Made by a program: the position numbers and the translations under genes. The notes beneath the pieces were generated by a model. It was not told the origin of the DNA and ran no database searches. It saw only the letters and a list, made by a program, of their open reading frames with translations. Below, in pieces: positions 1 through 64,000 of a stretch of DNA of 64,000 nt. Position 1 is the first letter of the stretch, and every line of letters starts with the position of its first letter. Source of the DNA: Flavivirga aquimarina (GTDB taxonomy: Bacteria; Bacteroidota; Bacteroidia; Flavobacteriales; Flavobacteriaceae); contig NZ_JAUOEK010000172.1 in assembly GCF_030540835.1 (NCBI RefSeq), positions 62,001 to 126,000 on the forward strand, in the 5' to 3' direction.

Positions 1-228
1 AATATAACTTTTGAAAATACTATAGAAGCAACTTTAAAGAATGATGCAAACGTATTAATAATTAATACAAAAGAAATTTCTCAAGAACAAATAAACAGTA
101 TCTTGAAAAAAAATATGACCCTTTTAATTTTACTAAAAGAAAGTCGAAATTTATATTCTGAAATAATTAATAATTTAGGTTTTAAGCCGTATCATGAGGA
201 TGAGAACCTTATTGTTTTTAAACGATAA
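1..228 (+). CDS. C-terminal fragment of an unidentified protein
   Basis: An open frame enters from the left edge and ends with TAA at 226-228, giving about 75 residues that finish in LIVFKR. It lies 8 bp upstream of the FAD oxidoreductase on the same strand, so it is probably the preceding gene of that operon. The fragment alternates hydrophobic strands and basic/acidic helices, and could be the end of a Rossmann-like (for example methyltransferase) domain, but no diagnostic motif is inside the window. I do not assign a function. Confidence 0.6.
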   Translation, partial: NITFENTIEATLKNDANVLIINTKEISQEQINSILKKNMTLLILLKESRNLYSEIINNLGFKPYHEDENLIVFKR

Positions 229-236
229 AAAAATAG

Positions 237-1787
237 ATGAAAACACACTATGATGTTGTAATAGTTGGAAGTGGATTAGGGGGATTGGTTTCTGCCATTA
301 TTCTGGCAAAAGAGGGCTATAGTGTTTGTGTACTTGAAAAAAACAACCAATATGGTGGCAATTTACAAACCTTTGTGAGAAACAAAACCATATTTGATAC
401 TGGGGTGCATTATGTTGGCGGACTTGATAAAGAGCAAAACCTGTATCAATATTTTAAATATATCGGCATTTTAGATTATTTAACTCTTAAAAAACTAGAC
501 GAAGAAGGGTTTGATATCATTACTTTTGATGATGATCCTAACGAATATAAACACGCTCAAGGTTACGAAAAATTCATTGAAATTTTAATAGAACAGTTTC
601 CAGAAGAAGAATCTGCAATATTAGCTTATTGTAATAAGTTAAAGGAAACCTGTAGCAGTTTTCCGCTGTATAACATGAAACAAGGCAAACCTTATTACGA
701 TAATACTGCCATGTTTCAACTTGAAGCAAAAAAGTACATAAATTCACTTACAAATAATAAAAAATTACAAGCGGTATTAGCAGGAACAAATTTTTTATAT
801 GCTGGTGATGGTGAGCGTACCCCATTTTATGTTCATGCTTTAACTATAAACTCGTATATAGAAAGTGCTTATAGATGCGTAAACGGCGGTAGCCAAATAA
901 CTAAAGCCCTAATTAAACAGCTAAAAGAGCATGGGGGAGAAGTATACAAGCATCATGATGTTGTTCGGTTTGGTTTTGATGATGGTAAAATCACTTCAGC
1001 AATTTGTTCTAACGAAAAAGAAATAAAAGGCGATTTGTTTATTTCTAATATTGAACCTAAGCTTACTTTAAAGCTAGTTGGCGAAGACAAATTTAGAAAG
1101 TCATATACCAATAGAGTTGATAAAATTGAAAGCACTATAGCTGCATTTAGTTTATACATTGTTTTAAAACCGAATACATTTAAATACGAAAATAAAAACT
1201 TCTATCATTTTAAGAGCCCCGATAGAGTTTGGGATGTTCACAAATATACCCAAGAAAGTTGGCCGGAAGGTTATATGATGTCCATGTCGGTTAAGAAAAA
1301 CATGGACGATTATGGAGACAATATAACTGTCATGACCTATATGCATTATGATGAAATGAAACCATGGATGAATACATTCAACACGGTTGCCAATAAAAAT
1401 GAAAGAGGCCAAACGTATGAACAATTTAAAGAAGAGAAAGCAGAAAAACTCATTAAAGAATTAGAGCGTAAATTTCCAAATATAAGAGACTGTATTCAAG
1501 AAATATATACATCTACACCATTGTCTTATAGAGATTATATAGGAAGTAACAGAGGGTCTATGTATGGGTATGTTAAAGATGTAAATAGACCTATGCAATC
1601 TTTTATATCTCCAAAAACAAAAATTAAAAACCTAATGTTTACAGGGCAAAGCCTAAATATGCATGGTATTTTAGGTGTTACAATAAGTGCAGTTATGACA
1701 TGTTCAGAAATTTTAGGCCAAGACTATTTATTAAACAAAATCTTGGAAGCGAATAGCAAGCAAGAAACGATTCGAAATGATGTGTAA
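237..1787 (+). CDS. CrtI/phytoene-desaturase-like NAD(P)/FAD-dependent oxidoreductase
   Basis: A protein of 516 aa. The N-terminus carries the dinucleotide-binding Rossmann motif VVIVGSGLGGL (residues about 7-17) followed by an acidic VLEKN end of the second beta strand, typical of FAD enzymes. The C-terminal stretch FTGQSLNMHGILGV matches the second FAD-contact region of the phytoene desaturase/carotenoid isomerase/retinol saturase family. Enzymes of this family desaturate or isomerise polyenes. The stop codon overlaps the next ATG (TAATG at 1785-1789), so it is translationally coupled to the C45-family gene. With the next two genes it forms a set found in flexirubin/aryl-polyene clusters of Flavobacteriia, where a role in maturing the polyene is plausible. 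The exact substrate cannot be read from the sequence. Confidence 0.85.
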   Translation: MKTHYDVVIVGSGLGGLVSAIILAKEGYSVCVLEKNNQYGGNLQTFVRNKTIFDTGVHYVGGLDKEQNLYQYFKYIGILDYLTLKKLDEEGFDIITFDDDPNEYKHAQGYEKFIEILIEQFPEEESAILAYCNKLKETCSSFPLYNMKQGKPYYDNTAMFQLEAKKYINSLTNNKKLQAVLAGTNFLYAGDGERTPFYVHALTINSYIESAYRCVNGGSQITKALIKQLKEHGGEVYKHHDVVRFGFDDGKITSAICSNEKEIKGDLFISNIEPKLTLKLVGEDKFRKSYTNRVDKIESTIAAFSLYIVLKPNTFKYENKNFYHFKSPDRVWDVHKYTQESWPEGYMMSMSVKKNMDDYGDNITVMTYMHYDEMKPWMNTFNTVANKNERGQTYEQFKEEKAEKLIKELERKFPNIRDCIQEIYTSTPLSYRDYIGSNRGSMYGYVKDVNRPMQSFISPKTKIKNLMFTGQSLNMHGILGVTISAVMTCSEILGQDYLLNKILEANSKQETIRNDV

Positions 1788-3499
1788 TGAACATATTAAC
1801 CAATTTTGATAAAACGTTGCTAAAAAAGGGCCAAATAGTAAAGTGGTTTTGCCTTTTTGTATTTCTATCATTAGTGTTGTCATGTGGTGTTTCAAAATCC
1901 CTTCATGATGTTCCAGATGTTAGTAAATATAACCCCGTTATTCCAGAAAGGGTTAAACTTTCAGATTCTACCTATGTTTCAGGTCATAATTTTTTAACCA
2001 AAAACAGGCAAGGTTTATGGGAGCTTTATGTTGAAGGAAACCCTTTTGAAATTGGTATGCAAACGGGAAGCCTAACACAAGAGTTATTTAAAAAACAAGA
2101 ACATGTTTTTTTATCTAAAGTAAATGAGTTTGTACCATCAAAAACCAAACAGTTTTTTTTACGAAAAATTTTAGCCTGGTATAATAGAAAAATGTACTCG
2201 CATATTACGGATGAATATAAAACAGAAATTTACGGACTCTCAAAATATGCCTCACAAGACTATAACCATATAGCAAGTAATTACTTAAGAATATTATATC
2301 TTCATGGCGCACATGATATTGGTCATGCATTTCAGGATTTAGCATTGGTTGGTTGTACTTCTTTTGCTGCATGGGGAGACAAGACCGAAGATGGTAGTTT
2401 GATTATTGGGAGAAATTTTGACTTTTATGCTGGAGATGATTTTGCAAAAGATAAAATTATAGCTTTTGTAAACCCAGCAGAAGGACATAAGTTTATGTCG
2501 GTAACTTGGGGAGGCATGATAGGTGTCGTTTCTGGAATGAATGAACATGGACTCACAGTAACTATTAATGCCGGGAAATCTAAAATTCCATTAATAGCTA
2601 AAACGCCTATATCTATTTTAACACGCGAGATTTTGCAATATGCTTCAACTATTGATGAAGCTATAGCCATAGCAAAAAAACGTCAGGTTTTTGTATCCGA
2701 ATCTATCTTTGTTGGTAGTGCAAAAGATAAAAGAGCCATCACCATTGAAGTTTCTCCAAAGAATTTTGGGGTTTATGAAGTATCAAATACTAACCAGTTA
2801 ATTTGTTCCAATCATTTTCAAAGTAAAGCATACGCAGAAGACGAAAACAATACGAAGCATAAAGCAGAAAGCCATTCGCAATACCGCTATGAACGTATGG
2901 AAGAGCTTATGCAGTATCATAAAAAATTAACACCTAATAATGCCGTGGATATTCTTAGAAATAAAGAAGGGCTGCAAGACAAGCAAATTGGTTATGGTAA
3001 CGAGAAAGCACTTAATCAATTGTTAGCACATCACAGTATCGTTTTTAAACCTGAACAACGCCTAGTTTGGGTGTCATCAAATCCATACCAATTAGGCGAA
3101 TATGTTGCTTATAATTTAAAAGATATTTTTAATAATAAAACGTCGAGTATACCCAAAGGCACATGGTCCGATTCAAGATTAAATATCGAAAAAGATTCAT
3201 TTCAATACTCTAAGGCATTTCATGATTATGAAACTTATAGAATGCTAAAGCATCAAATAGAAGTCACGATTAAAGAGAAACAATCTGTAGAACCTTCTAC
3301 TTTGTTAGCAATACAAAAGGCAAATCCAGAATATTGGGAATCTTATTATATTGTAGGTGCATATTATTATAAAAAGAAGTATTATAGAGCCGCATTAAAT
3401 GCATTTTTAAAAGCGAACACAAAAGAAATCACTACAATTCCGGATAAACGAAATATAGATGCCTATATTAAAAAATTAAAAAAGAAATTAGCCCAATGA
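1787..3499 (+). CDS. C45-family peptidase/acyltransferase-like lipoprotein
   Basis: A protein of 570 aa. Residues about 18-33 form a hydrophobic signal ending in the lipobox LSCG, so it is probably a lipoprotein of the envelope. The segment GCTSFAAWG places a candidate N-terminal-nucleophile cysteine at about residue 190, followed by a GRNFDF motif, as in the C45 family (isopenicillin N acyltransferase and relatives), which form or hydrolyse amide or ester bonds. The C-terminal 90 residues are basic, with TPR-like helices. It overlaps the upstream stop by 1 nt and the downstream ATG by 4 nt (ATGA at 3496-3499). C45 proteins recur in flexirubin clusters; a role in joining or editing an acyl chain is inference. 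Confidence 0.8.
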   Translation: MNILTNFDKTLLKKGQIVKWFCLFVFLSLVLSCGVSKSLHDVPDVSKYNPVIPERVKLSDSTYVSGHNFLTKNRQGLWELYVEGNPFEIGMQTGSLTQELFKKQEHVFLSKVNEFVPSKTKQFFLRKILAWYNRKMYSHITDEYKTEIYGLSKYASQDYNHIASNYLRILYLHGAHDIGHAFQDLALVGCTSFAAWGDKTEDGSLIIGRNFDFYAGDDFAKDKIIAFVNPAEGHKFMSVTWGGMIGVVSGMNEHGLTVTINAGKSKIPLIAKTPISILTREILQYASTIDEAIAIAKKRQVFVSESIFVGSAKDKRAITIEVSPKNFGVYEVSNTNQLICSNHFQSKAYAEDENNTKHKAESHSQYRYERMEELMQYHKKLTPNNAVDILRNKEGLQDKQIGYGNEKALNQLLAHHSIVFKPEQRLVWVSSNPYQLGEYVAYNLKDIFNNKTSSIPKGTWSDSRLNIEKDSFQYSKAFHDYETYRMLKHQIEVTIKEKQSVEPSTLLAIQKANPEYWESYYIVGAYYYKKKYYRAALNAFLKANTKEITTIPDKRNIDAYIKKLKKKLAQ

Positions 3500-4788
3500 T
3501 TCCTGAAATAGAGCAAGCACCAATAGCAGAAATAAAAGCGTTCCAAGAAGGGAAACTAAAAGAGCTTTTAACTTATTTAAATACTAATTCGGAATATTAT
3601 AAACGACTATTCAGGCAGCATAATATCTCAATAAATGATATTAATACACTCGAAGATTTAGCAACAATACCAACAACTTCCAAAGAAGATTTACAGAAAT
3701 ACAATGATGACTTTATATGTGTTCCAAAACATAAAATTATAGATTATGTAACGACTTCGGGAACTTTAGGAAAGCCTGTAACTTTTGCTTTAACAGATAA
3801 CGATTTAGAGCGGTTAGCTTATAACGAAGCTATTTCTTTTGCTTGCGCAGGTGTACAGCAAAATGATGTTTTACAGCTTATGACTACTATGGACAGATGC
3901 TTTATGGCTGGATTGGCTTACTTTCTAGGCGTACGAAAACTTGGGGCTGGAATTATTCGCGTAGGTAATGGGATTCCGGAGTTGCAATGGGACTCCATAT
4001 TTAAATTTAAACCTACCTACCTAATAGCAGTACCCTCATTTTTGCTAAAATTAATTGAATATGCGAATCTACATGGTATAGATATTAATAACTCGGGAAT
4101 AAAAGGAGCGATATGTATAGGAGAGTCATTGAGAGAACAAGATTTTTTGCCTAATACACTAGCCGAAAAGATTAAAAAAAGTTGGAACATCGAATTATAT
4201 TCTACTTATGCTTCCACAGAAATGAATACAGCTTTTACAGAATGTGAACATCAAAAAGGCGGACATCACCATCCTGAATTAATTATTATTGAAATTTTAA
4301 ATGATGATGAAAACCCTGTAAATGATGGCGATGTTGGCGAACTAACCATTACAACTATAGGAGTAGAAGCCATGCCATTATTACGATTTAAAACAGGAGA
4401 TATGGTAAAAGCGCACTATGATGGTTGTGAGTGTGGAAGAAACACTGTAAGATTAGGTCCTGTAATAGGCAGAAAAAAGCAAATGGTAAAGTATAAAGGT
4501 ACCACGCTTTACCCTCCAGCAATGAACAATATTTTAAATGATTTTAATGAAGTGGAAAATTATATCATTGAAATTTCACATAATACAATAGGCACTGACG
4601 AAATACTTATAAAAATTGCAACCCAAGTCCCTACTGAAACTTTATTACAGAATATTAAAGACCACTTTAGAGCTAAGTTAAGAGTTACGCCTAAAATAGA
4701 ATTTCATGATAAAAAAGAGATACAACAGCTTCAGTTTCCTAAATTGAGCCGAAAACCTATTATGGTAGTTGATAAAAGGGTGTTTTAA
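3496..4788 (+). CDS. phenylacetate-CoA ligase-like adenylate-forming enzyme
   Basis: A protein of 430 aa, the usual length for the PaaK-like branch of AMP-binding enzymes. The phosphate-binding loop is TTSGTLGKPV (about residues 92-101). YSTYASTEM is the A5-like motif, and FKTGDMVKAHYDGCECGR contains the adenylate-contacting Asp and a CxC pair seen in PaaK relatives. The C-terminal subdomain, starting near GRKKQMVKYKG, is present. It would activate an aromatic or other carboxylic acid as an acyl-adenylate/CoA thioester. It is the last gene of the operon, overlapping the C45 gene by 4 nt, and is followed by a hairpin. Its context favours the pigment pathway over phenylacetate catabolism, since no paa genes are visible. 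Confidence 0.85.
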   Translation: MIPEIEQAPIAEIKAFQEGKLKELLTYLNTNSEYYKRLFRQHNISINDINTLEDLATIPTTSKEDLQKYNDDFICVPKHKIIDYVTTSGTLGKPVTFALTDNDLERLAYNEAISFACAGVQQNDVLQLMTTMDRCFMAGLAYFLGVRKLGAGIIRVGNGIPELQWDSIFKFKPTYLIAVPSFLLKLIEYANLHGIDINNSGIKGAICIGESLREQDFLPNTLAEKIKKSWNIELYSTYASTEMNTAFTECEHQKGGHHHPELIIIEILNDDENPVNDGDVGELTITTIGVEAMPLLRFKTGDMVKAHYDGCECGRNTVRLGPVIGRKKQMVKYKGTTLYPPAMNNILNDFNEVENYIIEISHNTIGTDEILIKIATQVPTETLLQNIKDHFRAKLRVTPKIEFHDKKEIQQLQFPKLSRKPIMVVDKRVF

Positions 4789-4800
4789 TCGAAAAGAATT

Positions 4801-4821
4801 CCTCGAGGCTCTGCCTCGGGG
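4801..4821 (+). terminator. GC-rich hairpin after the pigment operon
   Basis: A nine-pair stem (one G-T pair) with a TCT loop, CCTCGAGGC against GCCTCGGGG, lies 12 bp after the stop of the CoA-ligase-like gene and is followed by a short TTT. It is much more GC-rich than its surroundings. It probably ends the operon, though the T run is short. Confidence 0.5.
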
Positions 4822-4952
4822 TTTCCGTTGAAATTGTCATTCCCGTGAAAACGGAAATCTAAATACAGAATTTCGGTTTTTGACCTTTTTAGGTCAAAAT
4901 GAAACCAGCGAAATACCTCTATGTCCCGATAGCTATCGGGACTGCCTCGAGG
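4801..4952. repeat. compound intergenic stem-loop repeat
   Basis: Several inverted repeats are packed into 150 bp: CCTCGAGG at both ends (4801-4808 and 4945-4952), TTTTGACC/GGTCAAAA (4878-4885 and 4892-4899), an imperfect stem around 4849-4880, and a perfect 20-bp palindrome at 4923-4942. The GC content and layered hairpins look like a non-coding extragenic repeat rather than gene remnants. I know similar CTCGAGGC-type repeats from flavobacterial intergenic regions, but copy number cannot be checked here. The rest of the gap up to 5220 shows nothing recognisable. Confidence 0.5.
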
Positions 4953-5226
4953 ATAGTTGGTTTCAAGAAATTCTTTATTCTAAAAACTCTTAGTTTAAAT
5001 TTTAATTAGAGAAAATAAAAAGACATTCAATTTATAGAGCCGTGTTATTTTACTTCTTAATTTTTTGATTCGAACCGAGAAACTTTTGAAGAAACAATAT
5101 ACATTGATTTGAAAAAGGTTAATTAGCATAAAGTTTAAATGTCTAATATTAATATATTCGATATTTTTCTGTATGCTCAACCAAGTATTTATAAGCATTT
5201 TTGTGTTTGAATCCTTTTTAATTATA

Positions 5227-5258
5227 TTTGATTCTAATACCTCTTATCCTTATATTTA
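5227..5258 (+). promoter_or_regulatory. candidate sigma-ABfr-type promoter of the HTCS gene
   Basis: TTTG at 5227-5230 is followed after 20 bp by TATATTTA at 5251-5258, one mismatch from the Bacteroidetes -7 box TAnnTTTG. This would give a leader of about 100 nt before the HTCS start. The leader contains a small palindrome, CCTAATTTATTAGG, at 5274-5287. Confidence 0.45.
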
Positions 5259-5363
5259 GTCTAATGTAGGAGGCCTAATTTATTAGGAATACATGGCATA
5301 TAACTTTATAATTAAGGTATAGTTTAAAATGAATATTAAATTTAAAAGATTTACCAATTAGCA

Positions 5364-8300
5364 ATGAATTTTAGAGGTTACATTATTATATTATGTTGTT
5401 TTTTATCTAATGCTATATTTGGGCAATTTAACAATTTTAAATTTGAGAATTTAGATACTGCAGATGGGCTTTCTAGTAGTACTTGCTTGGAAATATTTCA
5501 AGACAAAGAAGGCTTTTTGTGGTTTGGAACCATTGATGGCATTAATAAATACAATGGCTATGAATTTGAAATATATAGATCTGTTTTAAATGATACCACA
5601 TCCATAAGTAATAATAGAATAAATACCATAGAAGAAGATAAAGAAGGAAATCTTTGGATAGGAACTTCTAATGGTCTAAATTTTTTTAATAAGAAAACCA
5701 ACAGTTTTGTACGTGTAAACCTTTATAAACAAATATCATTATCAAATAATCCCCGAAAAATCATTAATGATTTGTTTTATGATGAAGATGATAATACGTT
5801 ATGGGTAGCAACAAAGAATGGTATTATTAAAATAATATTAGAAGACGTTTATCAAAATATTGAAAACTTAAAATTCTCTTACTATACAAATGATGAATCC
5901 GATTTACATTCTTTAGATAATAATAGCGTTAATGTTATTTTAAAAGATAAAGATAATGTTATATGGTTAGGTACGGGAGGGCAGTACCTTAATCGATATA
6001 ATTCAAAACAAGATAATTTTGAGCGGGTTTATATAGCAAGTAAAAAACCGTATGAACTAAATCACATTCCGAAAATGGTTTTTAACGACTCAGATAACGA
6101 TTTTTGGATAGGCAACGATCTTTCAAATTTAATTTTATGGAATAAAGAAGAAGATAGTTTTAGGCATATGTCTTTTATCGATTATACGGTGTCGATTAGA
6201 GATTTATATCAAGATAAAAATGGTCTTATATGGGCGTCTACAGATGGAGAAGGGTTATTCTTATTGGATAAAAATGAAAATAAAATACTACAACATATAA
6301 CAAATAATCTTACTGATGATTTTTCACTTCCAAATAATAAGCCTTCAAAGATTTTTGAGGATAAAGATGGTATTTTCTGGATTGGAAGTTATGATAAAGG
6401 AGTAAGTAAATTAGATCTTTCGCAAAATTCGTTTGGACATTATTACTATCAGCCAGATAATCCAAATGGTTTAAGCGAAAAAATTGTGCAATCTGTTTTA
6501 CAAGATTCAAAAGAAAGAATTTGGTTAAGTACATATGATGGTGGATTAAACCTTTTTGACGAAAAAAATAATTCTTTTCAACATTATAGTTACAGTCCTA
6601 ATAACCCAAATTCTTTAAGTTCAAATAAGATTTTGTACACTTTTGAAACCCACGATGGTAACATTTGGGTATGTACTTTAGATGGAGGTCTAAACAAATT
6701 TAATCCAGAAACAACAAAAGTTGAAAGATTTCTTCATGATGAGAGAGATTCTCTTTCTATTGGTCAGAATTCAGTATGGTCAGGTGTTGAAGATTCTAAA
6801 AACAGATTGTGGTTGGGGCTTAGAACAGAAGGACTAAATTTATTCGATCCAACTACAAAAAAGTTTTATAATTACAAGAACACTTCTGTTAAGGAAAATA
6901 GCCTAGTAAGTAATTTTGTGTTCTTTTTATTTATTGATTCTAAGAATAGGTTACTTGTAGGGACATCATTGGGTTTAAATTATGTTGATTTAGATAATAT
7001 AAAAGATTTTATTCCCGAAGAGATAGACTTTTTAGAAGTAAATGAAAAAGGAATTGAGGGCAACAATATAAATCATATAATTGAAGATCATCTTGGAAAT
7101 ATTTGGATAGGAACAGATAGCGGGATTTATAAATTAGATGAAGATTTAAATTTAGTAAAATCATATTCTTCTCAAAATGGACTACCAAACAATTTAGTTG
7201 TTGGTATAAAAGAAGATGTTAATAATAACTTTTGGGTTACTACAAGGAGTGGTCTCTCTATGTTAAACCCTAAAACACATCAGTTTAAAAATTTTAATAT
7301 ACATGATGGTTTACAGGGAACAGAGTACCAAAGTAAATCTATTGAGAAAACTAAAAATGGACGCATTATAGTAGGAGGAATTAATGGTTTTAATATTTTT
7401 AGTCCAAGCGATATTTCTTTAAAAACACCAACTGTTCTTACGCCAAGAATAACGGCATTTAAATTATACAATAAAAACGTTATTGTAGGAGATACAATTA
7501 ACAATAGAGTTTTATTAAAAAAACCAATACAAGAAACAAAAGAATTAAAATTAAAATACAAAGAAAATTATATCTCGTTTGAATTTTTAGCACTCTATTT
7601 TGAAAACCAAGAACAAGTACAATACGCTTATAAAATGTATGGACTTGATGAAGAGTTTGTTAATATAGGGACAGGAAGAGATGTAAACTATTCGAATTTA
7701 TTACCTGGAGATTATACTTTTGAAGTTAAAGCATCGACAAGTGGAGAATGGGAAGATGCGCAAACGTCAAAAATTAATTTTGAAATTATGTCCCCACCTT
7801 GGAAAACATGGTGGGCTTACATGTTATATTTTATAGTAGGGAGTGGCGTGTTTTTTATTATAGCACGTTATTATACGCAAAAAGTACAAGAGAAACAAGA
7901 ACATGAATTAGATCAAATGAAGCTTCAATTTTTTGTAAATGTTTCGCATGAATTTAGAACACCTTTAACGCTTATATTAAACCCTGTTGATAAAATATTA
8001 TCAAGTTTTAATTATGATTCTGAAACGATAAAAGAATCTGCTTTATCAATTCAAAGAAGTTCTAGACGATTATTACACCTTGTAGATCAATTATTGGATT
8101 ATAGAAAAATGGATGCAGGTATGGCTCCCTTACAATTAGAAAAAGGGGATATTATAACGTTTAGCAAAGACATTTTTTCACTTTTTAAAGGTTTAGCTGC
8201 AAAAAAAGAAATTGATTATCGATTCAATACAGCGTTCAAAAGCATAAACTCTCTATTCGATTTTGATAAAGTAGAAAAAATAATAACAAATTTAATTTCT

Positions 8301-9563
8301 AATGCTATAAAATATACTAATAGTGGAGGTAAGATTACTGTATCTATTAATAAAATATCACAGAAAAAAAGTAAATCCAGTTTTCTTTTTTTTAAGAAAG
8401 AGAAACTTGGGGATTTTGTTGAAATAATAATAAAAGATACAGGTATTGGATTAAATAAAGAGCAAATAAAAAATATTTTTTATCGGTTTTATAATGTAGA
8501 TATTACTAAAACAGGAACAGGTATAGGCCTTAATTTCACTAAAGCAATAGTTGAAATGCATGGCGGTGAAATTTTTGTTGAAAGTCAACACCTTAAAGGA
8601 AGTAAATTTATAGTAAGGTTGCCACTAAATATTAAAGCAGAACCAGATATCGTAGAAAATGTTAAAAATGAATTTTTAATAAACTCTATGAAATCAGTGG
8701 AATATGAAATGTTAACGTCCAATAATGAATTAACAACTGTATCCGAATCTAAAAATAGTAAAGAAAGCAATAAGAAAAAGCCAACAATATTGTTGGTAGA
8801 AGATAATAAAGAGTTGAGAATACATATAAAAAATGATTTAAAATACAATTATATAGTAAAGGAAGCAGTTAATGGAGAAGAAGGATTAAAAATGGTAAAA
8901 AAGTATTATCCAGATATCGTTGTAAGTGATGTTATGATGCCAGCAATGGATGGATTTGAGATGTGTAAATTAATAAAAACAGAATTAGAAACATGTCATA
9001 TACCAGTCATCTTATTAACAGCAAGAACTTTAGAGGAAGATAGGGTAGAAGGGTATGAAAATGGGGCTGATGGTTATTTGTCTAAACCTTTTGTAATGAG
9101 TGTTTTAATGGCAAGGATAGATAATTTATTAGAGGCTAAAAATAGATTGAAAAAGCGATTTTCTGAAATTGGAGGAGGGGTATTTGCATCAAATGAAGTA
9201 ACCACTAATAATTTAGATGAAGCATTTTTAGATAAAGCAACTAGAATTGTTTTAAAGAATATTAATGATGTAGATTTTAAACAAGAGCATCTCTTGAAGG
9301 AAATGAGTATAGGACGATCTCAGTTTTATCGAAAAATAAATTCACTTACAGGTAATAACCCTAGTTATTTTATTCGAACTATAAGATTAAGATATGCTTC
9401 AGAGTTATTGATGAAAAATAATTATTCCATAAAGGAGGTTACGCATATGTCTGGATTTAATTCTACTGCATATTTTAGTAAAACGTTTCGAGAATTATTT
9501 GGTTTAACACCGTCAGATTTTATTGAAAAAAAACAGCCTTTAAATGAAGAAAATAATAAGTAA
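5364..9563 (+). CDS. hybrid two-component system sensor/regulator (HTCS)
   Basis: A 1399-aa one-protein two-component system. Order: signal peptide (about 1-20); a periplasmic two-bladed sensor of Reg_prop repeats with recurring W-IGT and FEDKDG-type turns (about 25-700); a Y_Y_Y domain (about 725-795); one transmembrane helix (about 815-838); a histidine kinase with SHEFRTPL, phospho-acceptor His862, and an ATPase domain with NLISNAIKYT and DTGIGL; a receiver with VEDN and phospho-acceptor Asp1189 in VSDVMMP; and an AraC-type HTH at the C-terminus (about 1290-1390). Such proteins bind an oligosaccharide in the periplasm and activate the adjacent PUL. It sits beside the first SusCD pair, which lacks a sigma/anti-sigma pair, so it is the likely activator of that pair and of the 16074 operon through the repeats described below. 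Confidence 0.95.
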   Translation: MNFRGYIIILCCFLSNAIFGQFNNFKFENLDTADGLSSSTCLEIFQDKEGFLWFGTIDGINKYNGYEFEIYRSVLNDTTSISNNRINTIEEDKEGNLWIGTSNGLNFFNKKTNSFVRVNLYKQISLSNNPRKIINDLFYDEDDNTLWVATKNGIIKIILEDVYQNIENLKFSYYTNDESDLHSLDNNSVNVILKDKDNVIWLGTGGQYLNRYNSKQDNFERVYIASKKPYELNHIPKMVFNDSDNDFWIGNDLSNLILWNKEEDSFRHMSFIDYTVSIRDLYQDKNGLIWASTDGEGLFLLDKNENKILQHITNNLTDDFSLPNNKPSKIFEDKDGIFWIGSYDKGVSKLDLSQNSFGHYYYQPDNPNGLSEKIVQSVLQDSKERIWLSTYDGGLNLFDEKNNSFQHYSYSPNNPNSLSSNKILYTFETHDGNIWVCTLDGGLNKFNPETTKVERFLHDERDSLSIGQNSVWSGVEDSKNRLWLGLRTEGLNLFDPTTKKFYNYKNTSVKENSLVSNFVFFLFIDSKNRLLVGTSLGLNYVDLDNIKDFIPEEIDFLEVNEKGIEGNNINHIIEDHLGNIWIGTDSGIYKLDEDLNLVKSYSSQNGLPNNLVVGIKEDVNNNFWVTTRSGLSMLNPKTHQFKNFNIHDGLQGTEYQSKSIEKTKNGRIIVGGINGFNIFSPSDISLKTPTVLTPRITAFKLYNKNVIVGDTINNRVLLKKPIQETKELKLKYKENYISFEFLALYFENQEQVQYAYKMYGLDEEFVNIGTGRDVNYSNLLPGDYTFEVKASTSGEWEDAQTSKINFEIMSPPWKTWWAYMLYFIVGSGVFFIIARYYTQKVQEKQEHELDQMKLQFFVNVSHEFRTPLTLILNPVDKILSSFNYDSETIKESALSIQRSSRRLLHLVDQLLDYRKMDAGMAPLQLEKGDIITFSKDIFSLFKGLAAKKEIDYRFNTAFKSINSLFDFDKVEKIITNLISNAIKYTNSGGKITVSINKISQKKSKSSFLFFKKEKLGDFVEIIIKDTGIGLNKEQIKNIFYRFYNVDITKTGTGIGLNFTKAIVEMHGGEIFVESQHLKGSKFIVRLPLNIKAEPDIVENVKNEFLINSMKSVEYEMLTSNNELTTVSESKNSKESNKKKPTILLVEDNKELRIHIKNDLKYNYIVKEAVNGEEGLKMVKKYYPDIVVSDVMMPAMDGFEMCKLIKTELETCHIPVILLTARTLEEDRVEGYENGADGYLSKPFVMSVLMARIDNLLEAKNRLKKRFSEIGGGVFASNEVTTNNLDEAFLDKATRIVLKNINDVDFKQEHLLKEMSIGRSQFYRKINSLTGNNPSYFIRTIRLRYASELLMKNNYSIKEVTHMSGFNSTAYFSKTFRELFGLTPSDFIEKKQPLNEENNK

Positions 9564-9800
9564 TTCTTAAATTAAAGTGACCTGTTTTTTAATCTTGAAG
9601 TAATGTTTTTTTGATGCTAAAAGGTGATCTGGGTTTTCAGATAAGCCAGAAGTGACAACATGCTCTCTGAACAGAGTTCTACCATTCTGTTCTGACTAAC
9701 GTAAAATTATTGTGTTCAAAATCAACAATTTAAAATTAGTTGTTTTTTATCTCATTTTTCTCATCTTCGTTAGCCATAGTACTAAAGACTCTTTTGGAGC

Positions 9801-10125
9801 CTATGAGGGATTATAACTAACAGCTTGAGAAAAATAGTCTTTTAGGGGTAAGTGAACATAGCCAAGATAAAACTTCTTAAAAGTTCTAACGCTACTCAAA
9901 TGGAACAGTACCTGAATAGTCATGACTTCGGATAGGGATAATTTGGAAGCTCTCTTGCGTTTTTTGCAAAAATCATCAATGGAACAGAAAATTTCAGCAG
10001 TTTTAGATGAAGAAATCATAAGTAGAAGAATTAGTTATAATGTTAAAATCAGCACTTTAATTTGTTGATTGTTCTACTTTTTCCATACTTAAAGACAAGA
10101 TTTTTACGTCGACTCACGTTAAAAT
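9801..10125 (-). mobile_element. remnant of an IS982-like insertion sequence
   Basis: On the minus strand, 10019 to 9801 encodes about 72 residues resembling the N-terminus of IS982-family transposases (DDFCKKRK, then LSLSEVMTIQVLFHLSS and a KKFYLGYV-like segment). The frame stops just after SYN, where the family normally continues, and no DDE catalytic core follows, so it is truncated and frameshifted. An end-like sequence, TCGACTCACGTTAAAAT, lies upstream of the transposase start at 10109-10125. The same sequence forms the end of the MITE-like element at 50749-50979. I find no opposite end. The flanks 9564-9800 and 10126-10260 contain nothing else recognisable. Confidence 0.65.
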
Positions 10126-10261
10126 AATATTTTTACTCTAGGTTTGGATGAACAAAGAGGAGCGAAAGGACTTTGTTGTAGTAATGTTTATAATCGAATC
10201 TGTTATTGATAATGGGTAAAATATCCGGATTTGAGTTATATAAGAATTTTAAAAATTATAC

Positions 10262-10298
10262 TAAAAAAAGCAGTCATAAATTTTAACTTATGACTGCT
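10262..10298 (-). terminator. intrinsic terminator of the first susCD operon
   Basis: A perfect 11-bp inverted repeat (10269-10279 and 10288-10298, AGCAGTCATAA/TTATGACTGCT) with an 8-nt loop lies 40 bp beyond the SusD stop. On the minus strand it is followed by a run of seven T (A run at 10262-10268). Position and orientation fit Rho-independent termination. Confidence 0.85.
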
Positions 10299-10338
10299 TA
10301 TACTAAAACATAACAACTAATTCAAGTTTTTATATTTT

Positions 10339-12114
10339 TTACCAATCTGGGTTTTGTAATAAATTGGGGTTTCTTACAGTTTCATTTATTGGTAATGGCC
10401 ATAAGTAATTTTTATGGCTATATACTCTAGTACTTACTGGATCAATAATTAAAGCCCTTACAGGTCCTTTTCCAGAGGGGTAATCATCTTTAAAGTCATA
10501 AATAGCAATAGCTGGGTCAAAAAGATCAGTGTCATTTTCATATTCAGTCCCTTCAATAACATACCCAATTAAATCGTCATTTAGTACGTCTTTAGCAATA
10601 TCCCATCTATGTAAGTCATTCCAATGATTATTATCTTCCATATATAACTCTACTGTTCTTTCTCTTCTTATCTCTTCCAACATATTTAAGTTATTTGCGG
10701 TAACTAAGGTATTTGTTAATGGAGCAATACCTGCTCGGTCTCTTATTAAATTAACAGTCAAATTTAAATCAGCATCAGAAATTGAGCCATCACGTTCATA
10801 CAAAGCTTCTGCATAAGTAAGTAATACTTCAGCATATCTTAAATGGGGATAATTATAAGCTTCTGTTCTAACAGATCTATATTGATTCCAAGTTCGCCAT
10901 TTCCAATTAGATAAATTAGTTAATATAGTGGTTCCAAGTTCAGTTATTATATTAGACCCATCTGCTGGAATACTTCTCCCAAAGTTAGCCCACATTCTAC
11001 GATCTCTATTTATAAATTGATCAGATTGTTTAGCGTAACCTTGAAATTGAAGTGACTTGTCTATTGGTAACCCATCTAAGCACGAATACATATCTAGTGC
11101 TACTTGTGTAGGTGCATTTCTCTCTTCTGCTACTTGCGTAAATATACTTCCTATAGTATTGTCCGGAAAGCTATATATAGTTTGTATAATAAATTCATTA
11201 TTTGAAGCTTTCGTATAACCTCCAGGGTTAGAATCAGTACCTTCTAAAGTAAACAGCCATTTATATGAATTATTATCCATATTAGGATCGGCGTTTTGGT
11301 TCCAAATTTCATAAGCCCCACTATCCATTACCATTTTAGCCGTTGTAACGGCTTCTGCTATATAAGCTGCCGAATTATTTCCAGTTCCAGAGCCTTCAAA
11401 ATCAGTAGCAGTACCTACATATTTTTCAAAAGTACCTTCAAATAGTAGTACACGTGCCTTATAAGCTAATGCAGCTGTGGCACTAATCTTTCCTAGATCT
11501 TCACCTGTTGCTGATGTAGGTAAACTAGCAATAGCTAAGTCTAAATCAGCAAGAATTTGGGCTGCAACTTCGTATCTACTATTTCTTGGAGCAAAAAGAA
11601 TTTCTGAATCTACATTGGTTACTTCAGTTACAATAGGTACACCTCCAAAACGTTTTAGTAATCTAAAGTGGTGATAGGCTCTAAAAAAATAAGCCGTTGC
11701 AACATATTCACTTATCTCTGCTGCACTCCCTCCATTATCAACATATTCATCAGCTTTTTGAAGTAAAATGTTTGTTTCTCTAATATAATAGTACGAATTA
11801 CCCCAATATATATCAATATCTGTAGCAGTGTTGATGCCTTGACCCCAATTTTGTACCCAGGCATTAAGTTCTGTACCAAAATCTGTAATCATGTTAAACC
11901 CATTATTGTTTGCTGATCCATTACCAGGGTTTCTTACTGTTGGTGAATGCAAACCTCTATAAAAATGGTTAGAAGCATCTTCGAAATCTTGAGGTACGTC
12001 AAAAAACACTTCCTCGGTTATACTATCTAAATCTTTTAAATCAAGAAACGTATCTTCGCAGCCTACCAAAAAAAATAGAACCGCAGATAAAGACATTATT
12101 ATTGTTTTTTTCAT
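10339..12114 (-). CDS. SusD/RagB-family outer-membrane glycan-binding lipoprotein
   Basis: A protein of about 591 aa. I chose the ATG at 12112-12114 because it directly precedes a compact lipoprotein signal (MKKTIIMSLSAVLFFLVGC); an ATG at 12156, abutting the SusC stop, would add 14 unlikely residues. TPR-like helices, the RTEAYNYPHLRYAEVLLTYA region and the final YLWPLPINE and NPNLLQNP elements are characteristic of SusD/RagB. SusD proteins cap the SusC transporter and hand over oligosaccharides. It follows susC on the same strand and ends at a strong terminator. Confidence 0.93.
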   Translation of the reverse strand: MKKTIIMSLSAVLFFLVGCEDTFLDLKDLDSITEEVFFDVPQDFEDASNHFYRGLHSPTVRNPGNGSANNNGFNMITDFGTELNAWVQNWGQGINTATDIDIYWGNSYYYIRETNILLQKADEYVDNGGSAAEISEYVATAYFFRAYHHFRLLKRFGGVPIVTEVTNVDSEILFAPRNSRYEVAAQILADLDLAIASLPTSATGEDLGKISATAALAYKARVLLFEGTFEKYVGTATDFEGSGTGNNSAAYIAEAVTTAKMVMDSGAYEIWNQNADPNMDNNSYKWLFTLEGTDSNPGGYTKASNNEFIIQTIYSFPDNTIGSIFTQVAEERNAPTQVALDMYSCLDGLPIDKSLQFQGYAKQSDQFINRDRRMWANFGRSIPADGSNIITELGTTILTNLSNWKWRTWNQYRSVRTEAYNYPHLRYAEVLLTYAEALYERDGSISDADLNLTVNLIRDRAGIAPLTNTLVTANNLNMLEEIRRERTVELYMEDNNHWNDLHRWDIAKDVLNDDLIGYVIEGTEYENDTDLFDPAIAIYDFKDDYPSGKGPVRALIIDPVSTRVYSHKNYLWPLPINETVRNPNLLQNPDW

Positions 12115-12156
12115 TTGTATAAAATTTTTATAAATAATTAATCGTTTTTGCATCAT

Positions 12157-15100
12157 TTAAAATGCTAAATTAACTCCAAAGGCTAAAGTACGCTGAAATG
12201 GGTATACAGATCTTTGAACATTAGCATTAGTTGTAGTTGGAACATTCCCATCTTCAGGATCATATCCATCTACCAAAGAACTGAACTCAAAAAGGTCGTT
12301 TCCAGAAAAATAAATGCGTATTTTATCCATGTTTAATTTTTCTAAAACTTTAGATGGTAATGAATATCCTATAACGATATTTTTAAGACGTATGTATCTG
12401 TTATTTTGTAAAAACACATCTGTATTACCCCAATTCCAGTTTGCCAAACCCTGTTGAGCAGTTAATCTTGGATAGGTTGCACCAGTGTTTTCTGGAGTCC
12501 ATGTTTTACCATTATAAGCGGTAGTTAAGTTTGGCCAATTTCTAAGAAATGGCGCTGCACTAATTCCACCTCTAATTACGTTTTGTTTTAGAGCCCCCTG
12601 AAAAAATGCTGTAAAATCAAACCCTTTGTATTTTGCTCCCAAATTTATACCAAAAACATAGTGTGCCTGAGCATCCCCTGCAAATTTAACATCACCCTGA
12701 CCTTTTTCATTAGGATCATCTCCATTTTGATCGTTAATTACACCATTACGATCTAAATCTACTTTTCTAGTATCTCCTATACGTATTGCATTTGCACCTG
12801 TAGGAACTTCTGAACCAGATCCTGCATATTGCGCATTATAAGCGTCTACTTCTGCTTGTGTTTGGAACAAACCATCTGTTTCCCATACAAAATAAGAATT
12901 TAATGGATATCCTTCCACTTGTGGGCGTAAGCCTGCTTGTATTAAACTTCCTCCTGCTATATTAACTAATGTATTATTGCTATCACTCATATTGACACCA
13001 ATATTATATGAAAAATTTCCTTTTGTGTCTTTCCAATTTAAAATAGCTTCCCAACCTGTAGTTTTTAAGGTTCCATCATTCGTTTTTGGAGGCGTAGCAC
13101 CTAGTACTAGAGGGTATGTTACATTTACAAGCATACCTTTGTTTTTTCTTTCGTAGGTCTCAAAAGTACCAGTAAGTTTGTTGTTAAACAACCCAAAATC
13201 AATTCCTATATTCTTCATTTCAACATTTTCCCAAGTACGTGTTGTAGTTGTTAATCCATTAACAAAAGCAGTTGGGGATAACGCTACACCATCACCAAAA
13301 AATTCTGTACCCGTTCCTATTGTAGATATATAATCGTATTGACCTATACCTACTTGATTACCACTTGAACCAAAACTAGCTCTAATTTTTAAATTACTTA
13401 ATGCCTCAAAACTTTCCATAAACTGTTCTTTATGAACATTCCAACCAACAGAAGCACTTCCATAATTATTAAACTTAAATCCAGGAGCAAATCGAGATGA
13501 ACCATCACGTCTGCCAACTAATTCTACTAAATATTTTTCTTGATAATCATAATTAATTCTTGATAAATAAGAATAAAGACCTTCATGATCTTGACCTCTC
13601 TGACGATTGTTATTAGCTCCACCATTAGTCTGCTGACCCAAAGCTACTAATATGTCATATACTCCTTCATCTACAAAGCCAGTTCTTCTTCCCGAAAGTC
13701 CCTGAAATTCACTCTTTTCAGCAGTCATACCAACCATAGCTTGTATATTATGTTTTCCTATACTTTTCTCATAATTTAAAAAACCACCATAAGTTTGGTA
13801 TGATTTAGTAATATGTCGAGCTTCTATACTAGGACTTCCATTTATTGAGTTATTAGCTAATTCACCATTCCAATTATGTACTAAAACATTTATAGTGGTA
13901 ATATCTTGTCTGCTATTTACGTGATTATAGGTAGCATTCGCATTTGCACTAAACCCATGCCCTAAATCATATTTAAGATTTAAAGAAACTTTAGCTATAT
14001 TCTCTGTTATATTGTTTCTACCACCATCAGTAGTAGCAGCTATAGAATTAGTTCCTCCTGCATTTCCAAAGTTTGCATACCATTGCCCTTGAGCATTTTT
14101 TGAAGGAAATAATGGTGGATCCTGTCCAACTAATCCTCGCCCAAACCCAGATGAGGGACTAGATGTAACATTTTGTTGTAAAGAAATATTTGTTCCAAAT
14201 GTTATTTTTTCAGAAATATCAAAATCAGTGTTTAATCTTACAGAATACTGTTTTATACCATCATAAGCAGTTTTTAAAGCGCCCTCCGATTCAGACAAAC
14301 CAAAAGATAATCTATATCTTGCTTGGTCTGAACTTCCTGAAAGACTCAAACTTTGTTGATGCCCCGTGTTAGAACCATATAATTCATTAAAGCGATCACT
14401 TGGCGCAACATACATAAGTCCGTTATATCCCTGACCAGGTCGATTCGTTTGAACAAAACCTGTTACACCATCTGCAAAAGCTCTTATGGTATCTTCTCCC
14501 CAGCCCCCATAAGTAGGAGTGGTATCTTGTTCTGCTGCGTCTAGCCATAATTGCCCATACTCTTGCATATTACCAAAAGGAGCTCTCAATCCAATAAAAT
14601 TGGTTCTAATCATACTATTAAACTCAATCTTCATTTTTCCTTTACCTTTTTTAGTAGTAACTAGAATGACACCATTTGCTGCTCTAGAACCATAAATGGA
14701 AGCCGAACCATCTTTAAGGATACTAATAGATTCTATATCGTCTGGGTTCATTTGGTAAAACTCACTATTATCAAATGCAGGAGCGCCATCTATTACAATT
14801 AATGGGCTTCCTCCATTAATTGACGTTGTACCTCTAATTTGCAAACTAACACCTTCATTACCAGGTCTTGAAGACGTTCTGCTAACTACTAATCCAGGTG
14901 ATTGTCCTTGCAATGCTAATGCAACATTAGTTACAGCACGATCTTCAAAAACATCAGATTTAACTTGCTCAACAGCCCCAGTTAAAGATTCTTTTCTTCT
15001 TTCACCAAAACCAACAACGACAACTTCATCTAAAGTCGTAAGGTCAGGTTGTAGAGTTACATTAATAGAGGTATTGCTTCCCACAGTAATTTCTTGTGTT

Positions 15101-15429
15101 ACAAAGCCTAAATAAGAAAAGACTAGTATACTGTTGCTCGATGGAGCATTTATAGAGTATTTACCATCAAAATCGGTTACTGCCCCTGTACTGGACCCTT
15201 TTACTATTACATTTACCCCAGGTATTCCCATATTGTCGTCAGAACTGACAACGATACCTGTAATGGTTATGTTTTGTTCAATGTCTAAATTCGAAATTGG
15301 TTTTTCGAGAGAAGAGGTTATTGTAGCTGCATGTACTTGTGTAAATGTGCTACAAAATAAAAAGCCTACTATACCAAATAGCCTTGCTAAAAGTTTCAGT
15401 GTTAACTGATTGTGTCTTAGTTTTGTCAT
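12157..15429 (-). CDS. SusC/RagA-family TonB-dependent oligosaccharide transporter
   Basis: A protein of 1090 aa. A signal peptide ends near VHA (about residue 35). A carboxypeptidase-D-like regulatory domain follows (ITGIVVSSDDNMGIPGVNV, about 52-130), then a plug with DEVVVVGFGERRKESLTGAV and SIYGSRAANGVILVTTKKG, and a 22-strand barrel ending in aromatic-rich LAFGVNLAF. It imports oligosaccharides across the outer membrane using TonB energy. It has no STN domain, so it is not expected to signal through an anti-sigma factor, which agrees with control by the neighbouring HTCS. It is transcribed away from the 16074 operon, with shared operator-like repeats in the 644-bp gap. Confidence 0.95.
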   Translation of the reverse strand: MTKLRHNQLTLKLLARLFGIVGFLFCSTFTQVHAATITSSLEKPISNLDIEQNITITGIVVSSDDNMGIPGVNVIVKGSSTGAVTDFDGKYSINAPSSNSILVFSYLGFVTQEITVGSNTSINVTLQPDLTTLDEVVVVGFGERRKESLTGAVEQVKSDVFEDRAVTNVALALQGQSPGLVVSRTSSRPGNEGVSLQIRGTTSINGGSPLIVIDGAPAFDNSEFYQMNPDDIESISILKDGSASIYGSRAANGVILVTTKKGKGKMKIEFNSMIRTNFIGLRAPFGNMQEYGQLWLDAAEQDTTPTYGGWGEDTIRAFADGVTGFVQTNRPGQGYNGLMYVAPSDRFNELYGSNTGHQQSLSLSGSSDQARYRLSFGLSESEGALKTAYDGIKQYSVRLNTDFDISEKITFGTNISLQQNVTSSPSSGFGRGLVGQDPPLFPSKNAQGQWYANFGNAGGTNSIAATTDGGRNNITENIAKVSLNLKYDLGHGFSANANATYNHVNSRQDITTINVLVHNWNGELANNSINGSPSIEARHITKSYQTYGGFLNYEKSIGKHNIQAMVGMTAEKSEFQGLSGRRTGFVDEGVYDILVALGQQTNGGANNNRQRGQDHEGLYSYLSRINYDYQEKYLVELVGRRDGSSRFAPGFKFNNYGSASVGWNVHKEQFMESFEALSNLKIRASFGSSGNQVGIGQYDYISTIGTGTEFFGDGVALSPTAFVNGLTTTTRTWENVEMKNIGIDFGLFNNKLTGTFETYERKNKGMLVNVTYPLVLGATPPKTNDGTLKTTGWEAILNWKDTKGNFSYNIGVNMSDSNNTLVNIAGGSLIQAGLRPQVEGYPLNSYFVWETDGLFQTQAEVDAYNAQYAGSGSEVPTGANAIRIGDTRKVDLDRNGVINDQNGDDPNEKGQGDVKFAGDAQAHYVFGINLGAKYKGFDFTAFFQGALKQNVIRGGISAAPFLRNWPNLTTAYNGKTWTPENTGATYPRLTAQQGLANWNWGNTDVFLQNNRYIRLKNIVIGYSLPSKVLEKLNMDKIRIYFSGNDLFEFSSLVDGYDPEDGNVPTTTNANVQRSVYPFQRTLAFGVNLAF

Positions 15430-15468
15430 AAATTTTTTGATTTATAATGTTAGTTTAAATTGTTAAGG

Positions 15469-15532
15469 CAATGTTAATTATTAAGAATAAGAGTAGTAAT
15501 AAATTATTATTCAATAACTATAAATTATAGTT
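15469..15532 (-). promoter_or_regulatory. HTCS operator-like element and -7-like box upstream of susC
   Basis: Read on the minus strand: a perfect 8+1+8 palindrome AACTATAATTTATAGTT (15516-15532), then a second ATTTAT ending at 15499, exactly 21 bp after the ATTTAT in the palindrome, then 22 bp, then TAACATTG (15469-15476), one mismatch from the -7 consensus. The 26 bp at 15499-15524 recur identically, inverted, at 15947-15972. A direct repeat at two helical turns suits an AraC-type DNA-binding domain such as that of the HTCS. Confidence 0.65.
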
Positions 15533-15946
15533 CTTTTAATTAAAAGTAGAAGCTTCAACTTAATTGTTTTATGTTAAAATTTTGTTTATAATGTTATTTA
15601 GTAGGTTACTTTTCTGTTATTTTTTTCAAAATTAAAACTTAATAAAACACATAATGTTTAATAGTTTTGGGATGAGGTTTTATGGGGTATTAAAAGGATG
15701 GGAATATTCTAAATAGTTGTTCCGAATAATCTAATGATTTGATTTTAAGGCAATTATAGTGTGGTGTTAAAATGCATATTTATTTTTGGGATTCCATAAA
15801 AGAATTAATTGGTAAAGAATTTAAAATCACTTCATGTAATTATTCTTACGAAAAGGTTTTAGTAATGAGATTTATAGGCGCATATTGTATTTTACGGAGT
15901 TGAAATATTTATAATTAGAGAAAAACATGATGTAAAAGGATGATAG
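15533..15946. other. gap between divergent operators, no gene recognised
   Basis: About 410 bp of AT-rich sequence. A 43-codon frame (15772-15903, plus) has no recognisable homology, and CAAAATTA at 15627-15634 gives an isolated -7-like box on the minus strand without a matching -33. I see no RNA gene or mobile element. Confidence 0.4.
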
Positions 15947-16002
15947 TTTATAGTTATTGAATAATAATTTATCCTTGATATTCATCATTCTGTTTATACT
16001 TG
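15947..16002 (+). promoter_or_regulatory. HTCS operator-like element and -7-like box upstream of the GH88 operon
   Basis: The right half of the palindrome (TTATAGTT, 15948-15955) and its downstream ATTTAT copy (ending 15972) are identical over 26 bp to the inverted copy upstream of susC. The left palindrome half is degenerate (4 of 8). After exactly 22 bp comes TATACTTG (15995-16002), a -7-like box, 71 bp before the GH88-like start codon. Confidence 0.6.
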
Positions 16003-16073
16003 CTATAAAATATATAGGAATTTTTCAGAATAACATAAAATCCTTAATTTAACACAAAAGACATAATACAGAT

Positions 16074-17285
16074 ATGACTCGATTATCATTATTACTATTA
16101 ACCATTTTTTTAATGGTTGCATGTGCTTCGCCTAAAAAGCAGGAACCAATATTTAGCCCAACAAAAATGTTGGATTTAAGTGTTTTAAAAACAAAAGAAA
16201 CACTTAAAGGTTTATCTGCAACAGACAGCTTTTTAAGAAATATTCCACAAGATAAAACCCATTGGGAATTTGTAGGGGTTAGGGATTGGTGTAGTGGTTT
16301 TTGGCCTGGAGTGCTATGGTATGCCTATGAGTACACTAAAGATGAATCGATTAAAAGCAAAGCTGAAAAATTTACCCTGCCTATTAAAACTATAGCATAT
16401 AGTCCGGCAAGAAATCATGATATTGGCTTTATGGTGTATTGCAGTTATGGTAACGGTTACAGGCTAACAGGAAATGAAGAATATAAGAAAGTATTATTGG
16501 CAGCCGCAGATACGTTGGCAACACTTTATAACCCAAATGTAGGGTCTATTTTATCTTGGCCAATAAAGAGGGAGGAATATTCACATAATACAATTATAGA
16601 TAACATGATGAATTTAGAGCTTCTTTTTTGGGCTTCTAAAAACGGAGGAGATAAGCGTTTATATGATATAGCTGTAAGCCATGCAGAATTAACCATGAAA
16701 AATATTGTTAGACCAGATAATGCTGTTTATCATTTAGGAGAGTTTAATGAAGAGACAGGAGAATTTATTAAAGGACATACACATCAAGGGTATGCAGATG
16801 AATCTATGTGGGCAAGAGGTCAGACATGGGGTATTTACGGTTTTGCAATTGCATACAGAGAAACTGGGAATCAAGAATTTTTAGAGACTTCTATAAAGTT
16901 AGCAAATCATTTTTTAGACCGTTTGCCTGAAGATGGTATACCATATTGGGATTTTGACGACCCGAAAATACCAAATGCTCCAAAAGATGCATCAGCAGCA
17001 GCTATAGCTGCCTGTGGGATGCTAGAATTAGCAGGTTTAGTTAAAGATGAAAAATTAAAAGAAAAATATATAAATGCGGCAAATAATTTTGTAGAAAAAC
17101 TATCATCTAAAGATTACTTTAGTGGTGATACAAATCAAGCCCTTTTATTGCATTCTACAGGGCATTACCCTAAGAATTCAGAAATTGACGTACCAATAAT
17201 TTATGCAGATTATTATTATATGGAAGCTTTAACGCGATTAAAAAAGATAGAGGTTCTAAATAATGCCTCACTAGCCCAAAAGTAA
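16074..17285 (+). CDS. GH88-family unsaturated uronyl hydrolase, lipoprotein
   Basis: A protein of 403 aa with a lipobox (VACAS) near residue 17. It has the alpha/alpha-barrel landmarks of GH88: NHDIGF (Asp116), IIDNMMN (Asp176), HQGYADESMWARGQTW, and DASAAAIAACGM. The two Asp residues correspond in motif context to the catalytic pair of unsaturated glucuronyl hydrolase. GH88 enzymes hydrolyse, by hydration of the double bond, the unsaturated uronic acid that polysaccharide lyases leave at non-reducing ends. This implies that the target backbone contains uronic acid and is cut by lyases. First gene of the plus-strand operon, downstream of an operator-like element. Confidence 0.88.
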   Translation: MTRLSLLLLTIFLMVACASPKKQEPIFSPTKMLDLSVLKTKETLKGLSATDSFLRNIPQDKTHWEFVGVRDWCSGFWPGVLWYAYEYTKDESIKSKAEKFTLPIKTIAYSPARNHDIGFMVYCSYGNGYRLTGNEEYKKVLLAAADTLATLYNPNVGSILSWPIKREEYSHNTIIDNMMNLELLFWASKNGGDKRLYDIAVSHAELTMKNIVRPDNAVYHLGEFNEETGEFIKGHTHQGYADESMWARGQTWGIYGFAIAYRETGNQEFLETSIKLANHFLDRLPEDGIPYWDFDDPKIPNAPKDASAAAIAACGMLELAGLVKDEKLKEKYINAANNFVEKLSSKDYFSGDTNQALLLHSTGHYPKNSEIDVPIIYADYYYMEALTRLKKIEVLNNASLAQK

Positions 17286-17312
17286 ATAGGGTTATTAAAT
17301 ATAATTAATAGT

Positions 17313-17367
17313 TAATGTTTCCAGATAATGGCTATAATGGCGATAGTCTAGGAGACATTACTTTTTT
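17313..17367 (+). terminator. weak terminator-like hairpin after the GH88 gene
   Basis: TAATGTTTCC (17313-17322) pairs with GGAGACATTA (17351-17360) apart from one G-T pair, with a 28-nt loop, and is followed by a T run at 17362-17367. The long loop makes it weak; it may attenuate rather than end transcription into the GH29 gene. Confidence 0.3.
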
Positions 17368-17426
17368 ACTAATAGTATGAGAATTCAATAGATTAGATAG
17401 CAAATAAATGTTGATAAATAATAAAG

Positions 17427-19193
17427 ATGAGAAAACTAATTTTAGTATTTATAGGTCTTATTTTAATTTTTAATTCAAGTTGTAAGGAAGTTCAAAGCCA
17501 AACTCAATTAGAAGAGGAAGTTAAACAGATTACTGATGAAGAACGTATGGAATGGTGGAAAGAGGCACGTTTCGGAATGTTTATTCATTGGGGTATTTAC
17601 TCCATTCCAGCAGGTTTTTATAAAGGAGAACCGCAAAAGAATAGTGCCGAATGGATTATGAATAGAGGAAAGATTCCTATTGCTGAATATGAGACATTTG
17701 CTAATGAATTCAACCCAACAAAATTCAATGCAAAAGAATTTGTAGCCTTAGCTAAAGAAGCTGGTATGAAATATATGGTCATTACGGCTAAGCATCATGA
17801 TGGGTTTTCTATGTTTAATTCTAAAGCTAGTCCATATAACATTGTAAAAGCCACACCTTTTAAGCGCGATGTTTTAAAAGAGTTGGCAAAAGCATGTCAG
17901 GAGCAAGGTATTAAATTCGGATTTTATTATTCTCAAGCGCAGGATTGGCATCATCCAGGAGGTATGGGGAATAACTGGGATAAAACTATTGAACGCGTAA
18001 GTAGTGATGCCTATGTGTATGAAAAAGCACTACCAGAAGTTAAACAATTATTGACTGAATATGGACCAATTGCTATTTTTTGGTGGGATACACCACGTAA
18101 AATGACAAAAGAAGTTGTAGATAGTTTATATCATATAACCACAGCTTTGCAACCAAAAATTATAACTAACGACCGTTTAGGAGAGGCGTATCCCGGAGAC
18201 CATAAAACTTTTGAAAGACATGGTCCAAGACGCACACCAGAAGCAAAATATTGGGAATTGTGTCAACCTATTAGTGGTAGTTGGGGATACCGTAGTGATG
18301 ATAATAATTTCAAATCTATAACAACGCTAATTCGTAATCTAATAGACCAAAGTAGTAAAGGAGGGAACTATTTACTTAATGTAAGTCCAACCTCAGAAGG
18401 AACGATAAAGTCTGAAGCAACAGATAGATTAAAAGCTATAGGAGCATGGATGAATACAAATAGTGAAGCTATTTATGGCACAGAGGCAAGCCCATGTGCA
18501 GATGAGCCAGAATGGGGAAGAATTACAATGAAGACCATTGACAATAGAGGGCTATTATACTTACACGTATATGATTGGGCTGACGGTGCATCGCTTCCTA
18601 TTAGACTTAATAATCAAGTAGAAGCCTGTTATTTGTTATCAGATAAAAGCAGAACTTTTAATGCAATACCTTTAGGAGAAGGAATACAAGTACAGTTAAC
18701 AGGGAATGCTCCTGATGCTATTGCTTCTGTCATAGTATTAAAATTAAAAGAGCTACCCAATGCACTTCCGCAAAAACCATTGGGGCAAGATGATGAAGGC
18801 GTAGTAACATTACCTGCATTTCGTGCACAATATGAGAATTTGCAAGGTCCTGGAGCGCAATATGATGAACGTAAGGATTGTGTGAGTAGTTGGGAAAGTG
18901 AAACAGCACGTGTATACTGGACATTCACAATAGAAAAACCAGGTGGTATGGTTGATATAAGTGCAGAATTTGCAGGAAATAACGATACTGAAATAACACT
19001 TACTTTTAATGGTAAATCTGAAAATATTAAAATTCCTGCAAGTGGTAATTCTAAAAAGTTTAAAGTTGTAGAATTAGGCAGTTTTGCTATTGATAAAGTA
19101 GGTTATTATGAAATTTCCATGCTACCTGTAGCAAATAAGTGGAAAGCAGTTAATATGAAAAGAGTCACCCTAAAGCCTAAACAATCAAAATAA
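17427..19193 (+). CDS. GH29-family alpha-L-fucosidase, lipoprotein
   Basis: A protein of 588 aa with a lipobox-like NSSC near residue 19. The catalytic barrel starts with WWKEARFGMFIHWGIYS, followed by ITAKHHDGFSMF, the His-rich substrate site of GH29. The expected nucleophile is Asp221 in IFWWDTP. After a C-terminal beta-sandwich, residues about 465-585 form another beta-rich domain with TITLTFNG-like strands. GH29 enzymes remove alpha-linked L-fucose with retention. It shares the operon direction with GH88, 141 bp downstream. The second GH29 in this window (28063) is only partly similar, so the two probably cleave different fucosyl linkages. Confidence 0.92.
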   Translation: MRKLILVFIGLILIFNSSCKEVQSQTQLEEEVKQITDEERMEWWKEARFGMFIHWGIYSIPAGFYKGEPQKNSAEWIMNRGKIPIAEYETFANEFNPTKFNAKEFVALAKEAGMKYMVITAKHHDGFSMFNSKASPYNIVKATPFKRDVLKELAKACQEQGIKFGFYYSQAQDWHHPGGMGNNWDKTIERVSSDAYVYEKALPEVKQLLTEYGPIAIFWWDTPRKMTKEVVDSLYHITTALQPKIITNDRLGEAYPGDHKTFERHGPRRTPEAKYWELCQPISGSWGYRSDDNNFKSITTLIRNLIDQSSKGGNYLLNVSPTSEGTIKSEATDRLKAIGAWMNTNSEAIYGTEASPCADEPEWGRITMKTIDNRGLLYLHVYDWADGASLPIRLNNQVEACYLLSDKSRTFNAIPLGEGIQVQLTGNAPDAIASVIVLKLKELPNALPQKPLGQDDEGVVTLPAFRAQYENLQGPGAQYDERKDCVSSWESETARVYWTFTIEKPGGMVDISAEFAGNNDTEITLTFNGKSENIKIPASGNSKKFKVVELGSFAIDKVGYYEISMLPVANKWKAVNMKRVTLKPKQSK

Positions 19194-19245
19194 GATTATT
19201 TTAAAAATTTGCTAAGCAATGATTGTACTAACATAAAAGTATCTC

Positions 19246-20349
19246 ATGAAGTTTGCTATAAAAAAAAATCTAAGCATACTATTATTTGTTGTGTGCACTA
19301 CGCTTTCCTATACCCAAAATCCGATATTAAATAACCTCAATGAAGCCCCCATTTATGGAGGTTTAGAGATGAAAGATTATTGGGTTTGGGGAAGCTCCGT
19401 AATAAAAGGAGATGATGGTAAATATCACATGTTTGCATCACGTTGGCCAAAAATGTTGCCTTTTCACCCAGGTTGGATGATAGCTTCAGAAATTGTACAC
19501 GCTGTTTCCGAAACGCCCGAAGGACCTTATAAATATGAAGATGTTGCTTTAGGAGCTAGAGGAACTCAATATTGGGATGGAAAATCATGCCACAATCCTA
19601 AAATTGTAAAGTATAAAGACACTTATATTTTGTATTACATGGGGTCTACGCATCCTTACGAAGATGTTACCAAAAAAAATAGTCATGAATTTGATTTATC
19701 TAGTAAATGGTGTATAGCTGGCAGATGGGGAAAACGTATTGGCATTGCAACATCAAAAAGCCCATACGGACCATGGAAACGATTAGATGCACCTATATTA
19801 GATGTAAAACCTAATACGTATTATAGTTTTTTAACTTCAAATCCGTCTCCATTAATTAAAAAAGACGGGTCGGTGGTTTTGCTTTTTAAAGGTAGAAGTT
19901 ATAAAGAAGATGAAATAAAGCATAGCGATATGAGTATTGGAGTGGCTACCGCACCATCATTTGATGGTCCATATACTGTTATAGGTGATACTCCATTATT
20001 TTCTATGGAACGTTTTGGCGAAATTGAAGACCCCCATTTATGGAGCGATAACGAAGGGTATCATATGATAGCTAAAGATCAAAGAGGCAAAATAACGGGG
20101 CATGCAGGTGATGGTCTTTTGGCACACTCAAAAGATGGTATTAATTGGGTGATCGATGAGTATCCTAAAGCATACACAAAAACCGTAAAGTGGAATGATG
20201 GTAAAACTATTAAGCAAGGACAATTAGAACGTCCATTTGTTTTTGTTGAAAATGGAAAACCAACACATATCTTTTTTGCAACTATGGATGGTCCAGGAGG
20301 ATTTGGAAAAGGGACAAAAACTTGGAATATGGTAATCCCATTAAAATAA
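19246..20349 (+). CDS. secreted beta-propeller glycoside hydrolase-like protein
   Basis: A protein of 367 aa with a Sec signal ending near SYTQ (about 24). Repeated blades such as DGKYHMFASRW, YKDTYILYYMGS, DGSVVLLFKGRS and NEGYHMIAKDQ are typical of the five-bladed propeller shared by GH43, GH32/68 and GH117. Acidic residues in the expected positions include KGDDGK early and GEIEDPHLW near residue 262. I cannot place it in a numbered family. It lies between the fucosidase and the sugar transporter, 53 bp after the former and 38 bp before the latter, so it probably hydrolyses an oligosaccharide in the periplasm. Confidence 0.75.
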   Translation: MKFAIKKNLSILLFVVCTTLSYTQNPILNNLNEAPIYGGLEMKDYWVWGSSVIKGDDGKYHMFASRWPKMLPFHPGWMIASEIVHAVSETPEGPYKYEDVALGARGTQYWDGKSCHNPKIVKYKDTYILYYMGSTHPYEDVTKKNSHEFDLSSKWCIAGRWGKRIGIATSKSPYGPWKRLDAPILDVKPNTYYSFLTSNPSPLIKKDGSVVLLFKGRSYKEDEIKHSDMSIGVATAPSFDGPYTVIGDTPLFSMERFGEIEDPHLWSDNEGYHMIAKDQRGKITGHAGDGLLAHSKDGINWVIDEYPKAYTKTVKWNDGKTIKQGQLERPFVFVENGKPTHIFFATMDGPGGFGKGTKTWNMVIPLK

Positions 20350-20387
20350 AATTTAATAATTATAAACTAATTAATACCTATTATAAG

Positions 20388-21713
20388 ATGAACAAAAAAA
20401 TAGTATTATGGTCTATTACAGCAGCCCTTGCAGGTTTTTTATTTGGGTTTGATGTTGTAGTGATTTCCGGAGCAGATAAAAAATTACAACTTTTATGGGA
20501 ATCTTCAGATTCTTTTCATGGATGGGTAGTTATGGGAGCTGCGCTTGCAGGTACTGTAGTTGGGGCAATTTTTGGAGGGTTTCCAACAAACAAATACGGA
20601 CGTAAAAACACATTAATTGTTATAGGTGTTTTATTTGCTATATCTGCAATAGGTTCGGCTTTTGCTAACGACCCTTGGTTTTTTGCTATTGCTAGATTTA
20701 TAGGAGGCCTAGGTGTTGGAGCCTCAACTATTGCAGCGCCCGCTTATATCTCTGAAATTGCTCCAGCAAAAAACAGAGGACGTTTAGTTGCTATGTACCA
20801 ATTTAACATCGTGTTTGGTATTTTAATTGCTTTTATGTCTAATTATTTGTTGAGTGGTTTAGGTGAAAATGCTTGGAGGTGGATGTTAGGTGTTGAAGCG
20901 ATTCCTGCAGTATTATATATTTTATTTGCATTAGGTGTGCCCAAAAGTCCAAGGTGGCTTGCAACTAAAGGAAGAATAGAAGAAGCAAAAGAAGTTTTAA
21001 AAATAATAAATCCAGAAGCTAATATTGAAGCACAATTGCAAGAGTTTCAAAGTCATGCATCGACTAGTAATAAGTCTGAGAATATTTTTATGAAAAAATA
21101 TAAATTTCCTTTAATGTTAGCTTTTTTAATTGCGTTTTTTAATCAGTTTTCTGGGATAAATGCTTTTCTATACTATGCACCAAGAATTTTTGAAGAAGCT
21201 GGGTTAGGAGAAAGTATAGCGCTGTTAAGTAGTGTAGGTATAGGTGTAACTAATCTTATCTTTACATTGTTGGGAATGTTTTTAATAGATAAATTAGGAA
21301 GAAAAACCCTAATGTATTTAGGCTCTATCGGTTATATTATATCTTTAAGTTTGGTTTCGGCAGCATTCTTCTTAGGGTGGACAGGTATGATGGTTCCTAT
21401 ATTTTTATTCCTATTTATTGCAGCTCATGCCATTGGGCAAGGTGCTGTTATTTGGGTATTTATTTCTGAAATTTTCCCGAACCATTTAAGAGCTTCAGGT
21501 CAAGCTTTCGGAAGTTCAACACATTGGATTTTGGCATGGATTATTCCTTCATCAATCCCATTTTTGTTTAATCACCCCGCAATTGGTCCAGGACTAGTAT
21601 TCTTGTTTTTTGCAGTAATGATGGTATTTCAATTATTATTTGTTGCTTTTGTGATGCCAGAAACAAAAGGGAAAACTTTAGAAGAATTAGAAGATGTAAT
21701 GCTAAAGAAATAG
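20388..21713 (+). CDS. MFS sugar transporter (sugar porter family)
   Basis: A protein of about 441 aa starting at MNKKIVLW; an upstream start at 20322 would overlap the preceding gene and add 22 residues that are not membrane-like. Twelve hydrophobic segments can be followed. Sugar-porter signatures are visible: NKYGRKNTL after TM2-3, PKSPRWLATKGR before the central loop, and PETKGKTLEELE at the C-terminus. It lies in the inner membrane and would carry a monosaccharide in symport with protons or sodium. Its place in the operon suggests the released sugar (fucose, xylose or similar). It is not of the FucP type. Confidence 0.9.
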   Translation: MNKKIVLWSITAALAGFLFGFDVVVISGADKKLQLLWESSDSFHGWVVMGAALAGTVVGAIFGGFPTNKYGRKNTLIVIGVLFAISAIGSAFANDPWFFAIARFIGGLGVGASTIAAPAYISEIAPAKNRGRLVAMYQFNIVFGILIAFMSNYLLSGLGENAWRWMLGVEAIPAVLYILFALGVPKSPRWLATKGRIEEAKEVLKIINPEANIEAQLQEFQSHASTSNKSENIFMKKYKFPLMLAFLIAFFNQFSGINAFLYYAPRIFEEAGLGESIALLSSVGIGVTNLIFTLLGMFLIDKLGRKTLMYLGSIGYIISLSLVSAAFFLGWTGMMVPIFLFLFIAAHAIGQGAVIWVFISEIFPNHLRASGQAFGSSTHWILAWIIPSSIPFLFNHPAIGPGLVFLFFAVMMVFQLLFVAFVMPETKGKTLEELEDVMLKK

Positions 21714-21726
21714 TAATTCTAGCAGT

Positions 21727-22548
21727 ATGAAAGCCATACTAAATTTCGTAGTATTATTTCTTTTTGTAGTTACAACATTTGCCTCAAACGTAGACACACT
21801 TGTAGTGTATAGCAAATCAATGCACAAAGAGATAAAGAATGTCGTAATTACCCCAGACTCTTATTCAAAAAAAGGAAAAGCGTATTCAGTTGTTTATCTA
21901 TTACATGGAGCAGGAGGTAATCACGAAGCTTGGTTAGAAAAGGCTCCAAATATTAAGACCTATGCCGATTTATATGATGTTATTATAGTTTGTCCAGATG
22001 GTCATAAAACCAGTTGGTATTTTGATAGTCCTATCGATTCCAAAATGAAATATGAAACTTATATTTCAAAAGAATTAGTAGCAGAGATCGATACAGCGTA
22101 TAACACATTAGCAAATAATAAAAATAGAGCAATAACTGGTTATAGTATGGGTGGTCATGGCGCACTGTATTTAGCATTTAAACATCCCGATATCTGGGGT
22201 GTAGTAGCGAGCATGAGTGGCGGCGTTGATATTAGACCTTTTTCTTTAAAGTGGGAGATTGCTAAACGGTTAGGAACTTATGCCGAAAATCCAAAAAACT
22301 GGGAAGAAAATACAGTTATTAATTTAGTTTACTTATTAAATGGTAAAAATTTAAAAATTCTTTTTGATTGTGGTGTTGATGACTTTTTTTATGATGATAA
22401 TTTAAGACTTCATAACAAATTATTAGAACGTAACATTCCACACGATTATATTGAACGACCAGGTGGACATACAAATAAATATTGGAGTCATTCTATAATC
22501 TATCAAATGGTTTTTTTTGATAATTTTTTTAATAGTAAATCCAAATAA
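21727..22548 (+). CDS. CE1/esterase-D-like alpha/beta hydrolase, secreted
   Basis: A protein of 273 aa with a signal peptide ending near TFAS (about 20). LLHGAGGNHEAW supplies the oxyanion loop, GYSMGG contains the nucleophile Ser140, and His248 in RPGGHTNKYW would complete the triad with an Asp in the GVDDFF region. The fold is that of CE1 and esterase D. It could remove acetyl or aromatic esters from the glycan. It starts 13 bp after the transporter, so it is cotranscribed. The substrate is inferred from context only. Confidence 0.83.
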   Translation: MKAILNFVVLFLFVVTTFASNVDTLVVYSKSMHKEIKNVVITPDSYSKKGKAYSVVYLLHGAGGNHEAWLEKAPNIKTYADLYDVIIVCPDGHKTSWYFDSPIDSKMKYETYISKELVAEIDTAYNTLANNKNRAITGYSMGGHGALYLAFKHPDIWGVVASMSGGVDIRPFSLKWEIAKRLGTYAENPKNWEENTVINLVYLLNGKNLKILFDCGVDDFFYDDNLRLHNKLLERNIPHDYIERPGGHTNKYWSHSIIYQMVFFDNFFNSKSK

Positions 22549-22772
22549 GATTAATTCAAAATAGAATATGAAAACCTATAAACAGATAGTCATATTTATA
22601 AACGAAATTAAGAAATTAAATAACAGTTTAGGTATAATATTTGTGACATGGCTTAACAAAAATTGAAGAAAAAGTCAAGATGAGTTCTTAATAAAAATAA
22701 CGATTCAATCATTCATATTAAAAAGGATAAATATAAGTGTTGTATAAAAAAATTAATTATAGAAAGATAAAC

Positions 22773-25565
22773 ATGTATACTAAAGCTGCTTTTGTAGTGG
22801 CATGTGTGTTTTTGAATATCAGCGTATTAATAGCACAAACAAATGCGCATCCAAGAATTTACACAACCAATGATTCTAAAGATGAATTCCTTCAAAGAAT
22901 TAAAGATGTTGCGTGGAAAAAGAGTTTTGTTGAAAAGAAAACCCAAAACCTTGAAAAGTATTTGAAATTTTGTCAAAATGACCCCAACTGGCTGGTTTCA
23001 AGATTGCAAATGAACTGGAAAACAAAACATAGTAAAGTGTTTTTAGATGGTGGTAATTTTTCGTATTCTTCTGGAAAAGCTCCAGTACCTACAGTTCGTT
23101 TTTCCGGAACTAGAGATTGGGCAACAGATTATAAGCAACCAAAACTTGAAAATGTTATTCCGTATTTAGATGATCCAAGAGGCGTCTATTTAGAGCATAA
23201 AAAAACAGGAAAAAAGGAATGGGTACATCCTTCTAAATCTGGACATTCTATAGAAGGTATTAACAGAAAAGTAATGAGTTTGGTAGAAGATGCCGCTTTT
23301 TTATATTGGGTCACAGGCGATAAAAAATATGCAGAGTTTGCAACTCCAGTATTTTTAAAATATATAGAAGGGATGTATCATAGAGATGCTCCTATAGATA
23401 TAAAGAATTCTAACCAACAACGTATTTCTGGTTTGGCGACTTTCGAGGTTATTCATGAAAAAATTCTTTTACATCTTGTAACTACTTACGATTTTCTATT
23501 TAATTATTTTAAAAAAGAAAAGATAGATCTTTCAAATGCGGTTGCTGTTTTTCAAAAATGGGGAGATCAAATTATAGTTAATGGTATTCCAGATAATAAT
23601 TGGAACCTTTTTCAAGCCCGTTTTTTAACTTATGTCGCTTTAGTATTAGAACCCAATGAAAACTACAAGAATGGTAAAGGAAGAGAATATTTCTTAGAGC
23701 ATACATTCGATAAATCAACCGAAAGACAACTGTCTATAAAAGAATCACTTCTAGTTTACGACCAAGAAACAGGAATGTGGCCAGAATGTGCATCCTATTC
23801 AACGCATGTTATTACATCGTTATTGGAAATTATTACACTACTCGATAATTTTACAAATACCAATGAGCTTTCCAATTTCCCTATTATAGAAAAGGCAGCA
23901 CTAGCTTCTTTTCAATATTTATTTCCTAGTGGTTATATTGTTGGTTTTGGAGATTCTGCACATAAAATAATTCCTCCCAAAAATTTTGAACTTTTAATAT
24001 CGAACTATGAGAAATATAAACAAGAAGAAAAAGAACTTTTAATTTCTGGTTTACTTCATACCATGTTAGATGAAGGAAAATATAAAAGAAAAACGGGTAA
24101 TTTATTTGAATTGTTTTTTTATGTAGATAAAATAAAAAAAGATGAAACAAATAAGGATAAAGCAGAAGCAAAGAAGCTCATTTCTCCTACTTTTTATGCC
24201 TCAAATGTGAGTATGTTTAACCAAAGGTTGGGACAAGGAGATAATGCTGTAATGGTTTCAACAGTAGGGTCTTATGGAAACCATTCACACGTTAATGGAA
24301 TCTCTATAGAGTTATTTGCTAATAAGTATGTTTTAGGACCAGATATGGGGAAAGGATCCAGCTATTGGCACTCCGATCATAGAGAATATTATTCCCGTTT
24401 TCCTGCACATAATACAGTAGTTGTAGATGGTGCTTCAGATTATGATGCCATGCGAGGATACCATCCATTTGAGTTGGATAACTATTTTCCAGAATTAGGT
24501 GAGACTCCAATTTTCGATAAAATAACCTTTTCCAAAGTGTCTTTTTTCGAACCAAAGACAAAATCTAACCAGCAGCGATTTACTGCCATCATTAAATCAA
24601 ATTCTAATAAAAATTATATTGTAGATATATTTCGATCTAAAAAGCAAGAACCAGGAAAACAAAGGCATGATTACTTTTACCATAACTTAGGGCAATCACT
24701 GCAAATATTCCAGAATAAGAATGAATTGAAATTATCTAAAACAGATGATTTTGGATCACATCAAGGCGATATAAAGGGCTATGATTATTTAACGGATAAA
24801 ACAAAAATTGAAACCCCAAAAGATGTTCAGGCCCAGTTCCAAATAGAAAGCAAAGAATCGCCAAATAATGTAATGAAAATATGGGTAAAAGGGAATGAAG
24901 ATCAAAGTGTGTATTCGGTAAAATCGCCTAAATCTAAAGCTACATCAAGCGGTACAGCTCCAAAAGAAATAGTAAATAATCCTATGGCTACTTTAATTTT
25001 AAAAAGAGAAGCTGCCGCTTGGGAAAACCCATTTGCATTGGTATTTAATCCTTATATTGAAGGAACCGAAAATCCTATTGAAAATGTAACGTATTTAAAC
25101 TTTAAAGATAACCCAGAAACACAGGTTATAGATGTTTTATTGAGCGATAAAACAACAGTAGACAGAATGGTTTTAAATACAACAGAAAATGATGCTGTTA
25201 AAAATGGCGAATTTTATCAAAAAGGACTTTTTTCTATAGCTAGGCAGTTAAAAAACAAAAATTCGATGGACTTTTTGTTTGTTTCTGGCATGTATAAATA
25301 TGAGCAAAACGGGTGGGAGATTATATCATCAGGAGACCCCGTAACGATATCTTTTGAAAATATAGAAAGCGGATATCAGTTTCAAAACAATGCACCAGCG
25401 CTTATTAGAATACCCTTTTTGAACAATAAAAAATCGGCTGAAATAAGGTTGTATAAAGGCAATAAATTGTTGGAGGTAAGACAAGCAGTTATGAGTAGAT
25501 ATAGTAAACAAATTGAGTTTAGATTATCAGAAGCTTATGAAAAAGGAGAAGTTGTTTTTAAATAA
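22773..25565 (+). CDS. heparinase II/III-like protein (putative polysaccharide lyase), copy 1
   Basis: About 930 aa from the ATG at 22773 (signal peptide ends near LIAQ); an upstream GTG at 22737 adds 12 basic residues and is less likely. The N-terminal half is an alpha-helical toroid (WLVSRLQMNWKTK, VPTVRFSGTRDW, NNWNLFQARF). The following part resembles the heparinase II/III beta-sandwich with SYGNHSHVNGISIELF and YYSRFPAHNTVVVDG, where His and Tyr residues are candidate catalytic groups. Lyases of this group cut uronic-acid glycosidic bonds by beta-elimination, which fits the GH88 gene. A paralogue is encoded at 45568-48300 with the same motifs. The region 22549-22772 upstream holds no gene. 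Confidence 0.82.
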   Translation: MYTKAAFVVACVFLNISVLIAQTNAHPRIYTTNDSKDEFLQRIKDVAWKKSFVEKKTQNLEKYLKFCQNDPNWLVSRLQMNWKTKHSKVFLDGGNFSYSSGKAPVPTVRFSGTRDWATDYKQPKLENVIPYLDDPRGVYLEHKKTGKKEWVHPSKSGHSIEGINRKVMSLVEDAAFLYWVTGDKKYAEFATPVFLKYIEGMYHRDAPIDIKNSNQQRISGLATFEVIHEKILLHLVTTYDFLFNYFKKEKIDLSNAVAVFQKWGDQIIVNGIPDNNWNLFQARFLTYVALVLEPNENYKNGKGREYFLEHTFDKSTERQLSIKESLLVYDQETGMWPECASYSTHVITSLLEIITLLDNFTNTNELSNFPIIEKAALASFQYLFPSGYIVGFGDSAHKIIPPKNFELLISNYEKYKQEEKELLISGLLHTMLDEGKYKRKTGNLFELFFYVDKIKKDETNKDKAEAKKLISPTFYASNVSMFNQRLGQGDNAVMVSTVGSYGNHSHVNGISIELFANKYVLGPDMGKGSSYWHSDHREYYSRFPAHNTVVVDGASDYDAMRGYHPFELDNYFPELGETPIFDKITFSKVSFFEPKTKSNQQRFTAIIKSNSNKNYIVDIFRSKKQEPGKQRHDYFYHNLGQSLQIFQNKNELKLSKTDDFGSHQGDIKGYDYLTDKTKIETPKDVQAQFQIESKESPNNVMKIWVKGNEDQSVYSVKSPKSKATSSGTAPKEIVNNPMATLILKREAAAWENPFALVFNPYIEGTENPIENVTYLNFKDNPETQVIDVLLSDKTTVDRMVLNTTENDAVKNGEFYQKGLFSIARQLKNKNSMDFLFVSGMYKYEQNGWEIISSGDPVTISFENIESGYQFQNNAPALIRIPFLNNKKSAEIRLYKGNKLLEVRQAVMSRYSKQIEFRLSEAYEKGEVVFK

Positions 25566-25668
25566 AGGAAGACAAGAAGGAGATAGATGTTATATTGAGA
25601 CGGTACACGAAGCAGATTTGTTTTTACAATCAATCGGTTATTTAAAAGGAAAAAGTACAATAAAATAA
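25537..25668 (+). CDS. small uncharacterised ORF or gene remnant
   Basis: A 43-codon frame starts inside the end of the heparinase-like gene (29-nt overlap) and stops 2 bp before the next ATG. Its residues (GDRCYIETVHEADLFLQSIG) look protein-like, but I recognise no family. It could be a small protein, or the tail of a deleted gene, of which there are several further along. Confidence 0.3.
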   Translation: MKKEKLFLNKGRQEGDRCYIETVHEADLFLQSIGYLKGKSTIK

Positions 25669-25670
25669 AT

Positions 25671-28040
25671 ATGAAGAAAATAATCGTTTTATTAACTATA
25701 GTTGTTGTAGCTTTTTCTTGTGTGGCACAAGAAAATAATAAAGTATTTTTTGTATCAAAAGAAGGTGTTAAAAATAATGATGGATCAAAACAACATCCAT
25801 TACCAAGTATAGAAGAAGCAATAAAAAAAGCAAGTGACCTAAAATTAAAAGCCCCTAATACCAGTATAATTATAAATATATTGCCAGGAGATTATTATTT
25901 ATCTGAAGCAATACAAATCACGCCTCAATTAAATGGTATAACCCTAAAAGGCTCAGATACATTCGAAGTTACCATTAAAGGCTCTAGGCTTTTAACATTG
26001 GAGTGGAATAAATATAATGATAATATTTATGTTGCTTCTGTACCCAAAAACTCAAACTTCGACCAATTAGTTATTAACGGCACACCTCAAATTTTAGCAC
26101 GTTACCCAAATTATAATGAAGAAGCTCATTATTGGCAAGGGTATGCAGAAGACGCGATATCGAAAGAGCGAGTAGCATCATGGGAAAAACCAGAAGGTAC
26201 TTATTTTCATGCGTTACACAGAGGTAGATGGGGTGGGTTTCATTTTGAAATTACAGGCGTAAACAAAGACGGAACGGCTATTTTGAAAGGAGGGCATCAA
26301 AACAATAGAGGATCTAAACCCCACAAGGAATACCGTATGGTTGAAAATGTTTTTGAAGAATTGGATAACCCTGGCGAGTGGTATTTAGATAAACATAATA
26401 ATAAACTCTATTATTGGCCAACAACAGAGGTATCACTTAAAACATCTAAAGTTGAGGTATCGGCATTAAAAGATTTAATACAGGTGATAGGTACTTTAGG
26501 AAATCCAGTAAAAAATGTAACCATTAGCGGCATAAAATTCGAAAATACCAGACGTACTTTTATGGAAGATTTTGAACCTTTATTGCGAAGCGATTGGACT
26601 ATTTATAGAGGCAGTACACTTTTCTTTGAAGGCACAGAAACTTGTAAAGTAGAAAATAGTGAATTCGCCAATTTAGGAGGCAATGTTATAATGGCTAGCA
26701 AGTATAATAAAGACCTTCAAATTATTGGAAACCATATACATGATTGTGGTGCCAGTGCCATCTCATTTATTGGAGATCCATCAGCGGTAAGATCACCGTC
26801 ATTCAATTATGGCGAATATATTCCAGTGACAAAAATGGATACTATTTCTGGACCAAAAAATGAATTATACCCAAGAGCATGTTTAGTAGAAGATAATTTA
26901 ATATATAGAATAGGTAGGCTTGAAAAACAAACCGCAGGCGTTCAAATATCTATGGCTATGGATATTACAGTAAGTCATAATAGTATTTATGATGTGCCTC
27001 GTGCTGGAATAAACATTGGCGATGGCACCTGGGGAGGGCATATTTTAGAATATAATGATGTGTTTAATACCGTGTTAGAAACCAGTGATCATGGTTCGTT
27101 TAACTCTTGGGGTAGAGACCGTTTTTGGCATCCAAAACGCCATATTATGGATAATTTAACAACAGCAAACCCCAATATGCCTAAATGGGACGCTATAAAA
27201 ACAACGATTATTCGCAATAACCGTTTTCGTTGCGATCATGGTTGGGATATTGATTTAGATGATGGATCGTCTAACTATCATATTTATAATAATTTATTAT
27301 TAAATAGTGGTCTTAAATTACGTGAAGGCTTTAATAGAGTTGCCGAAAATAATATTATAGTAAATAACTCTTTACATCCACATGTATGGTTTGAGAAAAG
27401 TGAAGATGTCTTTAAACATAACATTGTTGGTGATGCTTATCAAGATGTTGGTTTAAAAGGCTGGGGAAAAGAATTGGATTATAATTTTTTTCCAACAGAA
27501 GTATCTATGATGAAATCCCAAATTTACGATAGAGATAAAAATAGCACATTTGGAGACCCCTTATTTAAAGACCCCGCGAATCTAGATTTTACAATTTCTG
27601 AAAATTCGCCAGCATTTAAAGTTGGTTTTAAAAACTTTCCGATGGATCAGTTTGGTGTTAAAAAATCAGATTTAAAGGCCATAGCCAAAACACCAGAAAT
27701 ACCAGATTTAAAAGATCCTTTAAAAAAGGGTGAAGAAAGCGCTCCAGTGGTTGCTTGGTTACGAAACAATCTTAAAAGCGTAGAATCTGAACAAGAACAA
27801 TCTGCTTACGGGTTAAATACAGCAGAGGGTGTTATTATACTTCGTGTATGGAAACCTAGTCCAGCAGCGCAAGGAGATGGTATAAAAAAAGGCGATGTTA
27901 TACTAAAAGCAGCAGGAAAAGAAGTTAAAAACATAAAAGACTTTTTTGAGATTAGTGCAGCTCATAATAAAACAGACGAATTAGATTTGGTAATTATGAG
28001 AAATCAATCAGAAAAGGAAATTACCATAAAAACAAAATAA
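25671..28040 (+). CDS. right-handed beta-helix glycosidase-like protein with C-terminal PDZ domain
   Basis: A protein of 789 aa with a signal peptide ending near VAQ (about 20; the Cys at 17 is a weak lipobox). From FVSKEGVKNNDGSKQHP through about residue 690 it is a parallel beta-helix, with DQLVINGTPQILARYPN and EWYLDKHNNKLYYWP segments typical of GH141-like proteins (GH141 includes an alpha-L-fucosidase and a xylanase). Residues about 705-788 form a PDZ domain (GVIILRV, GDGIKKGDVILKAAGKEV). GH141-like activity on fucose would suit the neighbouring GH29 genes, but family assignment needs a profile search. PDZ on a glycosidase-like protein is unusual. It is 22 bp upstream of the next gene, so cotranscribed. 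Confidence 0.72.
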   Translation: MKKIIVLLTIVVVAFSCVAQENNKVFFVSKEGVKNNDGSKQHPLPSIEEAIKKASDLKLKAPNTSIIINILPGDYYLSEAIQITPQLNGITLKGSDTFEVTIKGSRLLTLEWNKYNDNIYVASVPKNSNFDQLVINGTPQILARYPNYNEEAHYWQGYAEDAISKERVASWEKPEGTYFHALHRGRWGGFHFEITGVNKDGTAILKGGHQNNRGSKPHKEYRMVENVFEELDNPGEWYLDKHNNKLYYWPTTEVSLKTSKVEVSALKDLIQVIGTLGNPVKNVTISGIKFENTRRTFMEDFEPLLRSDWTIYRGSTLFFEGTETCKVENSEFANLGGNVIMASKYNKDLQIIGNHIHDCGASAISFIGDPSAVRSPSFNYGEYIPVTKMDTISGPKNELYPRACLVEDNLIYRIGRLEKQTAGVQISMAMDITVSHNSIYDVPRAGINIGDGTWGGHILEYNDVFNTVLETSDHGSFNSWGRDRFWHPKRHIMDNLTTANPNMPKWDAIKTTIIRNNRFRCDHGWDIDLDDGSSNYHIYNNLLLNSGLKLREGFNRVAENNIIVNNSLHPHVWFEKSEDVFKHNIVGDAYQDVGLKGWGKELDYNFFPTEVSMMKSQIYDRDKNSTFGDPLFKDPANLDFTISENSPAFKVGFKNFPMDQFGVKKSDLKAIAKTPEIPDLKDPLKKGEESAPVVAWLRNNLKSVESEQEQSAYGLNTAEGVIILRVWKPSPAAQGDGIKKGDVILKAAGKEVKNIKDFFEISAAHNKTDELDLVIMRNQSEKEITIKTK

Positions 28041-28062
28041 AAACCTTCATAAACTATCAAAA

Positions 28063-30051
28063 ATGAAAACATTTAATAGATTAATTCTAATTTTATTAGT
28101 TACAACTTTAAACTGTAGCTCCTGCCTTGCCCAAACTAATTCTGAAGTAAAAAAACTGTCAGATGATGAACGTATGGCATGGTGGCGCGATTCCAAATTT
28201 GGTATGTTTATACATTGGGGAGTGTATTCTATACCTGGAGGAGAAAGAGATGGTAAAATATGTGGCGGAGGTGCAGAATGGATTATGGATAAATTAGATT
28301 ATACTATTGAGGAATATGAGAAATTCCCAGCCATGTTTAACCCTGTAAAATTTAATGCAGACGAGTGGGTTTCAATGGCTAAAGATGCAGGGATGAAATA
28401 CATTGTAATCACCTCAAAACATCACGATGGGTTTAGTTTATGGGATTCTAAAGTGTCAGATTATGATATTATGGATTCATCACCATTTAAGCGAGATGTT
28501 ATAAAAGAATTATCGGAGGCTTGTAAAAAGCAAGGTATTATATTTTGTTTTTATCATTCTATAGTAGATTGGCATCACCCGCAAGCTCAAGGAAATTTGT
28601 TCCCTAATTATAATGCAGGACAAAAAGATCAAACGGTAGTAAACCCGGAATTTCCTAAGTACTATGAAAATTACCTTAAACCACAAGTTAAAGAATTATT
28701 AACCAATTATGGAGATATAGGAGTTGTATGGTTTGATGGTGATTGGATTGCAGATTACACAACAGAGATGGGGAAAGAGTTTTATGATTTTATTCGTGAA
28801 ATACAGCCTAATACCATTATAAATAATAGAGTAGACAAAGGACGAAAAGGGATGGAAGGTATGGATGCTGAAGGCAATTTTGCTGGAGATTTTGGTACAC
28901 CAGAACAAGAAATTCCAGCAACAGGAATAGATTCAGATTGGGAATCGTGTATGACGATGAATGGATCTTGGGGGTATAAACCATCAGATAAAAAATGGAA
29001 AAGCAGTAAAAGGCTCACTCAAAACTTAATCGATATCGTTTCAAAAGGCGGTAACTTTTTATTAAACATAGGTCCAGATGGTTTAGGTCAATTTCCACCA
29101 GAAAGTGTAGAACGCTTAAAAGCTATGGGTGTTTGGACTAGAGAAAATGGAGAGTCTATTTATGGAGCCTCTGCAAGTCCATATGATAAACCAGAATGGG
29201 GACGATATACAGCAAAAGATGGGTTTATATATGCACATGTTTTTGATTGGCCAGAAGATGGTAAGTTAGTAATAAATAGAACTATTAAACCAAGACAAGC
29301 AACTTTGCTTTCAGATCCATATACCAAGTTAAAGACAAAACTAATAGATGGTAATTTAACCATTCACTTACCAGAAAAAGCACCTAATAACATTGCGACA
29401 GTTATAAAAATAAAATTAATGCCAAATGATGATTGGGCTAATTTAAAACGTTATAAAAAAGCAAATATAAAATTGAAAGCTTCTTCAACAAAAAATAAAA
29501 ACAGAGTAGTTTTTATGGGGAATTCAATAACCGAAAAATGGGTTAAATATAGTCCGGAATTTTTCAAAAAGAATCCTTTTGTAGGACGTGGTATAAGTGG
29601 GCAAACAACCTCACAAATGTTGTTACGATTCAAGCCAGACGTTATCGATTTAAATCCAAAAGCAGTTGTTATACATGCTGGGACAAATGATATTGCTGGT
29701 AATAGAGGCCCTATAACCATAGAACAAATTGCTGCTAATATTTTTTCAATGGCAGAATTAGCAAAAACTCATAACATAAAAGTAGTATTAGCTTCAGTAC
29801 TTCCCGCTAGTAATTACTCTTGGAGTCCCTCTGTAGAACCTATAGAAAAAATAGAAGCGCTTAATAGCCTAATTAAAACTTACGCCGAAAAAAACAACAT
29901 AGTCTATTTAGACTATTATTCATCAATGGTTGATGCACATAAAGGATTAAAAAAAGAATATGGTAGAGATACCGTTCATCCTAATGCTAAAGGATATGAA
30001 GTTATGGAACCATTGGTAAAAGAAGCTATCAAAAAAGCTTTAAAAAAGTAG
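28063..30051 (+). CDS. GH29 alpha-L-fucosidase fused to an SGNH/GDSL-type esterase
   Basis: A protein of 662 aa with a signal peptide (CSSCLAQ near 25). Residues about 30-470 form a GH29 domain: WWRDSKFGMFIHWGVYS, ITSKHHDGFSLW, and nucleophile Asp225 in VVWFDGDW. Residues about 480-662 form an SGNH hydrolase with Ser488 in GNSIT, Gly in GRGISGQ, Asn in GTND, and the Asp636/His639 pair in DTVHPN. All four SGNH blocks are present, so both halves look active. One secreted chain would therefore remove an ester (probably acetyl) and fucose. Last intact gene before a decayed region; about 66 bp separate its stop from a candidate terminator region. Confidence 0.92.
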   Translation: MKTFNRLILILLVTTLNCSSCLAQTNSEVKKLSDDERMAWWRDSKFGMFIHWGVYSIPGGERDGKICGGGAEWIMDKLDYTIEEYEKFPAMFNPVKFNADEWVSMAKDAGMKYIVITSKHHDGFSLWDSKVSDYDIMDSSPFKRDVIKELSEACKKQGIIFCFYHSIVDWHHPQAQGNLFPNYNAGQKDQTVVNPEFPKYYENYLKPQVKELLTNYGDIGVVWFDGDWIADYTTEMGKEFYDFIREIQPNTIINNRVDKGRKGMEGMDAEGNFAGDFGTPEQEIPATGIDSDWESCMTMNGSWGYKPSDKKWKSSKRLTQNLIDIVSKGGNFLLNIGPDGLGQFPPESVERLKAMGVWTRENGESIYGASASPYDKPEWGRYTAKDGFIYAHVFDWPEDGKLVINRTIKPRQATLLSDPYTKLKTKLIDGNLTIHLPEKAPNNIATVIKIKLMPNDDWANLKRYKKANIKLKASSTKNKNRVVFMGNSITEKWVKYSPEFFKKNPFVGRGISGQTTSQMLLRFKPDVIDLNPKAVVIHAGTNDIAGNRGPITIEQIAANIFSMAELAKTHNIKVVLASVLPASNYSWSPSVEPIEKIEALNSLIKTYAEKNNIVYLDYYSSMVDAHKGLKKEYGRDTVHPNAKGYEVMEPLVKEAIKKALKK

Positions 30052-30064
30052 TAAAAAGTTAAGG

Positions 30065-30081
30065 AACTATAATTTATAGTT
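30065..30081. promoter_or_regulatory. isolated perfect operator-like palindrome
   Basis: AACTATAATTTATAGTT, the same 8+1+8 palindrome as upstream of susC, lies 14 bp after the GH29-SGNH stop. It lacks the second ATTTAT at 21 bp and the -7-like box, so it may be a degenerate or binding-only copy. Confidence 0.45.
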
Positions 30082-30083
30082 TT

Positions 30084-30148
30084 CAATGTTATAAAAATAT
30101 AACATTGTGCATAGCATCAAAAAAAGCTTTGTACAATGTTATTTTTTT
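30084..30148 (+). terminator. terminator with overlapping alternative hairpin
   Basis: ATAACATTGT (30099-30108) pairs with ACAATGTTAT (30133-30142), followed by seven T. The strand 30098-30107 can instead pair with CAATGTTATA at 30084-30093, making two mutually exclusive hairpins. It lies just after the GH29-SGNH gene and probably ends that operon. Confidence 0.6.
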
Positions 30149-30279
30149 ATCCTTTTTTTCATTGATATCAATTGAAATGTAGCATTAAGTTTCTGTTTTT
30201 CACAATCAACCTGAGACCGCTTTTACAAATACAGGAGAGATTATTAACCTACCTGACTAGATACTAATTGTAATAGGTT

Positions 30280-30340
30280 CATAATTTATATATCCTGAGT
30301 GATGATTTATACGAATTATACTAAAAAATAAATAACCTTG
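30280..30340 (+). promoter_or_regulatory. operator-like element upstream of the DUF1080 remnant
   Basis: A degenerate palindrome (CATAATTTATATA, from 30280) with ATTTAT at 30284-30289 and a second ATTTAT at 30305-30310, exactly 21 bp apart. After 22 bp comes TAACCTTG (30333-30340), a -7-like box. The pattern and its distance to the next ATG (66 bp) match the copy at 39471. The sequence at 30150-30279 holds nothing recognised. Confidence 0.55.
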
Positions 30341-30376
30341 TACAGTGGTATTTTATATTTCAAAAAGGACTAAATA

Positions 30377-30707
30377 ATGGTAAAAGCAATATTACTGACT
30401 ATTTTTTATTTGGTAGTACTAATGTGTAACGCCCAAGAAAGAAATACAGCAAATACATTCTCAAATTTGAATATAAATGGGGAAGTAAAATAGCAAATAA
30501 TTTTGAACAATGGCAATATGATGCTGGCGTATACTATCATGTCATTGATGACAAAATATAGCCAACAGGAATTGAATATCAAATACGATTTTAAATCCAG
30601 GAGAAGGGATAATCGGTTTCCAATCTGAAACCGCAGAAATTTATTATAGAAACATCAAGATTAAGGAATTTGACGAAGTTATTCCAATGGAAGAGTTCGT
30701 TGATTAA
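30377..30707 (+). pseudogene. decayed DUF1080 (3-keto-disaccharide hydrolase family) gene
   Basis: A start and signal peptide ([20 protein letters not shown]) run into a stop, then pieces in shifted frames read [30 protein letters not shown] and NPGEGIIGFQSETAEIYYRN, ending in EFDEVIPMEEFVD and TAA at 30705. The pieces follow the order of DUF1080 proteins but much of the middle is deleted, one Trp codon has become TAG and frames shift at least twice. DUF1080 proteins act on 3-keto sugars. A second remnant of the same family lies at 39570-39667. Confidence 0.8.
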
Positions 30708-30772
30708 TAAAGTATCAGTTGAGATTTATAATCTATTTTAAGATAATTAGTAAAAACAAAGTGAGTAACAAA

Positions 30773-32578
30773 ATGAAACAAGTAACTTTTTTTATTGGAT
30801 TCCTATTAATGTCATTCTCGTTTTTTTCGTGTAATGACGACATAAAAAAGCAACCTAATGTTTTGCTTATCATGGTAGACGATCAAGGTTATGGAGATAT
30901 TGCAAGTCTTGGGAATAAAGAGATAAAAACACCTCATATAGATGCGCTACATGCCATTAGTGCCAGATTTACCGATTACCATGTTAGTCCTACCTGTGCG
31001 CCAACACGAGCAGCTTTCCTTACAGGACATCATTCTAACAGAACAGGGGTTTGGCATACAGTTAATGGACGCTCTCTTATTTTAGAGAGAGAGACAATTA
31101 TGGCACAGGTTTTTAAAGAAAATGGTTATAGTACAGGAATCTTTGGGAAATGGCATTTAGGAGATAATTATCCGTTTCGGCCACAAGACAAAGGTTTTGA
31201 TGAGGTTTTGATTCATGGCGGCGGAGGCATGGAACAAACCATGGATTATTGGGATAACGATTATTTTGATGATATGTATAGGCACAACGGTACATTAAAG
31301 AAATATGATGGTTTCTGTACAGATGTTTGGTTTGAAAATGCAAAGAAATTCATAGGACAACAGCAAGACAAACCGTTCTTTTGTTATTTATCAACCAATG
31401 CTGCACATTCCCCTTATTTTGTGGCAGATAAATATTCAGACCCTTATAAAGACAATGAAAATATTCCTAATGCCCCTTTTTATGGTTTGCTAGCCAATGT
31501 GGATGAAAATATTGGAAAGATGGTAGACTATTTAGAGGCCATAAAACTGAAAGATAATACCATTATCATATTTACAACAGACAATGGTACGGCGAAGGGC
31601 GCGAAGGTAGAAGGGCATCGTTTAGATGGTTTTGTAGTAAAAGGTAATAATGCTGGTATGCGAGGCATTAAAGCAAGTATGTACGAAGGGGGACACCGCG
31701 TTCCGCTTTTTATACATTGGAAAGATGGTGGCATAACCACAGGTAAAGATGTTAATGAATTAACAGCCCATTTTGATGTTTTTCCTACGCTGGTAGATTT
31801 ATGTAAGCTGAATATTAATCCAGAAATAAAATTTGATGGAAAAAGCTTAGTACCTCTAATAAATGGTGAGAATGAAAACTTTAAAGACAGAATTGTAATT
31901 ACTAATTCACAGCGTGTCGAAGTACCAGAACCATGGCGAAGAACCGCACTCATGCAAAATAATTGGAGACTTATTGATGGCGTAGAATTATATGATTTAG
32001 AAAAAGATCCAGAACAACGAACAAATATAGCAGACCAATTTCCAGAGAAAATGGAAGAATTTAAAACGGCCTATAACAAATGGTGGAAAGATTTGGAGCC
32101 AGGTTATCAAGACCAACCAAGAATTATTATTGGGCACCATGCAGAAAACCCAACACATTTATTTTCTCACGATTGGCATACTAAGAAAATAGCCAGTCCT
32201 TGGCATCAAAGGCATATTAGAACAGGATATATTGATAATGGCTATTGGTTAATTTCAATAGCAGAAAGTGGAAAATATTCTTTTAAGCTTCGTAGGTGGC
32301 CAGAAGAAACACATTTAACTATGAATGCAAAAGCACCTATACGACCTGCCATACCAGGAACAAGTGTCACAGAAAGTAAAAAGAGTAAATCCTTAACAAT
32401 AAAGCAAGCAAAATTAGCTATTCAGGATACTGAGTTGATAGAAGAAGTAGATCCAAGTGCAGAGTTTATAGAATTCACAGTAGATTTAAATAAAGGAGAC
32501 ACAAAACTTCAGACTTGGTTTACTTTGGATACCGAAGAAACACTTGGAGCGTATTACGTAAGTGTAGAGAAATTGTAA
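30773..32578 (+). CDS. S1-family sulfatase (formylglycine type), lipoprotein
   Basis: About 601 aa from the ATG at 30773; the upstream TTG frame adds 18 unlikely residues. A lipobox (FFSC) precedes NVLLIMVDDQGYGD, the first metal-binding site. CAPTR at Cys75 matches C-x-P-x-R, so Cys75 is expected to be converted to formylglycine. KWHLGD and TTDNGT complete the active site. Residues about 460-601 form a beta-rich extension not found in the shortest family members. It would remove sulfate esters from the glycan in the periplasm. It is the only sulfatase in the window. No formylglycine-generating enzyme is visible here, so maturation must rely on a gene elsewhere. Confidence 0.93.
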   Translation: MKQVTFFIGFLLMSFSFFSCNDDIKKQPNVLLIMVDDQGYGDIASLGNKEIKTPHIDALHAISARFTDYHVSPTCAPTRAAFLTGHHSNRTGVWHTVNGRSLILERETIMAQVFKENGYSTGIFGKWHLGDNYPFRPQDKGFDEVLIHGGGGMEQTMDYWDNDYFDDMYRHNGTLKKYDGFCTDVWFENAKKFIGQQQDKPFFCYLSTNAAHSPYFVADKYSDPYKDNENIPNAPFYGLLANVDENIGKMVDYLEAIKLKDNTIIIFTTDNGTAKGAKVEGHRLDGFVVKGNNAGMRGIKASMYEGGHRVPLFIHWKDGGITTGKDVNELTAHFDVFPTLVDLCKLNINPEIKFDGKSLVPLINGENENFKDRIVITNSQRVEVPEPWRRTALMQNNWRLIDGVELYDLEKDPEQRTNIADQFPEKMEEFKTAYNKWWKDLEPGYQDQPRIIIGHHAENPTHLFSHDWHTKKIASPWHQRHIRTGYIDNGYWLISIAESGKYSFKLRRWPEETHLTMNAKAPIRPAIPGTSVTESKKSKSLTIKQAKLAIQDTELIEEVDPSAEFIEFTVDLNKGDTKLQTWFTLDTEETLGAYYVSVEKL

Positions 32579-32753
32579 AGGCTCATTTTTTATTGATTTA
32601 TGAAAAATTTTTAATCTATGCGTTATAACCACATTGTTAAATTAATTTTTTAATATTTTTTCAATGTTACTCTTGTTAAAGAGTTGCAATGGAGTAATAT
32701 AACTATCCAAATTATTTAAGAAGCAAGTATTTTGAGGGGCAAATATAAAAATG

Positions 32754-32789
32754 AACTATAGTTTATTGTCAAGAGTCTATAATTTATAG
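32754..32789. promoter_or_regulatory. partial operator-like element
   Basis: CTATAATTTATAG at 32777-32789 is the 6+1+6 core of the recurring palindrome; AACTATAGTTTAT (32754-32766) just before it resembles a half. The second ATTTAT at 21 bp and the -7-like box are not clearly conserved. The rest of the 32579-32904 gap contains a hairpin (32853-32862 with 32892-32902) around the ATG at 32878 but no gene. Confidence 0.4.
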
Positions 32790-32904
32790 TATTTAAATTA
32801 AATTTTTATAAATTTTGTTGTCTTGCGACCCAATATTATAGTTGTTTGAAAATTAAAGAGGGTGCATAGGTTTTTTTATGAACTCTTTAAGCCCTCTTTT
32901 AAAC

Positions 32905-34956
32905 ATGAAACTAAAAATATCTTCTAATTTAGAAAATAATTGTCGATTATTTAAACGTCCGATTTTTGTTTTTCTTTTACTTATCTCATGCTCTTTAGTA
33001 CATGCGCAATTTGTACATCCAGGAATAACGAATAAATTAAGTGACTTAGACCGTGTAAAATACATGGTAGAAGCTAAAATAGATCCATGGTACACCTCGT
33101 ATCAGGAAATGGTTTCAGATTCAAAATCAAGTTATAATTATACCGTACGAGGAAATCAAAGCTTTATAGAATTAGGGCGCGACGACGGTACAAATTATGA
33201 TGCGTGGAATAGCGATATAAGAGCGGCATATTATAATGCCATCCGGTGGTATGTTACAGGCGATTCAAGACATGCCGAAAAATCCATAGAAATATTCAAT
33301 GCATGGAATAATTTACAAAACGTAACCAGTAGAGGTACTCGAGCCTTGAGTGGTGGTATCGTTTACATTATGATTGAGGCTGCCGAAATTATTAAAAGTA
33401 CCTATAACGGTTGGGCTGCTAGTGATATTCAAGATTTTAAAGACATGTTGGTTTATCCGGGGTATTCAACTACCGTGGTACCTCCAAGCATTAGTAGAGT
33501 ATCAGGATCTTTTTATTGGCAAGCCTATCAAGGAGATTCAGTGAGGCATGGTAACCAAGGTTTGGCAGGGTTTAGGGCAGTTATGGCTATGGGTATATTC
33601 TTAGATAACGAAATTATGTATGACCGGGCATTAAGATACATACAAGGATTACCGCACCGTTCAGATGACCTTCCTTATCCACCAGGACCACCACAGGCTA
33701 CTACAATTTCTAACGTAGGGGATTACGAAGACACTTATAACTATACTGTAGGTACTTCAATACCTGATTTTGGATACAATGAAGTGATGACCAATTATAT
33801 TTATGAGAATGGACAGTGTCAAGAAAGTTCAAGAGATCAACAACATACTCTTTTCGGAATAGGAAATTTGTGTGCCATGGCAGAAATGGCATGGAATCAA
33901 GGTGACGATCTATACAGTCATGCCAACGATAGATTGTTATTGGGGCTCGAATACACTACAAAATACAATGTGTCTTATCTTAGATCATATCCTGATCAGA
34001 CGACTCATTGGATTCCAACAGTTGCATCAGGTGAGTTTACTCAACGTTTTAATGCATCTCAACGTGTATATTCTAAATCGATTAGTCCCACACATGTTGG
34101 AGGGTTTGTTGAGGTACGACCTATATTCGAAATGCCTTTAGCGCATTATTTAGGACGCGGATTTAAAACTGAAGAAGAAATAAAGTGGACAACACGAGCA
34201 CGAGATGTGTCTATTGAGGAGTCTGGATATGAGGCAGCTGGTCATCAAAATGGCGCAATAGGTTGGGGCGCTCTTACATCGCGACGACCAGAAGGATGTT
34301 ATGGTGAGCCAATTAGTGGATTTGACTTAAACGGTTTGCCTGAATATTCAATACACGCACTGCCAGGAACTATTGAAGCAGAGAATTTCGATCATTCTAC
34401 GGTTTCTGGACAAGGAAGAACATACAATGATCTTACAGTTTCTAATAGTGGCGGACAGTATAGAACAGATGAAGCTATAGATATCGAATCTTTAACTGGA
34501 GGTGGATTTAATCTTACCAGTATAGAAAGCGGGGAATGGTTAACATATACCGTAAATGTACCATCTAATGGCACTTACGATATAAATATAAATTATGCTT
34601 CAGCTAATACTAATGGCACTATAAAATTTAGTTTTAATGGAACAGATATTACATCAGACGTAGCAGTTCCTTTTGGTGCTCCAAATTCAACAGGTTTAAC
34701 AGATTGGAAAAATTTTAATGTTATAAGTGATGTCAGATTATCAAAAGGCGTGCAATCTTTAAAAATTTTATTTAATGGAGCAGACGATGCATTCAAACTA
34801 AATAATTTTACAGTATTACTAGTAGAAGCAGATCCAGAGCCTTTTTTTCTTCAAGCGGAAGATAACGATGCTATGGGGCTTCTTATAGATGAAGATCCCG
34901 ATGATTATATAAGAACAGAACCTACTTCAGATATAGGCGGTGGTGAACATCAATAG
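32905..34956 (+). CDS. alginate-lyase-superfamily protein with CBM6, upstream part of a frameshifted gene
   Basis: A signal peptide (IFVFLLLISCSLVHAQ) is followed by an alpha-helical alginate-lyase-like domain (about 35-480): FVHPGITNKLSDLDRVKYMV, NYDAWNSDIRAAYYNAIRW and GYNEVMTNYIYENGQCQESS, where the Asn, His and Tyr residues are likely to be functional. A CBM6-like module follows (IEAENFDHSTVSGQG, about 490-635) and a second one begins at FFLQAEDNDAM. The frame then ends early at 34956 inside that second module. The product resembles PL5/PL38-type lyases; substrate unknown. The start at 32905 is chosen over 32878 because 32878 lies in a hairpin loop; either is possible. Confidence 0.75.
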   Translation: MKLKISSNLENNCRLFKRPIFVFLLLISCSLVHAQFVHPGITNKLSDLDRVKYMVEAKIDPWYTSYQEMVSDSKSSYNYTVRGNQSFIELGRDDGTNYDAWNSDIRAAYYNAIRWYVTGDSRHAEKSIEIFNAWNNLQNVTSRGTRALSGGIVYIMIEAAEIIKSTYNGWAASDIQDFKDMLVYPGYSTTVVPPSISRVSGSFYWQAYQGDSVRHGNQGLAGFRAVMAMGIFLDNEIMYDRALRYIQGLPHRSDDLPYPPGPPQATTISNVGDYEDTYNYTVGTSIPDFGYNEVMTNYIYENGQCQESSRDQQHTLFGIGNLCAMAEMAWNQGDDLYSHANDRLLLGLEYTTKYNVSYLRSYPDQTTHWIPTVASGEFTQRFNASQRVYSKSISPTHVGGFVEVRPIFEMPLAHYLGRGFKTEEEIKWTTRARDVSIEESGYEAAGHQNGAIGWGALTSRRPEGCYGEPISGFDLNGLPEYSIHALPGTIEAENFDHSTVSGQGRTYNDLTVSNSGGQYRTDEAIDIESLTGGGFNLTSIESGEWLTYTVNVPSNGTYDININYASANTNGTIKFSFNGTDITSDVAVPFGAPNSTGLTDWKNFNVISDVRLSKGVQSLKILFNGADDAFKLNNFTVLLVEADPEPFFLQAEDNDAMGLLIDEDPDDYIRTEPTSDIGGGEHQ

Positions 34957-35500
34957 TGGTGACTGGTGTATGTTTAATGCTATAGATTTAACAGGAGTAG
35001 TTCGTATTGAAGCTAGAATATCTGCCAGAAATACAGCAGAGAAAACTATTGAAGTTCGAGTGGGATCAACCACAGGAGCTTTATTAGGAACTATCACTTT
35101 TCCAGGAACAGGTAGGTCTACATATGCAACAGCCTATGGAAATCTCGATACTTCAAATGTATCTGGGACACAAGATTTGTATTTTGTGTTTTCAGGCGGT
35201 TTTAATGTAAACTGGTTTTATTTAGAAACCGAATCATTATCTGTGTCAGATAATATTAAAGATGACCAAATTAGTTATTATCCAAACCCAGTTTCTAATA
35301 ATGTAACGGTACTTATACCAACCTCAAAATTCAGTCATTACAGCATCTTTGATATTAGTGGACGCGTAAATAAGCAAGGCGTTATTACAAGCGAGATGCA
35401 GAAAATGAACATTGATTTAAGCAATTTTTCAAAAGGGATTTATTTAATTTCATTGAAAGGCAATCAATTAACCAAAACCTTTAAGTTGGTTAAGAATTAA
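34940..35500 (+). CDS. downstream part of the frameshifted lyase gene: CBM6 end and T9SS sorting domain
   Basis: This frame continues the second CBM6 module (NINSGDWCMFNAIDLTGV) exactly where the upstream frame breaks off, overlapping it by 17 bp, and finishes with a type IX secretion sorting domain (YYPNPVSNNVTVLIP to KTFKLVKN). A single-base indel near 34940-34950 restores one protein. It is therefore one gene with a frameshift, either a real mutation or a sequencing error. If real, the lyase loses its secretion signal and second binding module. Confidence 0.8.
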   Translation: MVNINSGDWCMFNAIDLTGVVRIEARISARNTAEKTIEVRVGSTTGALLGTITFPGTGRSTYATAYGNLDTSNVSGTQDLYFVFSGGFNVNWFYLETESLSVSDNIKDDQISYYPNPVSNNVTVLIPTSKFSHYSIFDISGRVNKQGVITSEMQKMNIDLSNFSKGIYLISLKGNQLTKTFKLVKN

Positions 35501-35593
35501 AAAAAAGTATAAAAACAAGTAGGGTATCGTTGTATTTATATGTAATAATAATGAAGAATCATTTTATTTCTAAAATCAAATACTAAACTTTTA

Positions 35594-35651
35594 TTTAATC
35601 TTATTAAAAGACAATCATTTAACCAAAACTTTTAAGTTGTTTAAATATTAA
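35594..35651 (+). pseudogene. remnant of a T9SS sorting-domain tail
   Basis: Frame 35592-35651 reads YLILLKDNHLTKTFKLFKY then stop, a near copy of the tail of the preceding lyase gene (YLISLKGNQLTKTFKLVKN). Nothing coding precedes it, so it is the stump of a tandem copy that has been deleted. Confidence 0.6.
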
Positions 35652-35763
35652 ACAACGTTTTAGAGTCTTTAAAATTTAATTTTTCAAGAGCTTTTTAATA
35701 GACACAAAAAGCTTTTAAAAAATTAAGGTTAAAGGTGTATTGTGAATTTTTTAAAAATATATT

Positions 35764-35971
35764 ATGATAACAATTATCAAAATAAGACTTGTTTTTATAC
35801 TTGTATTACTTCGAAATTTAACAAGTTCTTATGCTCAATTAAACCATCCAGGAGGCTGGTTTACAGCTGATGATTTAACTCTCATTAGAGCTAAAGTTAT
35901 TGCTGGCGAAGAACCTTGGATATCTGGTTGGAATGCAATTAAACAGAACGTTTAAGTTGATTAAGAATTAA
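35764..35971 (+). pseudogene. collapsed alginate-lyase-like gene
   Basis: An ATG at 35764 opens a signal peptide (ending SYAQ) and LNHPGGWFTADDLTLIRAK, equivalent to the N-terminus of alginate-lyase-superfamily enzymes. The frame stops at 35955. In another frame, 35948-35971 encodes TFKLIKN and a stop, the tail of a T9SS domain. The N-terminus has thus been joined, out of frame, to the very end of the gene by a deletion of almost the whole coding region. Confidence 0.75.
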
Positions 35972-36075
35972 AATTATAACAAACTATATATAGGACATTA
36001 ACTCCGTAATTATTTTATGATTAAAGAAATAATAATATAACGGAGGTGGGAAATAAAAACTTAAAACTTATTGAT

Positions 36076-38886
36076 ATGTTTAAATTCAAAAACATAAAAA
36101 AAAACTATTATTTTATAACGATAGTCATCATGTTACTACCGTTATATTCAACAAATGCGCAAACGGTTGTTAATTCATTAGCAGAACTAATCACAGCCGT
36201 AAAACAGAGTAATCAAGAAATTGTATTAGCAGCAGGGAACTATAATTTTGACGATTTAGCTAGCGATAACAAAGATATTGATGTTTCGGGATCTAACAAT
36301 AATATTAACCTTACTGGCGCCCATATAAGCGTCCCTGTTGGTAGCGTAAGAACCACCTATATACATGTCTCTGGTAATAACAATACGATTATTGGCGGAG
36401 AAATTGAAGACGTATACAGGAATAATATGACTGAGGTGACAGATTTTAGTGCTTATAATCAAGATCGAGATAATTTAGCATACGGTCTTAGAGGTGCAGC
36501 AGTTTTAGAAGTTAGCGGAGAAGATAATTTGATTAATGGGATTAAATTAACAGTAAGAGGTTCTTTCCCTTATGGGTATGGAAGTATGTATGGAATAAAC
36601 CAAGTAAATACATTTGGTTTAGACAAACGATGTGGTCTTTTAATTAACGGTAAAAAAAATACACTTGATAATGTTGAGGTACAACAACGCGCTTTTGGTC
36701 ATGCCATATTTATGCAAGGAGAAGCAGATGAAACGGTGATAAAAAACACTTACGTAGAAGGGCGAACACGTCCTACAGGAGATTTATATTACGAAAATCA
36801 ACCGTATGATTTACCCTTTTTATCCGGGTTCAAATTGCCTTATGAAGATAATGCTCCATTTACTGTAGGAGAAGTACATTCACTTTGCGAAGATGGTATT
36901 AGACAGTATAATGGAGTAGGAAGTGTTACCGTTGAAAATTGTACAGTTAAGAAAACTAGAGGAGGTATAAGATTGTATTTAGGCGGTAATGCTACCGTTA
37001 AAAATAGTACAGCTATCGATTGTGGGAATACAAATTGGAACTTACCAGCTAATGCCGTAGTGGAGAACTCAGCAGGGAATTTTACCAATGGGCCTTTAAG
37101 AGACAATAGATTAGGTAGAAGTGGAATGACTGCCGAGTGGACAATTATTCCTTCACCAAATTCTGGAGGAATGCATAATATCGCTGATGTTTTGGGAAAT
37201 AATCAAAACCTTGTTTTTCATAGAACAGATGGCCCTTTAGATGATAAGGAAAAGAAAGCCATAGTTGTTGCAGGTGATAATTCAACTATTGTAAACGAAA
37301 CAGAATATACCATTATTCTAGAAGCATCAGCAAATGGGAATACCATTACTAGTTGTGGCCCAGTGATAGATAATGGATCAGGAAATAATGTTACTATTAA
37401 TAGCTGTGACTTTGTTATTACCTGTAATAATACAGTAGATAATCTAGAAGCAGAATGCTATGATAGCATGAGTGGAGTTCAAACCGAATCAATAGATATT
37501 AATAACGATGCAGTATCATACACTAATAATGGGGATTGGATTAGTTTTAACAGCATAGATTTAAGTGGAATGGGAACTGTAAAAGCAACGACAAGTTCAC
37601 AAAAAGACGGAGTATCTATAGAAATAAGAAGAGGGAGTGTAACAGGAACATTGTTAGGAACTATTGCAGTGCCCAATACTTCCAATTATGGTATATATCA
37701 AGAGGTTTCAGCAGACTTAACAGAAACGTTTGATGGGGTTACAGACATCTATTTCGTTTTCACTGGCCCAGGCGGTTTCCTGCTTAATGTAGACGAAATT
37801 AGTTTTGAAAAGAATTTATGTACAGAAACTATTGATCCTGTATTGCCAATACAACTAGAAGATTATTGCGAGGCTTCAGGAGTTCAACTCGCTTATTTAT
37901 TGAACGATAACCAAGAAGTAGGTTATATACATAATGGAGATTATCTAAAATTGGCTAATGTCGATTTTGATGAAGTTAACTACAATTCCATCGAAGTAGC
38001 TGCGTCATCAAAAACCGGAGGAGGCACTGTTGAATTAAGAACAGGTACAGTCGATGGTCCATTATTGGGAAGCATTGCTATTACTAATACCGGAGCTTGG
38101 GATCAGTACGAAGTCTTTAGCAATTATGCAGAACAAGATGTCTCTGGTGTTCAAGACCTTTTCGTTGTTTTTGTAGGTGGACCAGGATCTCTTTTTAATG
38201 TTGATTATTTATACTTCAGAAATGATCCATGCCTGGAAATTGTTGATGCATTTAGCGAAATAGATGCTATAGAACACTGTGAAAAATCAGGAGTTGTAAC
38301 CTACGACGATGAATATGTTGGATCCATTCATGATGGGGACTGGGTTCGTTATGGAAGCGTAGATTTTGGATCTAATAGTCCTGTAGGTGTTACGTTGAGT
38401 TTATCAGGTCAGAACAATACAGATGGCTATGTAAATGTTATGCTAGACGACCCTACTAATGGTACTATGATAGCTACGGCTACTGTACCTGCAACAGGAG
38501 GATGGACAAATTGGGAAAATGTTACTGTTCCTGTAAATAATGATGTAACTGGGATACAAGATGTTTATGTTTATTTTGGAGGAGGTGCTTATAATCTAAA
38601 TTGGCTTCAATTTAGATCTGTATTAAGTACAAGCAGTATTGGAAAAAAATTATCAGGCGTTGTTTTTTACCCCAACCCAGTAAAAGATGTTCTTAATATA
38701 AAACTTACTACATTAGAAGAAGTAGATGTGTCAATCTTAAATTTAGTAGGACAAAAAGTGTATTCTGGGGTTGTAAAAAAAGGAAATAATAATATACAAT
38801 TAGGGACATTAAATACAGGAATGTATATAATGAAAATGATAGATGGAGCACAAGTATATGTTCAAAAGATAATAATAGATAAATAA
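36076..38886 (+). CDS. secreted right-handed beta-helix protein with three CBM6-like modules and T9SS domain
   Basis: About 936 aa from the ATG at 36076 (a GTG at 36046 is in frame upstream, less likely). After a signal peptide ending near TNAQ, residues about 30-460 form a beta-helix with Asn ladders (SGSNNNINLTG, SGNNNTIIGGEI, GGNATVKNST). Three carbohydrate-binding CBM6-like modules follow, each with a conserved GDW/GDY-type strand (NNGDWISF about 495, HNGDYLKL about 635, HDGDWVRY about 765). The end (VVFYPNPVKDVLNIKL to VQKIIIDK) is a type IX sorting domain, so the protein is exported to the surface. Beta-helix folds host many lyases and glycosidases; I cannot identify the family. Its CBM modules probably bind the polysaccharide outside the cell. 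Confidence 0.78.
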   Translation: MFKFKNIKKNYYFITIVIMLLPLYSTNAQTVVNSLAELITAVKQSNQEIVLAAGNYNFDDLASDNKDIDVSGSNNNINLTGAHISVPVGSVRTTYIHVSGNNNTIIGGEIEDVYRNNMTEVTDFSAYNQDRDNLAYGLRGAAVLEVSGEDNLINGIKLTVRGSFPYGYGSMYGINQVNTFGLDKRCGLLINGKKNTLDNVEVQQRAFGHAIFMQGEADETVIKNTYVEGRTRPTGDLYYENQPYDLPFLSGFKLPYEDNAPFTVGEVHSLCEDGIRQYNGVGSVTVENCTVKKTRGGIRLYLGGNATVKNSTAIDCGNTNWNLPANAVVENSAGNFTNGPLRDNRLGRSGMTAEWTIIPSPNSGGMHNIADVLGNNQNLVFHRTDGPLDDKEKKAIVVAGDNSTIVNETEYTIILEASANGNTITSCGPVIDNGSGNNVTINSCDFVITCNNTVDNLEAECYDSMSGVQTESIDINNDAVSYTNNGDWISFNSIDLSGMGTVKATTSSQKDGVSIEIRRGSVTGTLLGTIAVPNTSNYGIYQEVSADLTETFDGVTDIYFVFTGPGGFLLNVDEISFEKNLCTETIDPVLPIQLEDYCEASGVQLAYLLNDNQEVGYIHNGDYLKLANVDFDEVNYNSIEVAASSKTGGGTVELRTGTVDGPLLGSIAITNTGAWDQYEVFSNYAEQDVSGVQDLFVVFVGGPGSLFNVDYLYFRNDPCLEIVDAFSEIDAIEHCEKSGVVTYDDEYVGSIHDGDWVRYGSVDFGSNSPVGVTLSLSGQNNTDGYVNVMLDDPTNGTMIATATVPATGGWTNWENVTVPVNNDVTGIQDVYVYFGGGAYNLNWLQFRSVLSTSSIGKKLSGVVFYPNPVKDVLNIKLTTLEEVDVSILNLVGQKVYSGVVKKGNNNIQLGTLNTGMYIMKMIDGAQVYVQKIIIDK

Positions 38887-39470
38887 AATAAGAGGCCAGT
38901 AAGATAGATGACATGCTTTTTTGTATTTTAAATACCCACTTTTATTTGGGAATGGTACACAATACTTATAAGTAAAGTGTTTAAACAACATAGGTAAGCA
39001 TTTATAGTTACCTCCACATCCTAGTTTAAGAATAATATTTATATATACTTACAGGAGTTGAAAAAACCAATCCAAAATAGGCTAAAAATATTATGGAAAA
39101 CCCGATAATAAAATAAACGCGAATTAGATAAAAAAAGAGTTTTAATATTTTTTTGTTACAACCGGTAGTCAGCTGTGTTGGTCTAATTCCGTTCAATATC
39201 AATGGTAGTGAATTTAGTGAAGTTTTTTAGGATAGCCCTTTAGCTTCTTATGAGGGTTTTGTGTTCAATATTCCAACTTTTATCTTTACTATTTGTACTC
39301 ATTTCAATTTTTTTATTTCTTTTTCTCACATTTATATTTTGGACTTATAACAAAACAAAGAGAGGATATTTTTTTAAAGAATATACTTTACAGAAGAGTA
39401 AAAGTATTTTTCTATTGTACCTCTTCTATATGTTAAATAGAGTTAATTTGGTTTATTGTGGCATTTTAAA
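38887..39470. other. gap with no recognisable gene
   Basis: About 580 bp with many short stops in all frames. A 75-codon frame at 39250-39477 is mostly low-complexity hydrophobic residues (runs of Leu, Phe, Ile) and is probably not translated. I see no terminator or repeat. Confidence 0.4.
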
Positions 39471-39533
39471 TCTATAATTTATAGACCTTGAATGATGATT
39501 TATACAGATTGTCTTAAAAAATAAATAATATTG
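39471..39533 (+). promoter_or_regulatory. operator-like element upstream of the second DUF1080 remnant
   Basis: A perfect 7+1+7 palindrome TCTATAATTTATAGA (39471-39485), ATTTAT at 39477-39482 and again at 39498-39503 (21 bp apart), then 22 bp to TAATATTG (39526-39533). The element is 66 bp upstream of the remnant start codon, as at 30280. It now drives a dead gene, so it may serve the operon starting at 39944. Confidence 0.6.
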
Positions 39534-39569
39534 AATGCTATTTCTTACGTATTTAAAAAATGCCAAATA

Positions 39570-39667
39570 ATGGTAAAGAGAACTATTAGTTGTTTTTGTT
39601 TATCCGTAATAGTATTAATATTTAAGAATTTGATGAAGTTATTCCAATGAAAGCATTCATTGAATAA
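39570..39667 (+). pseudogene. second decayed DUF1080 gene, collapsed to its two ends
   Basis: A signal-peptide-like start (MVKRTISCFCLSVIVLI) is joined directly, out of frame, to the C-terminal motif EFDEVIPMKAFIE and a stop. The start region and the tail are both close to the remnant at 30377-30707, so they are paralogues. A deletion removed nearly everything between. Confidence 0.75.
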
Positions 39668-39694
39668 TAAAGATGTATGTGTTGATATTTTTAA

Positions 39695-39799
39695 TTATAT
39701 AGTAAAGAAAAGAAACGTAAAGAATTTATTAAAATTCTTGGAATTAGTGCTTTAGGTGTTGGGGTGGCACCAGCTTCAGTTGTTGATTTATTACAATGA
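39695..39799 (+). pseudogene. remnant with Tat-type signal
   Basis: A frame without a start codon reads KKRKEFIKILGISALGVGVA, which resembles a twin-arginine-like signal (RK instead of RR) of secreted oxidoreductases of the Gfo/Idh/MocA type, and stops at 39797. A short frame further on (39808-39858, FNEQGKEVGRIIVENL) may be its other end. This is a third decayed gene in the same tract. Confidence 0.4.
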
Positions 39800-39943
39800 A
39801 TTAGGGTTCAATGAACAAGGAAAAGAAGTAGGAAGAATAATAGTAGAGAATTTATAGTAATCATAAAAATTGAAGCTTAATTTCAAGAATAAACTATTTA
39901 TAACTATACAAACCGATTCAGTTTAATTTAATTTAAGAATATT

Positions 39944-41155
39944 ATGAAAGCTTTAGGGAAATTGTTTAGTCTCAAATTTGTATACCTACTTTCTATCTTA
40001 GCAATAATGTTTTCTTCATGTAATCACTCTAATAAAAAAGAAAAAGAAAAAGAGTCTTCAAATATTGCATTTACACCAAATCCGAAGGAAATCGAAAAGC
40101 GAGAAGTAAAAACGCTTTCAATAGGTTCTGATGCTCCTGATTTTAATTTACCAAATATTGATGGTAAATTTTATAACCTTAAAAGTTTCAAGGATTCAGA
40201 AATAATTGTACTAATATTTACATGCAATCATTGTCCAACAGCTCAGGCATATGAGGACCGAATGGTTGAGTTTACAAAGGAATATAAAGAGAAAGGAGTT
40301 GCAGTCGTAGCTATAAATTCAGCTAGTCCTATAGGGCTTATGTATGGAGAAAGCGCATGGACAGATGTTGATGATTCGTATGAGGATATGATTATAAGAG
40401 CAAAAGATAAAGGTTTTAATTTTCCTTATCTCTACGACGGAGACAAGCAGGAAATGTCTTTAAATTATGGCGCAATGTCAACACCGCATGTGTTCATCTT
40501 AGATAAAGAAAGAAAACTTCGATATCAAGGAAGAATTGATAAAAAAGAAAAACCAGGTACTGGTGGTAATTCTGAAGATTTGAAACTAGCTGTAGACGAA
40601 TTACTTGCGGGAAAAGAAGTGAGCAACCCTGAAACAAAAGCATTTGGATGTTCAACAAAATGGTCGTGGAAAGGAGCAAACAGGGAAAAAGTTGATGCTA
40701 AATGGAAAAAACGAGATGTTACTTTAGAGGAAATTGACAATCAAGCTGTAAAAGAATTATTAGCCAATAACACAGAAAAACTACAGCTTATTAACCTTTG
40801 GGCTACATGGTGTGCACCTTGTGTTACAGAATATCCAGATTTGTTGACACTGCAAAGAATATATGGCAATAAGGCTTTTGAATTCATTTCTATTTCTACT
40901 GACAAAATAGAAAAAAAAGAAAGTGTTTTAAAGTTTTTACAGAAAGAACATTCTGGCGTTAAAAATTATATCTATTCTGAAGATGATGTTTACGAACTTA
41001 TAGAATTAGTAGACCCAAAATGGAGTGGAGCACTTCCTTATACTTTACTTGTTGAACCAGGAGGGAAAAAAGTGTATTCGTATCAGGGATTAGTTGATAT
41101 GCTTGAAGTAAGAAAAGCAATTGTCAATCATGAGTTGATAGGTAGGTATTTTTAA
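39944..41155 (+). CDS. lipoprotein with two thioredoxin-fold domains (redoxin plus TlpA-like)
   Basis: A protein of 403 aa with a lipobox (FSSC, about 26). The first domain (about 60-225) is redoxin/AhpC-TSA-like with APDFNLPNIDG and a Cys94-Cys97 pair (TCNHCP). The second (about 270-400) is TlpA-like with the active-site pair Cys290-Cys293 in WCAPC. Both domains keep cis-Pro-like segments (STPHVF and ALPYTL). Such proteins reduce disulfides in the periplasm. It is the first gene of a five-gene run with gaps of 22-38 bp ending with GH95, which is unusual for a PUL; it may protect or reduce a secreted enzyme of this operon. Confidence 0.85.
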   Translation: MKALGKLFSLKFVYLLSILAIMFSSCNHSNKKEKEKESSNIAFTPNPKEIEKREVKTLSIGSDAPDFNLPNIDGKFYNLKSFKDSEIIVLIFTCNHCPTAQAYEDRMVEFTKEYKEKGVAVVAINSASPIGLMYGESAWTDVDDSYEDMIIRAKDKGFNFPYLYDGDKQEMSLNYGAMSTPHVFILDKERKLRYQGRIDKKEKPGTGGNSEDLKLAVDELLAGKEVSNPETKAFGCSTKWSWKGANREKVDAKWKKRDVTLEEIDNQAVKELLANNTEKLQLINLWATWCAPCVTEYPDLLTLQRIYGNKAFEFISISTDKIEKKESVLKFLQKEHSGVKNYIYSEDDVYELIELVDPKWSGALPYTLLVEPGGKKVYSYQGLVDMLEVRKAIVNHELIGRYF

Positions 41156-41177
41156 CTTTTACCAATTCCGTGCCATT

Positions 41178-42959
41178 ATGAAACATCTAACAACATGCCT
41201 CTTAATTGTTAACTCATTTTCTACAGAATTGCTTGCGCAAAAGCAAAACCGTTTAATAAATAACTATTGGAATAATAACACGCCACTTATTTCTTATCGC
41301 CTACCACCGCCACCTCATGATTATAAGCCAATCTTTGAAGACTTAGATGGAGACGGAGATCCTGATATTATTTACTCGGTAACAATTGGTAATACACCCA
41401 TTATGTGGATCGATGATGATGATGATATGAAAGACAGTGACTTTGAAGGAGATACTGATAGTGACTGCTTGTTAATCGATATCAACAAGGATGGAAAATA
41501 CTGTGATATTAACGATGCAGCTTTTGATTGGGTGGATACGGATGATGATGGACTCGCGGATATGCAGCTCTATGTAGATAATGCACCTAGAGGCACAAGA
41601 AGAGGGGCACATTATATGTGGATGATAGACTCTGATAAGGATAACGTATTCAACTATTTTGACTGGAACACCTTTCGGCTTCGTGCTTGGCTCCATGAAG
41701 GAGGATCGAATTTTATTGAGGATTACTCAGGACAGAGTACATTCTTAAAGGCGCATGGCACTACAGATCGTATGCAAGATTTAAGGCTGAACTGGGAAAA
41801 CCCCTTTCTGTTTTTTGATCAAGATGATGATGGTTTAACTGAAATGGCCATTAGGGCAGTAGATAGACCAGCAGATCGTAATGTATCGTATACCGAAGGG
41901 ATCATAAATTATATAGGAATAACCTATGATTTAGATAATGACAATGCACCTGGGAACGAGTATGACTATGACATGTCTATTAGGTTTCAAGGAAAAGGAT
42001 TTGACTATATGGATCAAGTTCACAAGTTTGAAAATAAGAGAGTTGAGGAATCGGATAGGTTTATTGGAGATCCTCGATGGAGGCAGGTTTCAGAACTAAT
42101 CTACCCAGGATTTGAGAGTGTCATGGATTTAACATTCAACAGGGGAGAATGGGATAATGTATTCTTTGTATATGATGAGGATGATGATTGTGAACGTTGG
42201 GAAAGAGTGGAGTTTTATTTCCCAAAGCACCTTTTCAAAGTGGGGGGGAGAAATCCATGGATAGATGGAGGAGATACCTTAGGGGGAGGGTTGGATGATC
42301 ATATTCAAGCCGACGCCATAGGAGACCGTGGTGAGTGGGACTTGGACAATAGTGGCAATGGAGATATCTACCTTTCTAAATTTGATGGTAGAATACACCT
42401 CTATGGAGCAGAATGGGGAGCTTGGAGGGTAGATCAATTAGCCTGGGCTTATCAATCCTGGGGTGGAGTGGAGGATTTTTATGAGCCTAAGCACAGACGG
42501 TCTCAACAAACGTTTAGTCCCTTTAGTACTTTTAAATATGAAGATACGGATGGTAATGGTTTCCTAGATCAAATAGCAATTGATATTGACGGAGATACGA
42601 TTTTTGACAAGACAGTCTCTCTTTTAAAATTGAAAATAGATGACAAATGCGATATCATCAAGTCTTCAGAAATGAGCTATGAAGATTATAGAGCATTACA
42701 TACTAAAATGTCCAATGATATCTGGAGTCGGGCAGAAACTGCTTTAAAAGTGGCTACTCAGCAAGGGCTAAATACAAACTGGTATGCTTTTATGAAAGAC
42801 CCAAAATCGGAATATCAAAAATACAATTATGGTTACTGGCTTCAATTCTATATCTATATGGATTTACTAGATCAATCTAAGAGAATAAAAAAGGGGCTAA
42901 AACCAGATAGAATTGATAAAGCCTATTTTGGTGGAGATTGGAAAGCTTTACTGGATTAA
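41178..42959 (+). CDS. secreted Asp-rich protein of unknown function
   Basis: A protein of 593 aa with a signal peptide (about 1-20, ending LLAQ). It has at least eight calcium-binding-like motifs (DLDGDGDPD, DINKDGKYCD, DTDDDGLAD, DSDKDNVFN, DQDDDGLTE, DTDGNGFLD, DIDGDTIFD), reminiscent of FG-GAP/dockerin-type turns. The last 130 residues are helical and charged (MSNDIWSRAETALK, YNYGYWLQFYIYMDL). I do not recognise a characterised family. It starts 22 bp after the thioredoxin gene and ends 32 bp before GH95. An extracellular calcium-bound glycan-binding or catalytic role is possible but not shown. Codon use looks more GC-rich than in the flanking genes. Confidence 0.8.
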   Translation: MKHLTTCLLIVNSFSTELLAQKQNRLINNYWNNNTPLISYRLPPPPHDYKPIFEDLDGDGDPDIIYSVTIGNTPIMWIDDDDDMKDSDFEGDTDSDCLLIDINKDGKYCDINDAAFDWVDTDDDGLADMQLYVDNAPRGTRRGAHYMWMIDSDKDNVFNYFDWNTFRLRAWLHEGGSNFIEDYSGQSTFLKAHGTTDRMQDLRLNWENPFLFFDQDDDGLTEMAIRAVDRPADRNVSYTEGIINYIGITYDLDNDNAPGNEYDYDMSIRFQGKGFDYMDQVHKFENKRVEESDRFIGDPRWRQVSELIYPGFESVMDLTFNRGEWDNVFFVYDEDDDCERWERVEFYFPKHLFKVGGRNPWIDGGDTLGGGLDDHIQADAIGDRGEWDLDNSGNGDIYLSKFDGRIHLYGAEWGAWRVDQLAWAYQSWGGVEDFYEPKHRRSQQTFSPFSTFKYEDTDGNGFLDQIAIDIDGDTIFDKTVSLLKLKIDDKCDIIKSSEMSYEDYRALHTKMSNDIWSRAETALKVATQQGLNTNWYAFMKDPKSEYQKYNYGYWLQFYIYMDLLDQSKRIKKGLKPDRIDKAYFGGDWKALLD

Positions 42960-42991
42960 GAAAACATAGATCTAATATTTCTATAACAATT

Positions 42992-45529
42992 ATGAAAAAA
43001 ACAACCTTACTAATTTTTTCTTTCCTTATCAGTTTTATTAGCTGTGAAGAAGTAAAGCAGAAAGACGTTCAAATAGAGCAAAATTCGCCATACAGACGAG
43101 GACTTACCATGATTACTCCATCGTCGCAATGGCGTGAGGCCTTTCCATCTGGTAACGGTACTATTGGTGCCATGGTATATGGCTCAATCGGGACAGAAAG
43201 AATCTTGTTCAATCATAGTGCACTATGGTTTGGAGGTACAAGATCCAAATTGCCTGATATGTCTAAGGAATTGCCTGTAGTTCGTAAATGGATGTTGGCA
43301 GGAGAATATGGTAAGGCCAATATGCATTACGTTAACAAAATGAAGGAGAAGGGCTTCAATGGTAAGCATGCCGATTACCATCCAGCTTTTGATATGATAT
43401 TGACGATGGAACGAGAACAACTCTTCGAAGACTATTCACGTACGCTCAATTTTGAAACTGGCGAGGTGGAAGTAAAATGGAGGGGTGGAGATACAAGTTA
43501 TGCTAGGCGTTTGTTTGTTTCTATTCCTGACGATATATCTGTATTATCCCTTAAAGCCAATAAAAAGGGCGTTATTAGTGGAGCAGTTACTTTGGATATT
43601 CATGACCTTACGGATGCTGTTAACATCAGAGGAAAACAATTTGATCCAGGTTTTACATTTGAGACCATTATAGATGGGGAATTTGTGGAGTTTCGAGCAG
43701 ATGGAACCGATGGTGGTGAATTTGGTGGAGTAGCCAGAGTGATAGCCAAAAATGGACAGACAGGCCAAAAAGGAGGTCAGAAAATGCATTTTTCTTCCCA
43801 TCGAACCGGTGAGCAAATTACCTTTAGCGATGCCGACGAATTAATAGTTTTGGTGGGTATTTATGCCAATGAACAAGGAGCGACAGCCGTGCCTAGAATA
43901 AAAGATCAACTTTCAGGTTTTGATGCAAATTATGAAGCATTATTCACTCGTCATAAGGACGTTCATAGTGAACTATTTAATAGAGTTACAGTCAACATAA
44001 ATACTAATGGAGAAATAGATACCCCTAATGAAAGATTACTTTTGAATGCCTATCAAAATAGCGCGTCAGGTGTGTTGGTTCAAAAGCTGGTTGACTATGG
44101 TCGCTATCTTTTGATATCGAGTAGCAAGGCAGGAGGGTATCCAGCCAACTTACAAGGGATTTGGAATGGTGATTACTCACCACCTTGGCATGGTCACCTC
44201 GGAAATAATGAAAACCTTCAAATGAACTATTGGCAAGCCATGCCAGGTAATTTGAATGAATCAATGATGGCCTTCTTCGACTATTTCGATGCACATATTG
44301 AGGGATTTCGATACAATGCCAGACAACTGTGGGGATGCAGAGGGATTTACATTCCACCCTTCATGGTTCCTGCAAATCCGATAACTGTCGAGAATCAAGC
44401 GCATACCATTAATTATACTGAAGCTGCAGGCTGGCTAGCATCTTTTTATTATGACTATTATTTATTCACTGGAGACAAAGAATTTTTAGAAAATAGAACA
44501 GTACCATTCTTAAAAGAAGTCGCCCTTTTTTATGAAGATTTTATCATTAAAGATAAAAATGGTAAGAATATGTTTGTTCCCTCTGAATCCCCTGAAAATC
44601 AGCCGAAAGATAAGGTGTGGTTTAACCCCGAGACTGGGAAAAATGAGAGTATTCGAATTCAGATCAACTCTACCATGGCTGTAGCCGTTTCCAAAGAAGT
44701 TTTCATGAATTTGATATCAGCTTGTGAACTTCTAGGTATTGAGGCCAATGGAGTGAAAAGATGGAAAAAAATGGTAGCAGATATGCCTGCTTATGAGATC
44801 AATGAAGATGGCGCTATGAAAGAGTGGTTACACCCTGATTTTAAAGACAACTATGAGCACAGACATGAGTCTCATGTATATCCTGTTTTCCCAGGTCATG
44901 AAGTAACCTTAGAATCTAATCCAGAAATATATGAAGCCTGTAGAGTCGCGATCGAAAAGCGAAAAACAATTGGATTAAAGGCGCAAACGGGTTGGTCTCT
45001 TGCACATATGGCAAATGTTTATGCGCGTTTGGGACAAGGAGATAAATCAAAAGAAGCACTGGATATATTGGCAAGATGTTGTTTAGGACAAAACTTATTT
45101 ACCTATCATAATGATTGGCGCTATATGGGTGTTACAGGCAGTGGCTTTTGGGGTAAGTCGGCACCTTTTCAAATGGATGCTAACTTTGGGATTACAGCAG
45201 CCGTTTATGAAATGCTATGTGGTTCTGAGGTGAACATGCTTCATATCCTACCAGCACTACCGTTTGATTGGAAAAAAGGTGATTTTAATGATATGTTAAC
45301 ACGTGTTGGAGTTAGAGTTTCAGCATCATGGCACATGGATAAGAAAGAAATCAACCTAAAACTTGTGGCGGAAAGAGATGCAAATTTTGATTTGAAATTT
45401 CCTGGAGAATTAGAAAGTATAAAAACGAATCACGGGGATAAATTACAAAGTTCTCAATATGGTGAGAACTACAGATCATTGATTATGAGTAAAGGAGAAG
45501 TATTACTAATAGATGTGATACTCAAGTAA
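42992..45529 (+). CDS. GH95-family alpha-L-fucosidase/galactosidase, lipoprotein, copy 1
   Basis: About 845 aa from the ATG at 42992, preceding a lipobox (FISC, about 17). The family order is visible: an N-terminal beta domain (EAFPSGNGTIGAMVYGS), the linker, and an alpha/alpha toroid with LQGIWNGDYSPPWHGH, NLQMNYWQA, VPSESPENQP and FQMDANFGITAA. The Asn pair in NLQMNYW, the Glu in SESPE and the Asp in MDANFG match the catalytic region of GH95. GH95 inverts and typically releases alpha-1,2-linked L-fucose or L-galactose. It is quite different from the GH95 at 48328, so a different linkage or sugar is likely. Confidence 0.9.
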   Translation: MKKTTLLIFSFLISFISCEEVKQKDVQIEQNSPYRRGLTMITPSSQWREAFPSGNGTIGAMVYGSIGTERILFNHSALWFGGTRSKLPDMSKELPVVRKWMLAGEYGKANMHYVNKMKEKGFNGKHADYHPAFDMILTMEREQLFEDYSRTLNFETGEVEVKWRGGDTSYARRLFVSIPDDISVLSLKANKKGVISGAVTLDIHDLTDAVNIRGKQFDPGFTFETIIDGEFVEFRADGTDGGEFGGVARVIAKNGQTGQKGGQKMHFSSHRTGEQITFSDADELIVLVGIYANEQGATAVPRIKDQLSGFDANYEALFTRHKDVHSELFNRVTVNINTNGEIDTPNERLLLNAYQNSASGVLVQKLVDYGRYLLISSSKAGGYPANLQGIWNGDYSPPWHGHLGNNENLQMNYWQAMPGNLNESMMAFFDYFDAHIEGFRYNARQLWGCRGIYIPPFMVPANPITVENQAHTINYTEAAGWLASFYYDYYLFTGDKEFLENRTVPFLKEVALFYEDFIIKDKNGKNMFVPSESPENQPKDKVWFNPETGKNESIRIQINSTMAVAVSKEVFMNLISACELLGIEANGVKRWKKMVADMPAYEINEDGAMKEWLHPDFKDNYEHRHESHVYPVFPGHEVTLESNPEIYEACRVAIEKRKTIGLKAQTGWSLAHMANVYARLGQGDKSKEALDILARCCLGQNLFTYHNDWRYMGVTGSGFWGKSAPFQMDANFGITAAVYEMLCGSEVNMLHILPALPFDWKKGDFNDMLTRVGVRVSASWHMDKKEINLKLVAERDANFDLKFPGELESIKTNHGDKLQSSQYGENYRSLIMSKGEVLLIDVILK

Positions 45530-45567
45530 TAATATATCTAAATAGAAATAAAAAATATAAATTAAAG

Positions 45568-48300
45568 ATGAAAAAGACACTAGTATTAATAGCATTGATT
45601 TCCCTTGGAAAATGGTCACAGGCACAGATTCCACTTCCAAAAAATTTAGAGCAAGGGTATCCGCGTTTGCATATTACGCAAGAAGGAAAAAAAGACTTGC
45701 AAAAGACTATAAAAAAGGAAGCTTGGGCTAAACAAGTTCTTAATGGGATTCATGAACGTATAGATACTCATGTTGAGCGTCATGTCACCGATAAAGAATG
45801 GATGGTGTCACGTTTACAAATGCACTGGAAAACAAAAGCAACCAATATATACATAAACGGCATAAATTATTCTCACGCAGATGGCGAAGCCCCCGTGCCA
45901 ACCGTTCGATTTGTTGGCTCACGTGACTATACTACTCCTTATGGAAAACCAAAACTGGAGGATGTTTTGCCGTATATGGATGACCCCCGTGGTTTGTATT
46001 TACCTAACAAGAATAAGGAAGGAAACCCTTTTGAGTGGGTGGCACAATCTAAAACAGGAAGAGTCATTTACTCTATTAATGAGGAAATTATAGGACTGGC
46101 TAGAGATGCATCCTTTATTTACTGGCTAGAAAAAGATGAACGTTTTGCGAAATTTTCCTTCGATGTGTTTCATACATATATGGAAGGCATGTCTTATAGA
46201 AGTGAACCTATTGATTTACTCAATGGCCATATTCAAACACTTGTTGGTTTTACTAATTTTCAAGTGATACATGAAGGCGTTCTTACTAGTATAGCAGAAC
46301 TCTACGATTTTTTGCATCAATATATTGAAGCAAATCACCCAGATAAAATTGAAATGTACGATACCACCATTAAAAGATGGACCGATCAGATTATAAAAAA
46401 TGGTGTGCCACAAAACAATTGGAACCTGCATCAAGCAAAAGTCATTTTAAAAGCGGCGATGGTATTACAAGATAACAAAAATTATGAAGACAAAAAGGGG
46501 CGTGAATACTATATCGATTATATTTTAAATGTGACGTCGGCTAGACAATGGTCACTTACTAAGTTTATCGATTATGGCTATGACGAAAATAATGGCGTTT
46601 GGGCTGAATGTCCTGGCTATTCACAAGGTGTTACCAAAGACCTTACTAATTTTATAAGAGATTTTGATAATACATTCGATCATAACATATTGCCTTATAC
46701 TCCTGTTATTCCAGAGGCCGTAAAAATGTTGCCTCAGTATTTATTTCCCAATGGACAAACGGTTGCTTTTGGAGATTCCTATTATGGTTCTGTTAATACA
46801 GAAGCAATTAGTGATATGATTCGTATTGCCCAGAAAAATAATAACCAAAAGTTAGAAGAAGAATTTACAGGGATGTATAAACTATTTGCAGAAAGTTCAG
46901 GTAGGTCGCGTCGAGGAAGAAGACCAAGAACTAATCTATCTTCTTTTTTTGCAAGTAAACCTTTGGTGTTGAATCCAAAGTACGAAATAGGAGATATCAA
47001 TGATTATATTACCCAAACCTTTTATGCACCTAATGTAAGTTGGCATGTACAGCGTATGGGAACAGGAAAGGATGGGATGATGGTTTCATTAAACGGATCA
47101 CTTGGTAACCACATGCATGCCAATGGTATTAATATGGAATTATACGGAAAAGGATTTGTACAAGGAGCCGATCCTGGCAAAGGGGCTAGTTATCTTCAAC
47201 CAAAATATTTGGAGTATTATTCGCAGTTTCCAGCACACAATACCGTTATGGTAGATGGAGTTTCTTCGTATACCGAGATGTTGAGTTACCATGCGTTTGA
47301 TTTAATGGGGCAATATCCAAAATCAGAACAAAAACAAGGATTCTACAAAGACATTACCTATTCTGATGTTTACTTTTTAGAACCAGAAACCCGTAGCGAT
47401 CAAAGTCGTCTTGTTAGTATTGTGAAAACGGGTGAAACTACAGGTTATTATATCGATATTTTCCGTTCAAAAAAACAACGTAAAGGAGATAAATTTCATG
47501 ATTATTTTTATCATAACCTTGGTCAAAGTATGCAGGTGAGTGATGTAAAAAGCAATCCTCTAGAATTAACACCAAGTGAAGAAATGGGTTTTGCAGGAGG
47601 GCATTTATATGCTTTCGATTATATGTGGGATAAAAAATCGGTTCGCACTAACGAAGATTATCAAGCAGAATGGAAAATAGATATGCCAGATGGCGAAGAT
47701 GATGTATTCATGAACCTGTGGATGAAAGGTACAGAAGGACGTGAAGTATTCACCATAAAATCGCCGCCTAATAAGGCATTCCGTAAAGGGACTAATATTC
47801 CGTATGAAGTAGACAAAGCACCCTATTTAACCCTTGCAGCAAGGCAACATGGAGAAGCCTGGGAACATCCTTTTATTTCTGTATATGAACCTTATACCTC
47901 GAAAGAAGGAAAAAGTATTTCATCCATAGTTGGATTCGATGATGAAAATGGGAATAAGGATTTTGCCGGTTTGCATATTACTAATAAATCAGGACGTGAA
48001 GATTACGTATTCTCCTCGTATGGAGGTAAAACGGCAAGTTATAACGGCATGTCTACCAATGCGACTTACGCTTTGGTTGGAAATGATAAGAATGGTGATT
48101 TAGTATTGTTTATGGGCAATGGAAATAAGCTTAGCGCAAAAGGGTTTACGATTTCAGCTAGCGAAAATGGAAATGTGGTTGTAGAGAAAAAGGGTGACGA
48201 ATTCTATTTACATAACGAAGTGCCAGTTACCATTTCTTTCAAGGGTAAAAACAACAACTTTGAGGTTGGAGCATTACGGCGAATCAACTTGAAAAATTAA
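45568..48300 (+). CDS. heparinase II/III-like protein (putative polysaccharide lyase), copy 2
   Basis: A protein of 910 aa with a signal peptide (ending SQAQ, about 20). It is a clear paralogue of the protein at 22773: WMVSRLQMHWKTK, PVPTVRFVGSRDYTT, LPYMDDPRGLYL, NNWNLHQAKV, GNHMHANGINMELYG and YYSQFPAHNTVMVDG. All candidate catalytic His/Tyr segments are kept, so both copies look active. A short basic stretch (RSRRGRRPRTN, about 450) is absent from the other copy. Lyase action on a uronic-acid polysaccharide is inferred from the fold and from the GH88 gene. It lies between two GH95 genes, with gaps of 38 and 27 bp. Confidence 0.82.
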   Translation: MKKTLVLIALISLGKWSQAQIPLPKNLEQGYPRLHITQEGKKDLQKTIKKEAWAKQVLNGIHERIDTHVERHVTDKEWMVSRLQMHWKTKATNIYINGINYSHADGEAPVPTVRFVGSRDYTTPYGKPKLEDVLPYMDDPRGLYLPNKNKEGNPFEWVAQSKTGRVIYSINEEIIGLARDASFIYWLEKDERFAKFSFDVFHTYMEGMSYRSEPIDLLNGHIQTLVGFTNFQVIHEGVLTSIAELYDFLHQYIEANHPDKIEMYDTTIKRWTDQIIKNGVPQNNWNLHQAKVILKAAMVLQDNKNYEDKKGREYYIDYILNVTSARQWSLTKFIDYGYDENNGVWAECPGYSQGVTKDLTNFIRDFDNTFDHNILPYTPVIPEAVKMLPQYLFPNGQTVAFGDSYYGSVNTEAISDMIRIAQKNNNQKLEEEFTGMYKLFAESSGRSRRGRRPRTNLSSFFASKPLVLNPKYEIGDINDYITQTFYAPNVSWHVQRMGTGKDGMMVSLNGSLGNHMHANGINMELYGKGFVQGADPGKGASYLQPKYLEYYSQFPAHNTVMVDGVSSYTEMLSYHAFDLMGQYPKSEQKQGFYKDITYSDVYFLEPETRSDQSRLVSIVKTGETTGYYIDIFRSKKQRKGDKFHDYFYHNLGQSMQVSDVKSNPLELTPSEEMGFAGGHLYAFDYMWDKKSVRTNEDYQAEWKIDMPDGEDDVFMNLWMKGTEGREVFTIKSPPNKAFRKGTNIPYEVDKAPYLTLAARQHGEAWEHPFISVYEPYTSKEGKSISSIVGFDDENGNKDFAGLHITNKSGREDYVFSSYGGKTASYNGMSTNATYALVGNDKNGDLVLFMGNGNKLSAKGFTISASENGNVVVEKKGDEFYLHNEVPVTISFKGKNNNFEVGALRRINLKN

Positions 48301-48327
48301 ATATTTAAATTACATAACTCATAAAAA

Positions 48328-50697
48328 ATGAAAAATTATAGGTCTGTCAGTTGTAGAAGTTTATTATTATTGGTGTTTTTTTTTCAAACACTTTCTTTTG
48401 CTCAAGAAGAAAAAAAGATAAAAGATAACGATTTAGTGCTTTGGTACAAACAACCAGCCACAGAATGGACAAAAGCATTACCTATTGGTAATGGGCGACT
48501 TGGTGCGATGGTATACGGAGGTATTCAAATGGAACACATTCAATTAAATGAAGAAACACTTTGGAGTGGTGGTCCACATAGTTATGATAACCCTAATGCT
48601 TATCAACATCTCTCAGAGGTAAGGGAGTTATTAGATAAAGGTGAATATATTAAAGCGGAGGACATGGCACAAAAAATGTTAGGTTCTCCAATTAAGCAAA
48701 TGGCTTATCAACCCTTTGGGGATTTGTTTTTGATGTTTCCACAAGGTCCAAAATCACAGAATTATAAACGAGAACTTGATTTAGAAACAGCAGTTAGTAA
48801 AGTTACTTACAATATAGGTTCAACCCAATTTACAAGAAAAATATTTGCTTCACATCCAGATCAGTCTATTGTGATGCGAGTAGAAAGTAATGCTAAAAGA
48901 AAAGTTACTTTTGATCTTTTATTAACAAGCCCTCACAATTCCGTTACCCAGATAAAAGATAATAAATTATTAATGTTAGGGCAATTAGGAGCTAGAAAAG
49001 AGCGAGGATTGATTGGACCTTGGGAAGGAGAAGGAACTAAATTTGCTGCTAAAGTAAAAGTGTTAGCAGAAGGAGGTGAGGTTATTTATCATGATAATAA
49101 AATCTCGGTTAGAGATGCAGATGCAGTAACTTTAGTATATGTAGCAGCTACGAGCTTTGAAAATTATAAAGATGTAAGTGGCGACCCAATAAAAAAAGTT
49201 AATTCTTATATGGCGGGTGTAGAAGGAAAGTCTTTTGAAGAGTTATACCAAAGGCATATTAAAGATTATACAAAGTTTTTTAATCGCGTTGCGATTGATC
49301 TAGGAGGTGAAAAAAACAACCAAAATATTCCTACCGATAAAAGACTCGATCAAGTTTCAAACGGTGCTTCAGACCCATTGTTAGATGAACAAATTTTTCA
49401 ATTCGGGCGTTATTTAATGATTGCAGGATCTAGATCAGGAACTCAACCTTTAAATTTACAAGGTATTTGGAACGGCACTATTAATCCACCTTGGTCAAGT
49501 AAATATACCATCAATATCAATATCCAAATGAATTATTGGGTAGCTGAAGTATGTAATTTGAGTGAATTCCATGAACCTTTTTTACACATGGTTGATGAAC
49601 TTCAAGAACCAGGAAAAAGTACAGCAAAAACACATTATAAAGCAGATGGTTGGGTTACACATCATAATACCGACTTATGGCGTGGTACAGCTCCAGTAGA
49701 TGGTGCACAATGGGGCATGTGGCCAACAGGAGGTGCCTGGTTATGTCAGCATCTTTGGGAACATTATCTATATACGGGAGATGTTGAGTTTCTTAAAAAG
49801 GCATATCCAATCATGAAAGGTGCTGCGGCGTTCTTTTTGGATACTTTAATCGAAAATGAAGATGGTTATTTAATTACTTCGCCATCTATATCCCCAGAGC
49901 ATAGCCATGGAGGAACAACAAAAGATGGTCTTAGTATAGGACGAGATGGAACGTCACTTTGTGCTGGGCCAACTATGGATACGCAGATTTTAAATGATTT
50001 GTTTTCTAATATCATTTTGGCATCAGATATATTGGGGATCGATAAAAAATTTAAAAAACAAGTAGTAAAAACAAGAGCAAGATTAGTTCCTATGAAAATA
50101 GGTCGTCATGGTCAACTCCAAGAGTGGCAGGAAGATTGGGATAATCCAAATAATCCCCATTCACATGTGTCACATTTATATGGTTTATTTCCAAGTAGCC
50201 AAATCAATTCAAAAGATACGCCAAAGTTATTTGATGCAGCACGTGTTTCATTAATTCAACGTGGGTTTGATGATGGGTGGCCAGGAGCATGGAGAATCTG
50301 TTTATGGGCGCGTATAGGTGAGGGGAATAATGCTTATAAATCACTTAATAAATATGTTATTCCAGGTTTGTCTGAAAGTTTACTAAATAGCGGTAGAGTA
50401 TTTCAGATAGATGCTAATTTTGGTGCTACTGCCGGAATTGCAGAAATGCTATTACAAAGTCATAATGGAGAAATTAATTTATTACCTGCACTTCCTGATG
50501 CTTGGGCAGATGGATCAATTAAAGGATTACGTGCTCGTGGAGGGTTTGAAGTAGATATGGAATGGAAGGATGGCGCGTTGGTTAAGGCTACTATTTGTGC
50601 AAATCAAAAAGGGACATTTAGACTTGCATATCAAGGAAAATCTAAAGGAAAAATATCTTTGAAAAAAGGAGAAATAAAGGAGCTAACAATTAAGTAG
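48328..50697 (+). CDS. GH95-family alpha-L-fucosidase, copy 2
   Basis: A protein of 789 aa with a signal peptide (ending SFAQ, about 25). It is a standard-length GH95: WTKALPIGNGRLGAMVYGG, IQLNEETLWSGGPHSYDNP, LQGIWNGTINPPWSSKYT, NIQMNYWVAE, PSISPEHSHGG and FQIDANFGATAGIAEML. The catalytic positions (Asn pair, Glu in SPEH, Asp in IDANFG) are present. It would release alpha-linked fucose from side chains. It ends the operon; a MITE-like element follows 51 bp later. Confidence 0.93.
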   Translation: MKNYRSVSCRSLLLLVFFFQTLSFAQEEKKIKDNDLVLWYKQPATEWTKALPIGNGRLGAMVYGGIQMEHIQLNEETLWSGGPHSYDNPNAYQHLSEVRELLDKGEYIKAEDMAQKMLGSPIKQMAYQPFGDLFLMFPQGPKSQNYKRELDLETAVSKVTYNIGSTQFTRKIFASHPDQSIVMRVESNAKRKVTFDLLLTSPHNSVTQIKDNKLLMLGQLGARKERGLIGPWEGEGTKFAAKVKVLAEGGEVIYHDNKISVRDADAVTLVYVAATSFENYKDVSGDPIKKVNSYMAGVEGKSFEELYQRHIKDYTKFFNRVAIDLGGEKNNQNIPTDKRLDQVSNGASDPLLDEQIFQFGRYLMIAGSRSGTQPLNLQGIWNGTINPPWSSKYTININIQMNYWVAEVCNLSEFHEPFLHMVDELQEPGKSTAKTHYKADGWVTHHNTDLWRGTAPVDGAQWGMWPTGGAWLCQHLWEHYLYTGDVEFLKKAYPIMKGAAAFFLDTLIENEDGYLITSPSISPEHSHGGTTKDGLSIGRDGTSLCAGPTMDTQILNDLFSNIILASDILGIDKKFKKQVVKTRARLVPMKIGRHGQLQEWQEDWDNPNNPHSHVSHLYGLFPSSQINSKDTPKLFDAARVSLIQRGFDDGWPGAWRICLWARIGEGNNAYKSLNKYVIPGLSESLLNSGRVFQIDANFGATAGIAEMLLQSHNGEINLLPALPDAWADGSIKGLRARGGFEVDMEWKDGALVKATICANQKGTFRLAYQGKSKGKISLKKGEIKELTIK

Positions 50698-50748
50698 GGA
50701 ATGAAAAATATTGAGTTTTAAAAACTTGTAACGATACTAAATATAAAA

Positions 50749-50979
50749 TAACGTGAGTTCGATTTAAAGTTCCTTTTAGCTAATAAAATTAATGCTTGTC
50801 TCCTCGAGCATTACTGAGCTACAAAATATATTTTGTAGTGAGAGTAGCAAGTGTAGCTTGTCGAGAGGTTAATATAAACTCATAAAATTTCATTAGGTCT
50901 CGACTGCGCTCGACCTGACATGTCGTTAATTAATTGAAAATCAACATAAAACTCATATCTATTAAATCGACTCACGTTA
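50749..50979. mobile_element. MITE-like element of 231 bp with IS982-like ends
   Basis: Inverted repeats of 18-19 bp (50749-50767 and 50962-50979; TAACGTGAGTTCGATTTAA against the reverse of TTAAATCGACTCACGTTA, one 1-nt gap) bound a sequence with no ORF. The right end matches 10109-10125 beside the IS982-like remnant. Inside is a 20-bp palindrome at 50819-50838, an outer CTCGA/TCGAG pair around it, and a hairpin at 50895-50916 with AGGT/ACCT ends. Target-site duplications are not obvious. Confidence 0.65.
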
Positions 50980-51000
50980 AAATAGCCTAATACAAGAGTC

Positions 51001-51585
51001 TTAAGATATTGAGGGTCTTGTAAAAAATATAAGCATAATAGTTTCGTATTTCGTTCCTAATTTTTCTCGAAGTACACAAAAAGCCTTTGTTATTTGTGCT
51101 TCCACTGTTTTTATAGAAATATTCAAAAATTCAGATATTTCTATATTGGTAAGACCTTCTTTTTTACTTAAATTAAATATTTGTCTGCATTTTGGAGGCA
51201 ATTTTTCTATTTCTTTGGTTACAAGTTCAACCATTTTTTCCAAAGATTTATCATTTGTGTTTTCTACAATTTCTTCTAAAGATTCGTAATATTTCATCTG
51301 CAAAAGCATAATAGCCCTATCTTTTTTATAAGTATTTAAAAATTCATTGTAGACAGACTTAAAAAGAAAACTTTCTATAGAAAATTTATTATCAAGATAT
51401 TTACGTGATTTCCATGTTTTTAAAAATACATTTTGAACAATATCTTGTGCTGAAGCATGATTATCAATCAGTGACATGGAATAGGCATGCAATCTTTTGT
51501 GATATTTTTCTAATAAATACATATAAGCATTTTCCTCTCCTTTCTTTAATCGATCAATTAGTTTAGTATTTGCCGTAGAATCCAT
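51001..51585 (-). CDS. ECF (FecI-like) RNA polymerase sigma factor
   Basis: A protein of 194 aa. Region 2 (YMYLLEKYHKRLHAYSMSL to DIVQNVFLKTWKSR) binds core RNA polymerase and the -10 region; region 4 (LPPKCRQIFNLSKKEGLTN, IEISEFLNISIKTVEAQI) is the -35 helix-turn-helix. Such sigma factors are held by FecR-type anti-sigma factors and switch on SusCD operons. Here it is divergent from FecR (121-bp gap), instead of the more usual same-strand order, but the functional pairing is likely. Confidence 0.92.
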   Translation of the reverse strand: MDSTANTKLIDRLKKGEENAYMYLLEKYHKRLHAYSMSLIDNHASAQDIVQNVFLKTWKSRKYLDNKFSIESFLFKSVYNEFLNTYKKDRAIMLLQMKYYESLEEIVENTNDKSLEKMVELVTKEIEKLPPKCRQIFNLSKKEGLTNIEISEFLNISIKTVEAQITKAFCVLREKLGTKYETIMLIFFTRPSIS

Positions 51586-51657
51586 GAAAATTTATTATAT
51601 GTGCATTTTTAGCCCTTAAAAAGTGTGAATATATAAAAAAATATAACAAAAAAATAA

Positions 51658-51683
51658 GGGTATCGTTAATCTGCTTTGTATTA
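51658..51683 (+). promoter_or_regulatory. possible ECF-type promoter of the FecR gene
   Basis: GGGTAT (51658-51663) and GTATTA (51678-51683) are separated by 14 bp, 24 bp upstream of the FecR start. Similar GGGTAT-led motifs are, to my recollection, common before sigma/anti-sigma genes in this phylum. I could not find a clear Bacteroidetes -33/-7 pair in this gap. Confidence 0.25.
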
Positions 51684-51706
51684 CTAGTGTATGATGACAA
51701 ATTAAA

Positions 51707-52867
51707 ATGGCTATTAAAACGATTCAAAACCTTATTGTAAAATACCTGACTAATTCAGCTAATGCAAAAGAATTAGACATACTTCAGAGTTGGATAGAAG
51801 TCCCATCAAACAAAAAAATATTTAAAGAATTTGTAAAAACATATTATCTAATAAAACTAAGCATGGGTAACCCAGATCAAGATGAAATTAAGAAACGCTT
51901 ACAAAAAGAGATAAAAGCAGATAAGGTTTTCTTCCTCAGAAAAAAAATTAAGACAACATTCAAATATGCTGCGATAGCTATACTGTTTATTAGTATAGGG
52001 TATTTTCTAATAAATATTAAATCAAGATATTCAACTGATGAACCTATCATTGTTAAAGAAGAAAAAATAACACTTGAACTTGAAAATGGAGAAATTATTG
52101 TAATTTCAGAAGGCGACGTTAACAAAGTTTTAAAATCTAAAGGGAAGATTATTGGTGTTCAAAATAGCGGCAAATTATTATATGACGATAACCAGACCAA
52201 GGTAGATGAAGTCATTTATAACACTCTTAAAATTCCTTATGGTAAAAGATTTGATCTTGTTTTATCAGATGGAACCTTGGTGTATCTCAATTCGGGCAGT
52301 AAACTTAAATATCCTATAAAATTTCCTAAAGGAGAAGAAAGACAAGTTTTTTTAGAAGGAGAAGCTTTTTTTGAGGTAGCACATGATAAACAGCACCCTT
52401 TTAAAGTAGAAACAGAAGAATTAAATGTTCAGGTTCTTGGAACCAAATTTAATCTTTCCAGTTATCCTGAAGATAATTCAACCGATGTTGTACTTACAAA
52501 CGGATCTGTAAGTCTGGGACATGTTGGTGTAGGTGACGAAAAAAACGTGATTCTTAAACCTGGTTTTAAAGGCTCATTCAATAGAACGGGTAAAACAATT
52601 TCTAAAGAAAAAGTAAATACAACTATTTATACAGCATGGCTGAATGGTAATTTGGTTTTTAAAAACACACCTTTTGATCTTATCATTAAAAAACTAGAAA
52701 GAAATTATAATGTCATTATCATTAATAATAATAAAATGCTTTCTAATGAATCTTTTAATGCAACAATAGAAGTAGATAATGAGAGTATATTACAGGTATT
52801 TGAATATTTTAAAAAAGTACATGATATACAATACCAAGTATTTGACAATAAAATTATAATAAACTAA
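51707..52867 (+). CDS. FecR-family anti-sigma factor
   Basis: A protein of 386 aa. The N-terminal cytoplasmic part (about 1-82) would bind the sigma factor. One transmembrane helix (about 84-103, YAAIAILFISIGYFLI) leads to a periplasmic FecR domain (IPYGKRFDLVLSDGT, YLNSGSKLKYP, EGEAFFEVAHD, VLGTKFNLSSYP, about 170-280) and a C-terminal DUF4974-type domain (FKNTPFDLIIKKLERNYN, about 315-386). It would sense the STN domain of SusC at 53026 when substrate is transported and release the sigma factor. The 158-bp gap to SusC contains the candidate antisense RNA. Confidence 0.93.
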   Translation: MAIKTIQNLIVKYLTNSANAKELDILQSWIEVPSNKKIFKEFVKTYYLIKLSMGNPDQDEIKKRLQKEIKADKVFFLRKKIKTTFKYAAIAILFISIGYFLINIKSRYSTDEPIIVKEEKITLELENGEIIVISEGDVNKVLKSKGKIIGVQNSGKLLYDDNQTKVDEVIYNTLKIPYGKRFDLVLSDGTLVYLNSGSKLKYPIKFPKGEERQVFLEGEAFFEVAHDKQHPFKVETEELNVQVLGTKFNLSSYPEDNSTDVVLTNGSVSLGHVGVGDEKNVILKPGFKGSFNRTGKTISKEKVNTTIYTAWLNGNLVFKNTPFDLIIKKLERNYNVIIINNNKMLSNESFNATIEVDNESILQVFEYFKKVHDIQYQVFDNKIIIN

Positions 52868-52939
52868 AACCAATATTATGTAAATAAATTTAAATTTCTG
52901 ATTAAACTATCACTTGGCATTCATTTCTTTTTAAGATAT

Positions 52940-53012
52940 AAAAAAAATCGGAAAATGCTGTAACATTTCCCGATTCGGTCAAGCGATCACTAAAAATGAG
53001 CAATCACTATTA
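52940..53012 (-). ncRNA. candidate cis-antisense RNA to the susC leader (DonS-like)
   Basis: On the minus strand a promoter (next entry) reads into the leader of susC. About 37-40 nt into the transcript a 12-bp stem begins (52964-52975 with 52946-52957, one mismatch, 6-nt loop) followed by a run of eight T on that strand (A run at 52940-52947). This is an intrinsic terminator facing away from susC. The predicted RNA is about 73 nt and is entirely complementary to the susC 5' leader. Its place between anti-sigma factor and susC, and its size, resemble the DonS-type repressor RNAs known in Bacteroides PULs. Confidence 0.6.
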
Positions 53013-53018
53013 AACATT

Positions 53019-53048
53019 CAAAATTATGAAAAAACCACCGAAATCCAA
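53019..53048 (-). promoter_or_regulatory. antisense promoter overlapping the susC start codon
   Basis: On the minus strand, TTG (53046-53048) is followed after 19 bp by TAATTTTG (53019-53026), a perfect match to the Bacteroidetes consensus TTG-N19-TAnnTTTG. The -7 box touches the A of the SusC ATG. Predicted transcription start is near 53012. Confidence 0.6.
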
Positions 53049-56000
53049 GGTATATTTATCATGGATATTTAAGTTAGACTTAAAAATGAGATTATTTCTA
53101 CTTTTTTTATTTAGTACAGTTTTTGCCCTTCAGGCGAATGAGTCCTACGGACAAAAGAAGAAGGTTTCACTTAGCATGAATAATGTTTCTATTGAACAGG
53201 TGTTAGACCAAATAGAAACAAGTACTGAATTTAAATTCTTTTTTAAAACAAAATCGATTGATTTAGAACGTGTCGTATCAATTCATGTTGATAAGGTTAA
53301 GATAGATAAAATTTTAAATCAACTATTTTTAGATGTTAACACATCGTACGAAATTAAAAATCGGAAAATCTTATTATTCAAAAGTAAAACAGAAGATGTC
53401 TCAGCATTAAAAGCAAATGAATTAAATAAGCCAAAAAAAGAATTACAACAATTAGTAACTGGTATTATAACAGATAAAGATGGGATTCCATTACCAGGAA
53501 CAAACATTCTTGAAAAAGGAACTACTAATGGTACTCAAACAGATTTTGATGGTAATTATTCAATAACATTAAAAAACAAAGATGCTATATTGATAGTTTC
53601 TTATATTGGATATACAACAAAAGAAGTTAATGTAAACAATCAAAATACAGTAAATATAGTTTTAGAAGAAAATGCTGAAGGCTTAAATGAAGTTGTAATT
53701 ATTGGATATGGACAAATTAGGGCAGGTGATGCTACTGGAGCTGTCTCTTCGTTAAAGCCAGAAGACATGAATGGAGGTTTAATAGCATCTCCAGGTCAGC
53801 TTATTCAAGGAAGAACATCTGGAGTTCAAGTAACTAGTAATAGTGGAGAACCTGGTGGTGGTATTAGTATAAGAATACGTGGTACAGGCTCTATAAGAAG
53901 TGGGAACTCACCTTTGTTTGTAGTTGATGGTGTACCTCTTTCGGGAGACGATGTCAATATTTCGGGTTCAACGCCAGGATCGGGAAGTAGTTCTGCAAGA
54001 AATCCACTAAACTTTATTAACCCTAGAGATATTGCCAGTATAGATATCTTAAAAGATGCATCAGCTACGGCTATATATGGATCAAGGGGTGCTAATGGTG
54101 TCGTAATTATTACTACAAAAAAAGGTTCCGGAAAAGGAAGTCTTGATTACTCATATACATTTAGTGTAGGTGAAATAACAGAAAAATATGATGTAGGTAA
54201 TGCCGAAGAATTTTTAGCAGGATACGCACGTGCAGGAGGTACAGACCCAGATATTAATCAAGGAGCAAATACAGATTGGCAAGACGAAATATTTAGAACA
54301 GCCATATCTCAAACACATGAATTATCTTATGGAGGCGGAAATGAGTCGGGAGATTATAGATTTTCTTTTAGCTATGCAGATCAAGAAGGTATTGTAAAGC
54401 AAAGTGGTATGGAAAGGATTACAGGTAGATTTAATGGTTCTAAAAAACTTTTAAAAGACCGTATCAAGATTTCAACACAACTTACAATATCAGATATTGA
54501 AGATGACCATTCACCTATTACGGATAATTCAAATCATCAAGGAGATTTATTAGCAGGTGCTTTAAAAACCAATCCTACATGGCCAGTACGAAATTCAGAT
54601 GGTAGCTTTTACCAACCAGATCGTGACAATCCTAATCCATTAGCATTTTTAGAATTAAGTAAAGATTTTTCTAATACATTAAAGGTCCTTGGGAGTTTTA
54701 GTGCTGATGTTAAAATTGCCGACTGGGTTTCATTTAAGACTGTGTATGGTATAGATAGATCATCATCTACCAGAAGTTCAGCATATTCCAATGAATTAGT
54801 AGCTCCCGGTATTGATGTTAATGATGGTAATGGTAGGGCTTATATTAGAACTCAACAAACCGACAATATTATATGGGAGAACTATTTTACATTTAATAAT
54901 TATTTTGAAAAAATAGGTCTTGATTTTAATGCCCTGTTAGGGTATTCTTATCAAAGGTTTGATTCATGGGGAAGTGGTTTACAAGCTGCTGATTTTAGAG
55001 TGTCAGATTTAGATGTAATGTTAAATAATATGACATCGGCAAATTTGTCTACACTTGATTATACGTTTAGGACTGTAGACGAATTACAATCTTATTTTAC
55101 AAGAATGAATTTTGTATATAAGGAGAAGTACTTATTAACATCTACTGTGAGGTTTGATGGATCTACAAAGTTTGGAAGTGACAATACTACAGGTGTATTT
55201 CCATCACTAGCTTTTAAATGGAAAATTTCTAAAGAATCTTTTGCACCATCAGTTTTTTCTCATTTGAATTTAAGAGTTGGATGGGGAGTTACAGGAAATC
55301 AAAACATCCCACATAACCTATATACAAGAAGGCAAAGATATGGTAGTCCAACCCTTAATGCTATAACTGGTGAAATAACTCCAGGAGGGATTTCTAATGT
55401 AACGTTTGAAAATCAAGGTCTTAAATGGGAAGAGACGGAGCAATTAGGTTTTGGTTTAGAATTTGGATTTATGCAAAATAGGCTAAGAGGCTCTGTAGAT
55501 TATTATAATAAGACGACTACTGATTTATTGGTGCAATTGAATGCAGCAGAACCAGCGCCACAAGCATTTGTATGGCAAAATCTTGATGCCGATGTTATAA
55601 ATAAAGGAATTGAATTCGAATTAGAATACGATGTAATTAATAAAGATGATTTTGGATGGACTATATCAACCAATGCATCGTTTAATGATAATGTAGTGGA
55701 GAATTTTGATTTCGGGTTTTTAGAAACAGGTGCTATTCAAGGGCAGGGACTTTCAGGAACAACAGTTCAGAGAGTTCAAAATGGACAATCACTTTATGCG
55801 TTTTATTTACCTGAGTTTACTGGATTTAATTCTTCAGGTGAAGCCACATTTGGTGAAACAAAGTTTACGGGAGATACACCATTACCTACAGCAACGGCGG
55901 CATTAACCAATACATTTCATTATAAAAACTTTGATTTGAGTATCTTTTTTAATGGTCAATTTGGTCATTCTATTTATAGTAATACTGCAAATGCATTTTT

Positions 56001-56352
56001 TAATGCTCCATCAGTTTCAAGTGGGAGAAATGCAACAAACGAAGTATTATCTGGGGTTGAGACTAGTACAAGCCCACTTAACGTATCTACCTTATATTTA
56101 GAAAAAGCTGATTTTGTAAGGCTTCAAGATCTTACGCTTGGTTATAATTTAGAATTGGGAGAAAACTCGGCTTTGAGGTCGTTAAGATTTTCTCTAACGG
56201 GTCAAAACTTATTTACCATTACAAATTATAGTGGTCAAGACCCAGAAGTAAATACTTCAAAACCTATTGATGGTATACCATCATTTGGAATTGATTATAC
56301 GCCCTACCCAAGGGTAAGAACCATTTCTTTTGGACTGAATGCAAGCTTTTAA
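53026..56352 (+). CDS. SusC-family TonB-dependent transporter with signalling STN domain
   Basis: A protein of 1108 aa. A signal peptide ends near SYGQ (about 43). Residues about 48-120 form an STN domain (VSLSMNNVSIEQVLDQIE, FFFKTKSIDLE, DKILNQLF), as in transporters that signal to FecR. A carboxypeptidase-like domain follows (TGIITDKDGIPLPGTNI), then a plug (NEVVIIGYGQIRAGDATGA, TAIYGSRGANGVVIITTKKG) and a barrel ending in ISFGLNASF. It imports oligosaccharides and would report transport to the neighbouring FecR and sigma factor. Unlike the first SusC (12157), it belongs to the sigma/anti-sigma route. Its leader is covered by the candidate antisense RNA. Confidence 0.95.
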   Translation: MKKPPKSKVYLSWIFKLDLKMRLFLLFLFSTVFALQANESYGQKKKVSLSMNNVSIEQVLDQIETSTEFKFFFKTKSIDLERVVSIHVDKVKIDKILNQLFLDVNTSYEIKNRKILLFKSKTEDVSALKANELNKPKKELQQLVTGIITDKDGIPLPGTNILEKGTTNGTQTDFDGNYSITLKNKDAILIVSYIGYTTKEVNVNNQNTVNIVLEENAEGLNEVVIIGYGQIRAGDATGAVSSLKPEDMNGGLIASPGQLIQGRTSGVQVTSNSGEPGGGISIRIRGTGSIRSGNSPLFVVDGVPLSGDDVNISGSTPGSGSSSARNPLNFINPRDIASIDILKDASATAIYGSRGANGVVIITTKKGSGKGSLDYSYTFSVGEITEKYDVGNAEEFLAGYARAGGTDPDINQGANTDWQDEIFRTAISQTHELSYGGGNESGDYRFSFSYADQEGIVKQSGMERITGRFNGSKKLLKDRIKISTQLTISDIEDDHSPITDNSNHQGDLLAGALKTNPTWPVRNSDGSFYQPDRDNPNPLAFLELSKDFSNTLKVLGSFSADVKIADWVSFKTVYGIDRSSSTRSSAYSNELVAPGIDVNDGNGRAYIRTQQTDNIIWENYFTFNNYFEKIGLDFNALLGYSYQRFDSWGSGLQAADFRVSDLDVMLNNMTSANLSTLDYTFRTVDELQSYFTRMNFVYKEKYLLTSTVRFDGSTKFGSDNTTGVFPSLAFKWKISKESFAPSVFSHLNLRVGWGVTGNQNIPHNLYTRRQRYGSPTLNAITGEITPGGISNVTFENQGLKWEETEQLGFGLEFGFMQNRLRGSVDYYNKTTTDLLVQLNAAEPAPQAFVWQNLDADVINKGIEFELEYDVINKDDFGWTISTNASFNDNVVENFDFGFLETGAIQGQGLSGTTVQRVQNGQSLYAFYLPEFTGFNSSGEATFGETKFTGDTPLPTATAALTNTFHYKNFDLSIFFNGQFGHSIYSNTANAFFNAPSVSSGRNATNEVLSGVETSTSPLNVSTLYLEKADFVRLQDLTLGYNLELGENSALRSLRFSLTGQNLFTITNYSGQDPEVNTSKPIDGIPSFGIDYTPYPRVRTISFGLNASF

Positions 56353-56369
56353 ACCAAAAAACTAAAATC

Positions 56370-57863
56370 ATGAAAATTTTAAATATATCAAGAAAATTAT
56401 CTTTAGGAATATTAATAAGTACCTTTTTGGTTGGTTGTACTGATCTTGAAATTGATAATATAGATTCAATCATACCTGAAGAAGAAGGAGGTAACCCAAC
56501 AGAAATATTGAGTGCTTTATATCTAAATATTTCTGGTGTCTATGGCGCATATAATAATGCTCATGCGTTGGAGAATGTAACATCAGATTTACATATTCCT
56601 CCTACTAGAACAACTGGCGATTGGGCTGATGGTGGAAATTGGAGAAGTCTTCATTCACATGATTGGACGCCTACTCATCCAGAAGTAAATGCAGCTTGGA
56701 CAAGTCTTAATCGTAATATTTTTGCAGCCTCTGAAGTGCTATTTTGGGGAGGAAGTGATCAGGAAATAGCAGAAGCAAAGTTTCTTAGAGCATATGCTAT
56801 GTGGCAATTAACGGATTTGTTTGGAGTCGTACCAATAAGAGAGGTTGATGAACCCGTAGAAATTAATCCAATAATCCTTTCAAGACAGGAAGCATTAGAT
56901 AGAGTAATTCAAGATTTGAATGATGCTATTACTGCTTTACCTTCTTCAGCACCTGCAAATCATAATGTTGCTACAAAAGAAGCAGCTTATGCTTTAAATG
57001 CTAGAGTTTATCTTAACAAAGCAGTTTATGAAGCCGATGCTCCAGGTAGTTTTAATTTTTCTACAACAGATATGAATGAAGTCATTGCATCAGCCGATGG
57101 AGTTATAGATGCTGGTTATACATTGACTGACGATTATTATCTTAATTGGAGAGCATCTGGTACTGAAAATATTTTTGTTTCAGTTAATGATATGTTTTCT
57201 TATTGGCTTCCTTATTTATCTAGTGGTCAGGGAGGATGGAATGGTTTTTCTATTACGCCTGAGCTATACGATCTTTATGATACAGGTGATGATAGACTTG
57301 GAAAAGGTCCAGGAACTACTGGATATGTATTTGATTCCAATGATTTTGATCCTAGCGATGATGCCCTGAATATTCCTCAAGGGATACTTGTAGGGCAACA
57401 GTACAGGAAAAATGGAGAACTGCTTGAAGGTGTAAATTATGTCAAAGAAACACAACTTCTTGGTGCAGATCCTAATGCCGGATATAAGCTTATGAAAAAT
57501 ATCCCTGATTTCCCTACTAAGATTGTACATTTTAGATATGCTGATGTACTATTAATGAAAGCTGAAGCGATTTTACGTGGAGGAACAAGTAGCGATACGG
57601 CTTTAGACATAATAAATGAGATAAGAGCAAGTAGAAATGCAACACTTTTAACTGATGTAACATTAGATGATATTTTGGAGGAAAGAGGGCGTGAGATGCA
57701 ATGGGAGAGCGTTAGAAGAACCGATCAAATACGATTTGGAACATTTCTTAGTGGTACATGGACAGAAAAATCAGGAACCACTGATGACCATAAATGGATA
57801 TTCCCAATTCCAGAAGTTCAAGTTTCACTTAATCCAAATCTAGAACAAAACCCAGGGTATTAA
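56370..57863 (+). CDS. SusD/RagB-family glycan-binding lipoprotein, second pair
   Basis: A protein of 497 aa with a lipobox (FLVGC, about 22). SusD landmarks: AKFLRAYAMWQLTDLFGVVP, KEAAYALNARVYLNKAVYE, VHFRYADVLLMKAEAIL, and the C-terminal KWIFPIPEVQVSLNPNLEQN. It is shorter than the first SusD (591 aa) and poorly similar to it, which suggests a different oligosaccharide. It begins 17 bp after SusC and is followed by a hairpin. Confidence 0.93.
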   Translation: MKILNISRKLSLGILISTFLVGCTDLEIDNIDSIIPEEEGGNPTEILSALYLNISGVYGAYNNAHALENVTSDLHIPPTRTTGDWADGGNWRSLHSHDWTPTHPEVNAAWTSLNRNIFAASEVLFWGGSDQEIAEAKFLRAYAMWQLTDLFGVVPIREVDEPVEINPIILSRQEALDRVIQDLNDAITALPSSAPANHNVATKEAAYALNARVYLNKAVYEADAPGSFNFSTTDMNEVIASADGVIDAGYTLTDDYYLNWRASGTENIFVSVNDMFSYWLPYLSSGQGGWNGFSITPELYDLYDTGDDRLGKGPGTTGYVFDSNDFDPSDDALNIPQGILVGQQYRKNGELLEGVNYVKETQLLGADPNAGYKLMKNIPDFPTKIVHFRYADVLLMKAEAILRGGTSSDTALDIINEIRASRNATLLTDVTLDDILEERGREMQWESVRRTDQIRFGTFLSGTWTEKSGTTDDHKWIFPIPEVQVSLNPNLEQNPGY

Positions 57864-57900
57864 GGTTTTAATAAATTTAGTTTGAGTTTGTTTAGTATTT

Positions 57901-57938
57901 AATAGAGGTGCCTTTAGCATATTAAAGTTACCTCTATT
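57901..57938 (+). terminator. hairpin after the second susCD pair
   Basis: A perfect 9-bp stem AATAGAGGT/ACCTCTATT (57901-57909 and 57930-57938), with an inner CTTTA/TAAAG stem (57912-57916 and 57923-57927). There is no T run, so it could be a processing or attenuation site that lowers expression of the downstream gene. The rest of 57864-58090 holds no gene. Confidence 0.5.
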
Positions 57939-58090
57939 ATTAAAGTGATATACTGATTTTAATCTTGTTAATCTAAAAAAATAAATTATAAACTAAAACA
58001 CAACAAAATGATTTTATTCATAAGTTAAGCCTAAAGTCATTTAAAGAATACATCTTTAATGATATATTGTTTTGATATTTTAAAAAAGGA

Positions 58091-61000
58091 ATGATGAAAT
58101 CTAAAATTCTATTTTTTTGTACTCTTTTATTGGTCGTAGTTGCCTGTGATAAAAAAAAGGTAGAAAACCTTTCTCTGTTGGAGTTTTTACAAGTAGAAGA
58201 AACAGGTATAGATTTTTCCAACGATATTAAAGAAGGACTGGGGCAAAACGACAATATTCTAACATATACCAACTTTTATAATGGTGGTGGAGTTGCAGTA
58301 GGAGATATAAATAATGACGGTTTAGTAGATTTATATCTAAGTGCCAATCAAAAGACTGGAAAGTTGTTTTTAAACAAAGGAGGGTTCAGATTTAAAGACA
58401 TCACCCCAGAATCTGGATTAGATACTATTTCTGGTTGGAAAACAGGTGTCACTATGGTGGACATTAACCAAGACAATCTTTTAGATATATATGTTTGTAG
58501 ATCTGGGAGAGTACACCCACAAAATAGAACCAACCTATTATTTATTAATAATGGTGATTTAACATTTACTGAAAACGCCAAAGAATATGGACTTGATGAT
58601 AGCAGTAATTCTATACAAGCAACCTTTTTTGATTATGATATTGATGGTGATTTAGATATGTTTTTACTTAATCATGCCATAGACCCAATAAAAAAACTAA
58701 CAAGACATTTAGATAATTATGAGGACGATACCAACATTGGTGATAAATTATATAAAAATACAGATGGTCATTTTGCAGAAGTTGGGAAATCAACAGGAAT
58801 TCTACAATCGCCACTTGGAGATGGTCTTGGTGTAGCCGTAGGAGATCTTTATAATGACGGACAGCCAAGTATATATGTCTGTAATGATTTCTTAGGGAGA
58901 GACTATTTATACAACTATACAGGAAAAGGAACCTTTAAAGAGAATGCATTACAAGCAATGAACCACATATCCTATTCTTCAATGGGAGTAGATATGGCAG
59001 ATATTAATAATGATGGTTGGCAAGATATATTTGTTGTAGATATGAAATCCTCAACAAATTATGGGAGGAAGACTAATATGGCGTCTATGGATCCTAAAGC
59101 ATTCGATATTTTGGTGAAAGTTGGTGGGCATTATCAATATATGCGGAATACTTTGCAAATGAATAATGGGAACCATACTTTTTCAGATATTGCTCCCATG
59201 GCGGGTTTAGCAAGTTCAGATTGGAGTTGGGCACCTCTATTTGTAGATTTAGATAATGATGGTTTTAAGGATTTATTCATAACCAATGGAATACGAAAAA
59301 ACACCAATAATAAAGATTACGATACCTATAGAAAAGAAAGATTTGAGATTGAAAGGAAAAAAGTAAGACCAGATATAAAATCTTTAGTGAAAGAAATATT
59401 GAATAAGATTCCATCAGAAGAAGCGGTAAATCTTGTTTATAAAAATATTGATGGATTAAGCTTTGAAAAAAAGAATGAAAATTGGGGTGTCAATATACCT
59501 TCATTTTCTAACGGAGCTGCATATGCCGATTTCGATAATGATGGGGATATGGATTTAGTAATAAACAATGTGGACCAACCAGCCCATGTTTATAGAAATA
59601 ATAGTACCGAAATATCAAATAACCATTATATCAAAGTAAAACTTAATGGCAACCCATTAAATGTAAATGGAATTGGGGCAAAGGTTATGGTACAAACAAA
59701 TAGCGGAAAACAATTTATTGAGCAACATGTTAGCCGCGGTTATCAATCTAGCGTAGATTTTAAATTACATTTTGGACTTGGGAATAATGAAATAATTGAC
59801 ACATTAAGAGTGACTTGGCCTGATGGTAAAGTGAACGAAATGACAGAGGTTGAAGCAAACCAATTAGTATCCATAAACTATAATACAGCTACCGAACCAT
59901 CGCTAGTTAAAGAAAAAGAAGACACGTTTCTTTTCTCCGATATTACTAAAGCGTATGGTTTATCCCATGAACACATGGAAAACGGATACAACGATTTTAA
60001 ACGTGAAGTACTTCTGCCACATAAGATGTCTACATTTGGACCAGCACTTGCAGTTGGAGACATTAACCAAGACGGTTTAGACGATTTTTTTATAGGAGGA
60101 AGCAAGAATTATGAAGGAGCTATATACCTTCAGAACACCAATAAGACGTTTACAAAAACAAATCAAAAACAAATTATTACTGATCGTATACATGAAGATT
60201 TAGATGCCTTATTTTTTGATGCCGATAATGACGGCGATTTAGATTTATATGTAGTAAGTGGTGGTAATGAAATGCCTATCAATCATCCATATTATCAAGA
60301 TAGATTATATATTAATAATGGTCAAGGTCTCTTTACCAAATCAACAAAATCTATACCTAAAATGCATGCAAGCGGTGGTGTCGTTAAAGCTAACGATTTT
60401 GATGCAGATGGTGATTTAGATTTATTTATAGGCGGTAGGTTGTTACCAGGTAAATACCCGCAAACAAGTCGTAGTTATTTACTTGAGAACATAAATGGGC
60501 AATTTACAGATGTAACATCCAATCATTCTACAGATTTGGAATTTCCAGGAATGGTAACAGATGCCATTTGGTCAGATTATAATAGTGATGGAGTAAAAGA
60601 TTTAATATTAGTTGGAGAATGGATGCCCATTACAATTTTCGAAAACAATAGCGGAACACTAAGTAAATTGAAACAAAATTCTGGACTCGATAAAAGTAAT
60701 GGTTGGTGGTTTAGTATAGCAGAAGCAGATGTGAATAACGATGGTTCCATGGATTATTTACTTGGTAACTTAGGCGAGAATTATAAATACAAAACGACAC
60801 CAGAAGCGCCGTTCAATTTATATTCTAATGATTTTGATAATAATGGTTCTTTAGATATCGTATTGAGTTTTTATGAAAATGATACATTATATCCATTAAG
60901 AGGAAAAGAATGTTCAACACAGCAAATCCCCGCACTCAAAAATAAATTTAAGAATTATAATGCTTTTGGCTTAGCCACATTAGAAGATGTTTATGATACA

Positions 61001-61414
61001 AAATCTTTAGAAAATGCCACACATTTAAAAGCACATACATTTTCTAATAGTATACTAATTAACAACAAAGAGCGCTTTAATTTGGTAAAACTTCCAAGAG
61101 AAGCACAGGCTTCATCGGTGTTTGGAATACTTTATAATGATTTTGATAACGACGGATTAAATGACCTAGTTATTGCAGGAAACCTATTTAATTCGGAAAC
61201 GGAAACTCCTAGAAACGATGCTGGTCAAGGATTGTTTTTGAAAGGAAATGGAACTGAAAACTTTACACCAGTAAGCAATTATATTTCAGGATTAAATATT
61301 CCTGGAGATGTAAAAAAAGTAAAACCGATTAGGCTAGGGAAAGTTGATGATGCGAAAAATGGATTTATAGTTGCAGTTAATAATGACTTTTTAAAATTGA
61401 TAACCATAAATTAA
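58091..61414 (+). CDS. FG-GAP/VCBS repeat lipoprotein with ASPIC/UnbV domain
   Basis: A protein of 1107 aa with a lipobox (VVAC, about 19). Seven or more FG-GAP-type repeats with DINNDGLVDLYLS, DINQDNLLDIYV, DFDNDGDMDLVINN, DINQDGLDDFFIGG and DADGDLDLFIGG bind calcium and should form beta-propellers. The central region (about 510-610; YIKVKLNGN, GIGAKVMVQTNSGKQFIEQH, LRVTWPDGKVNEM) matches the ASPIC/UnbV domain. Proteins of this type commonly follow SusCD in Bacteroidetes PULs and are thought to sit on the cell surface; their biochemical role is not established. It is downstream of SusD on the same strand, after the hairpin at 57901. Confidence 0.88.
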   Translation: MMKSKILFFCTLLLVVVACDKKKVENLSLLEFLQVEETGIDFSNDIKEGLGQNDNILTYTNFYNGGGVAVGDINNDGLVDLYLSANQKTGKLFLNKGGFRFKDITPESGLDTISGWKTGVTMVDINQDNLLDIYVCRSGRVHPQNRTNLLFINNGDLTFTENAKEYGLDDSSNSIQATFFDYDIDGDLDMFLLNHAIDPIKKLTRHLDNYEDDTNIGDKLYKNTDGHFAEVGKSTGILQSPLGDGLGVAVGDLYNDGQPSIYVCNDFLGRDYLYNYTGKGTFKENALQAMNHISYSSMGVDMADINNDGWQDIFVVDMKSSTNYGRKTNMASMDPKAFDILVKVGGHYQYMRNTLQMNNGNHTFSDIAPMAGLASSDWSWAPLFVDLDNDGFKDLFITNGIRKNTNNKDYDTYRKERFEIERKKVRPDIKSLVKEILNKIPSEEAVNLVYKNIDGLSFEKKNENWGVNIPSFSNGAAYADFDNDGDMDLVINNVDQPAHVYRNNSTEISNNHYIKVKLNGNPLNVNGIGAKVMVQTNSGKQFIEQHVSRGYQSSVDFKLHFGLGNNEIIDTLRVTWPDGKVNEMTEVEANQLVSINYNTATEPSLVKEKEDTFLFSDITKAYGLSHEHMENGYNDFKREVLLPHKMSTFGPALAVGDINQDGLDDFFIGGSKNYEGAIYLQNTNKTFTKTNQKQIITDRIHEDLDALFFDADNDGDLDLYVVSGGNEMPINHPYYQDRLYINNGQGLFTKSTKSIPKMHASGGVVKANDFDADGDLDLFIGGRLLPGKYPQTSRSYLLENINGQFTDVTSNHSTDLEFPGMVTDAIWSDYNSDGVKDLILVGEWMPITIFENNSGTLSKLKQNSGLDKSNGWWFSIAEADVNNDGSMDYLLGNLGENYKYKTTPEAPFNLYSNDFDNNGSLDIVLSFYENDTLYPLRGKECSTQQIPALKNKFKNYNAFGLATLEDVYDTKSLENATHLKAHTFSNSILINNKERFNLVKLPREAQASSVFGILYNDFDNDGLNDLVIAGNLFNSETETPRNDAGQGLFLKGNGTENFTPVSNYISGLNIPGDVKKVKPIRLGKVDDAKNGFIVAVNNDFLKLITIN

Positions 61415-61468
61415 ATTACTGTCCAGTTAATAAAGACAAATAAAAATATAGAACCTCGTAAAAATAAG

Positions 61469-61529
61469 TTATAAATTATAGGTGATGAGTCATGATTTAT
61501 ATTTAATTCAATTAAAATAAATAATTTTA
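61469..61529 (+). promoter_or_regulatory. operator-like element upstream of the GH31 gene
   Basis: TTATAAATTATAG (61469-61481), one mismatch from the recurring palindrome core, with AATTAT at 61474-61479 and ATTTAT at 61495-61500, exactly 21 bp apart. TAATTTTA (61522-61529) follows after 21 bp, one mismatch from the -7 consensus. It would bring the GH31 gene under the same regulator as the first susCD pair. Confidence 0.5.
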
Positions 61530-61668
61530 CCCATAGAATTAATAGAAGAGGTAAGAACATCAAAAGAAAGATAAAGGTACCTGTTTGAAAGCCAGTAACA
61601 TTGATTTCAGATGGAACTATTAAATATATTGAATTAAGCGAATCTGAAGCAGTATTAAATAATTAAGT

Positions 61669-64000
61669 ATGAAAAAAATTTTAAAAGTAACATCATTTAT
61701 TTTAATTTTTGTGTTGATAGGTTGTAAACCTAATTTTTCACATAAAATTGAAAAATCCAATAACTCCGTAACACTTCATTTAGATAATGCAATTGTCCAA
61801 ATCGAAATCATTGATAAATCAATTATTCATGTTAAAAAATCATTGCATTTAGATTCTATATCAACAATACCAGATTATGTAACTATTCTGGAACCACAAG
61901 ATGTTTCATGGGAATTAACTGAGGAAAAAGAACAAGTAACTATTAGTACAGAAGCACTTAAAGTAATTGTTAATAGTGATGGTGTTATTGAATACAAAAC
62001 AATAGATGGTCAGGAATTATTGGCAGAAACCAATAACCAAACTTACATAAAACCCAAAAATGAGGAACATACCGTTTCTCAAGCTTTCCATGCTGGAGAT
62101 GAAGGTTTGTATGGGTTAGGACAGTTTCAAAGTGGTATTATGGATTGGAAAAATGTACCAATACGTCTTCAACAGTACAATCAAGAAATAGCTGTTCCTT
62201 TTTTAGTTTCAACCAAAGGATATGGCATTTATTGGAATAACTACAGTATAACAGATTTTAATAATGCCGAAAATGAAATTGAATTTACGTCATCTAATAA
62301 AAACCTTGATTCTAACAACAAAAATTTAGAGCCAGTTACAGAGAAAGAAAATGTAGTAGAATATGCGACAGCTTTAAAAGGCGATAAAAATATTAGAGAA
62401 ACAGTTTTTACACCAGCTCAAACAGGAGTATATTCTTTTTTGGCGTTAAGCGATTATGAAGGTAGAATGCGAGGACAAATAACGGTGACTATTGATGGAG
62501 ATGAGGTTATTAATTATTCAACAATTTGGATGCCTACACGATACTCTGGAAAGAAATATTTAGAAGCAGGGAAAGCATACAAAGTTGTCTTTCAAAATAC
62601 TGGAGCAAAAATCCCTGGAAAATTATTCTATAATACACCAGATTATAACAAAACGGTATTTAGCAGTTTAGCAGGTAATACAATCGATTATTATTTTGTA
62701 AATGGAGAGAAACCCGCAGCAGTTATTTCAGAATACCAACGACTTACAGGACGTGCACCTATGTTTACTAAGAAATCTTATGGTTTTTGGCAATGTAGAG
62801 AGCGGTACCATAATCAAGCCGAACTATTGGAAAATGCCAGAGCATATAGAGAAAAGGAAATACCAGTAGATAATATTGTACAAGATTGGTTTTACTGGCC
62901 AAAAAACACAAAAGGCCCGGAATGGGATAGAAAAAAATACCCAAATGCAAAAGCCATGGCAGACGAGTTAACAGACTTGAATTACAATTTAATGGTGTCT
63001 GTATGGCCAGAAGTTAAGAACAATCGTTTAGAGAAAAAATATAACTTAATAAAATTAAAAGGGAGTAATTATGTTGATATTTATGATGTAAAAAATAGCG
63101 AACGCTATTACCGAATGTTAAGCGATTCTATGTTTCATATAGGAGTAAAATCTATATGGTTAGATGGAACAGAACCAGAAGGAAAACCTGATGAAGGTTC
63201 TACAACAGCGGTTGGACCCTATGCAGAAGTGAATAATGTATACTCGCTAGTAGTTACAAAAACAATGTATGAAGGGAGAAGGAAAGAGTACCCTAACGAA
63301 CGTGTTTTTAATCTAACACGATCGGCTTATGCAGGACAACAACGTTACGGAGCAACCTCGTGGTCTGGAGATGTTGCAGGAACTTGGGAGCAATTTGCAG
63401 AACAAATTCCCGCTGGGCTTAATTTCACCATGGCAGGTGTACCGTATTGGACACATGATATTGGTGGGTTTTTTAGAGATTCTAAATCCCTTAATAAGGT
63501 TTACGATAGTCAATATACGAATCAAGAATATATAGAATTATTAACGCGTTGGTTTCAGTTTGGAACATTCAGCCCAATTTTTAGGATTCATGGTTATGTA
63601 TCAGAAACTGAAATCTGGAGATACGGACAAGAATTTGAAAATACAGCACGTAAATTTATCGATTTGAGGTATCAATTAATGCCCCATATTTATTCAGAAG
63701 CTAGAAAAGTAACGAATGAAGGTAAATTAATGATGTCGCCTTTGGTGTATCAATATCCAAATGATAAAAACACGTGGCATATTAAAGACCAGCTCTTTTT
63801 TGGAGAGTCTCTAATGGTAGGTTTTGTAACAGCATACCAACAGCGAGAAAAAGAAATATATTTACCCAAAGGAGCGTGGTATAACTTTTGGACAAACGAA
63901 AAAATTGAAGGAAGTAGAAAAATTATAGTTGCTGCGCCCTTAAATGAAACTCCAGTATTTGTAAAAGCAGGAAGTATTTTACCAATGGGCCCTAAGCTTC
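61669..64000 (+). CDS. GH31-family alpha-glycosidase with PA14 insert, lipoprotein, 3' end outside the window
   Basis: At least 777 residues from the ATG at 61669; the frame is open to the window end. A lipobox (LIGC, about 19) is followed by the N-terminal beta-sandwich, a PA14-like insert (about 225-335: TPAQTGVYSFLALSDYEG and VTIDGDEVI), and the catalytic barrel with FWQCRERYHNQ. The nucleophile Asp499 lies in WLDGTEPEG and the acid/base Asp568 in WSGDVAGTWE. The WLDGTEP form is typical of the alpha-xylosidase side of GH31, and PA14 inserts occur in alpha-xylosidases. Xylose or another alpha-linked sugar may decorate the target glycan. It has an operator-like element about 170 bp upstream. 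Confidence 0.9.
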   Translation, partial: MKKILKVTSFILIFVLIGCKPNFSHKIEKSNNSVTLHLDNAIVQIEIIDKSIIHVKKSLHLDSISTIPDYVTILEPQDVSWELTEEKEQVTISTEALKVIVNSDGVIEYKTIDGQELLAETNNQTYIKPKNEEHTVSQAFHAGDEGLYGLGQFQSGIMDWKNVPIRLQQYNQEIAVPFLVSTKGYGIYWNNYSITDFNNAENEIEFTSSNKNLDSNNKNLEPVTEKENVVEYATALKGDKNIRETVFTPAQTGVYSFLALSDYEGRMRGQITVTIDGDEVINYSTIWMPTRYSGKKYLEAGKAYKVVFQNTGAKIPGKLFYNTPDYNKTVFSSLAGNTIDYYFVNGEKPAAVISEYQRLTGRAPMFTKKSYGFWQCRERYHNQAELLENARAYREKEIPVDNIVQDWFYWPKNTKGPEWDRKKYPNAKAMADELTDLNYNLMVSVWPEVKNNRLEKKYNLIKLKGSNYVDIYDVKNSERYYRMLSDSMFHIGVKSIWLDGTEPEGKPDEGSTTAVGPYAEVNNVYSLVVTKTMYEGRRKEYPNERVFNLTRSAYAGQQRYGATSWSGDVAGTWEQFAEQIPAGLNFTMAGVPYWTHDIGGFFRDSKSLNKVYDSQYTNQEYIELLTRWFQFGTFSPIFRIHGYVSETEIWRYGQEFENTARKFIDLRYQLMPHIYSEARKVTNEGKLMMSPLVYQYPNDKNTWHIKDQLFFGESLMVGFVTAYQQREKEIYLPKGAWYNFWTNEKIEGSRKIIVAAPLNETPVFVKAGSILPMGPKL

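Follow-up and report, generated by a model that had tools for sequence, protein, structure and literature searches.

HTCSs rank among the main regulators of glycan use in Bacteroidota, and the operators found in print for them are predictions from gut Bacteroides. In the marine bacterium Flavivirga aquimarina, several promoters of a large PUL carry the same composite element, which raises the question of what protein acts there. The original prediction, made from a window of 64,000 nucleotides (the whole stretch analysed here), held that the element is bound by the AraC-type domain of the HTCS encoded at 5364–9563, and that it defines a regulon. Our analysis favours this view. We estimate a probability of about 0.88 that the element serves this HTCS as a tandem operator and sits where a class II activator would bind.

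The regulator has the full set of HTCS parts in one polypeptide: a Reg_prop propeller sensor, Y_Y_Y, HisKA, HATPase_c and receiver domains, and a C-terminal AraC-type HTH_18 domain (residues 1312–1387). Its translation also contains a CHIP motif, and its gene adjoins a susC/susD PUL. Against the remaining HTCSs listed from its family, the clade to which it belongs reaches at most 41% identity.

When the window was searched with the pattern TATAATTTATAG-N3-TTGANTNATNATTTAT, allowing at most three mismatches, exactly five sites were found, whereas 100 dinucleotide shuffles gave 0.00 on average. All five composite sites were where they had been predicted, with the 21-bp repeat and the 22-bp gap (21 bp at S5) to a TAnnNTTG- or TAnnTTTA-like box (Table 1). 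Two partial copies had also been described. The one at 32777–32789 is present, yet it belongs to a complete but weaker sixth site, S6, of which it is the promoter-proximal half and which covers most of it. The one at 30065–30081 does hold a half-site, but a solitary one, directly 3' of the stop codon of the 28063–30051 gene and not among the matrix matches listed. The genes that follow S2 (in order, GH88, GH29, unassigned, sugar MFS, esterase, heparinase II/III-like, beta-helix/PDZ and GH29-GDSL) are probably co-transcribed.

Table 1. Operators, -7-like boxes, regulator and downstream genes in the window (window coordinates)
Feature	Position	Strand	Basis
HTCS regulator, 1399 aa	5364..9563	+	Pfam, translation
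SusC (12157–15429) and SusD (10339–12156), after S1	10339..15429	-	Pfam
-7-like box TAACATTG, 22 bp after S1, TTG at offset 27	15469..15476	-	
Operator S1, two half-sites 21 bp apart, before susC	15499..15534	-	pattern and matrix matches
Operator S2	15937..15972	+	pattern and matrix matches
-7-like box TATACTTG, 22 bp after S2	15995..16002	+	
Gene run after S2	16074..30051	+	Pfam
Operator S3	30275..30310	+	pattern and matrix matches
-7-like box TAACCTTG, 22 bp after S3	30333..30340	+	
Sulfatase, first ORF of at least 80 aa after S3, 409 bp downstream	30719..32578	+	Pfam
Weaker operator S6, matrix score 23.7, TTG at offset 27	32752..32787	+	matrix match
Alginate-lyase-like/CBM6 protein, 91 bp after S6	32878..34956	+	Pfam
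Operator S4	39468..39503	+	pattern and matrix matches
-7-like box TAATATTG, 22 bp after S4	39526..39533	+	
Gene run after S4 (first ORF 441 bp past operator): thioredoxin-like, unassigned, GH95, unassigned, GH95	39944..50697	+	Pfam
Operator S5	61465..61500	+	pattern and matrix matches
-7-like box TAATTTTA, TTA instead of TTG, 21 bp after S5	61522..61529	+	
GH31 gene after S5, continues past window end	61669..63999	+	Pfam

The repeated unit extends beyond ATTTAT. It is a 16-bp half-site, TGAAnnATAATTTATA, and the element consists of two direct copies of it 21 bp apart, the layout by which the available part of PMC3878776 defines predicted HTCS operators (direct repeats ∼21 bp apart). Among the sites of this genome, direct self-similarity peaks at a shift of 21 bp (7.89; next best, −4.08), and in 55 sites from other genomes identity is 70% at this shift versus 26–38% at other shifts between 17 and 25. 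The palindrome, originally taken as a conserved component shared by the sites, was not borne out: all six complementary pairs are present in 2 of the 11 own sites and just three of the six in 3 of 11. We therefore reject it as a functional part; the palindromic look arises because the half-site contains ATAATTTATA. A point that tells against the direct-repeat operator is that the half-site compared with its own reverse complement gives a slightly positive score (1.23).

Across the genome, there are nine matches with at most one mismatch, and rather than occurring at random they all lie in the HTCS-linked locus, at 77.5–166 kb of the contig that includes the window (C92). The five sites across 45 kb described at first are real, but the set was too small: this contig carries 11 strong sites spanning 89 kb and two weaker ones, and contig C129 carries one more. 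Two of the strong sites (153835 and 155743, in C92 coordinates) have two mismatches and were picked from 19 such matches for lying on C92; with each withheld in turn while the matrix was built, their scores were still 32.9 and 33.4. The weak C92 sites, 151311 and S6, have E values of 0.032 and 0.054 in the whole-genome model search. At C92 sites 92285, 101478 and 155743 and at the C129 site, the first ORF of at least 80 aa lies 409–722 bp downstream. No operator was seen before the HTCS gene itself among the matrix or model matches listed.

The operator keeps a nearly constant phase to the −7-like box, with TTG 26–27 bp past the second half-site. This holds for 9 of the 11 own sites, including 5/6 outside the window (P about 7e-7 under a simple null), and fails for the other two as well as for the weak site 151311. 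Eighteen loci, selected by the regulator protein alone and scanned with a matrix ending at the operator, yielded 21 distinct sites, every one with TTG at phase (21/21). For stretches chosen via a model in which the −7 box was included, the operator-only matrix gave 26/34, so that for other genomes combined TTG is at phase in 47/55 and absent in 8/55. There are two registers, TTG at 27 with TA and TTGC at 26, mostly without TA. Boxes with TTG at 27 have TA in 44/45 cases and T before TTG in only 4/45; 11 further boxes carry TTG one base closer. These boxes deviate from TAnnTTTG, the Bacteroidetes sigma-A promoter consensus at −7. An RNA element was also considered and rejected, as the conserved block lies upstream of the −7 box and no Rfam family is found in the window at the gathering threshold.

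Since the TA of the TAnnNTTG box begins 22 bp past the proximal half-site, that half-site covers the −33 region, at the fixed distance in the −33/−35 region typical of a class II activator. Spacing this rigid points to the regulator touching sigma or polymerase directly. The E. coli AraC site araI1–I2 is likewise a tandem pair separated by two helical turns, whose proximal half-site falls in the −35 region. Tandem AraC-type half-sites and a class II-like position are common to both systems, whereas the regulator considered here is a membrane-bound hybrid kinase rather than a soluble sugar-binding protein, and the promoter would be of the Bacteroidetes −7 type.

We surveyed 199 genomes of the family for co-occurrence of the operator and the HTCS. 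Orthologues were defined by at least 56% identity among the best three protein candidates per genome, and the operator search returned 25 scored candidates per genome under stricter filters. At E ≤1e-4, the operator is present in 9/9 genomes with an HTCS orthologue among the matches listed, belonging to nine genera, and in 0/190 others; with the training genome left out, the figure is 8/8 (1/C(198,8) = 2e-14). One caveat here is that the cut-off was picked after seeing the list; any value from 5.7e-5 to 5.1e-4 splits the genomes cleanly, and at E 0.01 thirteen non-orthologue genomes show one or two weak matches. P values of this kind are optimistic, because related loci contribute sites that are not independent.

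The same association is seen locus by locus, and here too the element is kept upstream of PUL operons with orthologous HTCSs, as expected of a predicted operator. A site scoring at least 26 occurs in 14/18 orthologue loci, while the highest score is 22.1 in control loci (n = 53, 0.98 Mb) and 13.5 in those with GC under 0.40 (n = 24); the control loci contain one match with one mismatch. No clear site was found with the matrix in the DNA covered for the other four orthologue loci (L046, L048, L051 and L052; 60–73% identity). For the two Algibacter loci, L046 and L048, we considered whether an altered operator might go with an altered DNA-binding domain. L048 has the repeat GGGTTATGGTTTTGA/GGTTTATAATTTTGA at 21 bp, but a genome-wide pattern search found a single copy in its genome and no repeat of this type in the genome of L046, so the idea stays tentative and is not adopted. 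For 60 of all 69 sites, an ORF of at least 80 aa starts no more than 300 bp downstream. The operator has a defined sequence, phase and genome distribution and is co-inherited with the HTCS.

Could the site instead belong to some other protein that is co-inherited with the PUL, such as a separate AraC-type or SusR-like regulator or a global factor? Linkage by itself cannot separate neighbouring regulators, and Pfam identifies an ECF sigma/FecR pair in the same locus (51001–52867). However, among 50 ORFs at 62–167 kb of C92, the only DNA-binding regulators found by Pfam are the HTCS and the ECF factor, in a scan that covered the own C92 and in which seven ORFs have no match at 1e-5. Operator geometry fits an AraC-type protein, and the site tracks the HTCS orthologue from genus to genus. 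In a genome of the same genus (G019), the best HTCS match among the matches listed is 36% identical, and no operator is found at E ≤0.01 (best match at looser settings, E 0.031). These data make another regulator an improbable owner of the site.

We regard it as marginally less probable again that the HTCS acts on the site as a repressor or roadblock. The available text of PMC3404733 does report a Bacteroides HTCS that represses certain PULs in trans and is found in direct association with them. Here, however, the operator lies directly upstream of the −7 box and not over it, at constant phase, which is the position of a class II activator; the boxes themselves depart from consensus, and the HTCS keeps the CHIP motif, which PMC11253607, in the part available, links to phosphorylation-dependent DNA binding.

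A by-product of recent promoter-plus-leader duplication, a mobile repeat or AT-rich chance is very unlikely and largely refuted by the cross-genome tests: although shared spacer similarity in some pairs (128135/130535, 0.81; 92285/101478, 0.74; 153835/159029, 0.71) means that promoter copying probably happened, upstream flanks are at background identity (mean 0.32, versus 0.69 inside the operator), so recent copying cannot account for the operator, which is conserved in other genera, and chance is further rejected by the shuffles, by the reversed pattern (12 versus 28 matches in the own genome at ≤2 mismatches; 0 versus 25 in the 18 orthologue loci) and by the lack of any site (0/69) inside ORFs of at least 200 aa, which make up 87% of the DNA.

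How does the element compare with described systems? It had been thought that DNA sites are described for few HTCSs, which needs qualifying, as the available part of PMC3878776 (Ravcheev et al. 2013) predicts motifs for 16 Bacteroides HTCSs, as direct repeats in a ∼21-bp layout; HTCS_Man, for example, has two 16-bp sites with a 5-bp spacer. Those operators resemble ours in having 12–16-bp direct repeats averaging 21 bp between sites, in their location upstream of susC and PUL operons, and in a distribution that follows HTCS orthologues. They differ, as far as that text goes, in that the hosts here are Flavobacteriaceae-type, the half-site is described on its own, apart from the Bacteroides logos, the −7 phase is measured over further sites, and co-occurrence is assessed over 199 genomes. 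The 21-bp layout was therefore already predicted in 2013, and the site described here is a well-supported further case. Gel shifts of BT4124 and BT4663 from B. thetaiotaomicron, reported in the available part of PMC11253607, show phosphorylation-dependent binding to susCD promoters; both proteins share with our HTCS a receiver and an AraC-type domain with a CHIP motif, and serve other PULs. CgrA of the Zobellia galactanivorans carrageenan regulon (PMC5698469) is likewise an AraC-type regulator of dispersed induced loci in a marine flavobacterium, but the available text terms it an AraC-family factor rather than an HTCS and describes no operator. PMC12125979 was rejected as an HTCS precedent, since its accessible part concerns a soluble Vibrio XylR-like protein. 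Among PMC articles, judged mostly by title and the start of the abstract, we found no HTCS operator for Flavobacteriaceae.

Copies of the operator also occur far from the HTCS or on another contig. In one genome (G014), a cluster of sites at 2.26–2.32 Mb, with sulfatase, GH88, SusC, GH3, SASA and CBM6 genes, is 1.4 Mb from the HTCS (3.708 Mb), and no HTCS match was found inside the cluster. In F. aquimarina, the C129 site precedes fasciclin-SusC-SusD genes. Relatives of these genes adjoin the HTCS, with an operator, at locus L076, and a fasciclin relative does so in genome G121. Together with clustering in the HTCS locus and co-occurrence across genomes, these trans copies favour assigning the regulon to this HTCS.

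From this we infer binding, dimerisation and activation by the HTCS at the operator. The sensor would detect its glycan, probably a fucose-rich sulfated algal glycan given the GH29/GH95/sulfatase content, leading to receiver phosphorylation and release of the DNA-binding domain. Freed domains would then pair on the tandem site and recruit polymerase. Each half-site would offer two boxes, TGAA and TTTAT, separated by one turn and matching the two HTH units of an AraC-type domain. A dimer would accordingly have four recognition units; with 21 bp between half-sites, exactly two helical turns, these would line one face of the DNA. In this way, the 11–13 promoters of the 89-kb PUL would be switched on together, along with one or more operons on a different contig. 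A bolder and rather doubtful extension is that a single membrane-bound HTCS acts in trans as the master switch for a super-regulon of several PULs in Flavobacteriaceae, with more than 10 promoters that each acquired a rigid four-box, −7-phased operator, including those of a PUL 1.4 Mb away that lacks its own HTCS, and with the two −7 registers marking two promoter classes, perhaps read by different sigma factors.

An operator that is well defined, stands in fixed phase to the promoter and goes with a single HTCS clade across a marine-rich family makes regulons readable from sequence, and it places unlinked SusCD operons and enzymes in what would be one glycan response. It also offers a ready set of promoters for learning how a membrane-held AraC-type factor may activate the unusual Bacteroidetes polymerase.

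All five composite sites of the original prediction lie where it placed them in the 64-kb window, with the spacings it described. The joint pattern, allowing up to three mismatches, finds exactly these five there and none in 100 dinucleotide shuffles. On the contig as a whole (C92, 167,041 bp, of which the window covers 62001–126000) there are 11 strong sites, nine of which match the search pattern with at most one mismatch; 153835 and 155743 have two mismatches each and were chosen from 19 such matches by their location on C92 (leave-one-out matrix scores 32.9 and 33.4). A weight matrix made from the 11 sites yields two further, weaker sites on C92, at 94748 and 151311 (E 0.054 and 0.032 in a whole-genome model search, in which the 11 strong sites, also the training set, reach E 1.2e-8 or better). 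The former had been taken for a partial copy at window position 32777; the copy is real but not partial, having the upstream half and a TTG in phase. The latter has no TTG at the expected phase.

Strong C92 sites by core start, with examples of sites that have the TTG one base closer
Core start	Group	Strand	Found by	TTG
C92 77499	strong	minus	pattern search	
C92 77947	strong			
C92 92285	strong			
C92 101478	strong			
C92 123475	strong			
C92 128135	strong			closer
C92 130535	strong			closer
C92 153835	strong			closer
C92 155743	strong			
C92 159029	strong			closer
C92 166081	strong			
L145:4599	relative			closer
L146:9209	relative			closer

When the 5.29-Mb genome was checked for random occurrence, each of the nine matches with no more than one mismatch fell on C92, at 77.5–166 kb. 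Two mismatches add 19 matches, 2 on C92 and 17 elsewhere; a reversed control pattern gives 12 matches in all. Among the 17 is a site on another contig, C129:30167 (matrix score 31.4, TTG in phase, E 0.0013 in the model search).

The palindrome, proposed as a shared part of the operator, does not hold up, only 2 of the 11 sites being fully symmetric. When the matrix is aligned with itself, direct matching peaks at a 21-bp shift (7.89; next, –4.08), and inverted matching reaches 1.23 at best. Across 55 sites from other genomes, the consensus halves are TGAA..ATAATTTATA and TGAAT.ATAATTTATA, with 70% identity between halves at 21 bp; every other shift between 17 and 25 gives 26–38%. Within a half, roughly one turn separates TGAA from TTTAT, suggesting four boxes on successive turns. 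Elsewhere, half-sites occur in other numbers: a lone one (window 30065–30081) lies just past the stop codon of the 28063–30051 gene and precedes an inverted repeat, CAATGTTAT...ATAACATTG, and three in tandem at 21-bp steps (locus L075:14582–14644) form two overlapping operator registers scoring 22.0 and 28.5.

The hybrid two-component regulator (HTCS) encoded at window 5364–9563 has a complete domain set. Scanning GTDB genomes yielded 72 loci: 18 orthologues (55–78% identity), 53 controls with distant HTCS or kinase genes, and one (L108, matched over 36 residues) that was left out. Sites scoring at least 26 occur at 14 of the 18 orthologue loci, two of the 14 (L043 and L047) sharing one sequence. 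The best control score is 22.1 (0.98 Mb, GC-rich hosts included), and the maximum is 13.5 in the 24 controls with GC under 0.40 (0.44 Mb). No clear site was found with the matrix in the DNA scanned at L046, L048, L051 and L052. Two of these loci, L046 and L048 (Algibacter), encode orthologues 60–61% identical to the HTCS in which residues of the second helix-turn-helix are altered (STAYFSK to STTYFGK or SSTYFGK); a shift in specificity is possible.

The 199 family genomes of the HTCS protein search were also screened for the operator using a sequence-only model trained on the 11 sites, with stricter filters and 25 candidates scored per genome (three for the protein). Among the protein matches listed, 9 genomes, of nine different genera, have one of at least 56% identity, and the others reach at most 41%. 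Operator matches at E ≤ 1e-4 occur in all 9 orthologue genomes and in 0 of the 190 others; this cut-off was set after the list was seen, and any value from 5.7e-5 to 5.1e-4 yields the same split. With the training genome omitted, the chance of the split is 2e-14 under random labels. At E 0.01, thirteen non-orthologue genomes gain one or two weak matches each. G019, of the same genus, has a best HTCS match of just 36% identity and no operator match at 0.01.

In 9 of the 11 sites a –7-like box has its TTG beginning 26 or 27 bp beyond the second ATTTAT, including five of the six outside the window, unseen when the prediction was made (p about 7e-7 for these six, from the per-base TTG rate). With a matrix ending at the operator, other genomes show it in 21/21 distinct sites from the 18 loci chosen by HTCS protein alone, and, less independently, in 26/34 sites from 19 stretches picked with a model of which the –7 box is part; pooled, it is in phase in 47/55 (40 at 27, 7 at 26). 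Position was examined for 69 sites, namely the 13 of C92, the one on C129 and the 55 from other genomes. ORFs of 200 aa or more cover 87% of the scanned 0.92 Mb, yet none of the sites falls inside one; 60 have an ORF of 80 aa or more no further than 300 bp downstream. Related loci give related sites, so these phase and position counts overstate independence.

The TTG is one base closer in 11 of the 56 sites with an in-phase TTG; C comes next in nine of these, and TA is missing from its usual place in seven. These boxes resemble TAnnTTGY, motif SM5 of F. psychrophilum in the excerpted text of PMC9723704. A 531-aa SASA esterase gene follows such a site in two genomes (C92 153929; L145:2926 in G121). 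After sites S3 and S4, similar leaders (window 30377–30493; 39570 onward) begin short ORFs (ATGGTAAAA/ATGGTAAAG) that, by eye, end early, the first long ORF being >400 bp from the operator; they may be what is left, under copied promoters, of a gene that was lost or has decayed. Downstream of the last strong C92 site, a gene for a solute-binding protein of DctP type (TRAP transporter; C92:166223–167041; L024:223–1041) runs past the contig end.

Some sites also suggest control in trans. The C129 site lies upstream of fasciclin, SusC and SusD genes, 577 bp from the first. Its fasciclin is 69% identical to the product of an HTCS-adjacent gene in G121, and its SusC and fasciclin share 78% and 58% identity with their counterparts in the HTCS-adjacent fasciclin–SusC–SusD set of Algibacter amylolyticus (L076); both loci have the operator. 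Because C92 ends soon after its last site, C129 may lie near it in the closed genome. The trans case in G014, a single contig, is free of this doubt: its HTCS gene is at 3.708 Mb and its operator cluster at 2.262–2.322 Mb, with eight sites scoring at least 21 on the matrix. The model search puts five of these at E ≤ 0.001. Six of the eight genes that follow were identified (CBM6, sulfatase, GH88, SusC, GH3 and SASA esterase), and two have no Pfam match. Only one other HTCS-like match at E ≤ 1e-40 occurs in G014, at 3.36 Mb. Within the HTCS locus itself, window 51001–57863 holds genes for an ECF sigma factor, a FecR-type anti-sigma factor and a second SusC/SusD pair, with no operator match listed before them, which suggests a nested second control circuit.

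We infer that the HTCS binds the operator and activates the promoters. The proximal half-site, placed constantly just upstream of the –7 box, has the placement of a class II activator site. In Flavobacterium johnsoniae, according to PMC7366714, the –7 consensus has been confirmed but no –33 motif turned up, which leaves room for an activator in the –33 region. Bacteroides offers parallels, in excerpts of the papers cited: one HTCS associates directly with DNA at activated and repressed PULs (PMC3404733), and fragments of two bind susCD promoters in a phosphorylation-dependent manner, inhibition being tied to an S/CHIP-DK signature (PMC11253607) with which the ETCHIPV of our HTCS receiver may be compared.

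Direct-repeat architecture is already known from the motifs predicted for HTCSs of Bacteroides: all 16 are built as direct repeats averaging 21 bp between sites, among them a pair of 16-bp sites separated by a 5-bp spacer (PMC3878776, in part). Among the papers listed by the literature searches, none showed an HTCS operator for Flavobacteriaceae. This analysis adds a predicted HTCS operator in this family, with its promoter phase, its co-inheritance with the regulator over 199 genomes and its putative trans targets.
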